Positions 1-64,000 of a stretch of DNA of 64,000 bases are shown in pieces; the first letter of the stretch is position 1; the number at the start of each line of letters is the position of its first letter. This stretch comes from Watersipora subatra (taxonomy: Eukaryota > Bryozoa > Gymnolaemata > Cheilostomatida > Watersiporidae): positions 11,588,869-11,652,868 of the forward strand of contig NC_088711.1 of the NCBI RefSeq assembly GCF_963576615.1, in the 5' to 3' direction. Under the pieces are notes generated by a model that saw only the letters and a program-made list of their open reading frames with translations, was not told where the DNA came from and searched no databases. The translations under genes and the position numbers were made by a program.

Positions 1-599
1 CTCTGCCCTAAAAATTCTTGCATGCCAGAACTGTCTCAGAAGATGTATTAATTCAAAACAAAGCACATCCTTCAAGTTTTTCTTCGCTGATAGCCTGTCT
101 TAACTCAATTTATCACATCATGCGTCTGCCATATCGCTCAGCACCTCCAGCAAATACTTTGCTATATTGACCTCGTGCTTGTTAATCAGTTGTTATGGCT
201 GATGCCGGCAGCGGGTGTTATAATAATATGTGGATATGTCATTCCATCAGACTGATCATTCTACCTTGCACGTCCACGCCGTCAAGGTCACTCGGGTGAA
301 TCGTGATAGCTTAAAATCTTGTACCATTCACTAGTACATGTAATGGCCTTTTAAAAATCGAGTGGCGCCTAGATGAATTTACAGCTCATTGTGCTTTGAA
401 CTTACACTTGTGCCTTGAGGTTGTCTGTCAATCAAACTGTCATCATCTTTGCCTCTACAATCATAGCTGTTTATCGATATCCAGCTTGTAGTCTTGTACA
501 TAGCAATGGCCATAGTTGTTATTTGTGGCCTCGTTCAGTTAGTCGTCGGTGGTCTAGCTAACTCTAAGAGTGGATTTGGAGCTTTCCAACAAGAATTAG

Positions 600-638
600 T
601 TGAAAAGATTGTAGATCGTAGATCTACAATCTTTTCAA
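600..638. repeat. Perfect 18-bp-arm palindrome
   Basis: ttgaaaagattgtagatc, loop gta, then the exact complement. Confidence 0.8.
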
Positions 639-899
639 AGATCGTAGATCGTAAGAATATTCTTAGAATGTCTTAGAGTCCTTAGAACTGATAAAAGCTA
701 GATTCTTGAACAAAACTTCTACTTCGGCAATGCAGTGTCCACAGCTTATTATAAGGTTATGAAGTAGTTTTGCGTAAAGTATTTCTGGGTATGAATATTA
801 CATCGCCAATTGACCGGCCTTTTGACCAATTATCCATTATATAAAAATATAATATGAAATATTTGTTTTCATTATTTAAATTAAGGTCAATATGTGAAT

Positions 900-1260
900 C
901 GAGCACTATGTTTCCATTGTGCCGGTTTGGAGTTGTGTGCACATTGAGTTAACCATGCAGGTTAACTCAATGAGCACGATTAATGCAGGCGCTGTACTAA
1001 AACAGGATTTTTACGCCAGAGGTCAAAGCGACTCACTCTTGTCTCGCTTAGCATCGCCCTTTCGAAATAGGAACGGCTGAAATGTGGAAAATGTTTAAAA
1101 TGGAATAGCTTGCACGGCATTTTTTGCTCATCATTCGCAAGTGCAGTGTCCATCTTTCGCAACCAAGAAACATTTGATAAAAATTTGCGAGTATCGAAAC
1201 TCACTTGACTAGCGGGTTTTTACCATTTTCATCTTGCAGATGATGCGAACTTGCGTCTTA
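900..1260 (+). mobile_element. Dispersed repeat family R1, copy 1
   Basis: Contains marker segments ggtttggagttgtgtgcac, aaaatgtttaaaatggaata and catcattcgcaagtgcagtg, which recur at 1395-1790 in the same direction and at 40360-40600 and 42940-43260 inverted. No coding sequence; probably a non-autonomous DNA transposon. Boundaries are approximate. Confidence 0.5.
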
Positions 1261-1394
1261 AACTTGCAAACCATGTCATGGTAACGCAGTCATGGTAACG
1301 CAGTCATGGAAGCAATCTAATTGAGCTAATCAATAGCTGGCTTAGCTGAAACTGATGTCCTATTGGTCTCCTATTCACTATGTTTCGCTATGCT

Positions 1395-1790
1395 CATCAT
1401 GCAACTTTGGAGTTGTGGGCAAGTTGTGTTACCGTGCAAATTAAGGGTTTCTATGGATATTCTCATGATGCGGATTAACTCCAGCGCCTTGTTGAAAAAA
1501 AGTAAGGAATTGTATGCTATAGGTTAATAATTAGCGACGCAAACACGTGAAACTCGATTGAGAAAGGGCAACGAAAGTATTGAAAATGTTTAAAATTGAA
1601 TAGTTGGCGCGGTATTTTAATGCGCATCATTCGCAAGTGCCGTTTCCATTATTCGCAAGCATGATGGGTTCGATAAAGTTTTGCGACTCACAAAACTCGC
1701 TTAGTTTGCAGATTTATGTCGTTTCCATGATGCGGTTAACTTGCTGATTTGCAAATCATGTGCGTCGTGGAAACAGTGATTGAAGGGTAC
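1395..1790 (+). mobile_element. Dispersed repeat family R1, copy 2
   Basis: Same order of markers as copy 1 (caactttggagttgtgggca, aaaatgtttaaaattgaata, catcattcgcaagtgccgt) with moderate divergence. Confidence 0.5.
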
Positions 1791-3040
1791 AAACAAACCT
1801 TCTCAAAGGATAGCAGAAGTTTATCTTACTAGCTAAAATGAATGTGCATTTGTGTAAGGGTAACGGCCTATAATTAGCTCTGCGACATTGAAAGAACTTC
1901 ACACATGTACAGTATTCCTACTATGGTACTAGCCACTTTTACAGCGGTATTGCAGAAAAGAAAGAGATTATTAAATGTTTTTTTCAAAGATAGTTGATGG
2001 AAGCCAAAATAAACACATTAAAAAGGCCATTTATTGATGTCCTTCAGATTTTTTATTGGTTTTACAAAATTCTCATATAAACTTGAAGAGATTTCGTTAA
2101 AAATTAATATTGTTGCGAACAGAAAAAGAAGTTGGAAGTTTTGAATTTGTAATAAAACTAGCTGTCTTTTATAGTTGGCTGACTCCGATCCTACTCGCAG
2201 CTTTTCTTTAAAATCATTTCTAAACATTATGCAACCACATCAGACGAGACAGATGCTTGATTTGCTTCCATGGACAGATACGGTAAATTCCTTCAGTACA
2301 TGTATATGTTTTGGCGGCTTAAGGAATTGGGAAACACTTCTCACCTCTCACCATAACGCAAGAACTTCTGTGATATAAAGTTAAGTTGCGCATCAGTATC
2401 AAACCTGTTTTTTGTCGAACCGCTGATATTTTACTTAGAAACTCTTGGTCTGTCTCAGGACTTTTTAGCATTCATTTTGATTGTCAGTGAGAGAATGCAT
2501 TCCTAATTATTTGCAGAACATACACTTTTTATTAGTATTATTGTAGAATGTACACAGTACTTACTGTTATGCGTGTTTTTAGTATTTAAATTTTGCTTTT
2601 TTCATTATAGCACTGATCTTACTAGTATTACAGATTGTATGATGGCGCTCCTTGGAGATGTATTAACTGTTCTACTTTACAGCCACATACAAGTAATGCT
2701 TTTCATATCACCATTAGAACTATATTAACTGTTGTCTATCAATACCTAATTTTCTTCTGCCAAATTTCGGTACTTTTTCTTGTTGTTATATCTATTTGAC
2801 TCTTCAAATAGATACAGTGATACTAATTATCAGGTACAATGATGTCCACTAGTCCAGCCTCTTTCAATTTCTCATCTTTTACCTCAACATTTGGTAGTTC
2901 TGGCTGAATGTTGTTTTGCGATGATAGGTCAACACAATAATAAGATAATTTCAACTAATTTTAACATTCATGCAGTTCTTATGTGAAACTAGCAGTAAGC
3001 CAGGCTATTCCTGGGGAGTTCTTTCATATTTAATGAGATA
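1791..3040. other. Mostly unassigned sequence
   Basis: Apart from the orphan exon candidate at 2175-2282 nothing is assigned. A second open stretch after the acceptor ttcattatag (2612 onward, TDLTSITDCMMALLGDVL) has coding-like residues but cannot be joined in phase to it. Confidence 0.4.
2175..2282 (+). CDS. Orphan candidate exon
   Basis: Thirty-six codons lie between a good acceptor (gctgtcttttatag) and donor gtaaat, phase 0 at both ends; the other two frames have stops. The peptide (SDPTRSFSLKSFLNIMQPHQ, then MLDLLPWTDT) has a normal composition. No partner exon could be joined in phase. A possible neighbour is the open stretch 2612-2692, in another phase. It may be part of a gene starting left of the window, or chance. 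Confidence 0.25.
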
Positions 3041-3500
3041 GCCTAGAGGTGGGTGTTTAAGTCTAGAGGTGGGTGTTTAAGTCTAGAGGTGGGTGTTTAA
3101 GTCTAGAGGTGGGTGTTTAAGTCTAGAGGTGGGTGTTTAAGTCTAGAGGTGGGTGTTTAAGTCTAGAGGTGGGTGTTTAAGTCTAGAGGTGGGTGTTTAA
3201 GTCTAGAGGTGGGTGTTTAAGTCTAGAGGTGGGTGTTTAAGTCTAGAGGTGGGTGTTTAAGTCTAGAGGTGGGTGTTTAAGTCTAGAGGTGGGTGTTTAA
3301 GTCTAGAGGTGGGTGTTTAAGTCTAGAGGTGGGTGTTTAAGTCTAGAGGTGGGTGTTTAAGTCTAGAGGTGGGTGTTTAAGTCTAGAGGTGGGTGTTTAA
3401 GTCTAGAGGTGGGTGTTTAAGTCTAGAGGTGGGTGTTTAAGTCTAGAGGTGGGTGTTTAAGTCTAGAGGTGGGTGTTTAAGTCTAGAGGTAGGTGTTTAA
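3041..3500. repeat. 20-bp minisatellite, 23 copies
   Basis: The unit gtctagaggtgggtgtttaa is repeated 23 times, with changes seen only in the first (gcct) and last (taggtg) copies. Lies about 0.9 kb upstream of the gene 1 start. Confidence 0.95.
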
Positions 3501-3529
3501 GAGGCTCCGGATAGAGGTTTGGAACCCAA

Positions 3530-3660
3530 ATATTTTAGCGACCTGGTGGAAGGCACGGAGCATACCCAGGTGAAGTTTACATGAAATCGGGCAAAAAATT
3601 TTAAAATGCATCGCAGTTATGCAGACAAACAGACAGACATAATGACCCGCTGAGATTTAT
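3530..3660. mobile_element. Possible retroelement 3' fragment
   Basis: Contains ggaacccaaatattttagc, gtttacatgaaatcg and a cagacaaacagacagacata run followed by gctgagatttataagtatag. This resembles non-LTR or SINE tail sequence but has no coding part. Confidence 0.3.
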
Positions 3661-3865
3661 AAGTATAGACTTTGAGAGGCTATATATATAGAAAGATATA
3701 AATATAGATTTTGATAGCCTATAGATATAGGTAAATATAAATATAGATTTTGATAGGCTATATATATAGATAGATATAAATATAGATTTTGATAGGCTAT
3801 AGATATAGATAAATATAAATATAGATTGTGATAGGCTATAGATATAGATAGATATAAATAAAGAT
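3661..3865. repeat. A+T minisatellite with unit of about 43 bp
   Basis: About five diverged copies built from ataaatatagattttgatag and gctatagatatagatag. Confidence 0.7.
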
Positions 3866-4333
3866 CTTGAACTGTCTGATTTAGATAAATTTTCTATACT
3901 TCTTCACCTGTCAACTTTTTACCATGTTGCAGCCATTGCTGAAGTAGATTATGTTTACATGTAGTAATTGTACTATGAGGGTTTATGAACCCCAAATACA
4001 TATCAGAGTAGCCTGATCGCGTCTGCTTGCTGAGTATAACAGGCCAATCTCAGTTAGCTGTCACTCCTCGCCAATACCAGCAGGTACATGTATGTACAAG
4101 TCTGTAATAATGCAGCATACTTTGACTGTCTGAGTGACAGAAGCTGCATTTTCTTTTCCAAAAATTCTTCAATACATTCTAGTTTTGCCAAATGATTGAT
4201 CTACGCACTGGTGTGAGAGGTTTAAGTTGGCGTACGCATCTGTTTCTGTCGCAATGCTGACCAATGCGGATAGATATTTGTTTACACTATCATCTTCATC
4301 CAATCAACTCCTAGATGCTCTCAATTGCCGTGC

Positions 4334-4341
4334 TATATATA
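4334..4341 (+). promoter_or_regulatory. TATA box of gene 1
   Basis: TATATATA lies 50 bases upstream of the gene 1 ATG at 4391, with room for a transcription start near 4363-4370 and a 5' leader of about 25 bases. Position and sequence fit a core TATA promoter. The surrounding DNA is A+T rich but this is the only well-placed TATA run. Confidence 0.45.
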
Positions 4342-4390
4342 CAGCAAACTAACCAAGGAATGATCTTCATAGAAACTGCACTCAGACACG

Positions 4391-4444
4391 ATGGTTTTGC
4401 GAAAATGTTACACTATCGCAATAATGCTTTGCACTATTCTTGGG
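4391..4444 (+). CDS. Gene 1 exon 1: signal peptide
   Basis: Eighteen codons from ATG end in GGG before the donor gtgaga. The encoded MVLRKCYTIAIMLCTILG has a basic start and a hydrophobic core, as expected of a signal peptide. The exon ends in phase 0, exactly as the first exon of the paralogous gene 2 does. Confidence 0.55.
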
Positions 4445-7400
4445 GTGAGATATTCTCTATAGTTTTGTGACACTATATATAGTCTAACACATCCTTATAC
4501 CTCAACTAGTTAAGAATGTTTAACTCTACATCATAATTTACCTGTGCTGATAGCTACGGGGTATCTTAAACACTGGCATGCTGAAAATTTTTTCCGATTC
4601 CTTTATGATTAATGCAGTCTATGTATGTTAGTTTATGTATTTGTAAAGCATATGAATCAGTGAATGAATGATACGTATTTTAGTTTTGCACTTGCTGTCT
4701 CCGCAGCACTGCTTATAGTTGGAGACCTACCTCAGACAACCCTAAACAAGGTAACAATCATTACTTATTTTAATTAGCCATTTTGTTCACCATTGATCTT
4801 TGTTTATAAAAAAGCGTTGTCTATATATACAAATTTCTGTGTTTGTCTGTTTGTTGGTCTGTCTGTCGTGTGTCCAGTTACAGCGATTAAAATCTAGAAA
4901 CAAAAAATCCATTTTGCACTGGAATTGACCTCGGAACCTCCAGTTCTGGAGGCGGGTAGAGCTCACCTATTAAGTTACAATGGCTATTTGCGATACGATG
5001 GATTAATCACGCTCATAGTCATTACATCGGTTAAGATATGTGTACCATTGTTGTGAGTCATTAGAACTGGCTTCTTACTATAGTGAGTTAAACAGTATAC
5101 TAGCATAGTTTACTCAAATCTGCCAATTGACCAATTTGCGAAGACATGGTAAAACTTAGCCAATGGCAACTACATTACCTGCCACTGTTTATAAGCTGTT
5201 TTTATTACCCGTGCAAAGTCAGGCATTCAGTAGTACATACATAAAGCCAACTTTGCATTGTTTTACTGATCAGCTTGTGTGAGACTTTTCTTATCCACTA
5301 GGAATCTGTTCGTGACACTGTAAATTGGTTGCAGGTGCTAGGGTTACTGTGTGATGGCATTTCTCTCTACTCGATTGTGAACTCCATCTGCTACCTAAGT
5401 CATCGTACATTTAGTGTTTTGACATTATTTGTTGAAATAATTAAGAAAAACACAATAATTTACCGCTGGTTTGTATTTATCACAGATCGGTGCAAGACAT
5501 TTTATGGCACCAACTGGTCTCGGTTGGTCACCTTTGACGCTGGAGAGCATACTTCCTGCAATCGATATAAAACAATCCTTCCAGGTAGGTTTTGAGATAT
5601 GTCAGTGAATAAATTGATAGTTTTCCATTCATTGACTTGAGTATAAGAAAGCTAATGGTGGCAGCTGTTACCATATACAGCCATACCTCGACCTCGGAGT
5701 TCTGGGACTGAGCTTGTATGTCAATTTTCTCGTATCTCAAAACGATATTTCCTATATAAAATAACTAAATACAAATTAACCTGTTCCCATACTATGAAAA
5801 ACCACCTTAAAACAGCATATTGCGATGAAAAAGCGTGTGGTTTAATTTCTGTAATTAATTACCTACATTCGCACTAAGAAACAAATATCCATTTAGTAGT
5901 TGTGATCTGCACTAAATTGTAACATTACTATGTACAGTACTGTATGGAGTTCTTACCTTCAAGATGGACATAGTGGCTAACTGCGGTGTGAGCGAGACTT
6001 GACAGCAACGCGTTCAGTACACTAAACTTTTGTGACGCTACGTAATATAACTTTGATTTTAACCTAAATGAATTTAACTTACTAAGCACACATAAAGCTA
6101 AGCTTTATTCTGTCACTAAACTCAACTATAATTTTTTCTTCATTTTAATTTTGTATTATCTTTTTTCTGCCTCGAGGCTCTTTGCCTCATTTTACTATAA
6201 CTTTAGGCCGACTTTTTTAAAGCTTTTTCAAACTAATTCGACGAAGCGACTGAGTGATGCTCTTCTCAAAGCAGCCTCTCGCGTACTTGGCCACTTTGTG
6301 GTTGCATAGAGAACCGGCTCGTATGTCAAAGTTTTTTCATATCTCAAGGCAAAAGCTGGTTGAAGTTTAACTCTATTTCAATTTTGATGTATGTTGAGGT
6401 ATGACTATAATGTGGAGACACATACCTAGAGTGAACAAAACTAGTGAATAAGATTGCTGAAACATTAGGCAATGGATCTCCGCTGAAGCGACAATAGAAC
6501 AAAAAGTCGAACATGGTATAATAATATAAATAGTTGAGTGGTTGGCTACTCGCTGGAGTTAATGTTAATCTATACATGAAATAAAAAGGGATAAGAAATA
6601 AAATATAAATACGGAGGAGTAGATGGAATAAATACATGTTGTTTGATTAGTGTAATGAATTTAAAACTATGTATAAGTCTACAAAAAAATTCTTATAAAA
6701 AACAACAATTGTAATTCCAGTAGTCATTGGAAATTTATGTGCAATAACACCTGCACATCAAATGTGGTCCAACTACCGGCAACAATCACCAAAAGTCAGT
6801 TACAGAAAAGTATGCCAAACTCCCAGGCCTCTGGTAGAAGACCCGAGCTTGGGTCCCACTTGGGTTAACCAAGGATGAGAAAATAATTTATGTATATAAA
6901 TAAAACAGCTAGGAAAGTTTTGATGAGGTGTGAGTCCAGATAACCCTCCCCGTTTTGTTTTTAACTAGGCTTAGTTTGATATTCCTTTTCAGATGAACTA
7001 GGCATAAGAGGTTTGTAAGCTAATAGCCCGTTTTTAACTATTCGTGTCATAAAATTTACCTTTGGTGTGAGCACCCATCCCTCACTTCTCTTCCCATCCT
7101 TGTGTCATGCATGGAATAACTGTGGCTATAGAAAAACCTATAATAATGAAGGATAATTGTATAGCAAAATAAATATTTATTCATTTATTTATACTTGGCT
7201 ATTTTGAGAAACTACTATCTATCAGCATTGTTAGCCTTGGCTAATGAGTAAGGTGCCCCACTTCTTTGTAGTGTTTGTTTATAGCTTGCTCAGGAAGAAT
7301 CTGCTGATTCATGCTTTTTCTTATAGTCATCGCAAGCTTTCTGGGAAAGTTGTCTTGAAATCTATGGAAGTTTACTTTCCTTTCTTACATGTTGCACTGC

Positions 7401-10400
7401 TCTAACCTTGAAATAGCCTTCTTGCGCTTAGCTATTAATTCTCTTATTCTTATCTAATCTTTGAGGGCCTTCCATGTCCTTCCCTTATCTGCCCTTCTGT
7501 TTGTGTTTAGTTTCAGTACACAAAGCCATGCTTTACACACTTACTGTATGTTTGAATCATTTGTAGAGAGCAGAGCCTCACACAACATAATATAGTCGGT
7601 ATATTAGTTAAATATACCGACTATATTATGTAATGTAAGTGCAAAGCAATGTTCTCCATGAATTATTCAAACATCGGTAATTGTTGTAAAACATGGATCC
7701 GTGTACTAAGGCTAAAGGCAAACAAGAGAGCAGATAAGGGAAGGACCAGGAAGGCTGTCAATGATTAGATAAGAACAAAGGTATTAACAGCTAATCGCAA
7801 GAGGGCTATTTCAAGGTTAACATTATTAACATACCATAAAACCTCTATTTGAACACCACCTTTATTTGAACGCCATCTCTATTTGGCTGCCATTTACACA
7901 TTCCTTGATCTTTACAACCCATAATAGCAAGTGATTAGTAGAAGTATCCATAAAATTGTACTAACCATGACTCTGGTTACTTGAATAAAAATTAATTTTT
8001 TGAATCGTTGTTTCTGTTCGAAGTCTGTTTTCCAACTCCTAAGCTTTTTGGTTTTTTGTTAAAACTTTTAAAGCAACATCATGGAAATAAAAATAACTGT
8101 ATCAAGCTAATAGTAGTTCCTCATTTAACACAGTTTTGATACTTCGGTGTAAGTGAAAAACTATTTACATTTACGATGGAATCTGTGCTACTTGTTTTAG
8201 GCTAAAAGTTTTGCTTAGCGCGCATCCTGCTCAATGTTTTTCATTATTGTTGCGAAAAGCAACGCGTAAAGGTTTTGCTCGGCCAAAAATTTGTTTGGAC
8301 GCTAATATCAACTAGTTCAGCAATGCAGAAGAGTTGACGTCAGAAGACATTGTGGATGGTGTTGAACAGGCAGACAAAGATTAAATGTTTCCAAATGGAA
8401 TCAACAATCATAATGCAACTGGCCGAGCAAACGGTGCAAATATTTTTGTTTCAAAAGTGTTAATTTTTGTTTATGCATGTATTATAAGTATGGTTTGTTA
8501 ATGTCGCTTGTTCTTGAATATGTATTTATAGTATTTAATAGATTATTATATAACTTACAAATTTGAGAATTTATAGTATATTATTCGGCAGCATCATTGC
8601 AGTTATCTAAACTCAGCTTTCAATCGATCGTTGCTTATAACTTCTGTTCTATTGCACATAAAAAACAGTTTTGATTGTAGACTGTAGAAAACATATCAAT
8701 GAGTGCAATTAGATTTCATGCAACATTGGTAAATATAGTTATAAAATAAAAATATGCTCTCAAATTTAAAATGAAATAAATAATTGAAAGCTCCAACTTA
8801 TTTCAACACAGAACGCAGGTTATAATATCATCGCACAGGTTATAATATCATCGCGTGTTAATTGCAAGCAATAGATATCAAGTGGTAGAGATAATAATCA
8901 GCTTCCAATGAAAAGTTGGAGGTAAGTTAGCAGATTTATTGCATCCATTGTATGAGTAGGTTTACATGAATGATAAATTATTAAATTTCTCATTCTTTCT
9001 GGTTCTCCTCCTCTAAAAAATTTTTATACTCCGCCTTTGAATAGGTCATGCATGAGCTATAAAATTATGTAGCTTGTTGATCACGAGACAATCTTGAATT
9101 TATAGGATGAGTGAGTCTTTGATGAGTTATTTTATTTTTGTGCTGTACCCAACTGAAAGAGATTGAAATTTTTTAACAGTTTGTGCTAAGTTCAAAAGTA
9201 AATTTTATGTTGAGCACTGCATCAGTATTCTAAAAAGTAATATCCTTTTTAGTTACATTGGTGGTATGTTTACACTGAATTACTTAAGATTTTATTCCAA
9301 CTTTGTATTGGTAAAAATATTGCAACCACTTCAGCTATTTATGACGAGTTTTGTTCAGAGTTGGGTGTAAATATCCTAAAGTATGCGGTGTGTGTAGCCG
9401 AATAAACTAGCTATTAGAAGGAATGGATTTTTATGTGTGCATTGTGACCATATAGGCCTACTGCTGTCTTATAAAATGATGCGCAGTGGTTGAGCACTTT
9501 AGTTTCTCAAGGGATGATATAGAAGACTGCCCGCTTGTAGAACACTTCCAAAAAGATTCTCTCTCGTGGTACACTCGATGAAGAGCCCCAATCTGGGTTT
9601 CTCCGAGTGGTCCATACAGCCGGTTGAACTTTTGAGCATGATGTTCTGTAATGGTTTTACTAGACGTTGAAAATCAATTCGTATCAAATAGTGGCTTAAG
9701 GCTCAAGGTAGTAGTAAGATTTGAAAAATATTCAAATAACGTTTATATTAAATTATTATATAAATATCGTATTTTCTTTTTCTGTCGACGCCTGCCATTA
9801 TTTTTTAACACGAGGATTAAACTAGTATACAGTTAATTAGAAAAGGGCTTTATTTCCTAAAGAATACAAACAATATTGTACACTTGTAAATTAGGTGCTC
9901 TGATGTATAATTCTTTGATATAGCAAAACCATTTTTATTGTTACTTTACCATACAGACAGGAGAATCGGAGTATTAATTCGGCAATACATAAGTTTGGTA
10001 ATAGAGGCGATAAACTTAACTTACACAGCCTAATTTACTCCAACTTGTATTACACATAATTTATATTAACTCCATTTGTATATTGTTCTAGCTGAGCATA
10101 TAAGCAGCATAAGTGTGTGCATTATTATTCCGTAGTATGGCAAGGATAGCATAGTGTAGTGGGTCAGCTCGCTGGTCTGCAGACCTGGGGGTTCTAAGTT
10201 CGAATACAGTGTGAAGCAGATGTGTAATGAGTATGTGCAAAATTATTCTTGGAAGCAGAAAGGTGGTCGAGTGGTGCAGATGGTGGTGTTCATGGCCGGT
10301 GATCTGAATATCTTGGTTTGGTTCCCGTGCAGTTCCATCTTTTTTCTTAACGCTTTTAGCATGGACGGACGCGGCTCTTATTATAGTAAAAATGATTATT

Positions 10401-13400
10401 TTTATGCTTTATTTTGAATTGTAATTTTTTATTGCAAAACTGTAACGCTTTAAAAAAAGTTTGCACAGTTATGTTTGGAAATTGTACGCTGAGATGAATA
10501 TTTTGTGCAACCGCATTGTATGCTGATGAATCTGTATGTGACAGTCTGAAGTCAAGGTTCATCTGTAGAAACAACAACCCTGCTACTTAATTCAGACAAT
10601 CTAAGGTATACCAACCCTTAATCCACAATGATGGGATTTTTTTATTATTCCAACTGTGTGCAGCTTCGAGATTTTTTAAATTGTTGACACGGGCTGAGAC
10701 CAGCTACATTTATCGATGCTCAGAGTGTGCTGACAGTGTTCTCATGCATGTATGTACAATATGTTTGAAGTCGTCAAATGGCTTTTCTCTATTGGTTTTC
10801 ACATTGGTTTTTATTTTCAAAACAGTCGCCATTTGAATGTAATAAAAATATTCCACTGTTTAGATATAACATACAATAGTTTATTAATGCTGCTATCTGC
10901 TTAAAAGCAATGACACCAAACTATACAGTAATCAGTTTCATGTTTTTGATTTATGTGCCGGTAAGAAAATGTACAAATGCTGTTCACTAACTAGACAGCT
11001 TAACCGCTGTCAATACATTTCTTAATTTAAGCGGATGAAGAAAAATTTATAGTGCTGCTAAAAATAGTAATGTTCTGTTTAGTATTATTAAAATAAATTT
11101 GATAAAACCAGTTTGAACACCACAATGGAAAAACATCGCTGACTTTTGAAAGATTACAACTAATAATGTTAGACGAAAGCATGCATTAGCCTTAAATTCC
11201 GTAGTAACAATAACACAATAACAATAATAAATAACAATAGGCTTTGGTGTAATAAGAGCTGAGTCTGTCTGTCTTTCTGAAGCCACGCTAAGAGCAATAG
11301 AAAGAAATACCTCTCACAGGAATTCAACTCGGAATTACCTACCAGTGCGCTAACCACTATCACTGCAACCTTGCCATGAATTAATTATGCACATAGTGAT
11401 CATTCATTATAGTCTCTCATGGTGCACTGTACTGCCAAGCATACTTACTAGTAATAATAATCATAACATGTTTACATTTAATCTGACCTATTGTTTGTCC
11501 ACAAGAATGCCAAATTATTGTAAACAATTTCATTAATAAATTTTATTTATTATCGGAAGTTGATCTGTTTGTTGCCCAAATCATTTAATATTTAAATCTC
11601 CCGATTAGTAATTTCCAAAATTTAAGAATTCATTCATATCTTTAATAAAATGTATTAAAGAATTAAACTCAAGGAACTGTTTCTTTGCGGTTATTGAAAT
11701 TTGTAGTGAGTCATTATTGTTTGGTCATTCCAAATTTTTGTTTATTGACTCGAAAGCCACAATCTGATGCACTGATCAGGAATTCATCCATATTTCATTT
11801 CACAATCTTAAAGGCCATAGCGTTATCATGAGAACTACAATGAAAGATTCTCACCAGTCCAAGTCTAATTAAAAAAACTTTTCTCAATTGACAGCATGAA
11901 AGACATTGTGAGTGAGTTTTACAAAGACAGACTATGGCATCTTTGTTGTTGGAGTTGGTAAAGCATATATGTTTATTTGTTATTATGTTATTTGTTTATT
12001 TATTACTGTTTACTATGTTTATGTAAAGGAATATGTTTACTTGTAGATTCTATGGTAGAGGGGTTCTGTGCTCAGGGAAAACTCTTCAATTTGGACATTT
12101 GTGACTGTTCGTATGCTCGCCAGGTCAACTCCACAACTTGTCGTACCAATCCAGCTTACTCTGTGGACGACCTGCTGGCACAACTTCTAGCACGCTATAA
12201 CAGCAGCGTAGTCAAAGGTGAGTGCTGATCATGACTTACTGCTAACCTTCCTGAAACCTAAACTGAAACTGTGTAAAAAAGCTTAGTGACCAGACAGTAA
12301 ACCTCATAATTGTTTTAAGGTCGGGTGTATGGTACAGATTCTTTACATGTAGGGGATATGTGTGTAGGGTATGCGTAAGGGCTATACATATGGCATTCAG
12401 TTTCATATCGTGTGCCTCTACCAATCATAGATGTAAGGTGCACACTGGTCAGCACAGACTCAGCTAGGCCTCGTTGGCAGTGGCTAAGTGTATGCCTCGC
12501 AATGCACCATAGCCCAAGATCTAAGCTTTATTATACCAAAAGCGATCAATAGCTCTGTATAACAAACAGATTTTGGGTGAATACCAAAAATGTATTTAAT
12601 GGATTCACTAGCTAGTCATCCTCTGATCGATAAAGTTAGTGCACGTCAATGGAATGCCACTGAGTTTGGAGAGTAGAAGATAACTACAAGTTGATGGCTC
12701 TATGCAGGCCTCAACTATTACTAATTTTAATACCGTCTCTCATTGTCACTCATTGTTACGGTAGATGTTTTCTTACTTTATCCTAAATGGGCTCACATAG
12801 GAAATCTAAAAGGACTCAAAAATTTTGCTTGCGTTTAATAAAAGCTATAAATAGAAGCATATACATTAGTATTGCTGTCAGCAAAATTAATTATTTACTG
12901 ACAAGCAAGACAATGTCGTATATCTTTAAGGATGATTAAGTTTGAAACCAGATGCTATTTTAGATTTGACCTTTGACCTAATATTCGCTTCTGGCCAAGA
13001 AAATGTTTAGAAATGCTGTCAATAAACTAAATGTTTCAAGAAGTTGAGGCAGTCACGCAATCATTATTAGTTGAAAGTTATGAATTTTTTTAATATCACA
13101 GAATAATTTTTTAACATCTTCTTAAAAGTATTGAGTAATTTATATTATTTCAAATCGATGTCTCCAACATAATGAAATTAGGACCACTTTGTATAGAATC
13201 ACAACTACTTGTCCCACATAAGGAGCAACGAGTCAATGAGGAGTTGTTTCCTCATTGAAACTCGTCCAGCACTCTTGACCTACCTTCTTTTACTTTTTTA
13301 TAGTGCGACCTTTTAGGTCAAGGACATTATTCTTGGACGTATTTTCTGATAGGGGAGGGCTCAACAGATATTTCACACAAAAAATATTGCCCTTAACAGT

Positions 13401-16400
13401 CAGATGAAATGGCCACACTGACATTTTAACAATACTCATAAAAATCCTAGTTGATTCACACAGCATTAACTCATCACACGAAGTTTAAAGTTTGGAAGTT
13501 TTTGAAGGCTGCATTCTTTTTTTGCATCACATACATTGTGCTTTGTGGCTTAGTGTCGTCTGAAATGTGTTAAAATCATCATTATGTCAAATGACTGTAA
13601 CTGTGGGGTGGTAAGCACACAAGGCTCTCCAAAGTGACCAATTTAAGATAACATTCATTTACAAAAAAACATCCAAATCAGCAAATTCTTTCAGAATTCA
13701 TTCAAATGTGGATATTGCATTAGCCTGTGTAGCAGCGGAATCGAAACACAAAAGCACCCATTTGTCGATATGAAGATGCACCCTGGATCTTATGCACCGG
13801 TTTGCACCAATTTTTCAGTGGACTGTCAGCCTCTGCCAACTGAGAACTGGAGAAATGTTCGCTATACCAGTGTTGGCTCCCAGAGATGTAATAGTAGTCA
13901 CACCATAAAGTGGCAGCTGAACACTGGCGGTAAGTTAAGTTGTTTACCAGAGATTAATTTCATCAGCTAAGCTTGTGGTCTGTTATAAATATAACTTACG
14001 TTTTAGTGGTAGATAACAGCTGCTCCTAAATATTTTGTCACTTTGAGAAAAATGTTTTGATTGATATACCTGCCCAGATAACTGGACATCTAAAAGAACA
14101 CTATCAAACAACGCACTTTAACATTACATGAAATATACTCTATACAGAACAAGCCATTTCTCTAGTTTTCAAACTGGATGAATTGAGCTGAATACATGTC
14201 GAAAGATTAACTGAAGAAAACCAATAAAAGGATTTTCTTATCAAGTTTATTGTTCTTAAATCAACTACTGATCTAGGATTTATTACAGCATAAAAGCTTT
14301 ATAAAATGTAAGGATTCCATTACAAAGTTGGAGTTTTGCTTAATTTCTGTTGTGAACAGCTCATATATCTAGAAACAAATAACCTCTTGCTTGAAACTCA
14401 TCCATGTTCGATGACTGATATTTTATGGTTTACAAGTGACTATTTGTTTGCCTAATCCTTTTGACATTCCTTCCCTGAGTTTCCACGAAAATTTTGATGG
14501 CCTGTGCGGTTTTTAGTATTTAACATAGCAAACATTTTCATGGAAAATTCCTTAACTTACTGTATGTCGGAAATTATTCGCCTGGTATATTGAATAATAT
14601 TTACCGCATGCTCTCGGAAATGGCAATTCTACTAAGGCTCACATCAAGTATTAACTAAAGCCTGTGTTATATAACAATAATGGCCGTTTTTTAACAATAA
14701 TTTAATTCTTAATATAACTTTTTAGCAATAACTGTTTTTTAAATAAATGCTACTCCATTACTAAAATTATTTTTTATTTGTTTGAACAGATAAATTAAAC
14801 AAAACAAAATTTTCTTTTGTTTTTATTCACATAAATATGCCAATGTTTAATACACAAAGAGCTCATTCAGCTTATGGAGGCTTAGTGATTGATGTACTAG
14901 TTTATATCTGCCGCATATCTTCATTCCCTTCCTTAACTATGTCTAAAAATCTGATTGTGCGGAGACGGTGATAGCGTTGCAAGTATATATTTCAATAACC
15001 TTCTGTGTAGCACGGATGCTTCTTTGATCAAGTACCAATTATCATGTGTAGTTGGACTAGCAGTTGTGCTTTCACAGGCATTCCAACAATGATGGAAAGA
15101 CAACTCTGTATGATACTGATTACTATTAGTTTACACATATTAGCATTGATTCAGTTAAAAAGATTGTTTTTAGCTATTTTTTAAAAGTGTGCAATGTTAT
15201 CGTTTTTTTTCTGTTAACGCTATTTATTTGCCTACCGAATAATGGATCTAAGATGGGTCTGCCTTATAACCATAAATAATTTTACATAACAGAACTCTAT
15301 TGTTAAGAGGCATATTTAGACCATGAAGCAACAATTTTTATATTTTACATGAAATTTAAAAAACATTACATACACTGTATATACATATTTACATGCACGC
15401 ATGCATTTATCTATGTATGTACATACATACGTGGATACGTAGATAAGGTATATATTTAAATACATAGATACTTCGATACATAGGACACATACTTAGATAA
15501 GGTAGGCTCCTCGCTTCTGATGTCAACTCAGTCTGTTAGATTCTTTTGCTCACCAGATCTGTTAAAGTACATTTGCTGCTTCCTAAAGTGTTGATGAATA
15601 GTACAAATCTTTGAACCATATTTTAGTTGTTATATAAGAGTCAAATTAGTTAACCACCCGCTGGCTATCACCATAGGTGGTCATCATCTTGTGTCTATTA
15701 AATTTACCTAGGAGCCTTTACTCAACGGGAGTTTTCTGCCCTGTCTTTATTTTTATAAAATTCATCATCTTTAAAGTAAATTATTCCAGTACAACATATC
15801 TGTTGACGTTGGCAAGTTTTCAGAGAATTGCTGTTTTTATGGTAGCATTAAAAATGGACTTTTTACTGTTAACAACATTAATAAGCTGAATATAATATTA
15901 GGATATTACATGTATTAGGATATTGCCATTTTGAAGCTAGCATTATATATGTCTACAGGTATTATACATTATCCTGATATATGTTATCCAAATACTAATA
16001 CATAGTATTTGCATAAAATTTAGTGTCTCTTTAACTTCGAACAGAATATAAAGGAATGTTTTTGTAATATTCAAGATCACAAGATATCTTTAGGTTTTAA
16101 TAATAGCTGTTCATTGAAATATCATGTCTCAAAAACCTGAGCTTTAATTTAAAGATTAGTAAAAGATGATGAAATTGATTGGTTGTGGCATGATGGCTGC
16201 AATACATTAGCTATTAGTTTAAACATTTCTATGGGTAAATATGTATTTACATGTATATCTAAAGTTTGAAACCCCCAATTAACTGTACCTAGCTTTTAAA
16301 GAACAACACACATAATTAACGCAGAGAAAAAGAAAATGAAATGCGGCTATACCACATGTTGTTAAGGCACTACCTTATAGCCTATTCTAACAAATCTAAC

Positions 16401-19400
16401 ATACTACTCAATTATTCATTTTTCAATTTGAAAATTGATAGTGCTTTTCATAGAATATTTCTAATAGTCGTTTTCAGGAGTTTTTTTATTCTATAATGCG
16501 TCTCCAAATCCAGTGACCTCTGGCCACATATGCATGTGTGCGTCCATCTTTCATTAGTTCTTGCTCTGCTTTATCTCTGCTTCATTATGTCTTGCTACAA
16601 GTTAGTCTGATACTCTATGCATTACAGCTAATTCTTGTTAGCTTCTCATACATGCTGTAATCATGAACCTGTCATGTATGCTGTAATCATGAACTTGTCT
16701 CATGCCTGCTGTAATCATGAACCTGTCATATATGCTGTAGTCATGAACCTGTCATGTATGCTGTAATCATGAACCTGTCATGCATGCTGTAATCATGAAC
16801 CTGTCATATATGCTGTAATCATGAACCTGTAGTGTATACTGTAAGCATGAACTTGTCAGTTGTAAGCACTGCTTTGTTTATATAGGTCAGAACACCATTT
16901 ATAAAACTTAGTTTATATAGGTCAGAACACCATTTATAAAACTTTGTTTATATAGGTCAGAACACCTACATAACGAAAGGCTACTTTTGTCCTGCTAATC
17001 AACTATTCAATTTTGACCTCTGCGATTGCTGGCAGAAGGAGGTGACAAACAGCACAACGTGCCGCACTAAACCAGGATATGACATCATGAACTTGCGTGA
17101 GCTACTTACAGAAAAGTACAACAACTCTCAGCAACTGGATAAGACTATAAGTATGTACTATAGATGTGTACTATGTATGTGTACTATAGATGTGTACTAT
17201 AGGTGTGTACTATAGATGTGTACTATAAATGCTTACTATAGGTATGTACAATAGGTGTATACTCTAGGTGTCTACTGTCGGCGTGTGCTACAGGTGTGTT
17301 TTGCAAGTTTATATTAAAAGTGTATACTGTATAGTAATACTTCAACTTACGAGTGCTCTAACGTACGAGAAACTTGAGATACGAGCCACCTTTTAAGCAA
17401 GTTTTAGCACTAACATACGAGCCATGTTTGAGATACGAGCACGTGAGTCAGTTGCCAAGTATGCCGGAGGTGTTTTATGAGAACAGCATCACTCTGTATT
17501 TTTCAACTGCTCAGGTTATACTATTGTACCGTGTTTTTTTGTGCGATTTTCAGTGCAGAATTATGTGAATTAAAAGTACTCTGCGTTGACCGAAAGTTTG
17601 CCAGTAAAATGAAAGATAATGCAAAGAAAAAGCGAATGATAACAGCTGATACTAAACGGAAAACTATTGAAAAATATGCAAAATGTGTATGCGTGATTGA
17701 GCTAGCTCAGCAATATGACAGAAATACATCCACAATTATCAAACCGAAGGATTATATTTAGGGCATTTAGTTCGCAAAAGGACTGGCCATAGTTTCTAAA
17801 TGGCGCAGCGATCTTCACGACCGCTGATGGAGAGACTGCTCAGGCATTGGATAAACAATTGGCCGGTGAAAGCGTAACTGAAACGATGCTATATGAAAAG
17901 GCCGGTGCTATCTAGCAAAACTATAAAAATAGACATTTGGACAAGTTGGCTAGTGGTCGTGCATTAACCTTTTGTGACGACATCTGCGTTCGTCCTAATT
18001 GCAACATGTTGAAAGGGCGACAAAGGCAAACGTCTTTAGATAGGATTATCTTTAAACGGCCGGCTAATCATGAAAGCGAAACAAAGGAAAAATTAGCTAA
18101 CTAGCGAGAAACTTCAAACTACGAATGCCGAAGAAATTTTAATTACGTTAAGTTAAAAATGAAAGTTTGCTTTTAGGTTTGCTTCTACGTTTGTCTTTTA
18201 AGACATTGATAAAATCCAAATTTATCAAAGTCAACTGTTGTAATGAAGGATAACTTATATATCCCTCTCTGTCAAATGCTAGCGTTAGCTGCTATTGTAT
18301 GTATTTAATTTTACATTTTAATTAATCACATTTCCTTACAATATTTTTTAATTGTTGCTTTTTGAAAGCCTTTGGTAAATTAGGACAATAACCAACATGT
18401 TCTTTCTGTTACAATATCTTGTTTTGAGTGTTTTATTTGCATTTTCTAGAGTATGGAAACCAATCAATATATATTTACTTGTTCTATATATAAATAAATT
18501 GCACCAACATGCGAGTAAATTAACATACGAGCTCAGTCTCGGAACGCATTAAGCTCATAAGTCGAAGTATGACTGTACTGTACTTTTTTACTGTACTCCA
18601 CTAGACATATATGCCATGACTGTGTATTATAAACGTGTGCCATAAGTGTGTATTAGGCTATATTATATATATTATTATATTGCAACACATTATAGCACTT
18701 CTATTGTTGCTACATAGACATAAACATTTGGAGCTCTAGTTAGATAAATTCATTTTGCTTCTCTGTCTTTTTACATTTGAGTAATTCTATATACATGTAT
18801 ATACATAAACTGTTTTGCACACGAATTAATGTAAACTTGCATTTATCTACAGTGTTTGCGCGTGTGTCTTAGCCGTAACATTCCATAGTTGTAAAATTTG
18901 TTCTTTGTTGCAGAAATGTTCAAAAACTAATCCATGAGAAACCAGAAAAAGGAATAGTTACCAACCAGTAGTTGGTGTGTAATACCTGTGCCGACATCTG
19001 AACAACGAGTCAGCGCCATTATTATCACTATAATGGCACTCAGTTTTACTATATTTATATTTGTGCATTCACAATGTCGAGGCTACACGCTGCCTTACCA
19101 TACTCTCTCTATATTTTTATTTCTTGTTTCCTTTATGTTAATCAATGTAATAGAGCTTTGCAAGTTAAATGTTAATACTGTATTCCTTGATGTATTCAGG
19201 TATGAGCTAACTTCCATGTCTTTCCTTATAAGAAATGTTTGTATAATGTCAATGATTTAAATCCTTCTTCTCGTTCTGCCAGAAAAGGAAGTTATCAGTC
19301 ATTTTGTTTATAGACATATAATCCATTTTTTATATAAATGGTGACTGACATTTATGTCATCGGCCAATATTTTATAATTTTAGTAATGGTATGGAAATCA

Positions 19401-22400
19401 CAAAATATAATAGTTCATTATTTTGTAGCAATTGTTCATTCATACCTACTAACAATATGTGATTTATGACCGAGGTCATTCGGTTTACAAAAACCCCAGC
19501 GATACATCATCACTCTGAATTGGAGCCAATGTATTTACTGTGTACATTTACATATGTGTACACCAAAGAAGGCCTGCATAAACTTTAAAGTTATAGAATT
19601 ATTTCCTCGTGTCACAGACCTGGCACACATACTCTTGCGCTCCGACTCCATACAACTAAACTATGCAACATCATCCTTATGTAGAGTATCTACCAGCCAA
19701 GAATAACCTACATATTGTAAAGTTTTAATAGTTGCTAATAAAAACTGAAGCCACAAATTTCTCAACATTGCCGAAAAATCTAACGCCTGTTATTTCAAGG
19801 ATAACTTAGCATTTTGCATGCCTACAGTGGTAGGTGTATATAAACTCGCTGGCAATAGACCGCAGCAGATGCATGCTCGAAAGTTTTCAAAATAAACAAA
19901 CTGAGAGTGAAAAATGTAAATTACTAGATAATTTGGTCATGCGGTATTCTTGAATTACATTTTATTGCTAGAAAAACAGATAAGCAATAAGGAAGTTGAA
20001 GGAGCTTATCCAACTGGGAGCCAGCTTTAGAAGTTTTAAAAACAGCTACATGTATTTTAACAGCTGGTTGACCACACGACATTTCTAACCTGTTCATGGA
20101 GCCAAGCTGGAGGGCCCATGATTCAATCCAAATAAATACATGTCCTAATGTTATATTAATTACCCTTTAGGGTAAATACAACAATACATCGATTTGCCTT
20201 TTTTGAATGTTTCCTTGTGCTACTCATTATAAATCAGTAAGAGGAGGGCACGACTCTTTAGCATTACCTCATTTTCCATGTTCACTGAAGATAGTTTGAT
20301 TTTTATAGACAGAAAAGAGGATCACGATTAACTAGCAGTATGCCCGGCAATGCCTTCTTGTATATATATATATACAATATATATATATATATAATATATA
20401 TATACATATATATTTATATTTCTCAAACTTTGTTGTCTGTCCTTCGGTATATCCAGTTATAACTATTAAAATCTTCGAACTAAAATTCCGCGTTCTGATG
20501 AATTTGAACTCACTGAGATTGCAACTGCAAGCATTTTATCCATGAGCTCTACCACTGAGCTTTGCAAGGCATATGGGTCAAAGGCATCATATACTGTATA
20601 GCGTATGCATATGCTAAATGACGTATTATTTGAAACTTTTTGAATTTGATTAACCCTATGAAACAATGCTTTTTCGCGTTTTCACGAACTTCTATTTCCA
20701 GTTTTTCGTAAGGTTTAATTGGTAAACCGCAGTGAAGGTCAATACTTTTCATGTGAACAATTGTATTATCTCGAGTAGGAATGGCCTCTACATTTCTCAC
20801 CGTTTGGTCAGACAAGACAGTCTGATATACCATTTTAAAAGTTGTACCAGTGTCGAGAGGTACTGGTATCGTCGTATTCAAAGTTTTTATGGATAGCTTC
20901 TGTTTGAACAGTAACACGCACGCATACACGCACGCACACACCCATATATACATGTATATATATTATTATTTAATGATGTATTTGCTATATGCTCGCTATC
21001 TGCTCAATACATTTGCCTTCATTCTGATGATTTTTATAAATGTTGGATAGACAAAGCACAACTTATTTGGTCAAAAGTACCTGCTGTTTTTTGTAACATA
21101 AAACTTGCTTCAACTAAAAAAGATTAGACCTATAAGACTATTACATCAGCTTATTACCTGAGACTGTGACCATAGGCTACCTGAGACTGTGACCATAGGC
21201 ATCTGAGACTGTGACCATAGGCTACCTGAGACCGTGACCATAGGCTATCTGAGACTGTGACCATAGGCTACCTGAGAGTGTAGGCTACCTGAGACTGTAA
21301 CCTAGGCTACCTGAGACTGTGACCATAGGCTACCTGAGACTGTGACCATAGGCTACCTGAGACTGTGGACTGTGACCATAGGCTACCTGAGACTGTGACC
21401 ATAGGCTACCGGAGACTGTGACCATAGGCTACCGGAGACTGTGACCATAGGCTACCTGAGACTGTGACCATAGACTATTATAAAGAGAACCAGTAAAAAT
21501 ACCATCATAGAAGTCTCGTAGCAGATCAACAATTTGATTAAAAACTATTTTATCATAATCAGCAATTTAAAAGAAATAGCTCCTCATCTTTAATAATTAT
21601 TTAAATTTCAATTAAACTTATTTTGTGCAAGCGCCAATGAAGAACAGCAACTCTGTAATAATTTTTGTGATAATACCAGTATAAAACTGGTATTATCATA
21701 AAAGTGTCGATTTGCATTTATATGGAGATGCAGATCTCTGGGGCTGCGGATCTCACCGCAGCCCCAACCTTGCATTAAAATTACGTTAACAAACGTTTTA
21801 CACCTTTACTTCTCATTGTAAAGTGTAAACTCAATGTCAAAATAATATCATGCTGCTCGTTGACGTTGACATTAGGTACTAGCAGATGCATATGTAGCAG
21901 CTGTTGTTACTACATATACTAACTGTTGTAGCACATACACTAGTTGTTGTTAGCATATGTACTAACTGTTGTAGCACATACACTAGTTGCCGTTAGCATA
22001 TGTACTAGCGGTTGTAGCATATGCACTAGTTGTCGTTAGCATATGTACTAGCTGTTGTAGCACATACACTAGTTATCATTAGCATATGTTCTAACTGTTG
22101 TAGCACATACACTAGTTGTTGTTAGCATATGTACTAACTGTTGTAGCACATACACTAGTTGTCGTTAGCATATGTACTAGCTGTTGTAGCACATACACTA
22201 GTTGTCGTTAGCATATGTACTAACTGTTGTAGCACATACACTAGTTATCGTTAGCATATGTACTAACTGTTGTAGCACATACACTAGTTATCATTAGCAT
22301 ATGTACTAACTGTTGTAGCACATACACTAGTTGTTGTTAGCATATGTACTAACTGTTGTAGCACATACACTAGTTGTCGTTAGCATATGTACTAGCTGTT

Positions 22401-25400
22401 GTAGCACATACACTAGTTGTCATTAGCATATGTACTAGCTGTTGTAGCACATACACTAGTTATCATTAGCATATGTACTAACTGTTGTAGCACATACACT
22501 AGTTATTGTTAGCATATGTACTAGCTGTTGTAGCACATACACTAGTTATCATTAGCATATGTACTAACTGTTGTAGCACATACACTAGTTATCATTAGCA
22601 TATGTACTAACTGTTGTAGCCCATACCCTAGTTATTGTTAGCATATGTACTAACTGTTGTAGCACATACACTAGTTGTCATTAGCATATGTACTAACTGT
22701 TGTAGCACATACACTAGTTATCATTAGCATATGTACTAACTGTTGTAGCACATACACTAGTTGTCATTAGCATATGTACTTGCTGTTGCAGCACATACAC
22801 TAGTTGTCGTTAGCATATGTACTAGCTGTTGTAGCACATACACTAGTTGTCGTTAGCATATGTACTAGCTGTTGTAGCACATACACTAGTTATCATTAGC
22901 ATATGTACTAACTGTTGTAGCACATACACTAGTTATTGTTAGCATATGTACTAACTGTTGTAGCACATACACTAGTTATTGTTAGCATATGTACTAGCTG
23001 TTGTAGCACATAAACTAGTTATCATTAGCATATGTACTAACTGTTGTAGCACATACACTAGTTGTCATTAGCATATGTACTAGCTGTTGTAGCACATACA
23101 CTAGTTATCATTAGCATATGCACTAGCTGTTGTAGCGCATACACTAGTTGTCATTAGCATATGCACTAGCTGTTGTAGCACATACACTAGTTGTCATTAG
23201 CATATGTACTAGCTGTTGTAGCACATACACTAGTTGTCATTAGCATATTTACTAGCTGTTGTAGCACATACACTAGTTATCATTAGCATATGTACTAACT
23301 GTTGTAGCACATACACTAGTTGTCGTTAGCATATGTACTAGCTGTTGTAGCACATACACTAGTTGTTGTTAGCATATGTACTAACTGTTGTAGCACATAC
23401 ACTAGTTGTCATTAGCATATGTACTAACTGTTGTAGCACATACACTAGTTGTTGTTAGCATATGTACTTGCTGTTGTAGCACATACGCTAGTTGTTGTTA
23501 GCATATGTACTAGTCGATGCAAGGTAGCAATTTAGTGAGGTAAAGCGAAGCGCTGTATGAATGTTAGCTGTACCTTTTAGGCTCATTCCTAGTTCTCTAC
23601 AAGGAAGCAGACCGTAGCACATGCACTTCTGAACGAAGCTTGCTGTCTCCTAAATGAAGATTAAAAAACCACAGTCAGTGTTGTCATAATATCCTATTGT
23701 TTGTTTTACTATTGCATAGGAAATATAAAATAAAACTACAGCAAAAATGGCCCCCCTCTACATTTTTCCATTTAAACTTTTGAGTCATCTTCCCTTGGAA
23801 GGTATTCTACATGATATGACTAACATTCTAAGAAATAGTTGTTAATACTTTGAAGTTCTTTTACTAAAAAGTCGGCCTGTGATCTTCAGAATCTAGTCAA
23901 TGACTGCTTGAGCATGATAGTAAAAAAAATTTTATGACCTTGATTTGAAAAAATAACTGTTGTATAATTTATAAGTTCAGCAAGCAACAAAATAGTAAAT
24001 ATTATTGCTTTAGTGTCGGCGTAAAACATCAACAAAATACACATTTTACCGTGATCATTCTCTGTATGCTTCTATGAAGGATTGTGCTATGGAAATGGCA
24101 TCTAGGCATTATCTCATAATATAACAAGCATATAATACATATTACAACCTACCCTAAGTGGCCTTATTTAAAAAAAACCTTTATGTCAAACAGTACATCT
24201 CTATCCTCACAAGGCCTCAGGCATGTACAAAAGCATAGCGTTTCATAGCTGCTTTTTTCTGGTGGTACAAGAATGAGTTCCCAGCTGTGTCTGGGCACAC
24301 ATGGTTTGTTGCTATATAAACTTTAAATTTCCGCGAGACAAAAATAAAAACTGGCCACTAGCAGGGGCAGCATTTTACTGATACTTCACCATTTCTCCTC
24401 GGCAGCACTTTAGTTGTTTAGAAGTAAAGTCTGCAATTGGATGCAAGAACCCAAGAAAATAGTACACCAATAGGCACGGCCTATCTGCAATTATTTGCAA
24501 AAACTATTTTGTGTGAAGCTATTTATATACGTGTAAAACATAGTATGTCTAAGATGATAACAATAAAAAATGTAAATTACTAAATAATTTGGTCATGGGA
24601 TGCCATTGAATTGCATTTTAATGCTAAAAAACCAGTACATTGCAGATAACGAAGTCGGAGGAGTTTATCTGGCTAAGAGCCAGCCACATCTAGTAGTTTT
24701 AAAAACAGCCACTGTGACAGCTGGTTGACCACAAGACATCTTTGATTTATTCATGGACCCTAACTGGAAGGCCCATGATTCAATCCAAATAAATATATGT
24801 CCTAATGTTATATTAATTATCCTATAGAGAGTGGTGTAACAGTACGTACAGCAGTTTGACCTTCTAAAATGATTCCTTTCGCCACTCATCCTGAGATAGC
24901 AAAGAGAGGGCACAACTCCATAACATAATCTCAACTTGTGTAACTGTCTACTGAAGATAGTTTGATGTTCATGGACAAAAAGATTATTACCAAGCAGTAA
25001 GCCTTGTGAGATCTGGGACTTGTTTATTTTCGGTGAGATAGCTCAATTTGCTAAATTGCTCACTCCGCCTAGTTGTAAACATCCTTGAGTTTTCTGCACT
25101 GTTGGTACCCTTTATGGCTGCTTTCAAGGTTGCCTAGTTTGTAAAGCCAGAGAAAACCAGGTTCTTGCACAGGGTGCTGATATCGTCCATTACAAATTTG
25201 CTTTTAAATCATCACATTCAAGGATAAAAATGTTGGAATGCTACAAAAAAGATGACAAGTCATAGAAGCGATAGATTGAGACCCGCTATCCACTCCTCAG
25301 GGCTACATGTAATTCTTTAGCTAATTTCTCAATGAGTCTCCCAAATAGTAAATGTCTGGCTACTACAAAAATTGCCTTGGCTGCATCTATGGCTGCTTTC

Positions 25401-28400
25401 TGATTCCCTACATGTAGAGAATAGGCGTTGGATACAAGCATTATGTTCAGAATTCCACTTGTGGACCTCTCGCTATTGTAAAATACTTCTTGTAGTTTTT
25501 GCTTTGTTTGTTTGTACACGAGAGCAGCCGTGGTTTAGTGGTCTAAAGCACCGACCTATGAACAACAGGTTGGGGGTTCAATTCCCAAAAAGGCCTCTGG
25601 TGGTGACAGGAGTGACATGCAACCATAAATTGCTTTCTGCAACTGGGTATGTCTCTAGTCGTTGAGGTTTCTTTACCACTGGACTCAAACATGTCCAGCC
25701 AAGATCACAGAGCCATTGTTTGTGCAAGAATGACTCTTAAAAAGCAAGCTTACTGTTTGCAATAAGATAAGCAAACAACATAATCTATCTTCGAGAGATT
25801 GCCCACACACGATGACTTAGGTCCGTTACCAGCGAGTAAGCACATCTGTATCGATGCTGTGGCCTAGGTCTTCATCCTTTAATTTCAGTGTTTGCAGGTT
25901 ATAATGCCTGAATAGTCGCCTTGTAATCAACGGTTCGATGCGTCTCAAAATGTTTTTACTGGAATCGGCTGCAAACCATTGACAAAGTAATTACTGCTTG
26001 TTTTTCTGCCTATTTGTCTAATGGTTATCTCACAATAATTGTTGTTTCACTATATCCTGGAACATGAATCACTGTGTATTAGCGGATGGCAACAAAAATA
26101 AATCTCGGCCAACTAAACTTCTGTATCTCTCTGATCTTTTTCTACTAATGTGAGAGTGTTTTGTCTCTAGAATGTTAATAGTACTGTACGAGTTGTTCAT
26201 CGTAAGTCATTATCTAGAACATTTCCTGTTCACATGACTTTCATAAGGGCCACTCAATTACAAATAATGGATGTTGTTCTAATCCAATTCAGTATTTCAT
26301 ATTAAAGATGAATTATCCAAGTTCAGCTCTCACCTGGCAAATTAATTTAATTTTAAAAAGATAACTTTTAGTTGTTCAAATTAAAAGAGACGGTCAAGTT
26401 CTCACAGAGAATGTCAAATACTGCTGGTATTATTGCATTGCTTCCAACTTTATTGCACTGCATATACAGTAGACACTCCTATAATGGGTACCTCCTATAA
26501 CGTAAGTTCCAGATAACGTAAAAAGATTATGTAAAGTTTTTGCTTCGTACTATGTAAAAAATTCCATATAAGGTAAAGTGTCAAGTCAAGCAAGTTTTCA
26601 AAATCTAATTGAATGCTAGTTTATCTCGCCTCACTTACAAAAAAAAAATGACATGCGTACAACGTTATATCTACTATATATATATCTACTATATATATAT
26701 ATATATATCTACTATATATATATCTACTATATATATATATACAACTTTTGTGACATTCTAGTTCGTCTCAATCGATCGTCAAATGTGCCGACAAAAAAAG
26801 GAATAAAATAGCAGTGCAATTACTCATAAATACTTGAAAGCATGAATTATTGTAACAATTGGTGCAAGTGTTACAGCGTCGATTTACTAATCTGAATGTC
26901 ACAAGTTGGAGTATCGTCGAAAGTTATCTTTTATCTTAACCTTGACACCGGATACAGATAGATGACAAACAGGTAGAACCGCTTTTGATAATAAAACTTT
27001 TTTGTTGTTTTGCCTTATTGTAGACACAAAATATTTTTTATTAGTTTTACTTTGCAGAATAGACTTTGCTGTTTAAAAAAGTAAGCAAATCGTTGTAAGC
27101 GAACGTCAAAAATGTGCAGTTCCCATCAACATGTTGTAAAATTACCACAAATATGCTCTAATAGGCCTACACCTGTGAGATTGATCATGAAAAGGAGAAA
27201 AATTATTTATCAGCAGTCAGCAAATTGCAACCAATTCATTTAATAGAAGCGTTTATCAGCAGTCAGCAAATTGCATCCAATTCATTTAATAGGAGCGTTT
27301 ATCAGCAGTCAGCAAATTGCATCCAATTCATTTAATAGAAGCGTGTATCAGCAGTCAACAAATTGCATCAAATTCATTCAATAGAAGCGTTTATCAGCAG
27401 TCAGCAAATTGCATCCAATTCAATTAATAGAAGCGTTTATCAGCAGTCAACAAATTGCATCCAATTCATTTAATAGAAGCGTTTATCAGCAGTCAGCAAA
27501 TTGCATCCAATTCATTTAATAGGAGCGTTTATCAGCAGTCAACAAATTGCATCCAATTCATTTAATAGAAGCGTTTATCAGCAGTCAACAAATTGCATCC
27601 AATTCATTTAATAGAAGCGTTTATCAGCAGTCAACAAATTGCATCCAATTCATTTAATAGAAGCGTTTATCAGCAGTCAGCAAATTGCATCCAATTCATT
27701 TAATAGAAGCGTTTATCAGCAGTCAGCAAATTGCATCCAATTCATTTAATAGAAGCGTTTATCAGCAGTCAGCAAATTGCATCCAATTCAATTAATAGAA
27801 GCGTGTATCAGCAGTCAACAAATTGCATCAAATTCATTCAATAGAAGCGTTTATCAGCAGACAACAAATTGCATCCAATTCATTTAATAGAAGCGTTTAT
27901 CAGCAGTCAACAAATTGCATCCAATTCATTTAATAGAAGCGTTTATCAGCAGTCAACAAATTGCATCCAATTCATTTAATAGAAGCGTTTATCAGCAGTC
28001 AACAAATTGCATCCAATTCATTTAATAGAAGCGTTTATCAGCAGTCAGCAAATTGCATCCAATTCATTTAATAGAAGCGTTTATCAGCAGTCAGCAAATT
28101 GCATCCAATTCATTTAATAGAAGCGTTTATCAGCAGTCAGCAAATTGCATCCAATTCAATTAATAGAAGCGTGTATCAGCAGTCAACAAATTGCATCCAA
28201 TTCATTCAATAGAAGCGTGTATCAGCAGTCAGCAAATTGCATCAAATTCATTTAATAGAAGCGTTTATCAGCAGTCAACAAATTGCATCCAATTCATTTA
28301 ATAGAAGCGTTTATCAGCAGTCAACAAATTGCATCCAATTCATTTAATAGAAGCGTTTATCAGCAGTCAGCAAATTGCATCCAATTCAATTAATAGAAGC

Positions 28401-31400
28401 GTTTATCAGCAGTCAACAAATTGCATCAAATTCATTTAATAGAAGCGTTTATCAGCAGTCAACAAATTGCATCCAATTCATTTAATAGAAGCGTTTATCA
28501 GCAGTCAGCAAATTGCATCCAATTCATTTAATAGAAGCGTTTATCAGCAGTCAACAAATTGCATCCAATTCATTTAATAGAAGCGTTTATCAGCAGTCAG
28601 CAAATTGCATCCAATTCATTTAATAGAAGCGTTTATCAGCAGTCAACAAATTGCATCCAATTCATTTAATAGAAGCGTTTATCAGCAGTCAACAAATTGC
28701 ATCCAATTCATTTAATAGAAGCGTTTATCAGCAGTCAACAAATTGCATCCAATTCATTCAATAGAAGCGTTTATCAGCAGTCAACAAATTGCATCCAATT
28801 CATTTAATAGAAGCGTTTATCAGCAGTCAGCAAATTGCATCCAATTCATTTAATAGAAGCGTTTATCAGCAGTCAGCAAATTGCATCCAATTCAATTAAT
28901 AGAAGCGTTTATCAGCAGTCAGCAAATTGCATCCAATTCATTTAATAGAAGCGTTTATCAGCAGTCAGCAAATTGCATCCAATTCATTTAATAGAAGCGT
29001 TTATCAGCAGTCAACAAATTGCATCCAATTCATTTAATAGAAGCGTTTATCAGCAGTCAGCAAATTGCATCCAATTCATTTAATAGAAGCGTTTATCAGC
29101 AGTCAACAAATTGCATCCAATTCATTTAATAGAAGCGTTTATCAGCAGTCAGCAAATTGCATCCAATTCATTTAATAGAAGCGTTTATCAGCAGTCAGCA
29201 AATTGCATCCAATTCATTCAATAGAAGCGTTTATCAGCAGTCAACAAATTGCATCCAATTCATTTAATAGAAGCGTTTATCAGCAGTCAGCAAATTGCAT
29301 CCAATTCATTTAATAGAAGCGTTTATCAGCAGTCAACAAATTGCATCCAATTCATTTAATAGAAGCGTTTATCAGCAGTCAGCAAATTGCATCCAATTCA
29401 TTTAATAGAAGCGTTTATCAGCAGTCAGCAAATTGCATCCAATTCAATTAATAGAAGCGTTTATCAGCAGTCAACAAATTGCATCCAATTCATTCAATAG
29501 AAGCGTTTATCAGCAGTCAACAAATTGCATCCAATTCATTTAATAGAAGCGTTTATCAGCAGTCAGCAAATTGCATCCAATTCAATTAATAGAAGCGTTT
29601 ATCAGCAGTCAACAAATTGCATCCAATTCATTTAATAGAAGCGTTTATCAGCAGTCAACAAATTGCATCCAATTCATTCAATAGAAGCGTTTATCAGCAG
29701 TCAACAAATTGCATCCAATTCATTTAATAGAAGCGTTTATCAGCAGTCAGCAAATTGCATCCAATTCAATTAATAGAAGCGTTTATCAGCAGTCAACAAA
29801 TTGCATCCAATTCATTTAATAGAAGCGTTTATCAGCAGTCAGCAAATTGCATCCAATTCAATTAATAGAAGCGTTTATCAGCAGTCAACAAATTGCATCC
29901 AATTCATTCAATAGAAGCGTTTATCAGCAGTCAACAAATTGCATCCAATTCATTTAATAGAAGCGTTTATCAGCAGTCAGCAAATTGCATCCAATTCAAT
30001 TAATAGAAGCGTTTATCAGCAGTCAGCAAATTGCAACTAATTCATTTAATAGAAGCGTTTATCAGCAGTCAGCAAATTGCATCCAATTCATTTAATAGGA
30101 GCGTTTATCAGCAGTCAGCAAATTGCATCCAATTCATTTAATAGGAGCGTTTATCAGCAGTCAGCAAATTGCATCCAATTCATTTAATAGGAGCGTTTAT
30201 CAGCAGTCAGCAAATTGCAACCAATTCATTTAATAGAAGCGTTTATCAGCAGTCAGCAAATTGCATCCAATTCATTTAATAGGAGCGTTTATCAGCAGTC
30301 AGCAAATTGCATCCAATTCATTTAATAGAAGCGTGTATCAGCAGTCAACAAATTGCATCAAATTCATTCAATAGAAGCGTTTATCAGCAGTCAGCAAATT
30401 GCATCCAATTCATTTAATAGGAGCGTTTATCAGCAGTCAGCAAATTGCATCCAATTCATTTAATAGAAGCGTTTATCAGCAGTCAGCAAATTGCATCCAA
30501 TTCAATTAATAGAAGCGTTTATCAGCAGTCAGCAAATTGCATCCAATTCATTCAATAGAAGCGTTTATCAGCAGTCAACAAATTGCATCCAATTCATTTA
30601 ATAGAAGCGTTTATCAGCAGTCAACAAATTGCATCCAATTCATTTAATAGAAGCGTTTATCAGCAGTCAACAAATTGCATCCAATTCAATTAATAGAAGC
30701 GTTTATCAGCAGTCAGCAAATTGCATCCAATTCAATTAATAGAAGCGTTTATCAGCAGTCAACAAATTGCATCCAATTCATTTAATAGAAGCGTTTATCA
30801 GCAGTCAGCAAATTGCATCCAATTCAATTAATAGAAGCGTTTATCAGCAGTCAGCAAATTGCATCCAATTCAATTAATAGAAGCGTTTATCAGCAGTCAG
30901 CAAATTGCATCCAATTCAATTAATAGAAGCGTTTATCAGCAGTCAACAAATTGCATCAAATTCATTTAATAGAAGCGTTTATCAGCAGTCAACAAATTGC
31001 ATCAAATTCATTCAATAGAAGCGTTTATCAGCAGACAACAAATTGCATCCAATTCAATTAATAGAAGCGTTTATCAGCAGTCAACAAATTGCATCCAATT
31101 CATTTAATAGAAGCGTGTATCAGCAGTCAGCAAATTGCATCCAATTCATTTAATAGAAGCGTGTATCAGCAGTCAACAAATTGCATCCAATTCATTTAAT
31201 AGAAGCGTTTATCAGCAGTCAACAAATTGCATCCAATTCATTCAATAGAAGCGTTTATCAGCAGTCAACAAATTGCATCCAATTCATTTAATAGAAGCGT
31301 TCATCAGCAGTCAGCAAATTGCATCCAATTCAATTAATAGAAGCGTTTATCAGCAGTCAACAAATTGCATCCAATTCATTTAATAGAAGCGTTTATCAGC

Positions 31401-33611
31401 AGTCAGCAAATTGCATCCAATTCAATTAATAGAAGCGTTTATCAGCAGTCAGCAAATTGCATCCAATTCAATTAATAGAAGCGTTTATCAGCAGTCAGCA
31501 AATTGCATCCAATTCAATTAATAGAAGCGTTCATCAGCAGTCAGCAAATTGCATCCAATTCAATTAATAGAAGCGTTTATCAGCAGTCAACAAATTGCAT
31601 CCAATTCATTTAATAGAAGCGTTTATCAGCAGTCAGCAAATTGCATCCAATTCAATTAATAGAAGCGTTTATCAGCAGTCAGCAAAATGCATCCAATTCA
31701 ATTAATAGAAGCGTTTATCAGCAGTCAGCAAATTGCATCCAATTCAATTAATAGAAGCGTTTATCAGCAGTCAACAAATTGCATCCAATTCAATTAATAG
31801 AAGCGTTTATCAGCAGTCAGCAAATTGCATCCAATTCAATTAATAGAAGCGTTTATCAGCAGTCAACAAATTGCATCAAATTCATTTAATAGAAGCGTTT
31901 ATCAGCAGTCAGCAAATTGCATCAAATTCATTTAATAGAAGCGTTTATCAGCAGTCAGCAAATTGCATCCAATTCAATTAATAGAAGCGTTTATCAGCAG
32001 TCAGCAAATTGCATCCAATTCAATTAATAGAAGCGTTTATCAGCAGTCAGCAAATTGCATCCAATTCAATTAATAGAAGCGTTTATCAGCAGTCAACAAA
32101 TTGCATCCAATTCAATTAATAGAAGCGTTTATCAGCAGTCAGCAAATTGCATCCAATTCAATTAATAGAAGCGTTTATCAGCAGTCAACAAATTGCATCA
32201 AATTCATTTAATAGAAGCGTTTATCAGCAGTCAGCAAATTGCATCAAATTCATTTAATAGAAGCGTTTATCAGCAGTCAGCAAATTGCATCCAATTCAAT
32301 TAATAGAAGCGTTTATCAGCAGTCAACAAATTGCATCCAATTCAATTAATAGAAGCGTGTATCAGCAGTCAACAAATTGCATCAAATTCATTTAATAGAA
32401 GCGTTTATCAGCAGTCAACAAATTGCATCCAATTCATTTAATAGAAGCGTTTATCAGCAGTCAACAAATTGCATCCAATTCATTTAATAGAAGCGTTTAT
32501 CAGCAGTCAGCAAATTGCATCCAATTCATTTAATAGAAGCGTTTATCAGCAGTCAACAAATTGCATCCAATTCATTTAATAGAAGCGTTTATCAGCAGTC
32601 AACAAATTGCATCCAATTCATTCAATAGAAGCGTTTATCAGCAGTCAACAAATTGCATCCAATTCATTTAATAGAAGCGTTTATCAGCAGTCAGCAAATT
32701 GCATCCAATTCAATTAATAGAAGCGTTTATCAGCAGTCAACAAATTGCATCCAATTCAATTAATAGAAGCGTTTATCAGCAGTCAGCAAATTGCATCCAA
32801 TTCAATTAATAGAAGCGTTTATCAGCAGTCAACAAATTGCATCAAATTCATTTAATAGAAGCGTTTATCAGCAGTCAGCAAATTGCATCAAATTCATTTA
32901 ATAGAAGCGTTTATCAGCAGTCAGCAAATTGCATCCAATTCAATTAATAGAAGCGTTTATCAGCAGTCAACAAATTGCATCCAATTCAATTAATAGAAGC
33001 GTGTATCAGCAGTCAACAAATTGCATCAAATTCATTTAATAGAAGCGTTTATCAGCAGTCAACAAATTGCATCCAATTCATTTAATAGAAGCGTTTATCA
33101 GCAGTCAACAAATTGCATCCAATTCATTTAATAGAAGCGTTTATCAGCAGTCAACAAATTGCATCCAATTCATTTAATAGAAGCGTTTATCAGCAGTCAA
33201 CAAATTGCATCCAATTCATTTAATAGAAGCGTTTATCAGCAGTCAACAAATTGCATCCAATTCATTTAATAGAAGCGTTTATCAGCAGTCAGCAAATTGC
33301 ATCCAATTCATTTAATAGAAGCGTTTATCAGCAGTCAACAAATTGCATCCAATTCAATTAATAGAAGCGTTTATCAGCAGTCAACAAATTGCATCCAATT
33401 CATTTAATAGAAGCGTTTATCAGCAGTCAGCAAATTGCATCCAATTTATTTAATAGAGGCTTTGGTCACTGCCATACCTCCAGATGGAGGGCAACACGTG
33501 GTCTGGTGTAAGAATCAATATGGCGTGACCGGTGACGGAAGTTCAGTGTTCAGCTACAAATTTGTGTGCTCAGTGCAACTTCCTTCCACCGCATACCAGA
33601 GGATTTCATAA
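4391..33611 (+). CDS. Gene 1: secreted cysteine-rich A-B-A-B protein (7 exons)
   Basis: Predicted spliced gene with exons 4391-4444, 4684-4750, 5486-5584, 12047-12217, 13819-13929, 16956-17150 and 33457-33611, giving 852 nt and 283 residues. The N-terminus is a hydrophobic signal peptide beginning MVLRKCYTIAIMLC. The mature part alternates a two-cysteine module A (C-x20-21-C with a central N-W) and a four-cysteine module B (C-x10-C-x-C-x10-C-R-T with LFN-D). Internal exons are all phase 1-1, so modules can be duplicated without breaking the frame. Possible N-glycosylation sites are frequent (NWS, NST, NSS, NNS). The LFN...C-D-C part of B recalls the second half of CBM14/peritrophin chitin-binding domains, and each A+B pair has six cysteines as CBM14 does, but the spacing differs. 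Role in extracellular matrix or cuticle is an inference. The last exon is the least certain; a short alternative ending lies at 18914-18930. Confidence 0.55.
4684..4750 (+). CDS. Gene 1 exon 2: linker after signal peptide
   Basis: This exon lies between acceptor tattttag and donor gtaaca. It reads in phase 0 and ends in phase 1, the same phase pattern as gene 2 exon 2. The product has several cysteines (FCTCCLRSTAYSW...). The polypyrimidine tract is weak. Acceptors further in (after ccgcag or ttatag) would break the frame, so this acceptor was chosen on phase. Confidence 0.4.
4806..5235. mobile_element. Dispersed element family R4, gene 1 intron 2
   Basis: Left side has A+T, then repeated tgtctgtttg units and ccagttacagcgattaaaatc. 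The middle has, on the minus strand, tRNA-like box A and box B motifs (around 4920-4985). The right side has acattacctgccactgttta then tacccgtgcaaagtcaggca. The same order is seen at 41054-41467; shortened or partial copies lie at 20395-20600, 44636-44800 and 50386-50485. Confidence 0.5.
5486..5584 (+). CDS. Gene 1 exon 3: module A1
   Basis: The exon is 99 nt, phase 1-1, between ttatcacag and gtaggt. It encodes a C-x21-C module containing a TNWS glycosylation motif. It aligns by position and spacing with gene 2 exon 3 and gene 1 exon 5. A longer upstream open frame in the same reading frame (from about 5329) is treated as intron, because the acceptor at 5485 gives the phase that joins exon 2 (G+AT = Asp). 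Confidence 0.55.
5678..6407. mobile_element. Non-autonomous Tigger-type MITE
   Basis: About 730 bp bounded by inverted termini CAGCCATACCTCGACCTCGG on the left and, in reverse complement, TAGTCATACCTCAACATACA on the right, each next to TA. Termini resemble those of the relic at 17332-18575. Interior has no coding potential. Lies in gene 1 intron 3. Confidence 0.6.
7404..7818. mobile_element. Long foldback element
   Basis: About 415 bp forming an imperfect inverted repeat around a five-base loop at 7606-7610. The inner 21 bp (7585-7605 with 7611-7631) is perfect. The outer arms pair with mismatches and small gaps to the ends (aaccttgaaatagcc with ggctatttcaaggtt). It fits a foldback or MITE element; no coding sequence. 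In gene 1 intron 3. Confidence 0.65.
7838..8470. mobile_element. Probable decayed DNA element
   Basis: The left side has three spaced CTATTTG(A)AC-type motifs, typical of Tigger-like terminal regions. A coding-like relic follows at 8316-8384. The right end was not found, so the boundaries are approximate. Confidence 0.25.
8316..8384 (+). pseudogene. Short coding-like relic, probable transposon fragment
   Basis: A frame reading FSNAEELTSEDIVDGVEQAD and ending in TAA has acidic, coding-like content. It lies 0.5 kb right of a terminal-repeat-like stretch at 7838-7900 (repeated CTATTTGAAC motifs). Ends of DNA-transposase genes are often acidic, so a decayed transposon is the simplest reading. 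No start or upstream frame survives. Confidence 0.2.
8470..10135. other. Intron 3 of gene 1, unassigned
   Basis: A+T-rich sequence. Only a two-copy 18-bp repeat (caggttataatatcatcg, 8817-8855) was noted; no exon candidate in either strand. Confidence 0.5.
10136..10225 (+). mobile_element. tRNA-derived SINE head
   Basis: Box A-like (tagcatagtgtagtgggtca) and box B-like (agttcgaatac) promoter motifs at tRNA spacing, but no complete cloverleaf. The same head occurs inverted at 11283-11378. Confidence 0.4.
11283..11378 (-). mobile_element. tRNA-derived SINE head, inverted
   Basis: The reverse complement reads tggcaaggttgcagtgatag then ggttagcgcactggt and gagttgaattcctg, matching the SINE head at 10136 and giving box A and B motifs. 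Confidence 0.4.
12047..12217 (+). CDS. Gene 1 exon 4: module B1
   Basis: The exon is 171 nt, phase 1-1, between cttgtag and gtgagt. It encodes a C-x10-C-x-C-x10-C-R-T module with the core GKLFNLDICDC, followed by an N-S-T sequon and a leucine-rich tail (DDLLAQLLARYNSS) that looks like a short amphipathic helix. Clear counterparts are exon 6 of this gene and exon 4 of gene 2. Confidence 0.7.
12218..13818. other. Intron 4 of gene 1
   Basis: Bounded by gtgagt and tttttcag. No repeat array or further exon seen. The open frame from 13695 to 13818 is contiguous with exon 5 but out of phase with the available acceptors. Confidence 0.5.
13819..13929 (+). CDS. Gene 1 exon 5: module A2
   Basis: The exon is 111 nt, phase 1-1, with a good acceptor (accaatttttcag) and donor gtaagt. 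It encodes C-x20-C with ENWRN in the middle and a C-N-S-S sequon. Its length is identical to gene 2 exon 3. The open frame continues upstream of 13819, but only this acceptor gives the phase needed after exon 4 (G+TG = Val). Confidence 0.6.
13930..16640. other. Intron 5 of gene 1, left part
   Basis: A+T-rich sequence. Around 15400-15480 there is a loose tacata/gatac repeat. No coding signal. Confidence 0.5.
16647..16857. repeat. 26-bp minisatellite, about 8 copies
   Basis: Unit catgtatgctgtaatcatga plus acctgt, with point changes. Ends about 100 bp before gene 1 exon 6. Confidence 0.85.
16876..16965 (+). repeat. 35-bp repeat that triplicates a splice acceptor
   Basis: The unit gtttatataggtcagaacac plus catttataaaactta starts at 16876, 16911 and 16946. 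Each contains the same atatag acceptor; the third is the inferred start of gene 1 exon 6. The two upstream copies run into a stop if used in this frame. Confidence 0.8.
16956..17150 (+). CDS. Gene 1 exon 6: module B2
   Basis: The exon is 195 nt, phase 1-1. The core is FCPANQLFNFDLCDCW followed by TNSTTCRT, with the same C-x10-C-x-C-x10-C spacing as exon 4 and a similar helix-like tail ending in NNSQQLDKTI. The acceptor atatag lies inside the third copy of a 35-bp tandem repeat (16876-16955). The donor gtatgt runs at once into a 13-bp tandem array. Confidence 0.7.
17155..17297 (+). repeat. 13-bp tandem array starting at a splice donor
   Basis: Eleven units of gtactatagatgt with growing divergence to the right. 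The array starts four bases into the intron, right at the donor of gene 1 exon 6. Confidence 0.85.
17332..18575 (+). mobile_element. Tigger/pogo-like DNA transposon relic
   Basis: The element is 1244 bp with terminal inverted repeats of about 23 bp (left TAGTAATACTTCAACTTACG, right end reverse complement CAGTCATACTTCGACTTATG), flanked by TA duplications at 17330-17331 and 18576-18577. Inside, from 17610, an open frame encodes KDNAKKKRMITADTKRKTIEK followed by a CENP-B-type helix-turn-helix (VIELAQQYDRNTSTI). The frame then breaks, with further transposase-like fragments (LDKLASGRALTFCDD) to about 18110. At roughly half normal length and with several stops it is dead. It sits in the intron after gene 1 exon 6. 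Confidence 0.75.
18914..18930 (+). CDS. Gene 1 possible alternative last exon
   Basis: A strong acceptor (tttgttctttgttgcag) is followed in the right phase (A+AA = Lys) by codons for K-M-F-K-N and TAA. Used after exon 6, it would end the protein at about 237 residues, much as gene 2 ends with a short tail after its B module. It competes with the terminal exon at 33457; both cannot be used in one transcript. The nearest downstream AATAAA seen is near 19738. Confidence 0.3.
19905..20200. mobile_element. Dispersed repeat family R2, copy 1
   Basis: Matches 24563-24860 over about 300 bp: shared aatgtaaattacta, ataatttggtcatg, acagctggttgaccaca, and gcccatgattcaatccaaat followed by cctaatgttatattaatta. 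Non-coding. In the long gene 1 intron. Confidence 0.55.
20360..20412. repeat. (TA)n microsatellite
   Basis: TA dinucleotide tract with few interruptions, next to an R4 element. Confidence 0.8.
20395..20600. mobile_element. Dispersed element family R4, partial
   Basis: Follows (TA)n and contains tgttgtctgtcc, ccagttataactattaaaatc and a tRNA-like minus-strand segment (gagctctaccactgagct). Confidence 0.4.
21154..21474. repeat. 23-bp minisatellite, about 14 copies
   Basis: Unit ctacctgagactgtgaccat plus agg, with some partial units (near 21270 and 21360). Confidence 0.9.
21668..21699. repeat. Hairpin, 13-bp arms
   Basis: tgataataccagt pairs with actggtattatca. Confidence 0.6.
21738..21764. 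repeat. G+C-rich hairpin, 10-bp arms
   Basis: ggggctgcgg, a short loop, then ccgcagcccc, in otherwise A+T-rich DNA. Confidence 0.6.
21880..23515. repeat. 43-bp dimeric satellite, about 38 copies
   Basis: Each unit has two related halves of 21-22 bp: gttgtagcacatacactagt and gtcgttagcatatgtactaa. Main variation is gtcg/gtca/atca/gttg at the joint and aac/agc at the end. In the long gene 1 intron. Confidence 0.92.
23516..24562. other. Unassigned part of the long gene 1 intron
   Basis: No repeat array, frame or recognisable element. Confidence 0.4.
24563..24860. mobile_element. Dispersed repeat family R2, copy 2
   Basis: Second copy of the repeat at 19905-20200, same orientation, 4.66 kb away, with scattered mismatches and small gaps. 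Confidence 0.55.
25286..25519 (-). pseudogene. Minus-strand open frame, possible gene fragment
   Basis: A 77-codon frame has protein-like composition (NQKAAIDAAKAIFVVARHLL then FGRLIEKLAKELHVAL), with helix-forming Ala/Leu content unlike the surrounding A+T-rich DNA. It abuts the SINE-like element at 25521, which may have truncated it. No family is recognised. It sits inside the long gene 1 intron on the opposite strand. It may be a relic of a retrocopy or transposon. Confidence 0.22.
25521..25750 (+). mobile_element. tRNA-derived SINE
   Basis: Starts with gcagccgtggtttagtggtc (box A) and, at tRNA distance, gggggttcaattccc (box B), then a non-tRNA body. The acceptor stem does not close, so a working tRNA is unlikely. 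Confidence 0.5.
26468..26580. mobile_element. Tigger-like terminal fragment
   Basis: The stretch starting CAGTAGACACTCCTATAATG, with repeated TATAACGTAAGTTCC/GATAACGTAA motifs, looks like the end of a Tigger-type MITE. No matching right terminus was seen. The A+T microsatellite at 26670 follows. Confidence 0.3.
26672..26745. repeat. A+T microsatellite
   Basis: Runs of TA interrupted at intervals by tctac. Confidence 0.8.
27205..33456. repeat. 46-bp satellite, about 136 copies
   Basis: The unit gtttatcagcagtcagcaaa, then ttgcatccaattcatttaat and agaagc, repeats for 6.25 kb with no other sequence inside. Variable positions are tcaac/tcagc, atcca/atcaa, cattt/caatt/cattc and gttt/gtgt. Blocks of variants recur 14 units (644 bp) apart near the right end. 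The last unit forms the acceptor of gene 1 exon 7. Confidence 0.97.
33457..33611 (+). CDS. Gene 1 exon 7: last, A-like module
   Basis: This open stretch of clearly coding character directly follows the 46-bp satellite and ends in TAA. It starts in phase 1, as gene 1 needs after exon 6. It encodes IPPDGGQHVVWC...C with C-x19-C spacing, close to the A modules (x20-21), so an A-B-A-B-A order is plausible. The acceptor ttaatag is part of the last satellite unit. No canonical polyadenylation signal was seen just downstream; AATAATAAG near 33623 is the closest. It could instead belong to another transcript with unseen upstream exons. Confidence 0.45.
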
Positions 33612-34470
33612 TTTTCTAAGAATAATAAGAAAGCATTGTAGGCGTGGTCAACCTGGCTCCGCCTTGTCATTCACCCAGCATTCTTATATAAGGCACCAAC
33701 AATGTTAATCTGAGAAAAACCTTGAAATACTCGAAGTGGCAGCCCAATATAGTTCTTCCGCTGTTTATATACACAAACTCAGATTTGAATATGGGTGAAA
33801 GCTTGAGAACGGAGGGAGCATGGGTCATGTGACCTTGTTAGACCAGTAAGACTAGTGATAATGTCAGGGTAAAGCGCTATGCGAGTGCCAAGAAAACTGA
33901 AAAGGCAAATATGGAACAGCTGTAAGAAGTATGTTGAAAATGAACTGCGAACCAAAGAGAGTGGAAAAACCAAATCATGGCCATTTTCTGATAAAAAGCC
34001 TAGTTAGTTGCTCGGCATAACAAATCATGCTAGTCACGCACATCTGGAAACATCCGTGATCTTACAAAAAACTGCCTTTCCATGAAGCTATTTATACAAC
34101 ACAGATTTGCTATTTCCAGCTCACTTTGCTATGGATATCTAAATATTGCAATACTTTCACTGTTGATATAGGCATGCCTTCACACATTGCACAACTGACT
34201 AGAGCAAACACTTGACAGAGCTGGAGCCCTTGAACACGAGCTTGTTGTTGTGTTTAATTATAAAGAATATTTACAGTGGTAGCAGGTATGGTGTGAAACC
34301 TTGTATGAGTTGTATCACAAAAAGTTGTTAGTTGGGCTTTAAAACTTGACCTTTGTACAAACCTAGATGTCTATAACAGGAAGTGGTCAATCTTGACAGT
34401 ATTTAGGATAAAGACATCAGTGTACGTGTTTGTTACAAGCACTAGCCATTTACAGAACAGCCTTTGATCA

Positions 34471-34511
34471 TTATTATATTATTATATTATTATATTATTA
34501 TATTATTATAT
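34471..34511. repeat. 8-bp (TTATTATA)n microsatellite
   Basis: Five perfect units. Confidence 0.85.
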
Positions 34512-34879
34512 TGTAAAGAATATGACTTTCAAGTTGCTGTGATTAAAATTAATTAAAAGTATGGTACATGCATACTTTTTACTTGTATATTTACTTTTGA
34601 ATTAGGTCACAAATTTTTAGAATTGTAAAATTCTTGGGCAATCGAGGCACAGCTTGGCTGCAGTGACCCCTATGGATTAAAATGTGGTCATAACTACCAT
34701 ATTTAAATTGCTAATCAGTTGTGGTTAATGCTAAACAAATACCGGTATATAAATATGAGTTTATAGTAATTATTTTTTAATATTTTAGCTAAATATTAAA
34801 TATATAAATAAATATTATTAATTTTTTTTATTGTAATAGAAATCGTAATGGTTTATCTAAAATCACGCCAAGAGGCTAG

Positions 34880-34970
34880 GAAAACAGACTACATCACACA
34901 GGATTCGAACACACAACCTTTGCTATCACCATCCGGCGTGCTTCCACCTGCATCATCCATTCACCACCCA
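34880..34970 (-). mobile_element. tRNA-like SINE fragment, inverted
   Basis: The reverse complement contains ggatggtgatagcaaaggtt and gtgttcgaatcctgtgtg, box A/B-like motifs. Body not recognised. Confidence 0.3.
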
Positions 34971-35724
34971 AAATTCTAGAATCATTGTGCTTATACTAAT
35001 TATCTGTGCTTCATTGGCATACAGAATAATTGTATGTATAGGTATTACACCTGAAAATCTCTCACAGCTCACTAGACTGCCAGGGTACCGGTAATTATAA
35101 CAATAATAATTGTATTTTAATAAATTTATCTAAATATTAATGTAATAAATATTACCGTAACCGGAAAAAATACAGTAGATGCCAATTCTTGAAGAAGGCA
35201 TCCATACATACAATTGTACTATTTTAACAATAGTAGTAACAGTAATATTAACAATAATAATAATTAAGTGCTGCGTAGCTAAATTATGAGCTTTTGAGTG
35301 AATAACAGTTTGAAATCTAATAGAAGCTCTGAAAAAACTCAATAGAAATAATAACAATGGTAATAACAAAAATAAGATTTCACCTGAGTGACTCCGTGCT
35401 GACTAGAGGAGACAAGAGGAGACAACAAACAACAAATTGCTGTGTTTGAAAAACATGCCACGACGGATGATGGTATAATATTCAGCAATAACTCATACAT
35501 AATAATAGTAATAGTAATAGTAATGAGAAGCAGACAGATAAATGCTGGTATCTCTGCTGGAACCTATAAGAAGTTTCTAGAAAGTGCTGGATATCCAAGT
35601 TGAGGCTATCTTGCCAGGTAGCAGGATAAAGAGAGAGTAACATTGAAAATAATAATAATAATAACAATAATGATAACGATAATTATAAGTTCTTAGAAGA
35701 GAAAGATCAAGTTATGTAACAAAT

Positions 35725-36042
35725 GCTCTGCAACTCTGGGACCTCAAAGAAGTACCTGTCTTATGTTCTGCAAATCTGGCGCCTCAAAGAAGTACCTGTC
35801 TTATGTTCTGCAAATCTGGGACCTCAAAGAAGTACCTGTTTTATGTTCTGCAAATCTGAGACCTCAAAGAAGTACCTGTCTTATGTTCTGCAACTCTGGG
35901 AGCTCAAAGAAGTACCTGTCTTATGTTCTGCAAATCTGGCACCTGAAAGAAGTACCTGTTTTATGTTCTGCAAATCTGGGACCTCAAAGAAGTACCTGTT
36001 TTATGTTCTGCAACTCTGGGACCTCAAAGAAGTACCTGTCTC
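35725..36042. repeat. 40-bp minisatellite, 8 copies
   Basis: Unit based on gacctcaaagaagtacctgt and cttatgttctgcaaatctgg. Open in more than one frame because stops are absent from the unit. The unit is not a multiple of three, so it is not read as a protein repeat. Confidence 0.9.
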
Positions 36043-36757
36043 AGACAACTACCCATCGAGGATGTCAATTGTAATTATAACAATAAAAATCATTGTTTAC
36101 TGTCAATACTATAAATGTATAACAAATGTTAATGAATTTTAATGTTAATTTGGAAAATTTTGACATATTCAAATTTGGTGTAAATTTGAGGCTTTCATGA
36201 AAAAAATAAAATTATGCTCATTGACACTAGTTAGTAGATTTGGCTTTACACATTATCTTTACTTTTACTAAAAATTTTTGCCTCCAGTCTGTTATGCATG
36301 GATACCGAAAAAGTTAAATTAAAACCCACCCGCCAATCCAGATAAAGAACTAAGCAAATTTTTTCAGCAAAAGGACTCTTCTTGGGCAGCTCGGGGGAAG
36401 TAGCGGTGTTTAACTTGGATATAACGCTGTATTACTGGTGGGAAGGTTTGCAGTGTGTTTATGCAGTCGTTCTTTTCTAGCGGAAGTATCTAGATAAACA
36501 TTGAGCAACTCGGCTCTGTTAGTAATTAATGTTTTCCAAAACACATAGGTAGCTTTAAATAGGAAATTAGGTAATCGATATGCCACTTCTGGTTACTCAG
36601 CAGTTTTTCTACAGAAAAGACCTGCACTTTTTGGTAGAATGCTTTCAAGTTCCTTATTTAAAAAATCTCTGAGATAAATCATGTTTGGTACAATATTATT
36701 TTTTTGCCTGCAGTTAAAAAAGACGAATTGTTGGTACATAGTTTAATTTTGGTTATA

Positions 36758-36874
36758 GTTGCATTGTGATTGGACGTTGAAGAATGTCTGATAGTAGTTG
36801 CATTGTGATTGGACGTTGAAGAATGTCTGATAGTAGTTGCATTGTGATTGGACGTTGAAGAATGTCTGATAGTG
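36758..36874. repeat. 39-bp minisatellite, 3 copies
   Basis: Unit gttgcattgtgattggacgt plus tgaagaatgtctgatagta. Confidence 0.9.
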
Positions 36875-37569
36875 GGATTATTAGTTGATGTACAAATGTG
36901 CATATTTGAAAGCCTGTAGCTTCGATGTAATTTAGCACCTTTACTTTAGTACTTTAGCAGATTTTTATCAGAAATTATCCGTATTTTTCTATCATTTGCA
37001 ATTGTTTTTGATGTGGGAGGTGATCTGATCACCAGGATATTTCAAGATTAAATTGATAAAATTTATCGCCGTTAAAATGCTCAGAAGAAAAAGACTTGCA
37101 AAATGACATTACTAGTTGCTATCATTGCTATAGTTGATATTGGCTATTGCTTCAAAACTACTTCATTACGCGTCTCTATTCTGTCGGTCTCTTTGCAGCT
37201 AAAAATGTCATAACCGCCTTTCGCTTGATTTGAGCATAAGACCCGCGATCAAATTTTGTTGATTTTAGTTTTGAAACATCCTGGCAGTCAAATCACCTCA
37301 AACATAAAACACAATCCAATTAATAGAAAAATACCGATACTTTCTGATAAAATCAACCAAAAATTTTATCTTCAAAAGAAAACTTAAATATTGCTTATTT
37401 TTTATTTTATGTGACAAAAATAGAGAATAATTAAATGCATGATAAAATAATAAAGATCCTTTACTACTATTGTTTAGGGAGCTAGCATGCCTCAATTCAC
37501 TCCGCAAGTCGGCAACCTTGCCATCCCTATGATCAATTATTACGGTTTATGAAGTAAAAATCTTTATGC

Positions 37570-37952
37570 TGTAGTCAGCACTACTGCTATTGAGATTGAT
37601 AGAAAGTGTCATGCTGCCTAACTTTAGTCAGCACTACTGCTATTCAGGTTGATAGAAAGTGTGATGCTACCTAGCTGTAGTCAGCACTAATGCTATTCAG
37701 GTTGGTAGAAAGTGTCATGCTGCCTAGCTGTAGTCAGCACTACTGCTCTTCAGGTTGATAGAAAGTGTCATGCTGCCTAGCTGTAGTCAGCACTACTGTT
37801 ATTGAGATTGATAAAAAGTGTCATGCTGCCTAGCTGTAGTCAGCACTACCGCTCTTCAGGTTAGTAGAAAGTATCATGCTGCCTAGCTGCAGTCAGCACT
37901 ACTACTATCCAGGTTGGTAGAAAGTGTCATGCTGCCTAGCTGTAGTCAGCAA
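37570..37952. repeat. 53-bp minisatellite, 7 copies
   Basis: Unit built from gtagtcagcactactgctat, tcaggttgatagaaagtgtc and atgctgcctagct. About 0.9 kb before gene 2. Confidence 0.9.
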
Positions 37953-38383
37953 TTCTACATAGTTCGATTTGACTGAACACAAAGTCTTACCCTTTCTCTT
38001 ATCACTAACAATCAAATTAAATTTAAATTGTTACAAAATGTTTCTGAATGCTTTTATAAGATATGGTGAACGAATTCACTTTGTCATTTGAGAATACTGC
38101 CAGTTTCTTATTTGTCATGTTAAAACTTTTTAAACAATTATTCTTTGTGATTAATTTAATTTTTTGAACAAGATTCTTCTGTACTTTTGTTTTTTGGAAC
38201 ACAAATATAGGAGATTGGCAAAAGATGTGACAGAGAGCCATGAAAGACAAGATATATTTGTCTTCTTACAGCTCTAATACTAATAGTTTAGAAACCAAGT
38301 TTTGTTGTCAGAAAAAAACAACTTTGAAACAGCAATTGAAAAGTGTGAAGGCAATGAAGACTGTTCTGCTGACTCTGTACTCA

Positions 38384-38500
38384 AGGCAGCAGCGACAGCA
38401 GCAGCGACAGCAGCAGTGACAGCAGCAGCGACAGCAGCGGCAGCAACAACAGCAGCACCAGCAGTGACAGCAGCGGCAACAGCAGCGGCAGCAGCGTGTA
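38384..38500. repeat. CAG-rich trinucleotide tract
   Basis: Interrupted CAG repeats (cagcagcgacagcagcagtg and similar) 320 bp upstream of the gene 2 ATG. Open on both strands as alanine-rich frames, but these look like by-products of the repeat. Confidence 0.85.
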
Positions 38501-38819
38501 TTAAAATTGAGACGAGAGCATGAAAAACTATCTTCAGTTTCTTGACACAGAGTGAGCCCTGTCTATTTATATCTATTACCTTCTCTGATATTGTAATAAA
38601 AAATAGTTTGACTTCTATCAAAAAGCAATCAGCCATCAATATTTGTTAGTTTACGCAAGGAAGCCGCAACTCTTTGCTGTCACCTCGTGACCTTATTGTG
38701 CAATGCATTATGGGAGGAATAGTTTGCCATAAGAAAGATAAAATCAAAGGGCACATTTAATATGTGGTCAGCGTGAGAAAGAAGAGGCAGCTTTGAGATT
38801 TAGCTAGCTTGTAGCAATC

Positions 38820-38879
38820 ATGGCTTACCAACATAGCATCAATGCTTGCATCCTAAGTGTAATCGCTATTCTTCTTCAG
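38820..38879 (+). CDS. Gene 2 exon 1: signal peptide
   Basis: Twenty codons from ATG, with a hydrophobic run ILSVIAILL, end in CAG before donor gtatga, in phase 0. The layout equals gene 1 exon 1. No TATA box is obvious upstream. Confidence 0.55.
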
Positions 38880-41800
38880 GTATGACACGGTTATTTGTTT
38901 ATTGAATGTTTATAAAATGTTTATATTATTAATCACTACAAAATTTAATCATGTAGCTTTTATAATAATTTTGCTGCAATGCTACTTTTCATAATATCAT
39001 GATCATTTTTCATGATTTAGGAACAAACCTTGATTTGACTATGGCTTGTAGACAGCAAAATTTGTTAAGGATTTGCTGTCTAATTATTTAATAGTTACAT
39101 GCTGCCAATGATAAAAGATGTATGTATAACTTATTATTGGCACTAGTAATCCTAAAAAAAATGGTGTTTTTCGGTATGTGGCAAAAAATGAAAAGACAGA
39201 AATCAGGAATTATTGAGTGAGTTGAACAGAAGTGTTTTAAAAGTTGGCAATCTAATAGTATTATGGAAGAGTCGGGATAGTGAATTGAATTAAATGTTGT
39301 AGCAACAGAAAGTTCATAAACTGAAATATAAAATGGTAGATATAGTATGTTGGTGTCATGACATAGATAATGATGTTTGTCATATTTGTGTAAATATAAA
39401 TAAAAATATTTTACATTTTTTATATTTAAATATATTTTATATGGTAGATCATATAAAATAAAACCTTACAAAGTAAATGATTTAATGCATTTTAAAAATC
39501 CAACTATAGAACCTGTTATTACCTATAAAATGTATTGTGACGTAAATTATGTGTTGCATTGCAATATGTTTACAGGTGAGCTGGATTTTAGGAGAAACAA
39601 GCTCTCAGACTAGAATAGGTAAGATGTTAAAACCAGCTTATACAACATTTTTATTATTCTTTGTATGTTTGAGCCAAAGTTACAAAACGTTATAATATCA
39701 GGTATTCTTGAACATAAATACATACATGTTACTCAACAAGCTTATAACTTTCTAGCTCATTAATATTAGTAAATTATTATTTTGAATTTTAATACACAAG
39801 TAAGAGGTTATTGAACTATAGAGACATGGCATAACATTGAATTAACCAAAATGTAACATTATATTGTCTCATTCATACAGCTAGAGTTAGCCCATTCTGA
39901 TTTTTGCAGGTTTTTTGTAAATTAATGGTAATTAAACACTCTCTAAGGCTAGAGTTTCACACTCTAGTTGACCTGCATATCTTTCAAGCTATCATCTGAC
40001 ATTCCATAACCTTTTTGAAGCAGGTGATACTGCGTGTCAGCTTTTTGTCCATCACGTAGACAGTTAAAAGAGTTATTTTTCAGTCAATGACCTATACGAA
40101 CAAAAGGGTGGCCGTAAGATTCCAAAACCTCCAAGTCACAAGAGCTTTAATTGAGCATTCGAGTAATTGATAGCTTGAAGCTTATAACGAAACAACTCGG
40201 GTCATACTTGACTTCACTCCGCCAAGGCCAACTCATGCTTCATATTAGTCACCATGTTTTTACGATGGATTAATCGAAAGATCCACTAGATAAAAACAGC
40301 AAAAGCTCAAATGTCACGACAGTGTTGTTACTAGCAAATATTTATCACATGTTTCATGCTTGTGAAAGATGGATACAAATGTGGATGGAAGTAATGCGCA
40401 AGAAAATGTCATCCAAGCTATTCAGTTTTTCCTAGTTTAATTTGAGCAGTTCTCCTTGCGCTGCTATGACCTCTGGCATAAGATTCCTTATTTCCTTTAA
40501 CAAAAAACGGTTACTTTGCAGTATGCGACTGCTCACTGAAACACTTGTTGCACTGCAACTCATAGTGTGCACAATTCCAAATCCGAAACATTTGCTCAAT
40601 AGAAAAATAGCAATCAATTACAATAGTCATGTTTTTACAAGTGTTCAATTCAGCTGTGATTCCAGTACAACAAATAAAACTGTGCATCTCAAAAGCCAAA
40701 AATGAATTAAACAACATTAATGTTATGGCTTCACTTCTGGCTGTTTCTGCCTCATGCAAACCTCGGATACTTTAGTCAAGGTTTGTGACCTTTAGAAGCT
40801 TCATTTTAGTTACATGTGGACATTACTCCTTCTCTTCCTCTTCATTCATTAAAACTTATAATATATATTATTAATAAAATATATATAATATAATAATGTA
40901 ATTATAGTAAATAATTAATATATAAATTGTGATATTTAATAATAATTATATATTATTATATATTTATAATATATAATCATTTGTTTAATTATATATTTAT
41001 AACATATATAATAGATATATAATAATTATATATATTTTTAATATAATTGTAGTATACAATCTATAAATCTGTTTGTATTTTTGTCTTTTGGGCTTTTTAT
41101 CCTTCTGTCTCTCCATTAAGCCCTGTTCCCTCTTAAAGCAGGTAAAATCTGACAATGAAAAATCTGCACAGCACTGGACTTGATCTCATGACCTCCAGAG
41201 TTAGAGATGGCAAACTTAACCATTAAGCTACACATTATAGAATGAACCCACTGTATTCCATTACTCAATTCAATGTTTTCATAGAGCAAATAGTCATTGC
41301 ATTGATCAAAATACTCACATTTGACGCACTTTCTTGGGGTTACTATGTATGTTAGTATGTGGTTATTGTGTCCGTAAAGATTTTAGTAAAGATCTAGCTT
41401 TCCAGGTAAGTTACTCAAATTTCTTAGGTGATTCTTCTATTACCTGTGCAACGCCGAGCATTTGACTACTATAATTATATTATATATTATTATACTATAT
41501 ATTATTATATTATCCATTATTATATTATTTCAACTCCAAAAGAGAGCAATAATTTTTGAGATGAATTTTTCTGAAAGCTATATAGTTCAAGCTACACCTA
41601 CATCCCTTTCAGGTAGCTACATGCATATTGAGGTCAGCGGTTTGACTCCACTGACACCAGTTTATTCTTCATGTTTATGTTGTTTCTCTTGTTTATTTTG
41701 TTTCTCTTGTTTATGTTACAGTTTCAGAGCAGTGCCAGGTAATTTATGACATCTACAGAGTCGACTACACAATTATCTTTTCTTATGATGAACCCTGCTC

Positions 41801-44357
41801 AGTTCACTTCCTGTCATACACAGTTGAACCAAGTAAGACTTCAAACTATTGATTGCTATACAATTTTTAGAAAAGCCTAAAAAATTGACTGATAATATTT
41901 GAACCGCAGATTGAGAATAAACTATTACTGATTGGATGTTAATAATAGTAATAATAATAATAATAATAGTGTATGTAATAATAATAGTGTATGTAATAAT
42001 AATAATAGTGTATGTAATAATAGTAAAAATAATAATAATAGTGTATGTAATAATAATAATAATAATAATAGTGTAGGAACAGCTCTCATTTTGAGGAAGG
42101 TCCTCTCTTAGTGGAGTTGAGGAAGATGTTGAATCCTTTGGCCTTTTGTTAAGACCCGGACTCAACATGGACAACAACCAGTCACCTACCATCACACGAC
42201 TGTGAAGAAAAACTTTTACAACAAATAATAGTGTATGTAATAATAATAATAATAGTGTATGTAATAATATAATAGTGTATGTAATGATAATAATAGTGTA
42301 TGCAATAATAATAATAATGTATGTAATTGCGTTTAAATAACAGCATCTATATAAATCATGTTTAGAACTGTACATCACTCTGATTTGCAACTGAAAGTAT
42401 TTCCTTATTAGCTCAGTGATATACTAGTGCTTTATTTATGCTATACCATAATATACATACTATATATAGTACATAGTAAAGCTATAGTAAAATATATCTA
42501 TTCATACTATATATACTATAGGCCTACAATATATTATACTTTTGCTCACACTAAAAGTGAGCCATTTTACTACATTTTACTATACAGCAAATTATAGAGA
42601 ACGCGATCACTGCATAAAATGATAACTACATTAATATAGTGCATATCTAGTTGTTTTGAACTGTTTTGTGAAATCTTTTGAATGCAAGCATAAGGTGCCA
42701 CTCTGCTATAGTTGCTTATCAATGGTTCATTAGTTGAGATGATGCCCTTTGCGATACGCCCATAGAGGAGGTGCATTTTGATCAGGAGTAATTTCCTTGT
42801 GGAATCATTTTTAATTGCTTGGTATGCTTGGGCATGAGGGGCATAGCAGGTCAATGACACATACAGCTCTTTAATAGACTTAAGCCTATCTGACTGAAAA
42901 CTTTAATTGATTGCTGTTTTTATGACGGTTTATCTGCAAGTTTCCGTCATCCGCAAGATAGACACGGCAAAACTTTATTGAATGTTTCTTGCTTACGAAA
43001 GAAAGAAACTGCACTTGCAAATGATGCACAAGAAAATGTCACGCAAGCTATTTCATTTTAAACATTTTCTAATCTTCAGTTGTTCCTATTTTGAAAGTGT
43101 GCTGTTAAACATGACAGGAGTGCTGCACTATGATCTCAGGCGTAGAATTCCTTATCTTTTTTAACAAAGTGCCAGCATTAATCCGCCACATGTGAATGTT
43201 CATTGAAACACTTATTGCATGGTAACTCAACGTGGGCACAACTCCAAACCCATATTATCCGCATGACCGAAACTTGGTGTATGGTGATGCATATTAACAT
43301 ATCAGTTTCTTGTATCCTAGATTTCTGTAGAGCCTTGTAAGATTGTCTAATATTAGCTACAAAAAAGGTTTCTTCTATCGACATAATTATGGGTTGGTGA
43401 ATGCTGAATTGAGCTTTTACTGTATGCATTTTTTGAAAAAATAAAGTCAGCATTGGTAGTAGAGGAAATATGTAGTCAGAAGTACAAAGGGCTCACTTGA
43501 GTGACAAATCTAAAATTGGTTTTGCCATAAATTCATAAAATTCCTCATGCTGCTTAGTTGATTACTGTCAATTAATAAATAAAGAAATAGCCGAAATTGT
43601 TTTGGTTCATTGAGATGGTAACACTTTTTTGAATTTGATGAGTTTTTATAAGTAAATTCTATTTTCACTGAGTTTTCAAGAACGCTAAAAATGGTCTTCG
43701 ATTTGGAGTGATTTAGTCTCTTCAAAAATATTGGTTCAGCTGCTATGTGGCTGTCCCTCCACAATCAGGAGACTTGAATATTCTGGATCTAAGGCTTGTC
43801 TGTTCTCCACCATCATCAAAAGATTTCTTTTCACTAAATTAATATTTTCATCAAAGATTTCATCATATTTTAGTATGAGCAGTTAAACCAATGAATGTAA
43901 CAGCCAGTTACCAGTTTAAGATAACGCTAAAACAAGTGAAACTAAAAGTTTTGCTATATTTTAAGATCGCTATTGCTCAAGTAACATCACAATGACACAG
44001 CCTACAGGTGCTTGCTGTTCTGACATTGCAGGCGGATCTCTAAAAAGCAATCGCCGTTTTTGTCCCAGCCCATCTACTAAGCTGTTTAACCTTGACACCT
44101 GCCAGTGTGAACCTCGACACACTGTTGACCCAGAAACATGCCGGACAAAGGCTGAGTACTCCCAATACCCTGTGCGACATGTAATGAATGAACGAGCACT
44201 AGTACCAAGTACGTTACTACCTGTCAATTTATCTATATATCTATATATATCTATATATATCTATATATATATATATATATATACAACAAACTTTAAGATT
44301 TACATGTATATATATATATATAGCTAGAGCTATATAGCTTGGAAAATATCTATATAG

Positions 44358-44390
<33 letters not shown>

Positions 44391-44415
44391 TATTTTCCAA
44401 GCTATATAGCTCTAG

Positions 44416-44447
<32 letters not shown>

Positions 44448-44481
44448 CTAGAGCTATATAGCTTGGAAAATATCTATATAG

Positions 44482-44553
<72 letters not shown>

Positions 44554-46142
44554 CTATATAGATATTTTCCAAGCTATATAGCTCTAGCTATATATATATA
44601 TATATATATGTGTAAATCTTAAAGTTTGTTGTCATATGTCCAGCTATAGTGATAAAGTTCCAGTTTCAGTCATTCAGTTCCAGTGCGAAGCAGATTTTTT
44701 ATTCCCGTTCCACACGAAAGCTGAACTCAGAACCTCCAGTTGTGCAGACATGCGGGCTATCTACAACGCTATGCTGTCCATGCCATACAATGGAATAATT
44801 GTGCTCATACTTATCACACTAGTCAACATTTAAACCTGATTTTTTACAACCGACTATGATTGTCTAGAGGTCCTCTACATGATTTGTGCGTTTACAGCAT
44901 AAATTTTTTTAGAATGTGATTTATCTTGGTCATTCTGCAGCTCTATCAACCCTAACTAGTGCTGACAAGGTTTATGCTCAAATAGATCGACAGTCAGACT
45001 AAAATTAATACTGTCAAATCTCGTCTTGCGATCACCTCGAACTTTGAACCTAGAATTTGAGAAAGTATTTGTCTCAACAAATAAATTAATTTTTAACGTA
45101 TGACAACAAAATTTGCTCAAAGCAGTAAAATCTTGAACATAAAAATAAAAAAGTGGTAAAAATTTAAAACATTTAACAAATGGAAATATTTTTGCATATT
45201 TTAGCAGTATCTTAGCTACATACAGAGAAGAGTTGAAAATGAGGTACTTTGGTTCTGGCCATCACTGTCTTTTTTATTCAGTTATAGGCACCGATGCTGT
45301 ACTTGCGCTGTCCATAAAGTTTCACTATAAAAAACCTACAAAATTGCTACCTCCTAAGATAAAACTGCAGAAAATCATTGCACTTAACGAAGAACATATT
45401 TTCTAATATCTTATGCCAACAGTTCTACATCCTAAAAAAGAATCGGTAACTGTGCATATGACAACTCGGTAGCTGAGTATCTCAGTAGCCTATCCAATTA
45501 TCATATGACTATTGGTTGACCTCTGATTGACCTTTGGTCAGATAGTATACAGATGTTGCACAGCTGCGATGTATTCCATATCCCATACTGGTACATATTA
45601 TTGTGTTGATGAATGTTTATTGCTGAACAATGAAACCCGAGATCAGTTGAGCTCAGTAAAGAAAATTAATAAAACGAGTTAGGAATAGATGATGCCGTAG
45701 ATCACACTCTAAACACGTGCAGGTCAGCTGCCGAGGTGAGAATCTGGAACAAATCAAAGTCAAACTATCCACTACATGACTCTTCCTACTAGCTTTAATA
45801 AGATTTTGGCGAAAAAAATCCTTTTCATCACCGCAATGCATATATTTCAGATTATCTAAACTTTTGAAGGAGTTTTACTGCTGTTAAAAAAACAACAGTT
45901 TGATGCTTTGTAAACAAAGTACCTGCTGCAGTTGTCAGTGCAAGTTCTTATCGCATTATTAAAAGAATTAAATGCTTTGCGTGTCGTCAACATATTGTAG
46001 GTGCTGAGCTGTGCAAAAGCCAAAAAGTTAAGCTTTTTGTTAACATATGACCTAAAGCAATAGAGTACAAAGCTATTATGTGTTTTCAGGTACAGCTAGA
46101 ACTCTACGGCATCGCAGACGTCTCTACAGGATGCGCAGCTAG
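38820..46142 (+). CDS. Gene 2: secreted A-B cysteine protein, paralogue of gene 1
   Basis: Predicted exons 38820-38879, 39576-39618, 41722-41832, 44032-44208 and 46090-46142 give 444 nt and 147 residues. The first two exons encode a signal peptide (MAYQHSINACILSVIAILLQ, then VSWILGE). Next comes one A module (C-x20-C) and one B module (C-x12-C-x-C-x10-C-R-T, core KLFNLDTCQC), then a short basic tail containing RHRRRLYRMRS and a TAG stop. Exon phases (0, 1, 1, 1) match gene 1 exactly, and both genes lie in tandem on one strand, so they arose by duplication. The RHRRR tail could be a proprotein-convertase site. Binding to chitin or another polysaccharide is inferred only from partial likeness to CBM14. 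Confidence 0.55.
39195..39405. mobile_element. Dispersed repeat family R3, copy 1
   Basis: Shares gacagaaatcaggaat, agttcataaactgaaa, and ggtgtca followed by a variant of cgaaatagaaa, with 55450-55635. Lies in gene 2 intron 1. Confidence 0.5.
39576..39618 (+). CDS. Gene 2 exon 2: end of signal peptide and linker
   Basis: This 43-nt exon lies between gtttacag and gtaaga, phase 0 to 1, and encodes VSWILGETSSQTRI. Signal-peptide cleavage near ILG-ET would be typical. Confidence 0.5.
40360..40600 (-). mobile_element. Dispersed repeat family R1, inverted copy in gene 2 intron 2
   Basis: The reverse complement carries the R1 markers, including gttgcagtgcaacaagtgtt and the fragments around aagaaaatgtcatccaagct. 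More diverged and possibly internally deleted. Confidence 0.4.
40855..41045. repeat. A+T-only stretch
   Basis: About 190 bp almost entirely A and T with loose TAATATAT repetition, in gene 2 intron 2. Confidence 0.8.
41054..41467. mobile_element. Dispersed element family R4, gene 2 intron 2
   Basis: Same layout as 4806-5235: T/G/C-rich ttctgtctct start, tRNA-like minus-strand core (gacctccagagttagagatg), and right end tacctgtgcaacgccgagca just before 41467. It occupies the same intron of the paralogous gene, though independent insertion is possible. Confidence 0.5.
41722..41832 (+). CDS. Gene 2 exon 3: module A
   Basis: The exon is 111 nt, phase 1-1, after a pyrimidine-rich tract ending ttatgttacag. 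It encodes C-x20-C rich in Tyr and Ile, with donor gtaaga. It is the same length as gene 1 exon 5 and has matching cysteine spacing. Confidence 0.6.
41936..42330. repeat. TAA-rich microsatellite with tagtgtatg units
   Basis: Repeated taataataatagtgtatg blocks, interrupted at 42074-42215 by unique sequence. Starts about 100 bp after the donor of gene 2 exon 3. Confidence 0.85.
42940..43260 (-). mobile_element. Dispersed repeat family R1, inverted copy in gene 2 intron 3
   Basis: The markers cgcaagctatttcatttta, cacttgcaaatgatgcaca and gtgggcacaactccaaacc are inverted matches to 900-1260. Confidence 0.45.
44032..44208 (+). CDS. Gene 2 exon 4: module B
   Basis: The exon is 177 nt, phase 1-1, between ctgacattgcag and gtacgt. 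The core is FCPSPSTKLFNLDTCQC, then ten residues to CRT, and it ends near RALVP. It is homologous to the gene 1 B exons, but the glycosylation motif before CRT is missing (TVDPETC). Confidence 0.7.
44230..44282. repeat. Tatatc/TA microsatellite beside an exon
   Basis: Repeated atctatatat units starting about 22 bp after the donor of gene 2 exon 4 and leading into the palindrome. Confidence 0.75.
44282..44634. repeat. Large nested A+T palindrome
   Basis: About 350 bp in which the outer left arm (aacaaactttaagatttaca) pairs with the outer right arm (tgtaaatcttaaagtttgtt). Inside, blocks of tagctagagctatatagctt and ggaaaatatctatatagcta recur in both orientations, separated by (TA)n. It lies in gene 2 intron 4, 74 bases after exon 4. 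Such sequence is prone to cruciform formation and assembly error. Confidence 0.75.
44636..44800. mobile_element. Dispersed element family R4, partial
   Basis: Contains gtccagctatagtgataaag and the degraded tRNA-like segment cagaacctccagttgtgcag. The open frame over it is a shadow of the repeat. Confidence 0.4.
46090..46142 (+). CDS. Gene 2 exon 5: basic C-terminal tail
   Basis: The acceptor tgtgttttcag is followed in the correct phase (A+GT = Ser) by seventeen codons ending in TAG. The peptide TARTLRHRRRLYRMRS is strongly basic. No AATAAA is close; the first seen is near 46851. Confidence 0.45.
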
Positions 46143-47030
46143 TTGGGTCTCACATTCAAGTAAATCGGTATTGTTAGTAGATGTGTATATAGTGTAAATT
46201 CACACTAGTAGTCTCTTGCTAAGTCAAGGTCATAGATTATTAAAGTTACATTCTGTTTCTCGTAAGATATATCAATAGTCTCTGTGATACTTTTGTACAA
46301 AGAGAAGTGAGTTAGTTCTAATAACTTATATTTATTTATGTAATGTTCTTACATGCAAATACAACTCTATTTTCATATGACTGAGTGATCATTGTGGTTA
46401 TGGTTTATGCCAATTGCTAGTCAAATCTTCATTGAGTTACAAGTAATACTGACAAACCTTCTACTGACATTAAATTGTACAAATGTCGTTTATACCGCAA
46501 AAGTCATTTCAGCAAAAAACTATAAGAATGCAAATTTTATTACATCGGGAGAATTATATATATATCAACTACCCTGGAAATTGTGGCCTGTTATCGTAAA
46601 CAGACACCTGCTATATTAGTCATGACGATGTAGGATATTTATAGCTCTGTTATACAATCAAAGTGTCACAAAATGACTCACCTCTGTCACCAAAAGACTA
46701 TCATAACTCCACTTTATACAAATACATGCAATATGTTCAGCAGCTTGAGCTAGGATAATCTAACCGTGAACATGTCAAAGACAGATTCTTAAATATTTCC
46801 AAATACATCGGGAACAAAATTGAAAACATGAATAGACTAACTCAGAAACACAAATAAACAGATATATAGGGCAGCAATATTTGTTCAATACCCAGTTTAG
46901 TTTGCACGTAAATATCTATGTGTGTGCTTAAATATAATTTAGCAAATCATACCAATGTTATATAAAATAGCTAGTATTAACTGTGCAAAGATACTATGCT
47001 CTAAAAGTATGCTCTTCTCGATGGTGAGGT

Positions 47031-47110
47031 ATAGTGAGAGACAGGGATTGCACCCGAAACCATGTATTAATCCAAACACCACAAGGAGACGCTCGCTCAC
47101 AGCATGTGAT
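47031..47110 (-). mobile_element. tRNA-like SINE fragment, inverted
   Basis: The reverse complement has ctgtgagcgagcgtctcctt and a box B-like cgggtgcaatccctgtctc. Confidence 0.3.
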
Positions 47111-47735
47111 CTATTATTTGATAACATTTTAAACTAACATTTAGACTTAAATACAACTTACTAGCCTAGTTAGCAGGTTGTTACTGGAAAATTTCACTTT
47201 TTTAAATTGCACATTATTTGTAGTCAACAATAATTGGCCAATTAAAAATAGCCTTACATAAAAACACAAGTAATCATGAGTTTCTTCAGAGAGAAATATT
47301 CACTTGAACACAAGTCTTCATACAAAAGCATCCTAAACTCTAAGCTTTAAAGCCGTAAACATGCATCAAAACTTTTTGAATCATTCAAAGCTGAACGGTT
47401 CTGATGCAAGAAGACGAAGAAGGTGCCGACAGGTAAATAAACAATAGACAAAAACTCGTCGATGTAATAAAAAGCAAAGATTGTATCTTTGTGAGTAGTG
47501 ACACTCTTTTAAAATTCACCTACATACCCTCGATTATTTGCAACAACACAAGTACGTGGACAAAAGTGTTTTAGTTGGTTCAAGCTAATGATTACATCAT
47601 CATTTATGGCTAGATGCATGTTTATAGAAGCTCCAAACCTGCTATACACAGCATGCTGGGTAAACTCTGCGCTATTTTTGTAGCGTTGAGCTTCTATTAC
47701 TCACACTCACGCATAGCACTTTTTTCCTCCATAAA

Positions 47736-48062
47736 AATATATTTCAGTTTGGTTCAAACTATGATAAACTTCAACCTATTAGCCTAGCGTCAACATATGA
47801 AAGACCTTCACAGAAATTGCCTTCGCTCAAAGAAGATTACTCTGGGTCTAACTGGCTGCAAAATGTAAGTTTGTCCATCATAACCCAATCATGTAGGCCT
47901 ACTGTACTTTTGTTTTTTTCAATAAAAAGTACTTTGGTTTGGTTCAAACTAGGATAAACTTTAACATACATGTATTAACTTAGCATCAACATGTGACAAA
48001 CTTTAACAGAAATTGCCTTCTCTCAGAGAAGATTACTCTGCCCAACGGGCTGCAAAGTAAGG
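47736..48062. repeat. Two-copy tandem duplication of about 200 bp
   Basis: Shared blocks ggttcaaact(a)(t/g)gataaactt, gcgtcaacat/gcatcaacat and gaaattgccttc, then agaagattactctg, occur at 47750-47860 and 47940-48040 in the same order. Confidence 0.6.
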
Positions 48063-48070
48063 TTTGTCTC

Positions 48071-48236
48071 TCTTAAGTTCAATTGTTTCTCTTGTCTTGT
48101 AAGCAACTTTTTTTGTACAATTATTCTTAAGTTCAATTGTTTTTTTTGTCTTGTAAGCAACATTTTTTGTACAATTATTCTTAAGTTCAATTGTTTCTTT
48201 TGTCTTGTAAGCAACTTTTTTTGTACAATTATGCAT
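48071..48236. repeat. 54-bp minisatellite, 3 copies
   Basis: Unit ttaagttcaattgtttctct, then tgtcttgtaagcaacttttt and ttgtacaattattc. Confidence 0.9.
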
Positions 48237-50385
48237 AATCTGCTTTTTGCATTTTGTGATGAAATACTTATTTGCTGTTATTAATAGCTTAGTCTTTTTG
48301 ATTTCAATGAAACAATTTTTGAAAGAGACTCGATCAACATAAACTAGGTAAATGTGTTACAGCTAACAATGACTTTTATCTAAAATAAATATTAAAGTCG
48401 ACTAATTTCATCTACTACAACTGCACTAGGCTCTATCAGGCTCAAATAAGAGAAAAAATATCAACATTCAACTTTTGAGAATTATTTAGCGAACACAGAA
48501 CTACATACAGGTGTACAGTGCGTTGCTAAGGGGTCCAGAATCATTGCTCACATTGGTTGTTAAAAAGCAAGTTGGTCAAATGGAAAAATACTTATGCATA
48601 TGGTTGGTTCTATCTCAAAAGGAATTGGCTCACGGATGTAGCCATTAAAGGTGTGTAACTACAATCAGCTAATTTCTGTTCATCTCACTTTATTGTCAGT
48701 AATAATTAGCAGGTAAAACTAGAGTATCTCCGTACCTCAATCACACAGATTGGTAACAACTTTTTAATCAGTCTAAGCAGCAAACCAGTTTAATCATACA
48801 TGTATCTCTTAGTAGGTCATATGTTGCTGAGTTTATGAAGTCGTCTACCTTGGAGTACTGATGAGGCAAGAGAAGGCAACTGCGGATATAAAATCTCTCA
48901 AGTTACACTTATGAATTCATATTGGTTTTAGCCCAGTAATTTTGAATTCTTTTTTGTCATATCCATCTTTCTCTCGGAATAAAGAAAACATCTCGTGCAT
49001 CCGCAGTCACCGCGAGTATGATCATTTGCCTATTGTTATAAGTACACCTCTGCATAACATTGTATCTTTATTAACGTTAAAGAAAAGAAAATAAAAACGA
49101 AATTAGGACCGACCTCCAACAAAGAATGGTTTTATTAACTGTTACAGAAATTTAACACTTTATAATCCTGCTCGGTGCAAACAAAACTCCTACACTCCAG
49201 AATGGATGCTTTTGACACTCTGACATTGAGCACGCCACTGCTCCCTAATGCTCCCTAATGTAGTAAGAGCACAATCGTACTTTATTTTAGGGTCAGTAAA
49301 CACAGTAAAAAGACAAAATAACACCCTCCCGGAGACCAAACACTATCCCTCAATGAAGCCTGCGCACTCTTAGATGAGAAGGCACACCCTTAGACGGGGA
49401 AGGCACCCCACTATTTGAGCAACACTGGTTTAGCCTTGGGTGTACTAATATTGAAGAGGAGAAGTATGAGTCTTTGTCGTATCTAGTTGTGATCCAGAGG
49501 CTCAGGGATAAGCCAACACACTGTTGGCCATGGCATCTGCGATAGGCTATCTATTCCTCCATAAGAGTCGAGTGGAGGCAGACAGTATGACACGTCTTAG
49601 TGCTTGCACTTGGCATGCTGGAACTCTGCATTTTATTAAAATACCTGCTGTCAATCCTCCATCGTTTTTCAAATACAATAGTGCTATATTGCCTGCACTG
49701 TTTTAAAAGAAAATATGACTATTTACACAGGGCTGTATACTTTGAGTGTATTGCCTGATTAGCATGATTTGTATTATAATGCCGCTGTTGTCTCGGGCCG
49801 GTTACGGCGAAGGAGAAAAACATGTCACATCGGTTGTAAAGAAACTACACACAATCATTTGTGTTTGCTCGACAACAGCGTTATTCATTATGTAACACGG
49901 GGGCTGTAATGAAAACAGATTATATCGGAGTATTGTTCTCTAATTATTAAATATGTCAGAGGAATGTGGGCAGAAATATTAAACGTGTCAGTCCACTCAA
50001 ATAATACCAAACAAAATAACAGATTATGTTTATACAAGTCTATGGGTTTCAGGTATTATTCACCTTTGTGTATGAAAAGAAAACAAAGAATAGAAATGGA
50101 GTGAGCTGTGTGATTGACGTTGGTTTATAAATACAGGCAAGCTATTCAAACACTTTATTATTTGATAAGCACGCCACCATTGGCTACAGATTCTAAGTAT
50201 AATAAAATAAAATAGGATAATGGATAGTGTATAGAGTATAGATCTGGTCATTGCTACCCACTTTACATTTTGCCTTGTAGGTTAGGAAACCAAAGGGCTG
50301 GAAGTGAACAGCATTCGCTCTTCATTTGAGATTCTTCTGTAGAATTCTGGTCAGCATCTGTTAAAGTCTTCAATTCAGGTAATCT

Positions 50386-50485
50386 ATCTATATATATAAA
50401 TTTCAAGTTTGTCCGTCTGTTTGTCCGTCTGTTTGTCCGTCAGTATTTTTTATTATCTGTGCAACGCCGGCCATTCATCTAGTTC
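50386..50485. mobile_element. Dispersed element family R4, 100-bp deletion derivative
   Basis: Left terminus (atataaatttcaagtttgtc with cgtctgtttg repeats) is joined almost directly to the right terminus (ctgtgcaacgccggccattc), so the interior is missing. Lies about 390 bp before the gene 3 ATG. Confidence 0.5.
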
Positions 50486-50875
50486 ATTACATAGTAGACA
50501 ATGCTGGTAATAAGCAGACACTTAAATTACCAAGTAATGAATTTATTAATAGAAAACAAGGTATATGATGGACAGTTGGAATATTTGTTTCTAACCTTTG
50601 CATTCTTTTTGGCTCATCACCTGTATATGTATTTGGGTTCATTAAAGAATGCTATACTTGTGTTAGCTCCATTAATATTGTAAGCAACTCATCATAATGC
50701 GGTACATGACAGCTCCAATCTTTTTAAGGTGATAGCAAAACATAAGGATCTCATCACTACTTGTTCTCAGCAGGTTAAGGTGAATGTATAGACATGATTT
50801 TTCTACCTCATAGGGTATACTATAAGTTTTACAATATGTATGTATGACATGTTTTTTGTGTGACAGAGCTAGATT

Positions 50876-50996
50876 ATGGCAGCGTATAGGTGGGTCAACA
50901 CAGGGAAGATGGATAAAATAATTGGACGACTTCAAAAGAAAACAGTTGCTTACAAGGCATCCAATGCATGGTTTGATAATCAACAAATTAATGTTG
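50876..50996 (+). CDS. Gene 3 exon 1
   Basis: ATG opens MAAYRWVNTGKMDKIIG, with an in-frame TAG six bases upstream fixing the start. The segment GRLQKKTVAYKASNAWFDNQ is a degenerate form of the later core repeat. The exon ends GTTG before gtaagt, phase 1. A possible acceptor (tgtgacag) at about 50866 means part of the 5' leader may be on an upstream exon. Confidence 0.75.
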
Positions 50997-53900
50997 GTAA
51001 GTACACCTTCAATATCAGCAGACACATGCACATACTGGCACTAAAACCTGGTTGCAGCAAACACCCGCACATACTGGCACTAAAGCTGGTTGCAGCAGAC
51101 ACCTGCACATACTGGCACTAAAACTGGTTGCAGCAGACACCTGCACATACTGGCACTAAAACCTGGTTGCAGCAGACACCTGCACATACTGACACTAAAA
51201 TCTGGTTGCAGCAGACATCTGTAAATGTTGGCACTAAAACCTGGTTGCAGCAGACACCCGCACATTCTGACACTAAAAACTGATTGCAGCAGACACCTGC
51301 ACATTCTGGCACTAAAACCTGGTTGCAGCTGACACCTGCACATACTGACATTAAAATCTGGTTGCAGCAGTCACCTTTATATGTTGGCACTAAAACCTGG
51401 TTGCAGCAGACACCTGCACATACTGACACTAAAATCTTGTTGCATCAGACATCTGTAAATGTTAGCACTAAAACCGGGTTGCAGCAGACACCTGCACACA
51501 CTGGCACTAAAGCTGGCTAAAACCGGGTTGCAGCAGACCCCCCTGCATATCTTCTTCTTTCGGTTTTTCTCATTTAGGTGTCGCCGCTGCAAATGGTTTA
51601 TACTGCTACATAATATATTGTGATCTTTTGGGTATGAGATTGGCACAGGAACAGTTGTGGCTGGAAGCCCTTCCTATCACCAACAGTGGTTCTTCGGTGA
51701 TTCGAACCACTGATCTACTGATTGCATACCCGCGGTTACTCCCATTAATTATGTGTAGACACTTGCACATATTGACACTAAAACTGGTTGCAAAAGACAC
51801 CTACGTATACTGGCGCTAAAAACAGGTCACGACAGACACCTTTATACACTGGCACTACAAACTGGATGTAGCTTGTTCATGGTGGCAGACAAACGCTGCA
51901 TATACAAACATGCAAACCGAGTAGCCAGCAGACATCCATATAAGTTGGCATGGAAAATGGTAGTAAGAGGTCACATGAAAAGTCAAACACTTGCATAGGC
52001 TGGCAACACAAGTAACATGCAGAGGTCTGTATACATTAAGCTGGAGAAATGAATTGTTGCATATATTACTATGGTAGTAGTTGCCTTGGAGTATTTTTCG
52101 TGAGTGTATTTATAGCTTTGTTTGACCTGACTGGCTTTAACAAAAACATCAGCAGACGTGTCTATTGCTTTCTTAAAGCAATTCTTTTCATCACATCGAG
52201 TGAGAATAATGATATTAGCTTGAGTTCTTCTGGATGCAAAAGTCAAGTGGTTCATTAGAGCAAGACTGAAAATAATGACCAGTTTGTGAAAACTGTTATA
52301 GATTATTCATGCTAAAGGTGGAAGCAGGTGGTACTGACCTCAGGGCCTCAAACACAGCCAACACTTTGCGCTCACTCCTTAGCTACTGTATATAAATTAA
52401 ACTTTCAAGTGTGTCATCGGGTTAATATAAGTCGTATTATTTGTGCTGATCACTGACCAGCCAGTGTAAGTCACTGACCAGCCAGTGACTTACACTTCAC
52501 TGACGGACTAGAGTAGTGATGAAAGCTGCCTTGAACTTATCTACACATAATTCTCTTGAGACGAAGAGGTTGCATTCAGCAAGGTTGTGATGTGACTATA
52601 TGACTAAGTCAAACGCTTTATTCACTAACCCTTTGCTTCTTGTTTCCGATAATTCCAGATTACATCCAAAAGCATGACCCAAATGCTCTACAAAGTGTGC
52701 GCAAGAGAAGTAGGTCCGAGTCTCTTGAGAAAATTAACAGGAGAGTGTCAAGGCCAACTACTGCAAGCCATGCCTCGAGGCACGACTTTGATGCGCAAGA
52801 CTGTCACATCGATTACCTTAAAAAGACCTGTAAGTTGGTTGTGTGTAGTCAGTGTTAACGTATCTCTCATTTTAGTAAAGTGTCTCTAGTCTGATGAAAA
52901 TAGATGTCATCTCTGAGTAAGGTGTCTCTGGTCTGATGAGAATACATGTCATCTCTGAATAGTTTCTCTGATCTGATGAGAATACATGTCATCTCTGAGT
53001 AAAGTGTCTCTGGTCTGATGAGAATACATGTCATCTCTGAATAGTTTCTCTGATCTGATGAGAATACATGTCATCTCTGAGTAAAGTGTCTCTGGTCTGA
53101 TGAGAATACATGTCATCTCTGAGTAAAGTTTCTCTGGTCTGATGAGAATACATGTCATCTCTGAGTAAAGTTTCTCTGGTCTGATGAGAATACATGTGAT
53201 TTCTGAGTAAAGTGTCTCTGGTCTGATGAAAATACATGTCATCTCTGAGTAGTTTCTCTGATCTGATGAGAATACATGTCTTCCCTGAGTAAAGTTTCTC
53301 TGGTCTGATGAGAATACATGTCATCTCTGAGTAAAGTGTCTCTGGTCTGATGAAAATACATGTCATCTCTGAGTAAAGTGTCTCTGGTCTGATGAGAATA
53401 CATGTCATCTCTGAGTAAAGTGTCTCTGGTCTGATGAAAATACATGTCATCTCTGAGTAGTTTCTCTGGTCTGATGAGAATACATGTCTTCTCTGAGTAA
53501 AGTTTCTCTGGTCTGATGAGAATACATGTCATCTCTGAGTAAAGTGTCTCTGGTCTGATGAAAATACATGTCATCTCTGAGTAAAGTGTCTCTGGTCTGA
53601 TGAGAATACATGTCATCTCTGAGTAAAGTGTCTCTGGTCTGATGAAAATACATGTCGTCTCTGAGTAAAGTGTCTCTGGTCTGATGAGAATACATGTCAT
53701 CTCTGAGTAAAGCGTCTCTGGTCTGATGAGAATACATGTGATTTTTGAGTAAAGTTTCTCTAATCTGATGAGAATACATGTCATCTATGAGTAAATTGTC
53801 AGATTTGGTGAGAAACTGAGAATACATATTCTACTAATAGTTTAGATTACGTAGTCGTCTCCCCAAAATTTTACCTGAAAGTCTTTATGTGTTAAAATTA

Positions 53901-56900
53901 CACTTTGTAAAATATTTTGAAGTTGTCAGCCGGACAACTGTAACAGACTAGCCATGCAATGGTAAACACAAAAGCCATCTTTGCATTTCCTTCAACAATA
54001 ATCAGGATATACTATGATTAGTAGTAAAACAAGGTTCTTTGCAGATTTTAGTGAAAGCGGTTTAGCATTCCAGCAGTTGCCTCCCTTGCCTGATCTTCAC
54101 TGATAGCATTGCTTGGCAGATTAGTTTCCTTGGACTTGGAGACAGTAGAGGGTACACAGTTTGCGTTTACATAGAATGTTTTTTTAGACATGGAGAAGGT
54201 AGAGGGTACACAGTTTGCTTTTACATAGAACGACCTTTGGGCTACAATAGTTGAACAGATTAGACTTAGGGCAGGAATCGTCTTCTTTTGCCCTAAATGC
54301 TTTTTCTGAACCAATACTCACCAGCTAATCTTTTGAGTCACAGAGCTTAAGCATAGACATAACGATCTGCCTTTTATAGAGAGAGTTTTGATAGCTTTAT
54401 CTGTATTTATTCTTTGGTAGTTACACTACAGAGCTGCTATGTTTGAAGAACCAATCAGAATGCTGGAATTAACAGATGTAGCCAATAAGGAGCAGATTGT
54501 TATAAGGTGCTCATTGGCTTATGAATACCAGTAGTCCATTTAAAATATACACATTCTAGTAATGATGATTATTCAATAGATTCTTCTGTTGCAGTGCCGT
54601 ATAACTACCCTGTGGAAGCAAGAAGTGTAAGTAGCTCCGATGATCTACAATCAATAGGTGAAAAGCTCTCCCGAGAAACATCAGCCTCAAAGGCTGCCAG
54701 GCACGATTTCGATGCTCAACGTGAACATGTAAAGTACCTAGAAAAAACTGACCCAAAATACCCCGGGCATAGTAAGTTTTGCAGGTTTAGATTAACCACT
54801 TGACTACCTGCTGAGACAAACTTTTTAACAGCTTTATAACAAACCCAGCTCGTTGAGTGGCATGCGCGAGACAATCGCTGATCTATTAAAATTTCCATGC
54901 ACAATTAAAGAAATACTATTTCATGTGGTTTTGAGTGTGGTTAGGTGTTAGCATGTAAGTAATGACAAGTGAAGTTTAGTTACTGAGAATTAAAATTTAA
55001 ATGTAAAAGGTACAACTAGTTATGTTAGAGCTATCTACAGTGACGGACAAAATAGTTTGGATGCAACTGTTCAATAAGCAAATTTTGGCCAAATTTGTTA
55101 TTTTGACATATTCAGTGCCTCAAGCTTTTTATTAAAAGTGCGACAATTGGTGGTGGTTGTAAATATGCTTCCTTAAATGGTGTTTAACTTGACCAGAAAA
55201 TGATGAAATTAAACTCGTGAGATTATTAACAGTACAGTATAAGGAATCAGAATATATAGTTTTGGGTATCTGGAAAAAACTTGAAAGTAATTCATGCCGA
55301 AAGCTGTAAAACCTTGAATTGCTGATTGCGTCTCAACTATTCTGTCTGCACTGTATGCATGTAAATATAACTTTTTGTTGCTATTGATAATCATCAACCA
55401 AATGATACTTTTCATTGCGTGCCAAAAGAAAAAATTAACAATCAAAAGACAGAAATCAGGAATAATTGAGTGAATTGAAAAGATATATTTTAAAAGTTAG
55501 TATCTAGGGTTAGTGAATTGAAGGTTGTAGTAAGAGAAAGTTCATAAACTGAAACATACAATGGTGGATGTAGTAAGCTGGTGTCACGAAATAGAAAACG
55601 GTGTTTGTCATTTGTGCAGAAGGATAAATATAAGTACTCTGGACATAATGTAGTTTACGAAGGATTTTGAAATCTGTAGCACAAATGCGAAAACGAGCAA
55701 ATTTTGGATAAAGCAAAATGTTCAAAGATTTTAAAATAAATCTGTAAATAATAAGAACATGCAAATCAAGGTTAATTGGTTAATTACTTTGTTAAAGTCT
55801 GCTGGTGACTTTTCATTAGCCTAGCGATTCAAATTAGCCTTCTTTATTGGTGCAATCACTACCAGCCAAACCTGAACTTTCTTGACACTTAAAAATATAC
55901 TCATACTAATGGAATATCTAGCGTTGCACGGATATTAAAAACAGCTTATAAACAGTGGCAGGTAATGTAGCTGCCTGCCACTAGCCATTAGCCTTGCACA
56001 TTGCTAATGGCTAATTTGAGTAAGCTAGACTTATTAATAAGAGCCATGAGAGCAAGCTTTAAAGATGTTGTGCTGTAATGCAGAGTGCTATGCGTATTTT
56101 CACCCAGATAATGACTCATATCGCCTACTGAATCAATCACACCTCGTGTAGCTGAATGGGTTAGTTTATTGCCTGGTGAACAAGAGGTTCTGAGAAAAAT
56201 ATACTCATACTAATGGAATATCTAGCGTTGCACGGATATTAAAAACAGCTTATAAACAGTGGCAGGTAATGTAGCTGCCTGCCACTAGCCATTAGCCTTG
56301 CACATTGCTAATGGCTAATTTGAGTAAGCTAGACTTATTAATAAGAGCCATGAGAGCAAGCTTTAAAGATGTTGTGCTGTAATGCAGAGTGCTATGCGTA
56401 TTTTCACCCAGATAATGACTCATATCGCCTACTGAATCAATCACACCTCGTGTAGCTGAATGGGTTAGTTTATTGCCTGGTGAACAAGAGGTTCTGAGAT
56501 CAAATCTTCTGTGAAACAGATCCTTCATTCCAAGATTTCAACAACTATCATAAATAGCTTTAATAGAATCACAGACAGACATTGAGATTTATATAATTAT
56601 ATAGATGATTTAAAAGCTGTAGTTGTTGACATTTCAAGTCAGTGAAAGATTTGTACAATTTCGTTTTACAGAAAAGTATGGATTTCGACGTAAAACAGCG
56701 CCTTTCATTCACATCACAGATGAAACGGAGGTAACAGCCCTTGGAGAGAAGTTATCAAAAGAAACTACAGCCTCCAAGGCAGCGAGACATGATTTTGATA
56801 ATCAACGCGAGCATGTCAAGTATTTAGAAAAGATCGATCCCAACTATCCAGGAAACAGTGAGCAAACATTTCGAGTTTTAGCTTTCAGCTTTGGAACTTT

Positions 56901-58722
56901 AAACTAAAGCGGTGCAGAGTAAGATAAATAAGAAACACTCTAGTTTGAGCAATTCAGCTTACACGAGTGGTTTAAAAACAACATAATTAGACATAGACTT
57001 CATGGTAGGCCTTAGCCTGCCTTGACAAACTGTTGCTTTTGCGGAGTTGTCCCCCGGCAAGCGCGGCCAGCAAAACAACTGTTGTTTTGCTTGCCGCGCT
57101 TGCTGGGGGACAACTCCGCAAAAACAGCAGTTTGTCAAGACAGGCTAGGTAGGCCTACTTTGAGCTGGATTGAGTATAGCTCCTGTTCATCTTCAGCTTC
57201 CTCAAAAGTATTTCAATTAAAAAGAAGTTTATGCAGTTGTTCAATCAGCAAGGCCAAGCCAGAAGACTGAACTCTTAATTCAACCCTTTGGCAAATATAT
57301 CTGACTATACACGTTGAACATTATAATATAATTATATATATAATTGTAAATTGTAACGTCCCCACTCGTTGTGAATTTCTAAAACTAATTTATATAGTTA
57401 ATGACTAGCTTATTGTCATTGCTATTGCAGAAAAGTATGGCTTTAGAAAGAAGGCGGCGCCATTTGTAACAGTCACCTCAGAATCTGAAGTGATTGCTCT
57501 TGGAGAGAAATTATCAAAGGAGACAGCAGCTTCTAAAGCAGCACGCTATGATTTCGATGCACAGAAAGAGCATGTGAAGTATATTGAGAACAATGATCCG
57601 AATTACCCAGGAAACAGTAAGTATAAGTTGACAAAGTAGCATTTCAGAACTTGTAATGAAACTATCTATCAGATTGAAAATGATTTTTTTTATTTAATAA
57701 GAATTAAGAACGTTTTGATTTGGATAATAATAAAAAAAACATTTTTAAAAATTATTTTAATAATATATAAGAACTAAAGTTCTTATATAAACTAATCTAT
57801 ATTCTTATATTAGATTAGTACAAGACTTTTTATCTGAATGAATGTCACCTCATGAAGGTCATTTTATTCTAGTTGACTTGAATGTGCTTGTAATGAGCTG
57901 TAAAAAAAACGCTGGCTTCTCATCTATTTTTTAGGTTAGGTTAGAAAAAATTCAATTATTGGTTTATTGGAGAGTACAAAAATATCTATTTATGTGTTTT
58001 TCTTGTATAAGGATTATATTTACACAAATCATACCTCCAATCTGCTTGACCATCCATTACATACCTACTTCCCAAAAAAAAACCCAACATCCATACAAGA
58101 CACCAACACCTTGCCATTTTACATTATAGAACAGTGTTATGCAAAATAAGATTTTTTAAAATACCCATAATTTATTTATTGTTTTTTGTCTCTACTTTGC
58201 TTTAAACGACATTAATCAGTGTAATATATAATATAATATATAATAGAATCAGTGTAAATATAGTTAGTATTTATCTACTATACACATCTATATATATATT
58301 ATACTAATATATATCTTACATTTTAATTTAAACATAGACTTGCTCTTTTTCACAAATTTCTACTTTTTATTAATCAATGAATTACAGCTCTTGTGCAATT
58401 TAGCGTTGACATGCAAAGAGCCTTGTTTGGTTCTCCTTTAGAGAAGTATGGCTTCAGACGCAGGATGGCACCATTTAGAGCCATATCAAACACTGAAGAG
58501 TTGGGTGAACTTAATCAGAGACTAACAAAACCGACTGTAGCTAGCGAAGGTGGAAAATCACTGCAGAATAAAGAATACTTGTACGTCCCACCAGTTTACA
58601 CCTCAGCTTTCCCCGAGGTTAAAAATGGAGACACTAAATACAAAGGCACACTAAAGATATCTTCGGCTAAGCTTCAGGAGAGCGTGGAAAGACTCAGTCG
58701 GCTCCCTAAGAGATACCAATAA
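50876..58722 (+). CDS. Gene 3: modular repeat protein, one repeat per exon (6 coding exons)
   Basis: Coding exons are 50876-50996, 52659-52829, 54595-54771, 56672-56857, 57431-57616 and 58442-58722: 1122 nt, 373 residues. There is an in-frame TAG just before the ATG (50870-50872). Every internal junction is phase 1. The protein has no signal peptide or membrane segment and is highly charged. Repeats share the core L-(S)-(K/R)-x-T-x-A-S-K-A-A-R-H-D-F-D-x-Q-x-E-H-V-K-Y-L-E, and the central ones also have K-K-Y-G-F-R-(R/K)-x-x-A-P-F. The first and last repeats are degenerate. Short linear repeats of this sort occur in axonemal and microtubule-binding proteins, but I do not recognise the family and assign no function. 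AATAAA at 58936 marks a likely 3' end. Exon structure confidence is high. Confidence 0.8.
51013..51535. repeat. 39-bp minisatellite in gene 3 intron 1, about 13 copies
   Basis: Unit gcagacacctgcacatactg plus gcactaaaacctggttgca. Begins about 16 bases after the exon 1 donor. Diverged copies resume at 51755-51860 beyond a SINE-like interruption. Unit length divisible by three gives long spurious frames on both strands. Confidence 0.92.
51620..51755 (-). mobile_element. tRNA-like SINE fragment inside the 39-bp array
   Basis: The minus-strand box B motif (ggttcgaatcacc) and a box A-like region (gcgggtatgcaatcagtaga) interrupt the 39-bp minisatellite, which continues at 51755. Confidence 0.35.
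51755..51860. repeat. Continuation of the 39-bp array
   Basis: Two to three diverged units (acttgcacatattgacacta, ggttgcaaaagacacct) after the insertion. Confidence 0.7.
52456..52497. repeat. Hairpin before gene 3 exon 2
   Basis: cagtgtaagtcactg pairs with cagtgacttacact around a short loop. About 160 bp upstream of the exon. Confidence 0.55.
52659..52829 (+). CDS. Gene 3 exon 2
   Basis: The exon is 171 nt, phase 1-1, between ataattccag and gtaagt. It joins exon 1 as G+AT = Asp. It contains the repeat core as RRVSRPTTASHASRHDFDAQ, preceded by a basic serine-rich stretch (RKRSRSES). Confidence 0.8.
52875..53800. repeat. 42-bp minisatellite in gene 3 intron 2, about 22 copies
   Basis: Unit gtaaagtgtctctggtctga, then tgagaatacatgtcatctct and ga, with variants (ttctctg, gaaaata) and some shorter units. 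Begins about 45 bases after the exon 2 donor. Minus-strand frames of up to 181 codons come from the 14-codon period. Confidence 0.92.
54112..54232. repeat. Two-copy repeat of about 60 bp
   Basis: The segment gtagagggtacacagtttgc plus (g/t)tttacatagaa occurs twice about 60 bp apart. Confidence 0.7.
54595..54771 (+). CDS. Gene 3 exon 3
   Basis: The exon is 177 nt, phase 1-1, between cttctgttgcag and gtaagt. It has a serine/aspartate-rich start and a good repeat core (GEKLSRETSASKAARHDFD), then REHVKYLEK and ending YPGH. It lacks the KYGFRRK opening of the following exons. Confidence 0.85.
55450..55635. mobile_element. Dispersed repeat family R3, copy 2
   Basis: Second copy of the repeat at 39195-39405, in gene 3 intron 3, same orientation with moderate divergence and small deletions. 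Confidence 0.5.
55891..56498. repeat. Perfect 304-bp tandem duplication
   Basis: Units 55891-56194 and 56195-56498 appear identical by eye. Each holds the R4 terminal core inverted (gttgcacggatattaaaaac), two short palindromes, and a tRNA-like stretch (gtagctgaatgggttagttt). Identity means the duplication is very recent, gene-converted, or an assembly artefact. In gene 3 intron 3, 174 bp before exon 4. Confidence 0.85.
56672..56857 (+). CDS. Gene 3 exon 4
   Basis: The exon is exactly 186 nt (62 codons), phase 1-1, between cgttttacag and gtgagc. It opens KYGFRRKTAPF and carries GEKLSKETTASKAARHDF, then REHVKYLEK and YPGN. It is near-identical in layout and length to exon 5, so the two come from a recent exon duplication. 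Confidence 0.88.
57005..57155. mobile_element. Near-perfect 151-bp hairpin in gene 3 intron 4
   Basis: The sequence is almost a complete palindrome around base 57080, with arms of about 75 bp and few mismatches. It is far more G+C rich (gttgtccccc, gcaagcgcggc) than its surroundings. It behaves like a very short MITE. If transcribed with gene 3 it would form a long double-stranded RNA stem. Confidence 0.75.
57431..57616 (+). CDS. Gene 3 exon 5
   Basis: The exon is 186 nt, phase 1-1, between attgctattgcag and gtaagt. It opens KYGFRKKAAPF and has the core GEKLSKETAASKAARYDF, then KEHVKYIEN and YPGN. It is a direct sister of exon 4. Confidence 0.88.
58442..58722 (+). CDS. Gene 3 exon 6 (last)
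   Basis: Acceptor ggttctcctttag gives A+AG = Lys and continues KYGFRRRMAPF, then a diverged core (NQRLTKPTVASEGG) and a unique C-terminus with tyrosines and lysines, ending LSRLPKRYQ and TAA. An alternative acceptor at 58387 would add residues without likeness to other repeats, so 58441/58442 is preferred. Confidence 0.82.
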
Positions 58723-58935
58723 TAGACCTATGGATAAATTCACGGCTTTCGCTGCAATACAGCAATCTTTAATTTATAGAGATTTTCGACATTTCCTGTA
58801 ATTTTTCCAAAAATCTTTGGCATGAATGAATATCTGCCCAAAGAGGCTTCAAGACCTGCATTTGACTCACATTGTCATTACTGGGTCCTGACCGGTATGA
58901 ATTGCACATAGATGATAATTGTATAATAGCTTGTA

Positions 58936-58941
58936 AATAAA
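58936..58941 (+). terminator. Polyadenylation signal of gene 3
   Basis: AATAAA lies 214 bases after the gene 3 stop and is the first canonical hexamer downstream of it. Confidence 0.5.
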
Positions 58942-60600
58942 AAATAACAAATATTGACAGTCGATCTTATTTGCATGTTCTCTTGATTTCTATATAGGTT
59001 TTCTACACACACATATACGTATATTAGACAACTATAGCAAATTTCTAATTAGAATGGCAACAAAGAGTACATTTAAAACTAGCTCAAATATCATTTCATT
59101 TCTCCTACCATTATCTCCTTACAATACCTGTCCGTGTATTGGCTAGAGCAAAAACCAAAAATATTAACAATACATTATATGGTGGGTAAGTATAACAACC
59201 TACTATATTAGTTGCTGGTGTTCCTTACTCGGAGACTTACATTGAGTAAGTACAACTTGTTATGCAGGTTTACAAGAATTCTCTACAACCACCATGAAAA
59301 ATGTGGTAACAACTGAAGTCTAACATTGACTAACTGAAGCCATTTGTTGACAAAATGCTCTGGGGCCACAGAATCTATTAGATATTTCCTGATAGCTGTA
59401 ATGCAAAATTATCTGCTAAGATAGATCTCAGTCAATCTCTAAAGAAAAATAAATCTTAAGTTGTAAGACTTTTATAGCCTAAGTGAAATCTGCTCTTTGC
59501 GGAAAGAAAATATACATTGTACTTGGAGCCCTCTCTTGAGGAATGCTTTGAACCTCTAGGAAGGCCAAGCTGCCATTGAGTATTATCAAACTCCTTTGAC
59601 GAATGTTGTCAAATTACACTGCTTCTTAGACATTTCAATGACCTGGCACTTATGACATGTGAATAAATAGACAATAGTATAAGCATGTAAAAAGAGAAAT
59701 AAATTTAAATCTCTGTCATAAGTCAAGTTTTTTTTTATCCTAAACATTTACTAAAAATTGTTTATATTTCAACCGTTGAACAACCAAATATGCTTGCAAA
59801 GAACTAAAGCTAAAAAAGGCTCCTGTTATCTATTTTAGTCTTCAACAAATGGTCTGTGTCAAGTTTAGAGCTTACGCCGAGAGTTATTGTCTTGGGCGTG
59901 TATATATCCTGCATGCAAATATGTAACACTTATTCAAGCGTATAACTAGAACAAAGACGTTCAATTCATGAATGATAACTTACATTCAAATTTTTCAAAA
60001 CTAAATGATACTGACCAAAGTCATATGGTAGTTACTAGTTGTATGCTTAATACGCTGGCCTGTTAATTTAAGTTCATAAACAATTTTGTCAGACATGAAA
60101 TTTCATAGTTATTCGTAATACAGAAGTATCAGCTGAGACACATTGCTGCTATAAATATGGATTTAGAATTAGTTCTTTTTACTGAATTGTCCTTCTATAT
60201 CATTTTTGACAATCTCTTGGAGCTGTAAGAGACGCTATCAATCTAGTCACTGCTTTAATTGTTTACATAACGACATTGCTGTACTGGTGTTTAGAAGAGG
60301 CGTGGCCTAATTACAACCGATCGTAAATGTATCGTTATGCTCAATATTAAATTTGACCTAAACCAAACGTCGACATCGCCAAATAACAAACATGTAAGAT
60401 GGTAAGCTTCTTTTTGTAATAGCAACATTCTCGGTCCAGTAATTTTTTTTTGGAGTTGATATGTTTGTGATTCATTAAGTTTGTTAACAATGTTTACAAT
60501 TATTGTACACGTGTAAACGATTGCCAAACGAAGTTTTCAAACGGTCCGTAATATCTTCAAAACACGGCCTGTTTGAGCGTGGCTTTGGTTGACGAATTCA
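58942..60600. other. Downstream of gene 3, unassigned
   Basis: A+T-rich with no convincing frame. CpG content rises around 60300-60660, where a promoter or non-coding first exon (donor gtaagc at 60668) is possible. Confidence 0.35.
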
Positions 60601-60999
60601 AAATGGTCAACATGTACCTGTTCAAGTTGTTATTTCCGGTCGTAGAATAATTAAGAGGGAAACATAGGTAAGCAAACAGTTAAAAGTTCAGAAACTTTCT
60701 ATTCATTCAATTAGTTGCTTTAGATTAATTATATGTTTGATGCGTTTTTTGTTCATTCAAAACAACATCAAAACCTTTTCAAAAATAAACTAAATTTTCG
60801 TTCAGCTATCAACGTGCATTTCTCGCAACTGCTTGCTACACGCCAATCAGATGCGAACATTGTATCTTTATATACTAAAGTTATTAGTTTTGCATATGGT
60901 ATATATGACACTGTGTTTTTAATTTTGTTTTAAATATGTTGTTACCGTTCGTTCTAAACTTGTGTTTCGTTTTATGAGTGAATGTAAACTATTTCCTAA

Positions 61000-61047
61000 T
61001 TTGCTTGCTTTTCAAAAGTTTGTCAAAACTTTTGAAAAGCAAGCAAG
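61000..61047. repeat. Perfect palindrome, 21-bp arms
   Basis: ttgcttgcttttcaaaagtt plus t pairs exactly with its complement around gtca. It sits 280 bp before the candidate exon at 61325. Confidence 0.75.
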
Positions 61048-61324
61048 CGAGTTTTTATGTTGCTGTCGATAGGTTTCATTTGTGTAGTTTATCACAGATG
61101 GCAAAAATTTATAATATTGGTTAAATTTTGGTTAACATTTGGTCATTTAACTTGTGATTAACAATGGTTAACTTATTGTCAATTTTCACACTGTATTTCG
61201 CAGTGAAGCCTCGCTGTTTTGTTTCATAATTTAATGAATCATTGGTGCTATAGTTCATGCAAGTCGCTACAATTATTTTTGGTTTATTACTTGTTGTACC
61301 CACAGCATGTTGCTATTGTTGCAG

Positions 61325-61557
61325 CATCATTATTGCTAAATATGACCGAATACAATCATAAGTGTAAAGGCCTAAGCCTTAGTGAACAAATTACTAATAC
61401 AGTATATAGTTTTTGTCTACTCAATACAATGAAACTTCCTATAGAAAAATCTCAACATTTGGTAAATGATGTGTTATTCCATTTTGATAGTGCGCATATT
61501 ACTGCATTTTTATTACATAAAACCTCTAATGTACACGTCATTCTTTTCAACAAGTGA
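61325..61557 (+). CDS. Candidate last exon of an unrecognised gene
   Basis: After an acceptor (gctattgttgcag), an open frame in phase 1 runs to TGA, with an internal ATG at 61342 and AATAAA shortly after (61569-61574). The peptide from the ATG begins MTEYNHKCKGLSLSEQITNT and continues with no low complexity. A possible non-coding first exon ends near 60667 (aaacatag then gtaagc). The family is not recognised, and an A+T-rich chance frame is possible. Confidence 0.28.
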
Positions 61558-61574
61558 TTGTATATATAAATAAA

Positions 61575-64000
61575 TTGTATGACTAAATACGTGTCACATT
61601 TTATTTGTGTTTTTGCTAGACTGAGTGATAGTACATGTATGTCATTTAGTATAGAATGTCTAGCAGTTGTAATAGCAGAGTGCGATAAAATTAAATTTTA
61701 AATTTGTCTTTCTAATCATATGTGGCAATATGCGTGTTTGCTGATTAGCTTAGTCAATTAAGATCCTCATCAGATATAAAAATCTCCAAATTTCCATTTG
61801 AAGTGATTAAGTCTTCAAACTGCAATTTCTTTAAAGTAGCTGACACCTGCCTTATCACTTTGCATTAGACATATACAAAGTATAATAATGTTAAAATTAT
61901 TATCCAGCTGGACCGCTACATGCTTTATCGAAATCATATTGACATTGGTGATTACGGACAGACCTTGCTACAGTTTAAAAATCGCGTCGCATTTAAGAGT
62001 TGAAAAACTCTTACAATTCCTGTTTCAGCCGCAGTTTTGTCTCAATTTTATGTTAAATGATATAGTTTAAAGTATTAATCAGATTGGAGAGAATGTCTTA
62101 AAAAAGCATGATTACAAAAAAGCTTTTAACTGGTAATAATACTTAACACAAGTAATTAATGCATAAACACCTTCAATCAGAGAGAGTTGAAAAGAAGCCA
62201 ACTGGTGAGAACTTTGTGCATTTTTGGACTTGCTTGTTATGAGGTTCATCTATGGTTTCAGTGAGCGGTAATAAATGGCTAATGGTGAGTGTAGTCTCTA
62301 AGTGTGATGATTAGTTTCAGTTATCCCACTAATTACTCTCATAACATCTGGCAACATTTATCTGAATGAGTTGAGTTCTTGTTTGAGAAGTATTTGGCTT
62401 GTTGTGTTTTGATGCTTAACATTTTTGTTCATGAAAATGACAAACTAAAAAGGCTGAACGAATAATCAATTTTATGGTATATACTTCTGCAATGAAGCCT
62501 AATAATAAGACAGCTGAGGGTGCTCACAATGCATTGGATAGACATATGATACTATTGTTTGTACTGATTTTGGTGTCATGGTGCTAGACCTCTTTGATCC
62601 AGCAATATTTCAAGCCTGTCCTTTTACATTATAACATTTCTGAATACAGTGTACATGTACTAGTGTATAAAAAAACTGTTTTTCGGATGATCTGTGCTTT
62701 GATAATATCATACTGCAAACTATCATATACTGACTAGTTACGGCTTAATGGGCGTTTAATTGATATCTTGTGTATAAATATCAAAAATATGTTAAAGGGC
62801 TTGGTTTAACTTCTTGGGTTAAATAATAGGTTGGTATTTACTCGAGCCGGTTCAGTATGATAAAGTTATTTAATGTCTTGATTTTTTCTCACGTTGTATA
62901 CATGAATTACCTAGCTGTGATTGGCTGATTGTTCTAAACATCATGTGCACACTTAGGTACTTCATTCCGGTGCCATTATTCCAATAAGGCTAATTTTTCT
63001 TTTCGCCTTCGCTTCGTGTCTCTAGCCTTAGGTATCATGCACTTTTCTTAGAAATTAATGACGGTGCTGTAATCTCTTTCATATTTTGCATGACCAATAG
63101 CAAGTTGTTTAGTATTGTGTTTTAACTGTAGCTGTGTTTGAAGAAAGAAAAATGCATGTACTTCATGATACTATGTCAATAAAGATCAATTTGTTTTACA
63201 AATTAGTTTTTAAAATGTTGACGCATGCCCATCACCTATTATGCATGAGCCTGCATCAAAAATTTTATATCTACTTCATATTATTTTTACTTCTGTTCAG
63301 AAAGGTTTGGCATCACATTGCCAAAAATTGATTTCTACAGGAACCTGTTTCAGGTTTATCTCCTATGTTTTGTTTGTTCCCCTATGACAAGCATCTTAAA
63401 GAAACCTTTTTGCATTGATATGGGGCATAATGTAACCATGTTGATGACTTTATAATAACAACATTCTGTTAATTCTGAATTTTTATCACATAATTGGAGT
63501 AGTTCATTTATCTCAACCATTTCGGTATTGGAAACTAACAGTTTTCTTACTCTTTCGATGAACACTGATGAACGCTTGATGTTACATAAACAAATAAAGT
63601 TGCGATATATGTTACAATATGAGGAAGCAGCAATTTTATTGGTAGCAAGATGGCTAAAGCAAATCTATATGGCCCACCATCATGGCAGTCACAAATGGAT
63701 ATCTGTGCTTGCCAAGCTCTCCTAAGCATAAACTGTCTATGCTGTGTAGTGGGTTTACTTCCATTAGGTGTGTAAAGGGTTGACTTCCATTAGATGATGT
63801 GAGCTGTTAACATACACATTAAAAATACTAAGTGCGTGTGCTTCAGCATTAAAACTTTCTAAAATGTTACCAACCGTATTTAGGCCCTCAACGATATCGT
63901 TCTTCAAAACAATTATTGGTAACCAAGGGTAGCAGAGATTTATTGCATTTCATTCTTGTTTTTTATCTACCAGTTCATGTTCATATTTTTTAAATTATTC
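61575..64000. other. Right end, unassigned
   Basis: Several short frames occur (61888-62070 plus, 63356-63565 minus, 63528-63725 plus), but none has flanking splice signals or family likeness that I can defend. Confidence 0.35.

Follow-up and report, generated by a model that had tools for sequence, protein, structure and literature searches.

The closest described counterpart of the proteins reported here is the CBM14 domain (PF01607) of human chitotriosidase (CHIT1). According to the report on the full-length crystal structure, this domain is held by the disulfides Cys420-440 and Cys450-463 and by a third, Cys460-462, that closes a C-x-C (PMC4844120). The same report describes the Cys460/Cys462 pair as absent from tachycitin and two mite allergens and as conserved in 150 or more domains associated with chitinases or chitinase-like proteins, and it places a tryptophan, Trp465, two residues past the last cysteine (PMC4844120). 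The first cysteine pair, which we read from the PDB chain (5hbf and 6so0 are CHIT1 structures), is C-x19-C.

We have analyzed a stretch of 64,000 bases (C4:11588869-11652868; hereafter the window) for which a sequence-only reading had proposed a family of secreted six-cysteine proteins encoded by alternating A and B exons, and had argued that their C-x-C pair is at odds with CBM14. The bonded C-x-C of CHIT1 (PMC4844120) overturns that argument. Because of this bond and the C-x19-C first pair, our preferred model is that the window encodes secreted proteins made of two-exon cassettes, each of which may be a divergent chitinase-type CBM14-like module that would bind polysaccharide or another matrix partner. 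We advance this model tentatively, as one that falls somewhat short of probable.

The window contains two tandem gene models on the plus strand (Table 1), which join in frame with GT-AG boundaries at all introns and predict products of 237 (gene 1) and 147 (gene 2) amino acids. Both have the same exon order: a signal-like start, a linker, A+B cassettes (two in gene 1 and one in gene 2) and a short final exon. The six A and B exons are all of symmetric 1-1 phase. The proposed alternation of two exon types thus largely holds, and so does the suggestion that the units can be multiplied by exon duplication, since a phase 1-1 cassette can be duplicated whole without loss of frame. The shared phase pattern 0,1,1,1 that had been proposed for both genes is exact for gene 2; gene 1 runs 0,1,1,1,1,1. 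Hydropathy shows a hydrophobic N terminus in both products, and there are six N-glycosylation sequons in gene 1 and none in gene 2. From these features we infer that both genes are spliced as modeled and that their products are secreted.

Gene 1 exon 2 was chosen among six candidates with entry phase 0 and exit phase 1, because it has an S-W string in common with gene 2 exon 2. Two other choices for this exon were rejected: 4707-4750, whose entry phase is wrong, and 5335-5350, which is 16 bases long. In gene 2 exon B, use of another acceptor, after cctacag and 24 bases further 5', would leave the frame intact and bring in two more cysteines. The TATA-like sequence listed in Table 1 is one of three such matches within 3801-4391.

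Table 1. Predicted features of the two genes, in window coordinates.
Feature	Position	Strand	Description
TATA-like sequence	4334..4339	+	57 bases 5' of gene 1 ATG; consensus match only
Gene 1 exon 1	4391..4444	+	Start and signal-like peptide MVLRKCYTIAIMLCTILG; by hydropathy
Gene 1 exon 2	4684..4750	+	Tail of the hydrophobic N terminus plus linker; phase 0-1
Gene 1 exon A1	5486..5584	+	C-x21-C, phase 1-1
Gene 1 exon B1	12047..12217	+	C-x10-C-x-C-x10-C-R-T, phase 1-1
Gene 1 exon A2	13819..13929	+	C-x20-C, phase 1-1
Gene 1 exon B2	16956..17150	+	C-x10-C-x-C-x10-C-R-T, phase 1-1
Gene 1 last exon	18914..18930	+	KMFKN, then stop; very short and, of all parts, least certain
Gene 2 exon 1	38820..38879	+	Start and signal-like peptide; by hydropathy
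Gene 2 exon 2	39576..39618	+	Linker; phase 0-1
Gene 2 exon A	41722..41832	+	C-x20-C, phase 1-1
Gene 2 exon B	44032..44208	+	C-x12-C-x-C-x10-C-R-T, phase 1-1
Gene 2 last exon	46090..46142	+	Basic tail STARTLRHRRRLYRMRS and stop

The six cysteines of an A+B unit span 63-71 residues, exon A supplying the first two and exon B the last four. Gaps between cysteines are 21, 20 and 20 in the A exons (A1, A2 and gene 2 A), 10-1-10 in B1 and B2, and 12-1-10 in gene 2 B; the distance from the last A cysteine to the first B cysteine is 15, 24 and 21 in the three units. Judged by their sequences, the three B exons are plainly homologous. Their Smith-Waterman scores, 130 for B1-B2 and 79 and 91 against gene 2 B, go beyond chance, the maxima in 2000 shuffles with cysteines fixed being 68, 59 and 52. 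B1 is 40% identical to B2 and 37% to gene 2 B. Across the 48 codons that align between B1 and B2, dN is 0.55 and dS 2.45 (saturated), and the same codon is used at 9 of the 23 identical residues; these values and codon differences point to selection at the protein level. The B1-B2 score exceeds both scores against gene 2 B, although by identity B1 is nearly as close to gene 2 B as to B2; a single internal duplication of one A+B block in gene 1 would fit these data.

Of the two exon types that had been proposed, B therefore stands as a family, and the A exons score near chance. The A1-A2 score of 29 was equalled or exceeded by 72 of 2000 cysteine-fixed shuffles, and the comparisons of A1 and A2 with gene 2 A were at chance level (357/2000 and 925/2000, respectively). 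What links the A exons is position, phase and C-x20..21-C spacing rather than sequence, and their homology is not confirmed. Such scores would also arise if the exon models were partly wrong, the B exons being real and the A exons chance open stretches. This we consider quite improbable: all three A exons have GT-AG boundaries and 1-1 phase, differ little in their cysteine spacing and stand in the same position ahead of B. In a profile search of the surrounding 264 kb, the next A-like open reading frame had an E value of 0.38 as against 2e-13 or better, a weak control because the profile was built from the same three A exons.

Relatives of the B exons were sought in the whole genome (784 Mb, 239 contigs) with B1 and B2 as queries, and the resulting family size is a lower bound. 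The B2 search gave six matches, of which three were the window exons and the others were weak; the B1 search gave ten, comprising the three window exons, three on contig C10, one on C11 and three, on C78, C7 and C3, that were set aside. No further copy was found among open stretches of at least 20 codons up to 100 kb on either side of the window. The C10 matches are near-copies (32684547, 32718248 and 32754745) lying 34 and 36 kb apart, with E values of 3e-4 to 6e-4. The C11 relative, at 5924528, had an E value of 1.8 in the B1 search and was included because of its cysteine pattern. In local comparison, 27 residues of C10 align at 56% identity and 36 of C11 at 33%. The spacing C-x10-C-x-C-x10-C is kept in C10, C11, B1 and B2; gene 2 B has x12 as its first gap.

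As we read it, the C10 exon shares the phase-1 entry of the window B exons, has an extra cysteine 22 residues before the core, and finishes either with CRS-stop or by a splice directly after CR. The C11 exon, taken as the last one of a mucin-like gene, reads V-KENTQC-x7-C-x10-C-x-C-x10-C and ends soon after this core. The open stretch before it, 924 codons with many Thr, Ser, Pro, Ala and Val residues, ends in HPSCPYV before a phase-1 intron; the overall pattern is C-x9-C-x7-C-x10-C-x-C-x10-C. A cysteine module placed after a Thr/Ser/Pro/Ala-rich stretch is an architecture known from secreted matrix proteins. The claim that an intron always divides A from B holds for all three window units; it does not extend to the C10 and C11 relatives, where the core exon carries an extra cysteine. 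These comparisons suggest that the B core is a wider module and that the clean A/B split is seen only in this window.

Several other matches and observations came from these searches. The mucin-like frame on C11 (L046 1626-4397, plus strand) matched no Pfam family; it bears the string CDVFLKSILSELGMSYMCA, and two upstream frames have similar strings. Matches on C78 and C7 have a stop inside, and the two loci are alike over some 2.5 kb and therefore lie in a repeat. Those on C3, C2, C9 and at C10:46622587 were set aside as chance or degenerate. A join of the C10 B-like exon to an upstream open reading frame of six-cysteine repeats could not be established, as by reading the exon phases do not fit. 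That frame (L045 4684-5886, plus strand) runs for 401 codons and had no Pfam family over cut-off; its first repeat unit, ICTRIGCPPPPSEGCVNIGTTFPNGPNCPSCRVCND, is C-x4-C-x7-C-x12-C-x2-C-x2-C. Open stretches further along the same locus (8389-9445, plus strand) resemble, by eye, a transposase of the Tc1/mariner type.

CBM14 domains are present in this genome, with ten matches, all of them over cut-off. A Pfam CBM14 search at E<=10 found none in the two whole proteins, the three B exons, the three A+B units or the C11 unit. The C10 relative did touch PF01607 (E 0.034; 14.7 bits, below the cut-off of 22.1) across profile positions 14-50 of 53. We also scored the units with a CBM14 profile that combined eight domains from this genome with five stretches from the PDB, and compared each score with 2000 cysteine-fixed shuffles. 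The real score was reached by 73 shuffles for gene 1 unit 1 (P ~0.04), 812 for gene 1 unit 2 (P ~0.41) and 1288 for the gene 2 unit (P ~0.64); for the relatives the figures were 76 (C10; P ~0.04) and 130 (C11; P 0.07). Profile-profile comparison with CBM14 was not significant, with E values of 0.031 for a local alignment of 20 columns and 0.12 for a global one of 54. A profile of five units returned no CBM14 from the PDB, its three matches all being ADP-ribosyltransferase 2 (E 0.72-0.73), and a sequence search of the PDB with the gene 1 units gave a single match, at E 0.11. The sequence evidence for CBM14 in the window units is therefore weak. Given these profile tests, the missing aromatic residues and the different cysteine spacings, we say that the units may resemble the chitinase-type CBM14 domain in how they work and may be a diverged version of it, and we do not claim membership.

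The earlier proposal of a secreted cysteine-rich family is upheld by the signal-like starts and by the finding that no Pfam or NCBIfam family is over cut-off for the whole proteins. The latter also favors a secreted six-cysteine domain that is particular to this lineage and has no relation to CBM14; the LFN-x-D-x-C-x-C string and the cysteine count would then be convergent and A and B perhaps separate disulfide-bonded pieces. The chance-level shuffle results for two of the three window units, the PDB profile search without CBM14, and the outcome in prokaryote and viral contigs, where tblastn confirmed none of 36 and 24 pattern matches, respectively, point the same way. Set against this are the number and order of the cysteines, which match chitinase-type CBM14, and the weak contact of the C10 relative with PF01607. 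An unrelated domain is in our judgment a real possibility, and clearly less than a probable one.

Two known patterns resemble the B exons. The CXCXC repeat (PF03128), which occurs in Balbiani ring proteins and in the tail of VEGF-C, has C-x10..12-C-x-C with F-N before the C-x-C, as the B exons do. Profile searches, which the sequence-only reading had recommended, gave no curated family over cut-off for the whole proteins, and the isolated gene 2 B exon alone passed PF03128, at 19.3-19.4 bits (cut-off 15). B could on this evidence be a degenerate CXCXC repeat attached to an unrelated A exon, which we think improbable. Scores drop below cut-off for the gene 2 A+B unit (14.5) and the whole protein (13.4), no gene 1 B exon, unit or protein was matched, and the third close cysteine is missing; moreover, the model has only 13 positions, and nine other places in the six-frame genome score 17.5-19.3 bits. 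In Pfam scans of isolated exons, B1 had no match and B2 touched an unrelated DUF below threshold.

The second pattern is that of the EGF-like domain, to the second half of whose spacing C-x10-C-x-C-x10-C is close. Cysteine order, including the C-x9-C-x7-C-x10-C-x-C-x10-C of the C11 relative, is compatible with such a domain. The EGF pattern has a glycine between the last two cysteines, which neither the three window units nor the C10 and C11 relatives have; the window units begin with gaps of 20-21 and 15-24, and no EGF family appeared in the Pfam scans. That the units are EGF-like is, in view of this, very improbable.

Between the two genes lie a 43-base minisatellite of ~37 copies (21917-23512) and a 46-base one of ~136 copies with 96% matches (27206-33457); about 0.9 kb upstream of gene 1, at 3043-3501, a 20-base tandem repeat has 23 copies (99%). 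Downstream, 52604-58722 (plus strand) holds repeated open stretches, with ARxDFD[AN]Q in four and EKYGFR in three of these or their neighbors. From its sequence this region looks like another exon-duplication gene; one piece had no Pfam match, and the concatenated pieces had no credible PDB match (best E 0.047, to an antibody). At 55891-56499 a 304-base stretch is directly duplicated in tandem, two copies with 100% matches, which could be a recent duplication or an assembly artefact.

Returning to the CBM14-like model, the disulfide pairing, fold and ligand of the units can be proposed from CHIT1. The A cysteine pair would close one disulfide, like Cys420-440; the first and last B cysteines would close a second, like 450-463; and the B C-x-C would close a third, like 460-462. 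With this pairing, taken from the CHIT1 report, each exon would be self-contained in its disulfides, and the A/B intron would fall in the loop between two half sheets. The module, of which gene 1 has two in tandem, would bind polysaccharide or another partner in the extracellular matrix. The most likely role, given the signal-like starts, the many cysteines, the tandem units, the gene 1 sequons and the mucin-like C11 relative, is that of a polysaccharide-binding component of extracellular matrix or mucus. As the aromatic residues are missing, chitin binding itself may have been lost.

A broader statement would leave the ancestry undecided: a new secreted six-cysteine domain, derived from CBM14 or wholly new, in which each exon closes its own disulfides and the exon boundary marks a half-domain, in a lineage that duplicates the cassette and also carries the B half C-terminally on a mucin-like protein. 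Taken with all its parts, we hold this statement to be doubtful. If the units are CBM14-like, a chitin-binding module would have drifted far, losing its aromatics, widening its loops and becoming divided between two exons, with the chitinase-type cysteine frame kept, and the locus would be a small test case of how extracellular proteins grow by exon cassettes. If they are not, the genome has a secreted domain for which there is no curated model. Lineage-specific cysteine-rich families are common, so the surprise would be limited either way.

Finally, the units can be set beside CHIT1 and this genome's own canonical CBM14 domains (L001-L008). The genomic domains are also of the six-cysteine type, L008 being without the last cysteine, and in five of the eight, as in B1, a G-x-x-F-[ND] string precedes the fifth cysteine. 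Each matched stretch lies within one open frame, whereas the window units occupy two exons. A C-x5-C pair is found in all eight and is absent from the window units; conversely, none of the eight has a C-x-C at the window-unit place, although L002 and L006 have one elsewhere. CHIT1 differs in other respects. Its last two cysteines are adjacent rather than 10 residues apart, the loop between its halves is 9 residues rather than 15-24, and the window units, split over two exons, have no significant sequence match to it. Its FY before the second cysteine is unmatched at that place in all three units. The sequence-only reading held that the CRT does not suit CBM14, and in this CRT the units do differ from CHIT1: two places after the last cysteine, where CHIT1 has tryptophan, the units have threonine, leaving the Trp unmatched in all three (gene 2 has a tyrosine one place further off). 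Points of agreement between CHIT1 and the window units are a first cysteine pair of similar spacing (19 residues against 20-21), a string of the type L-[VF]-F-[NS] that lies between cysteines three and four, and six cysteines in the same order, with the C-x-C as the fourth and fifth.
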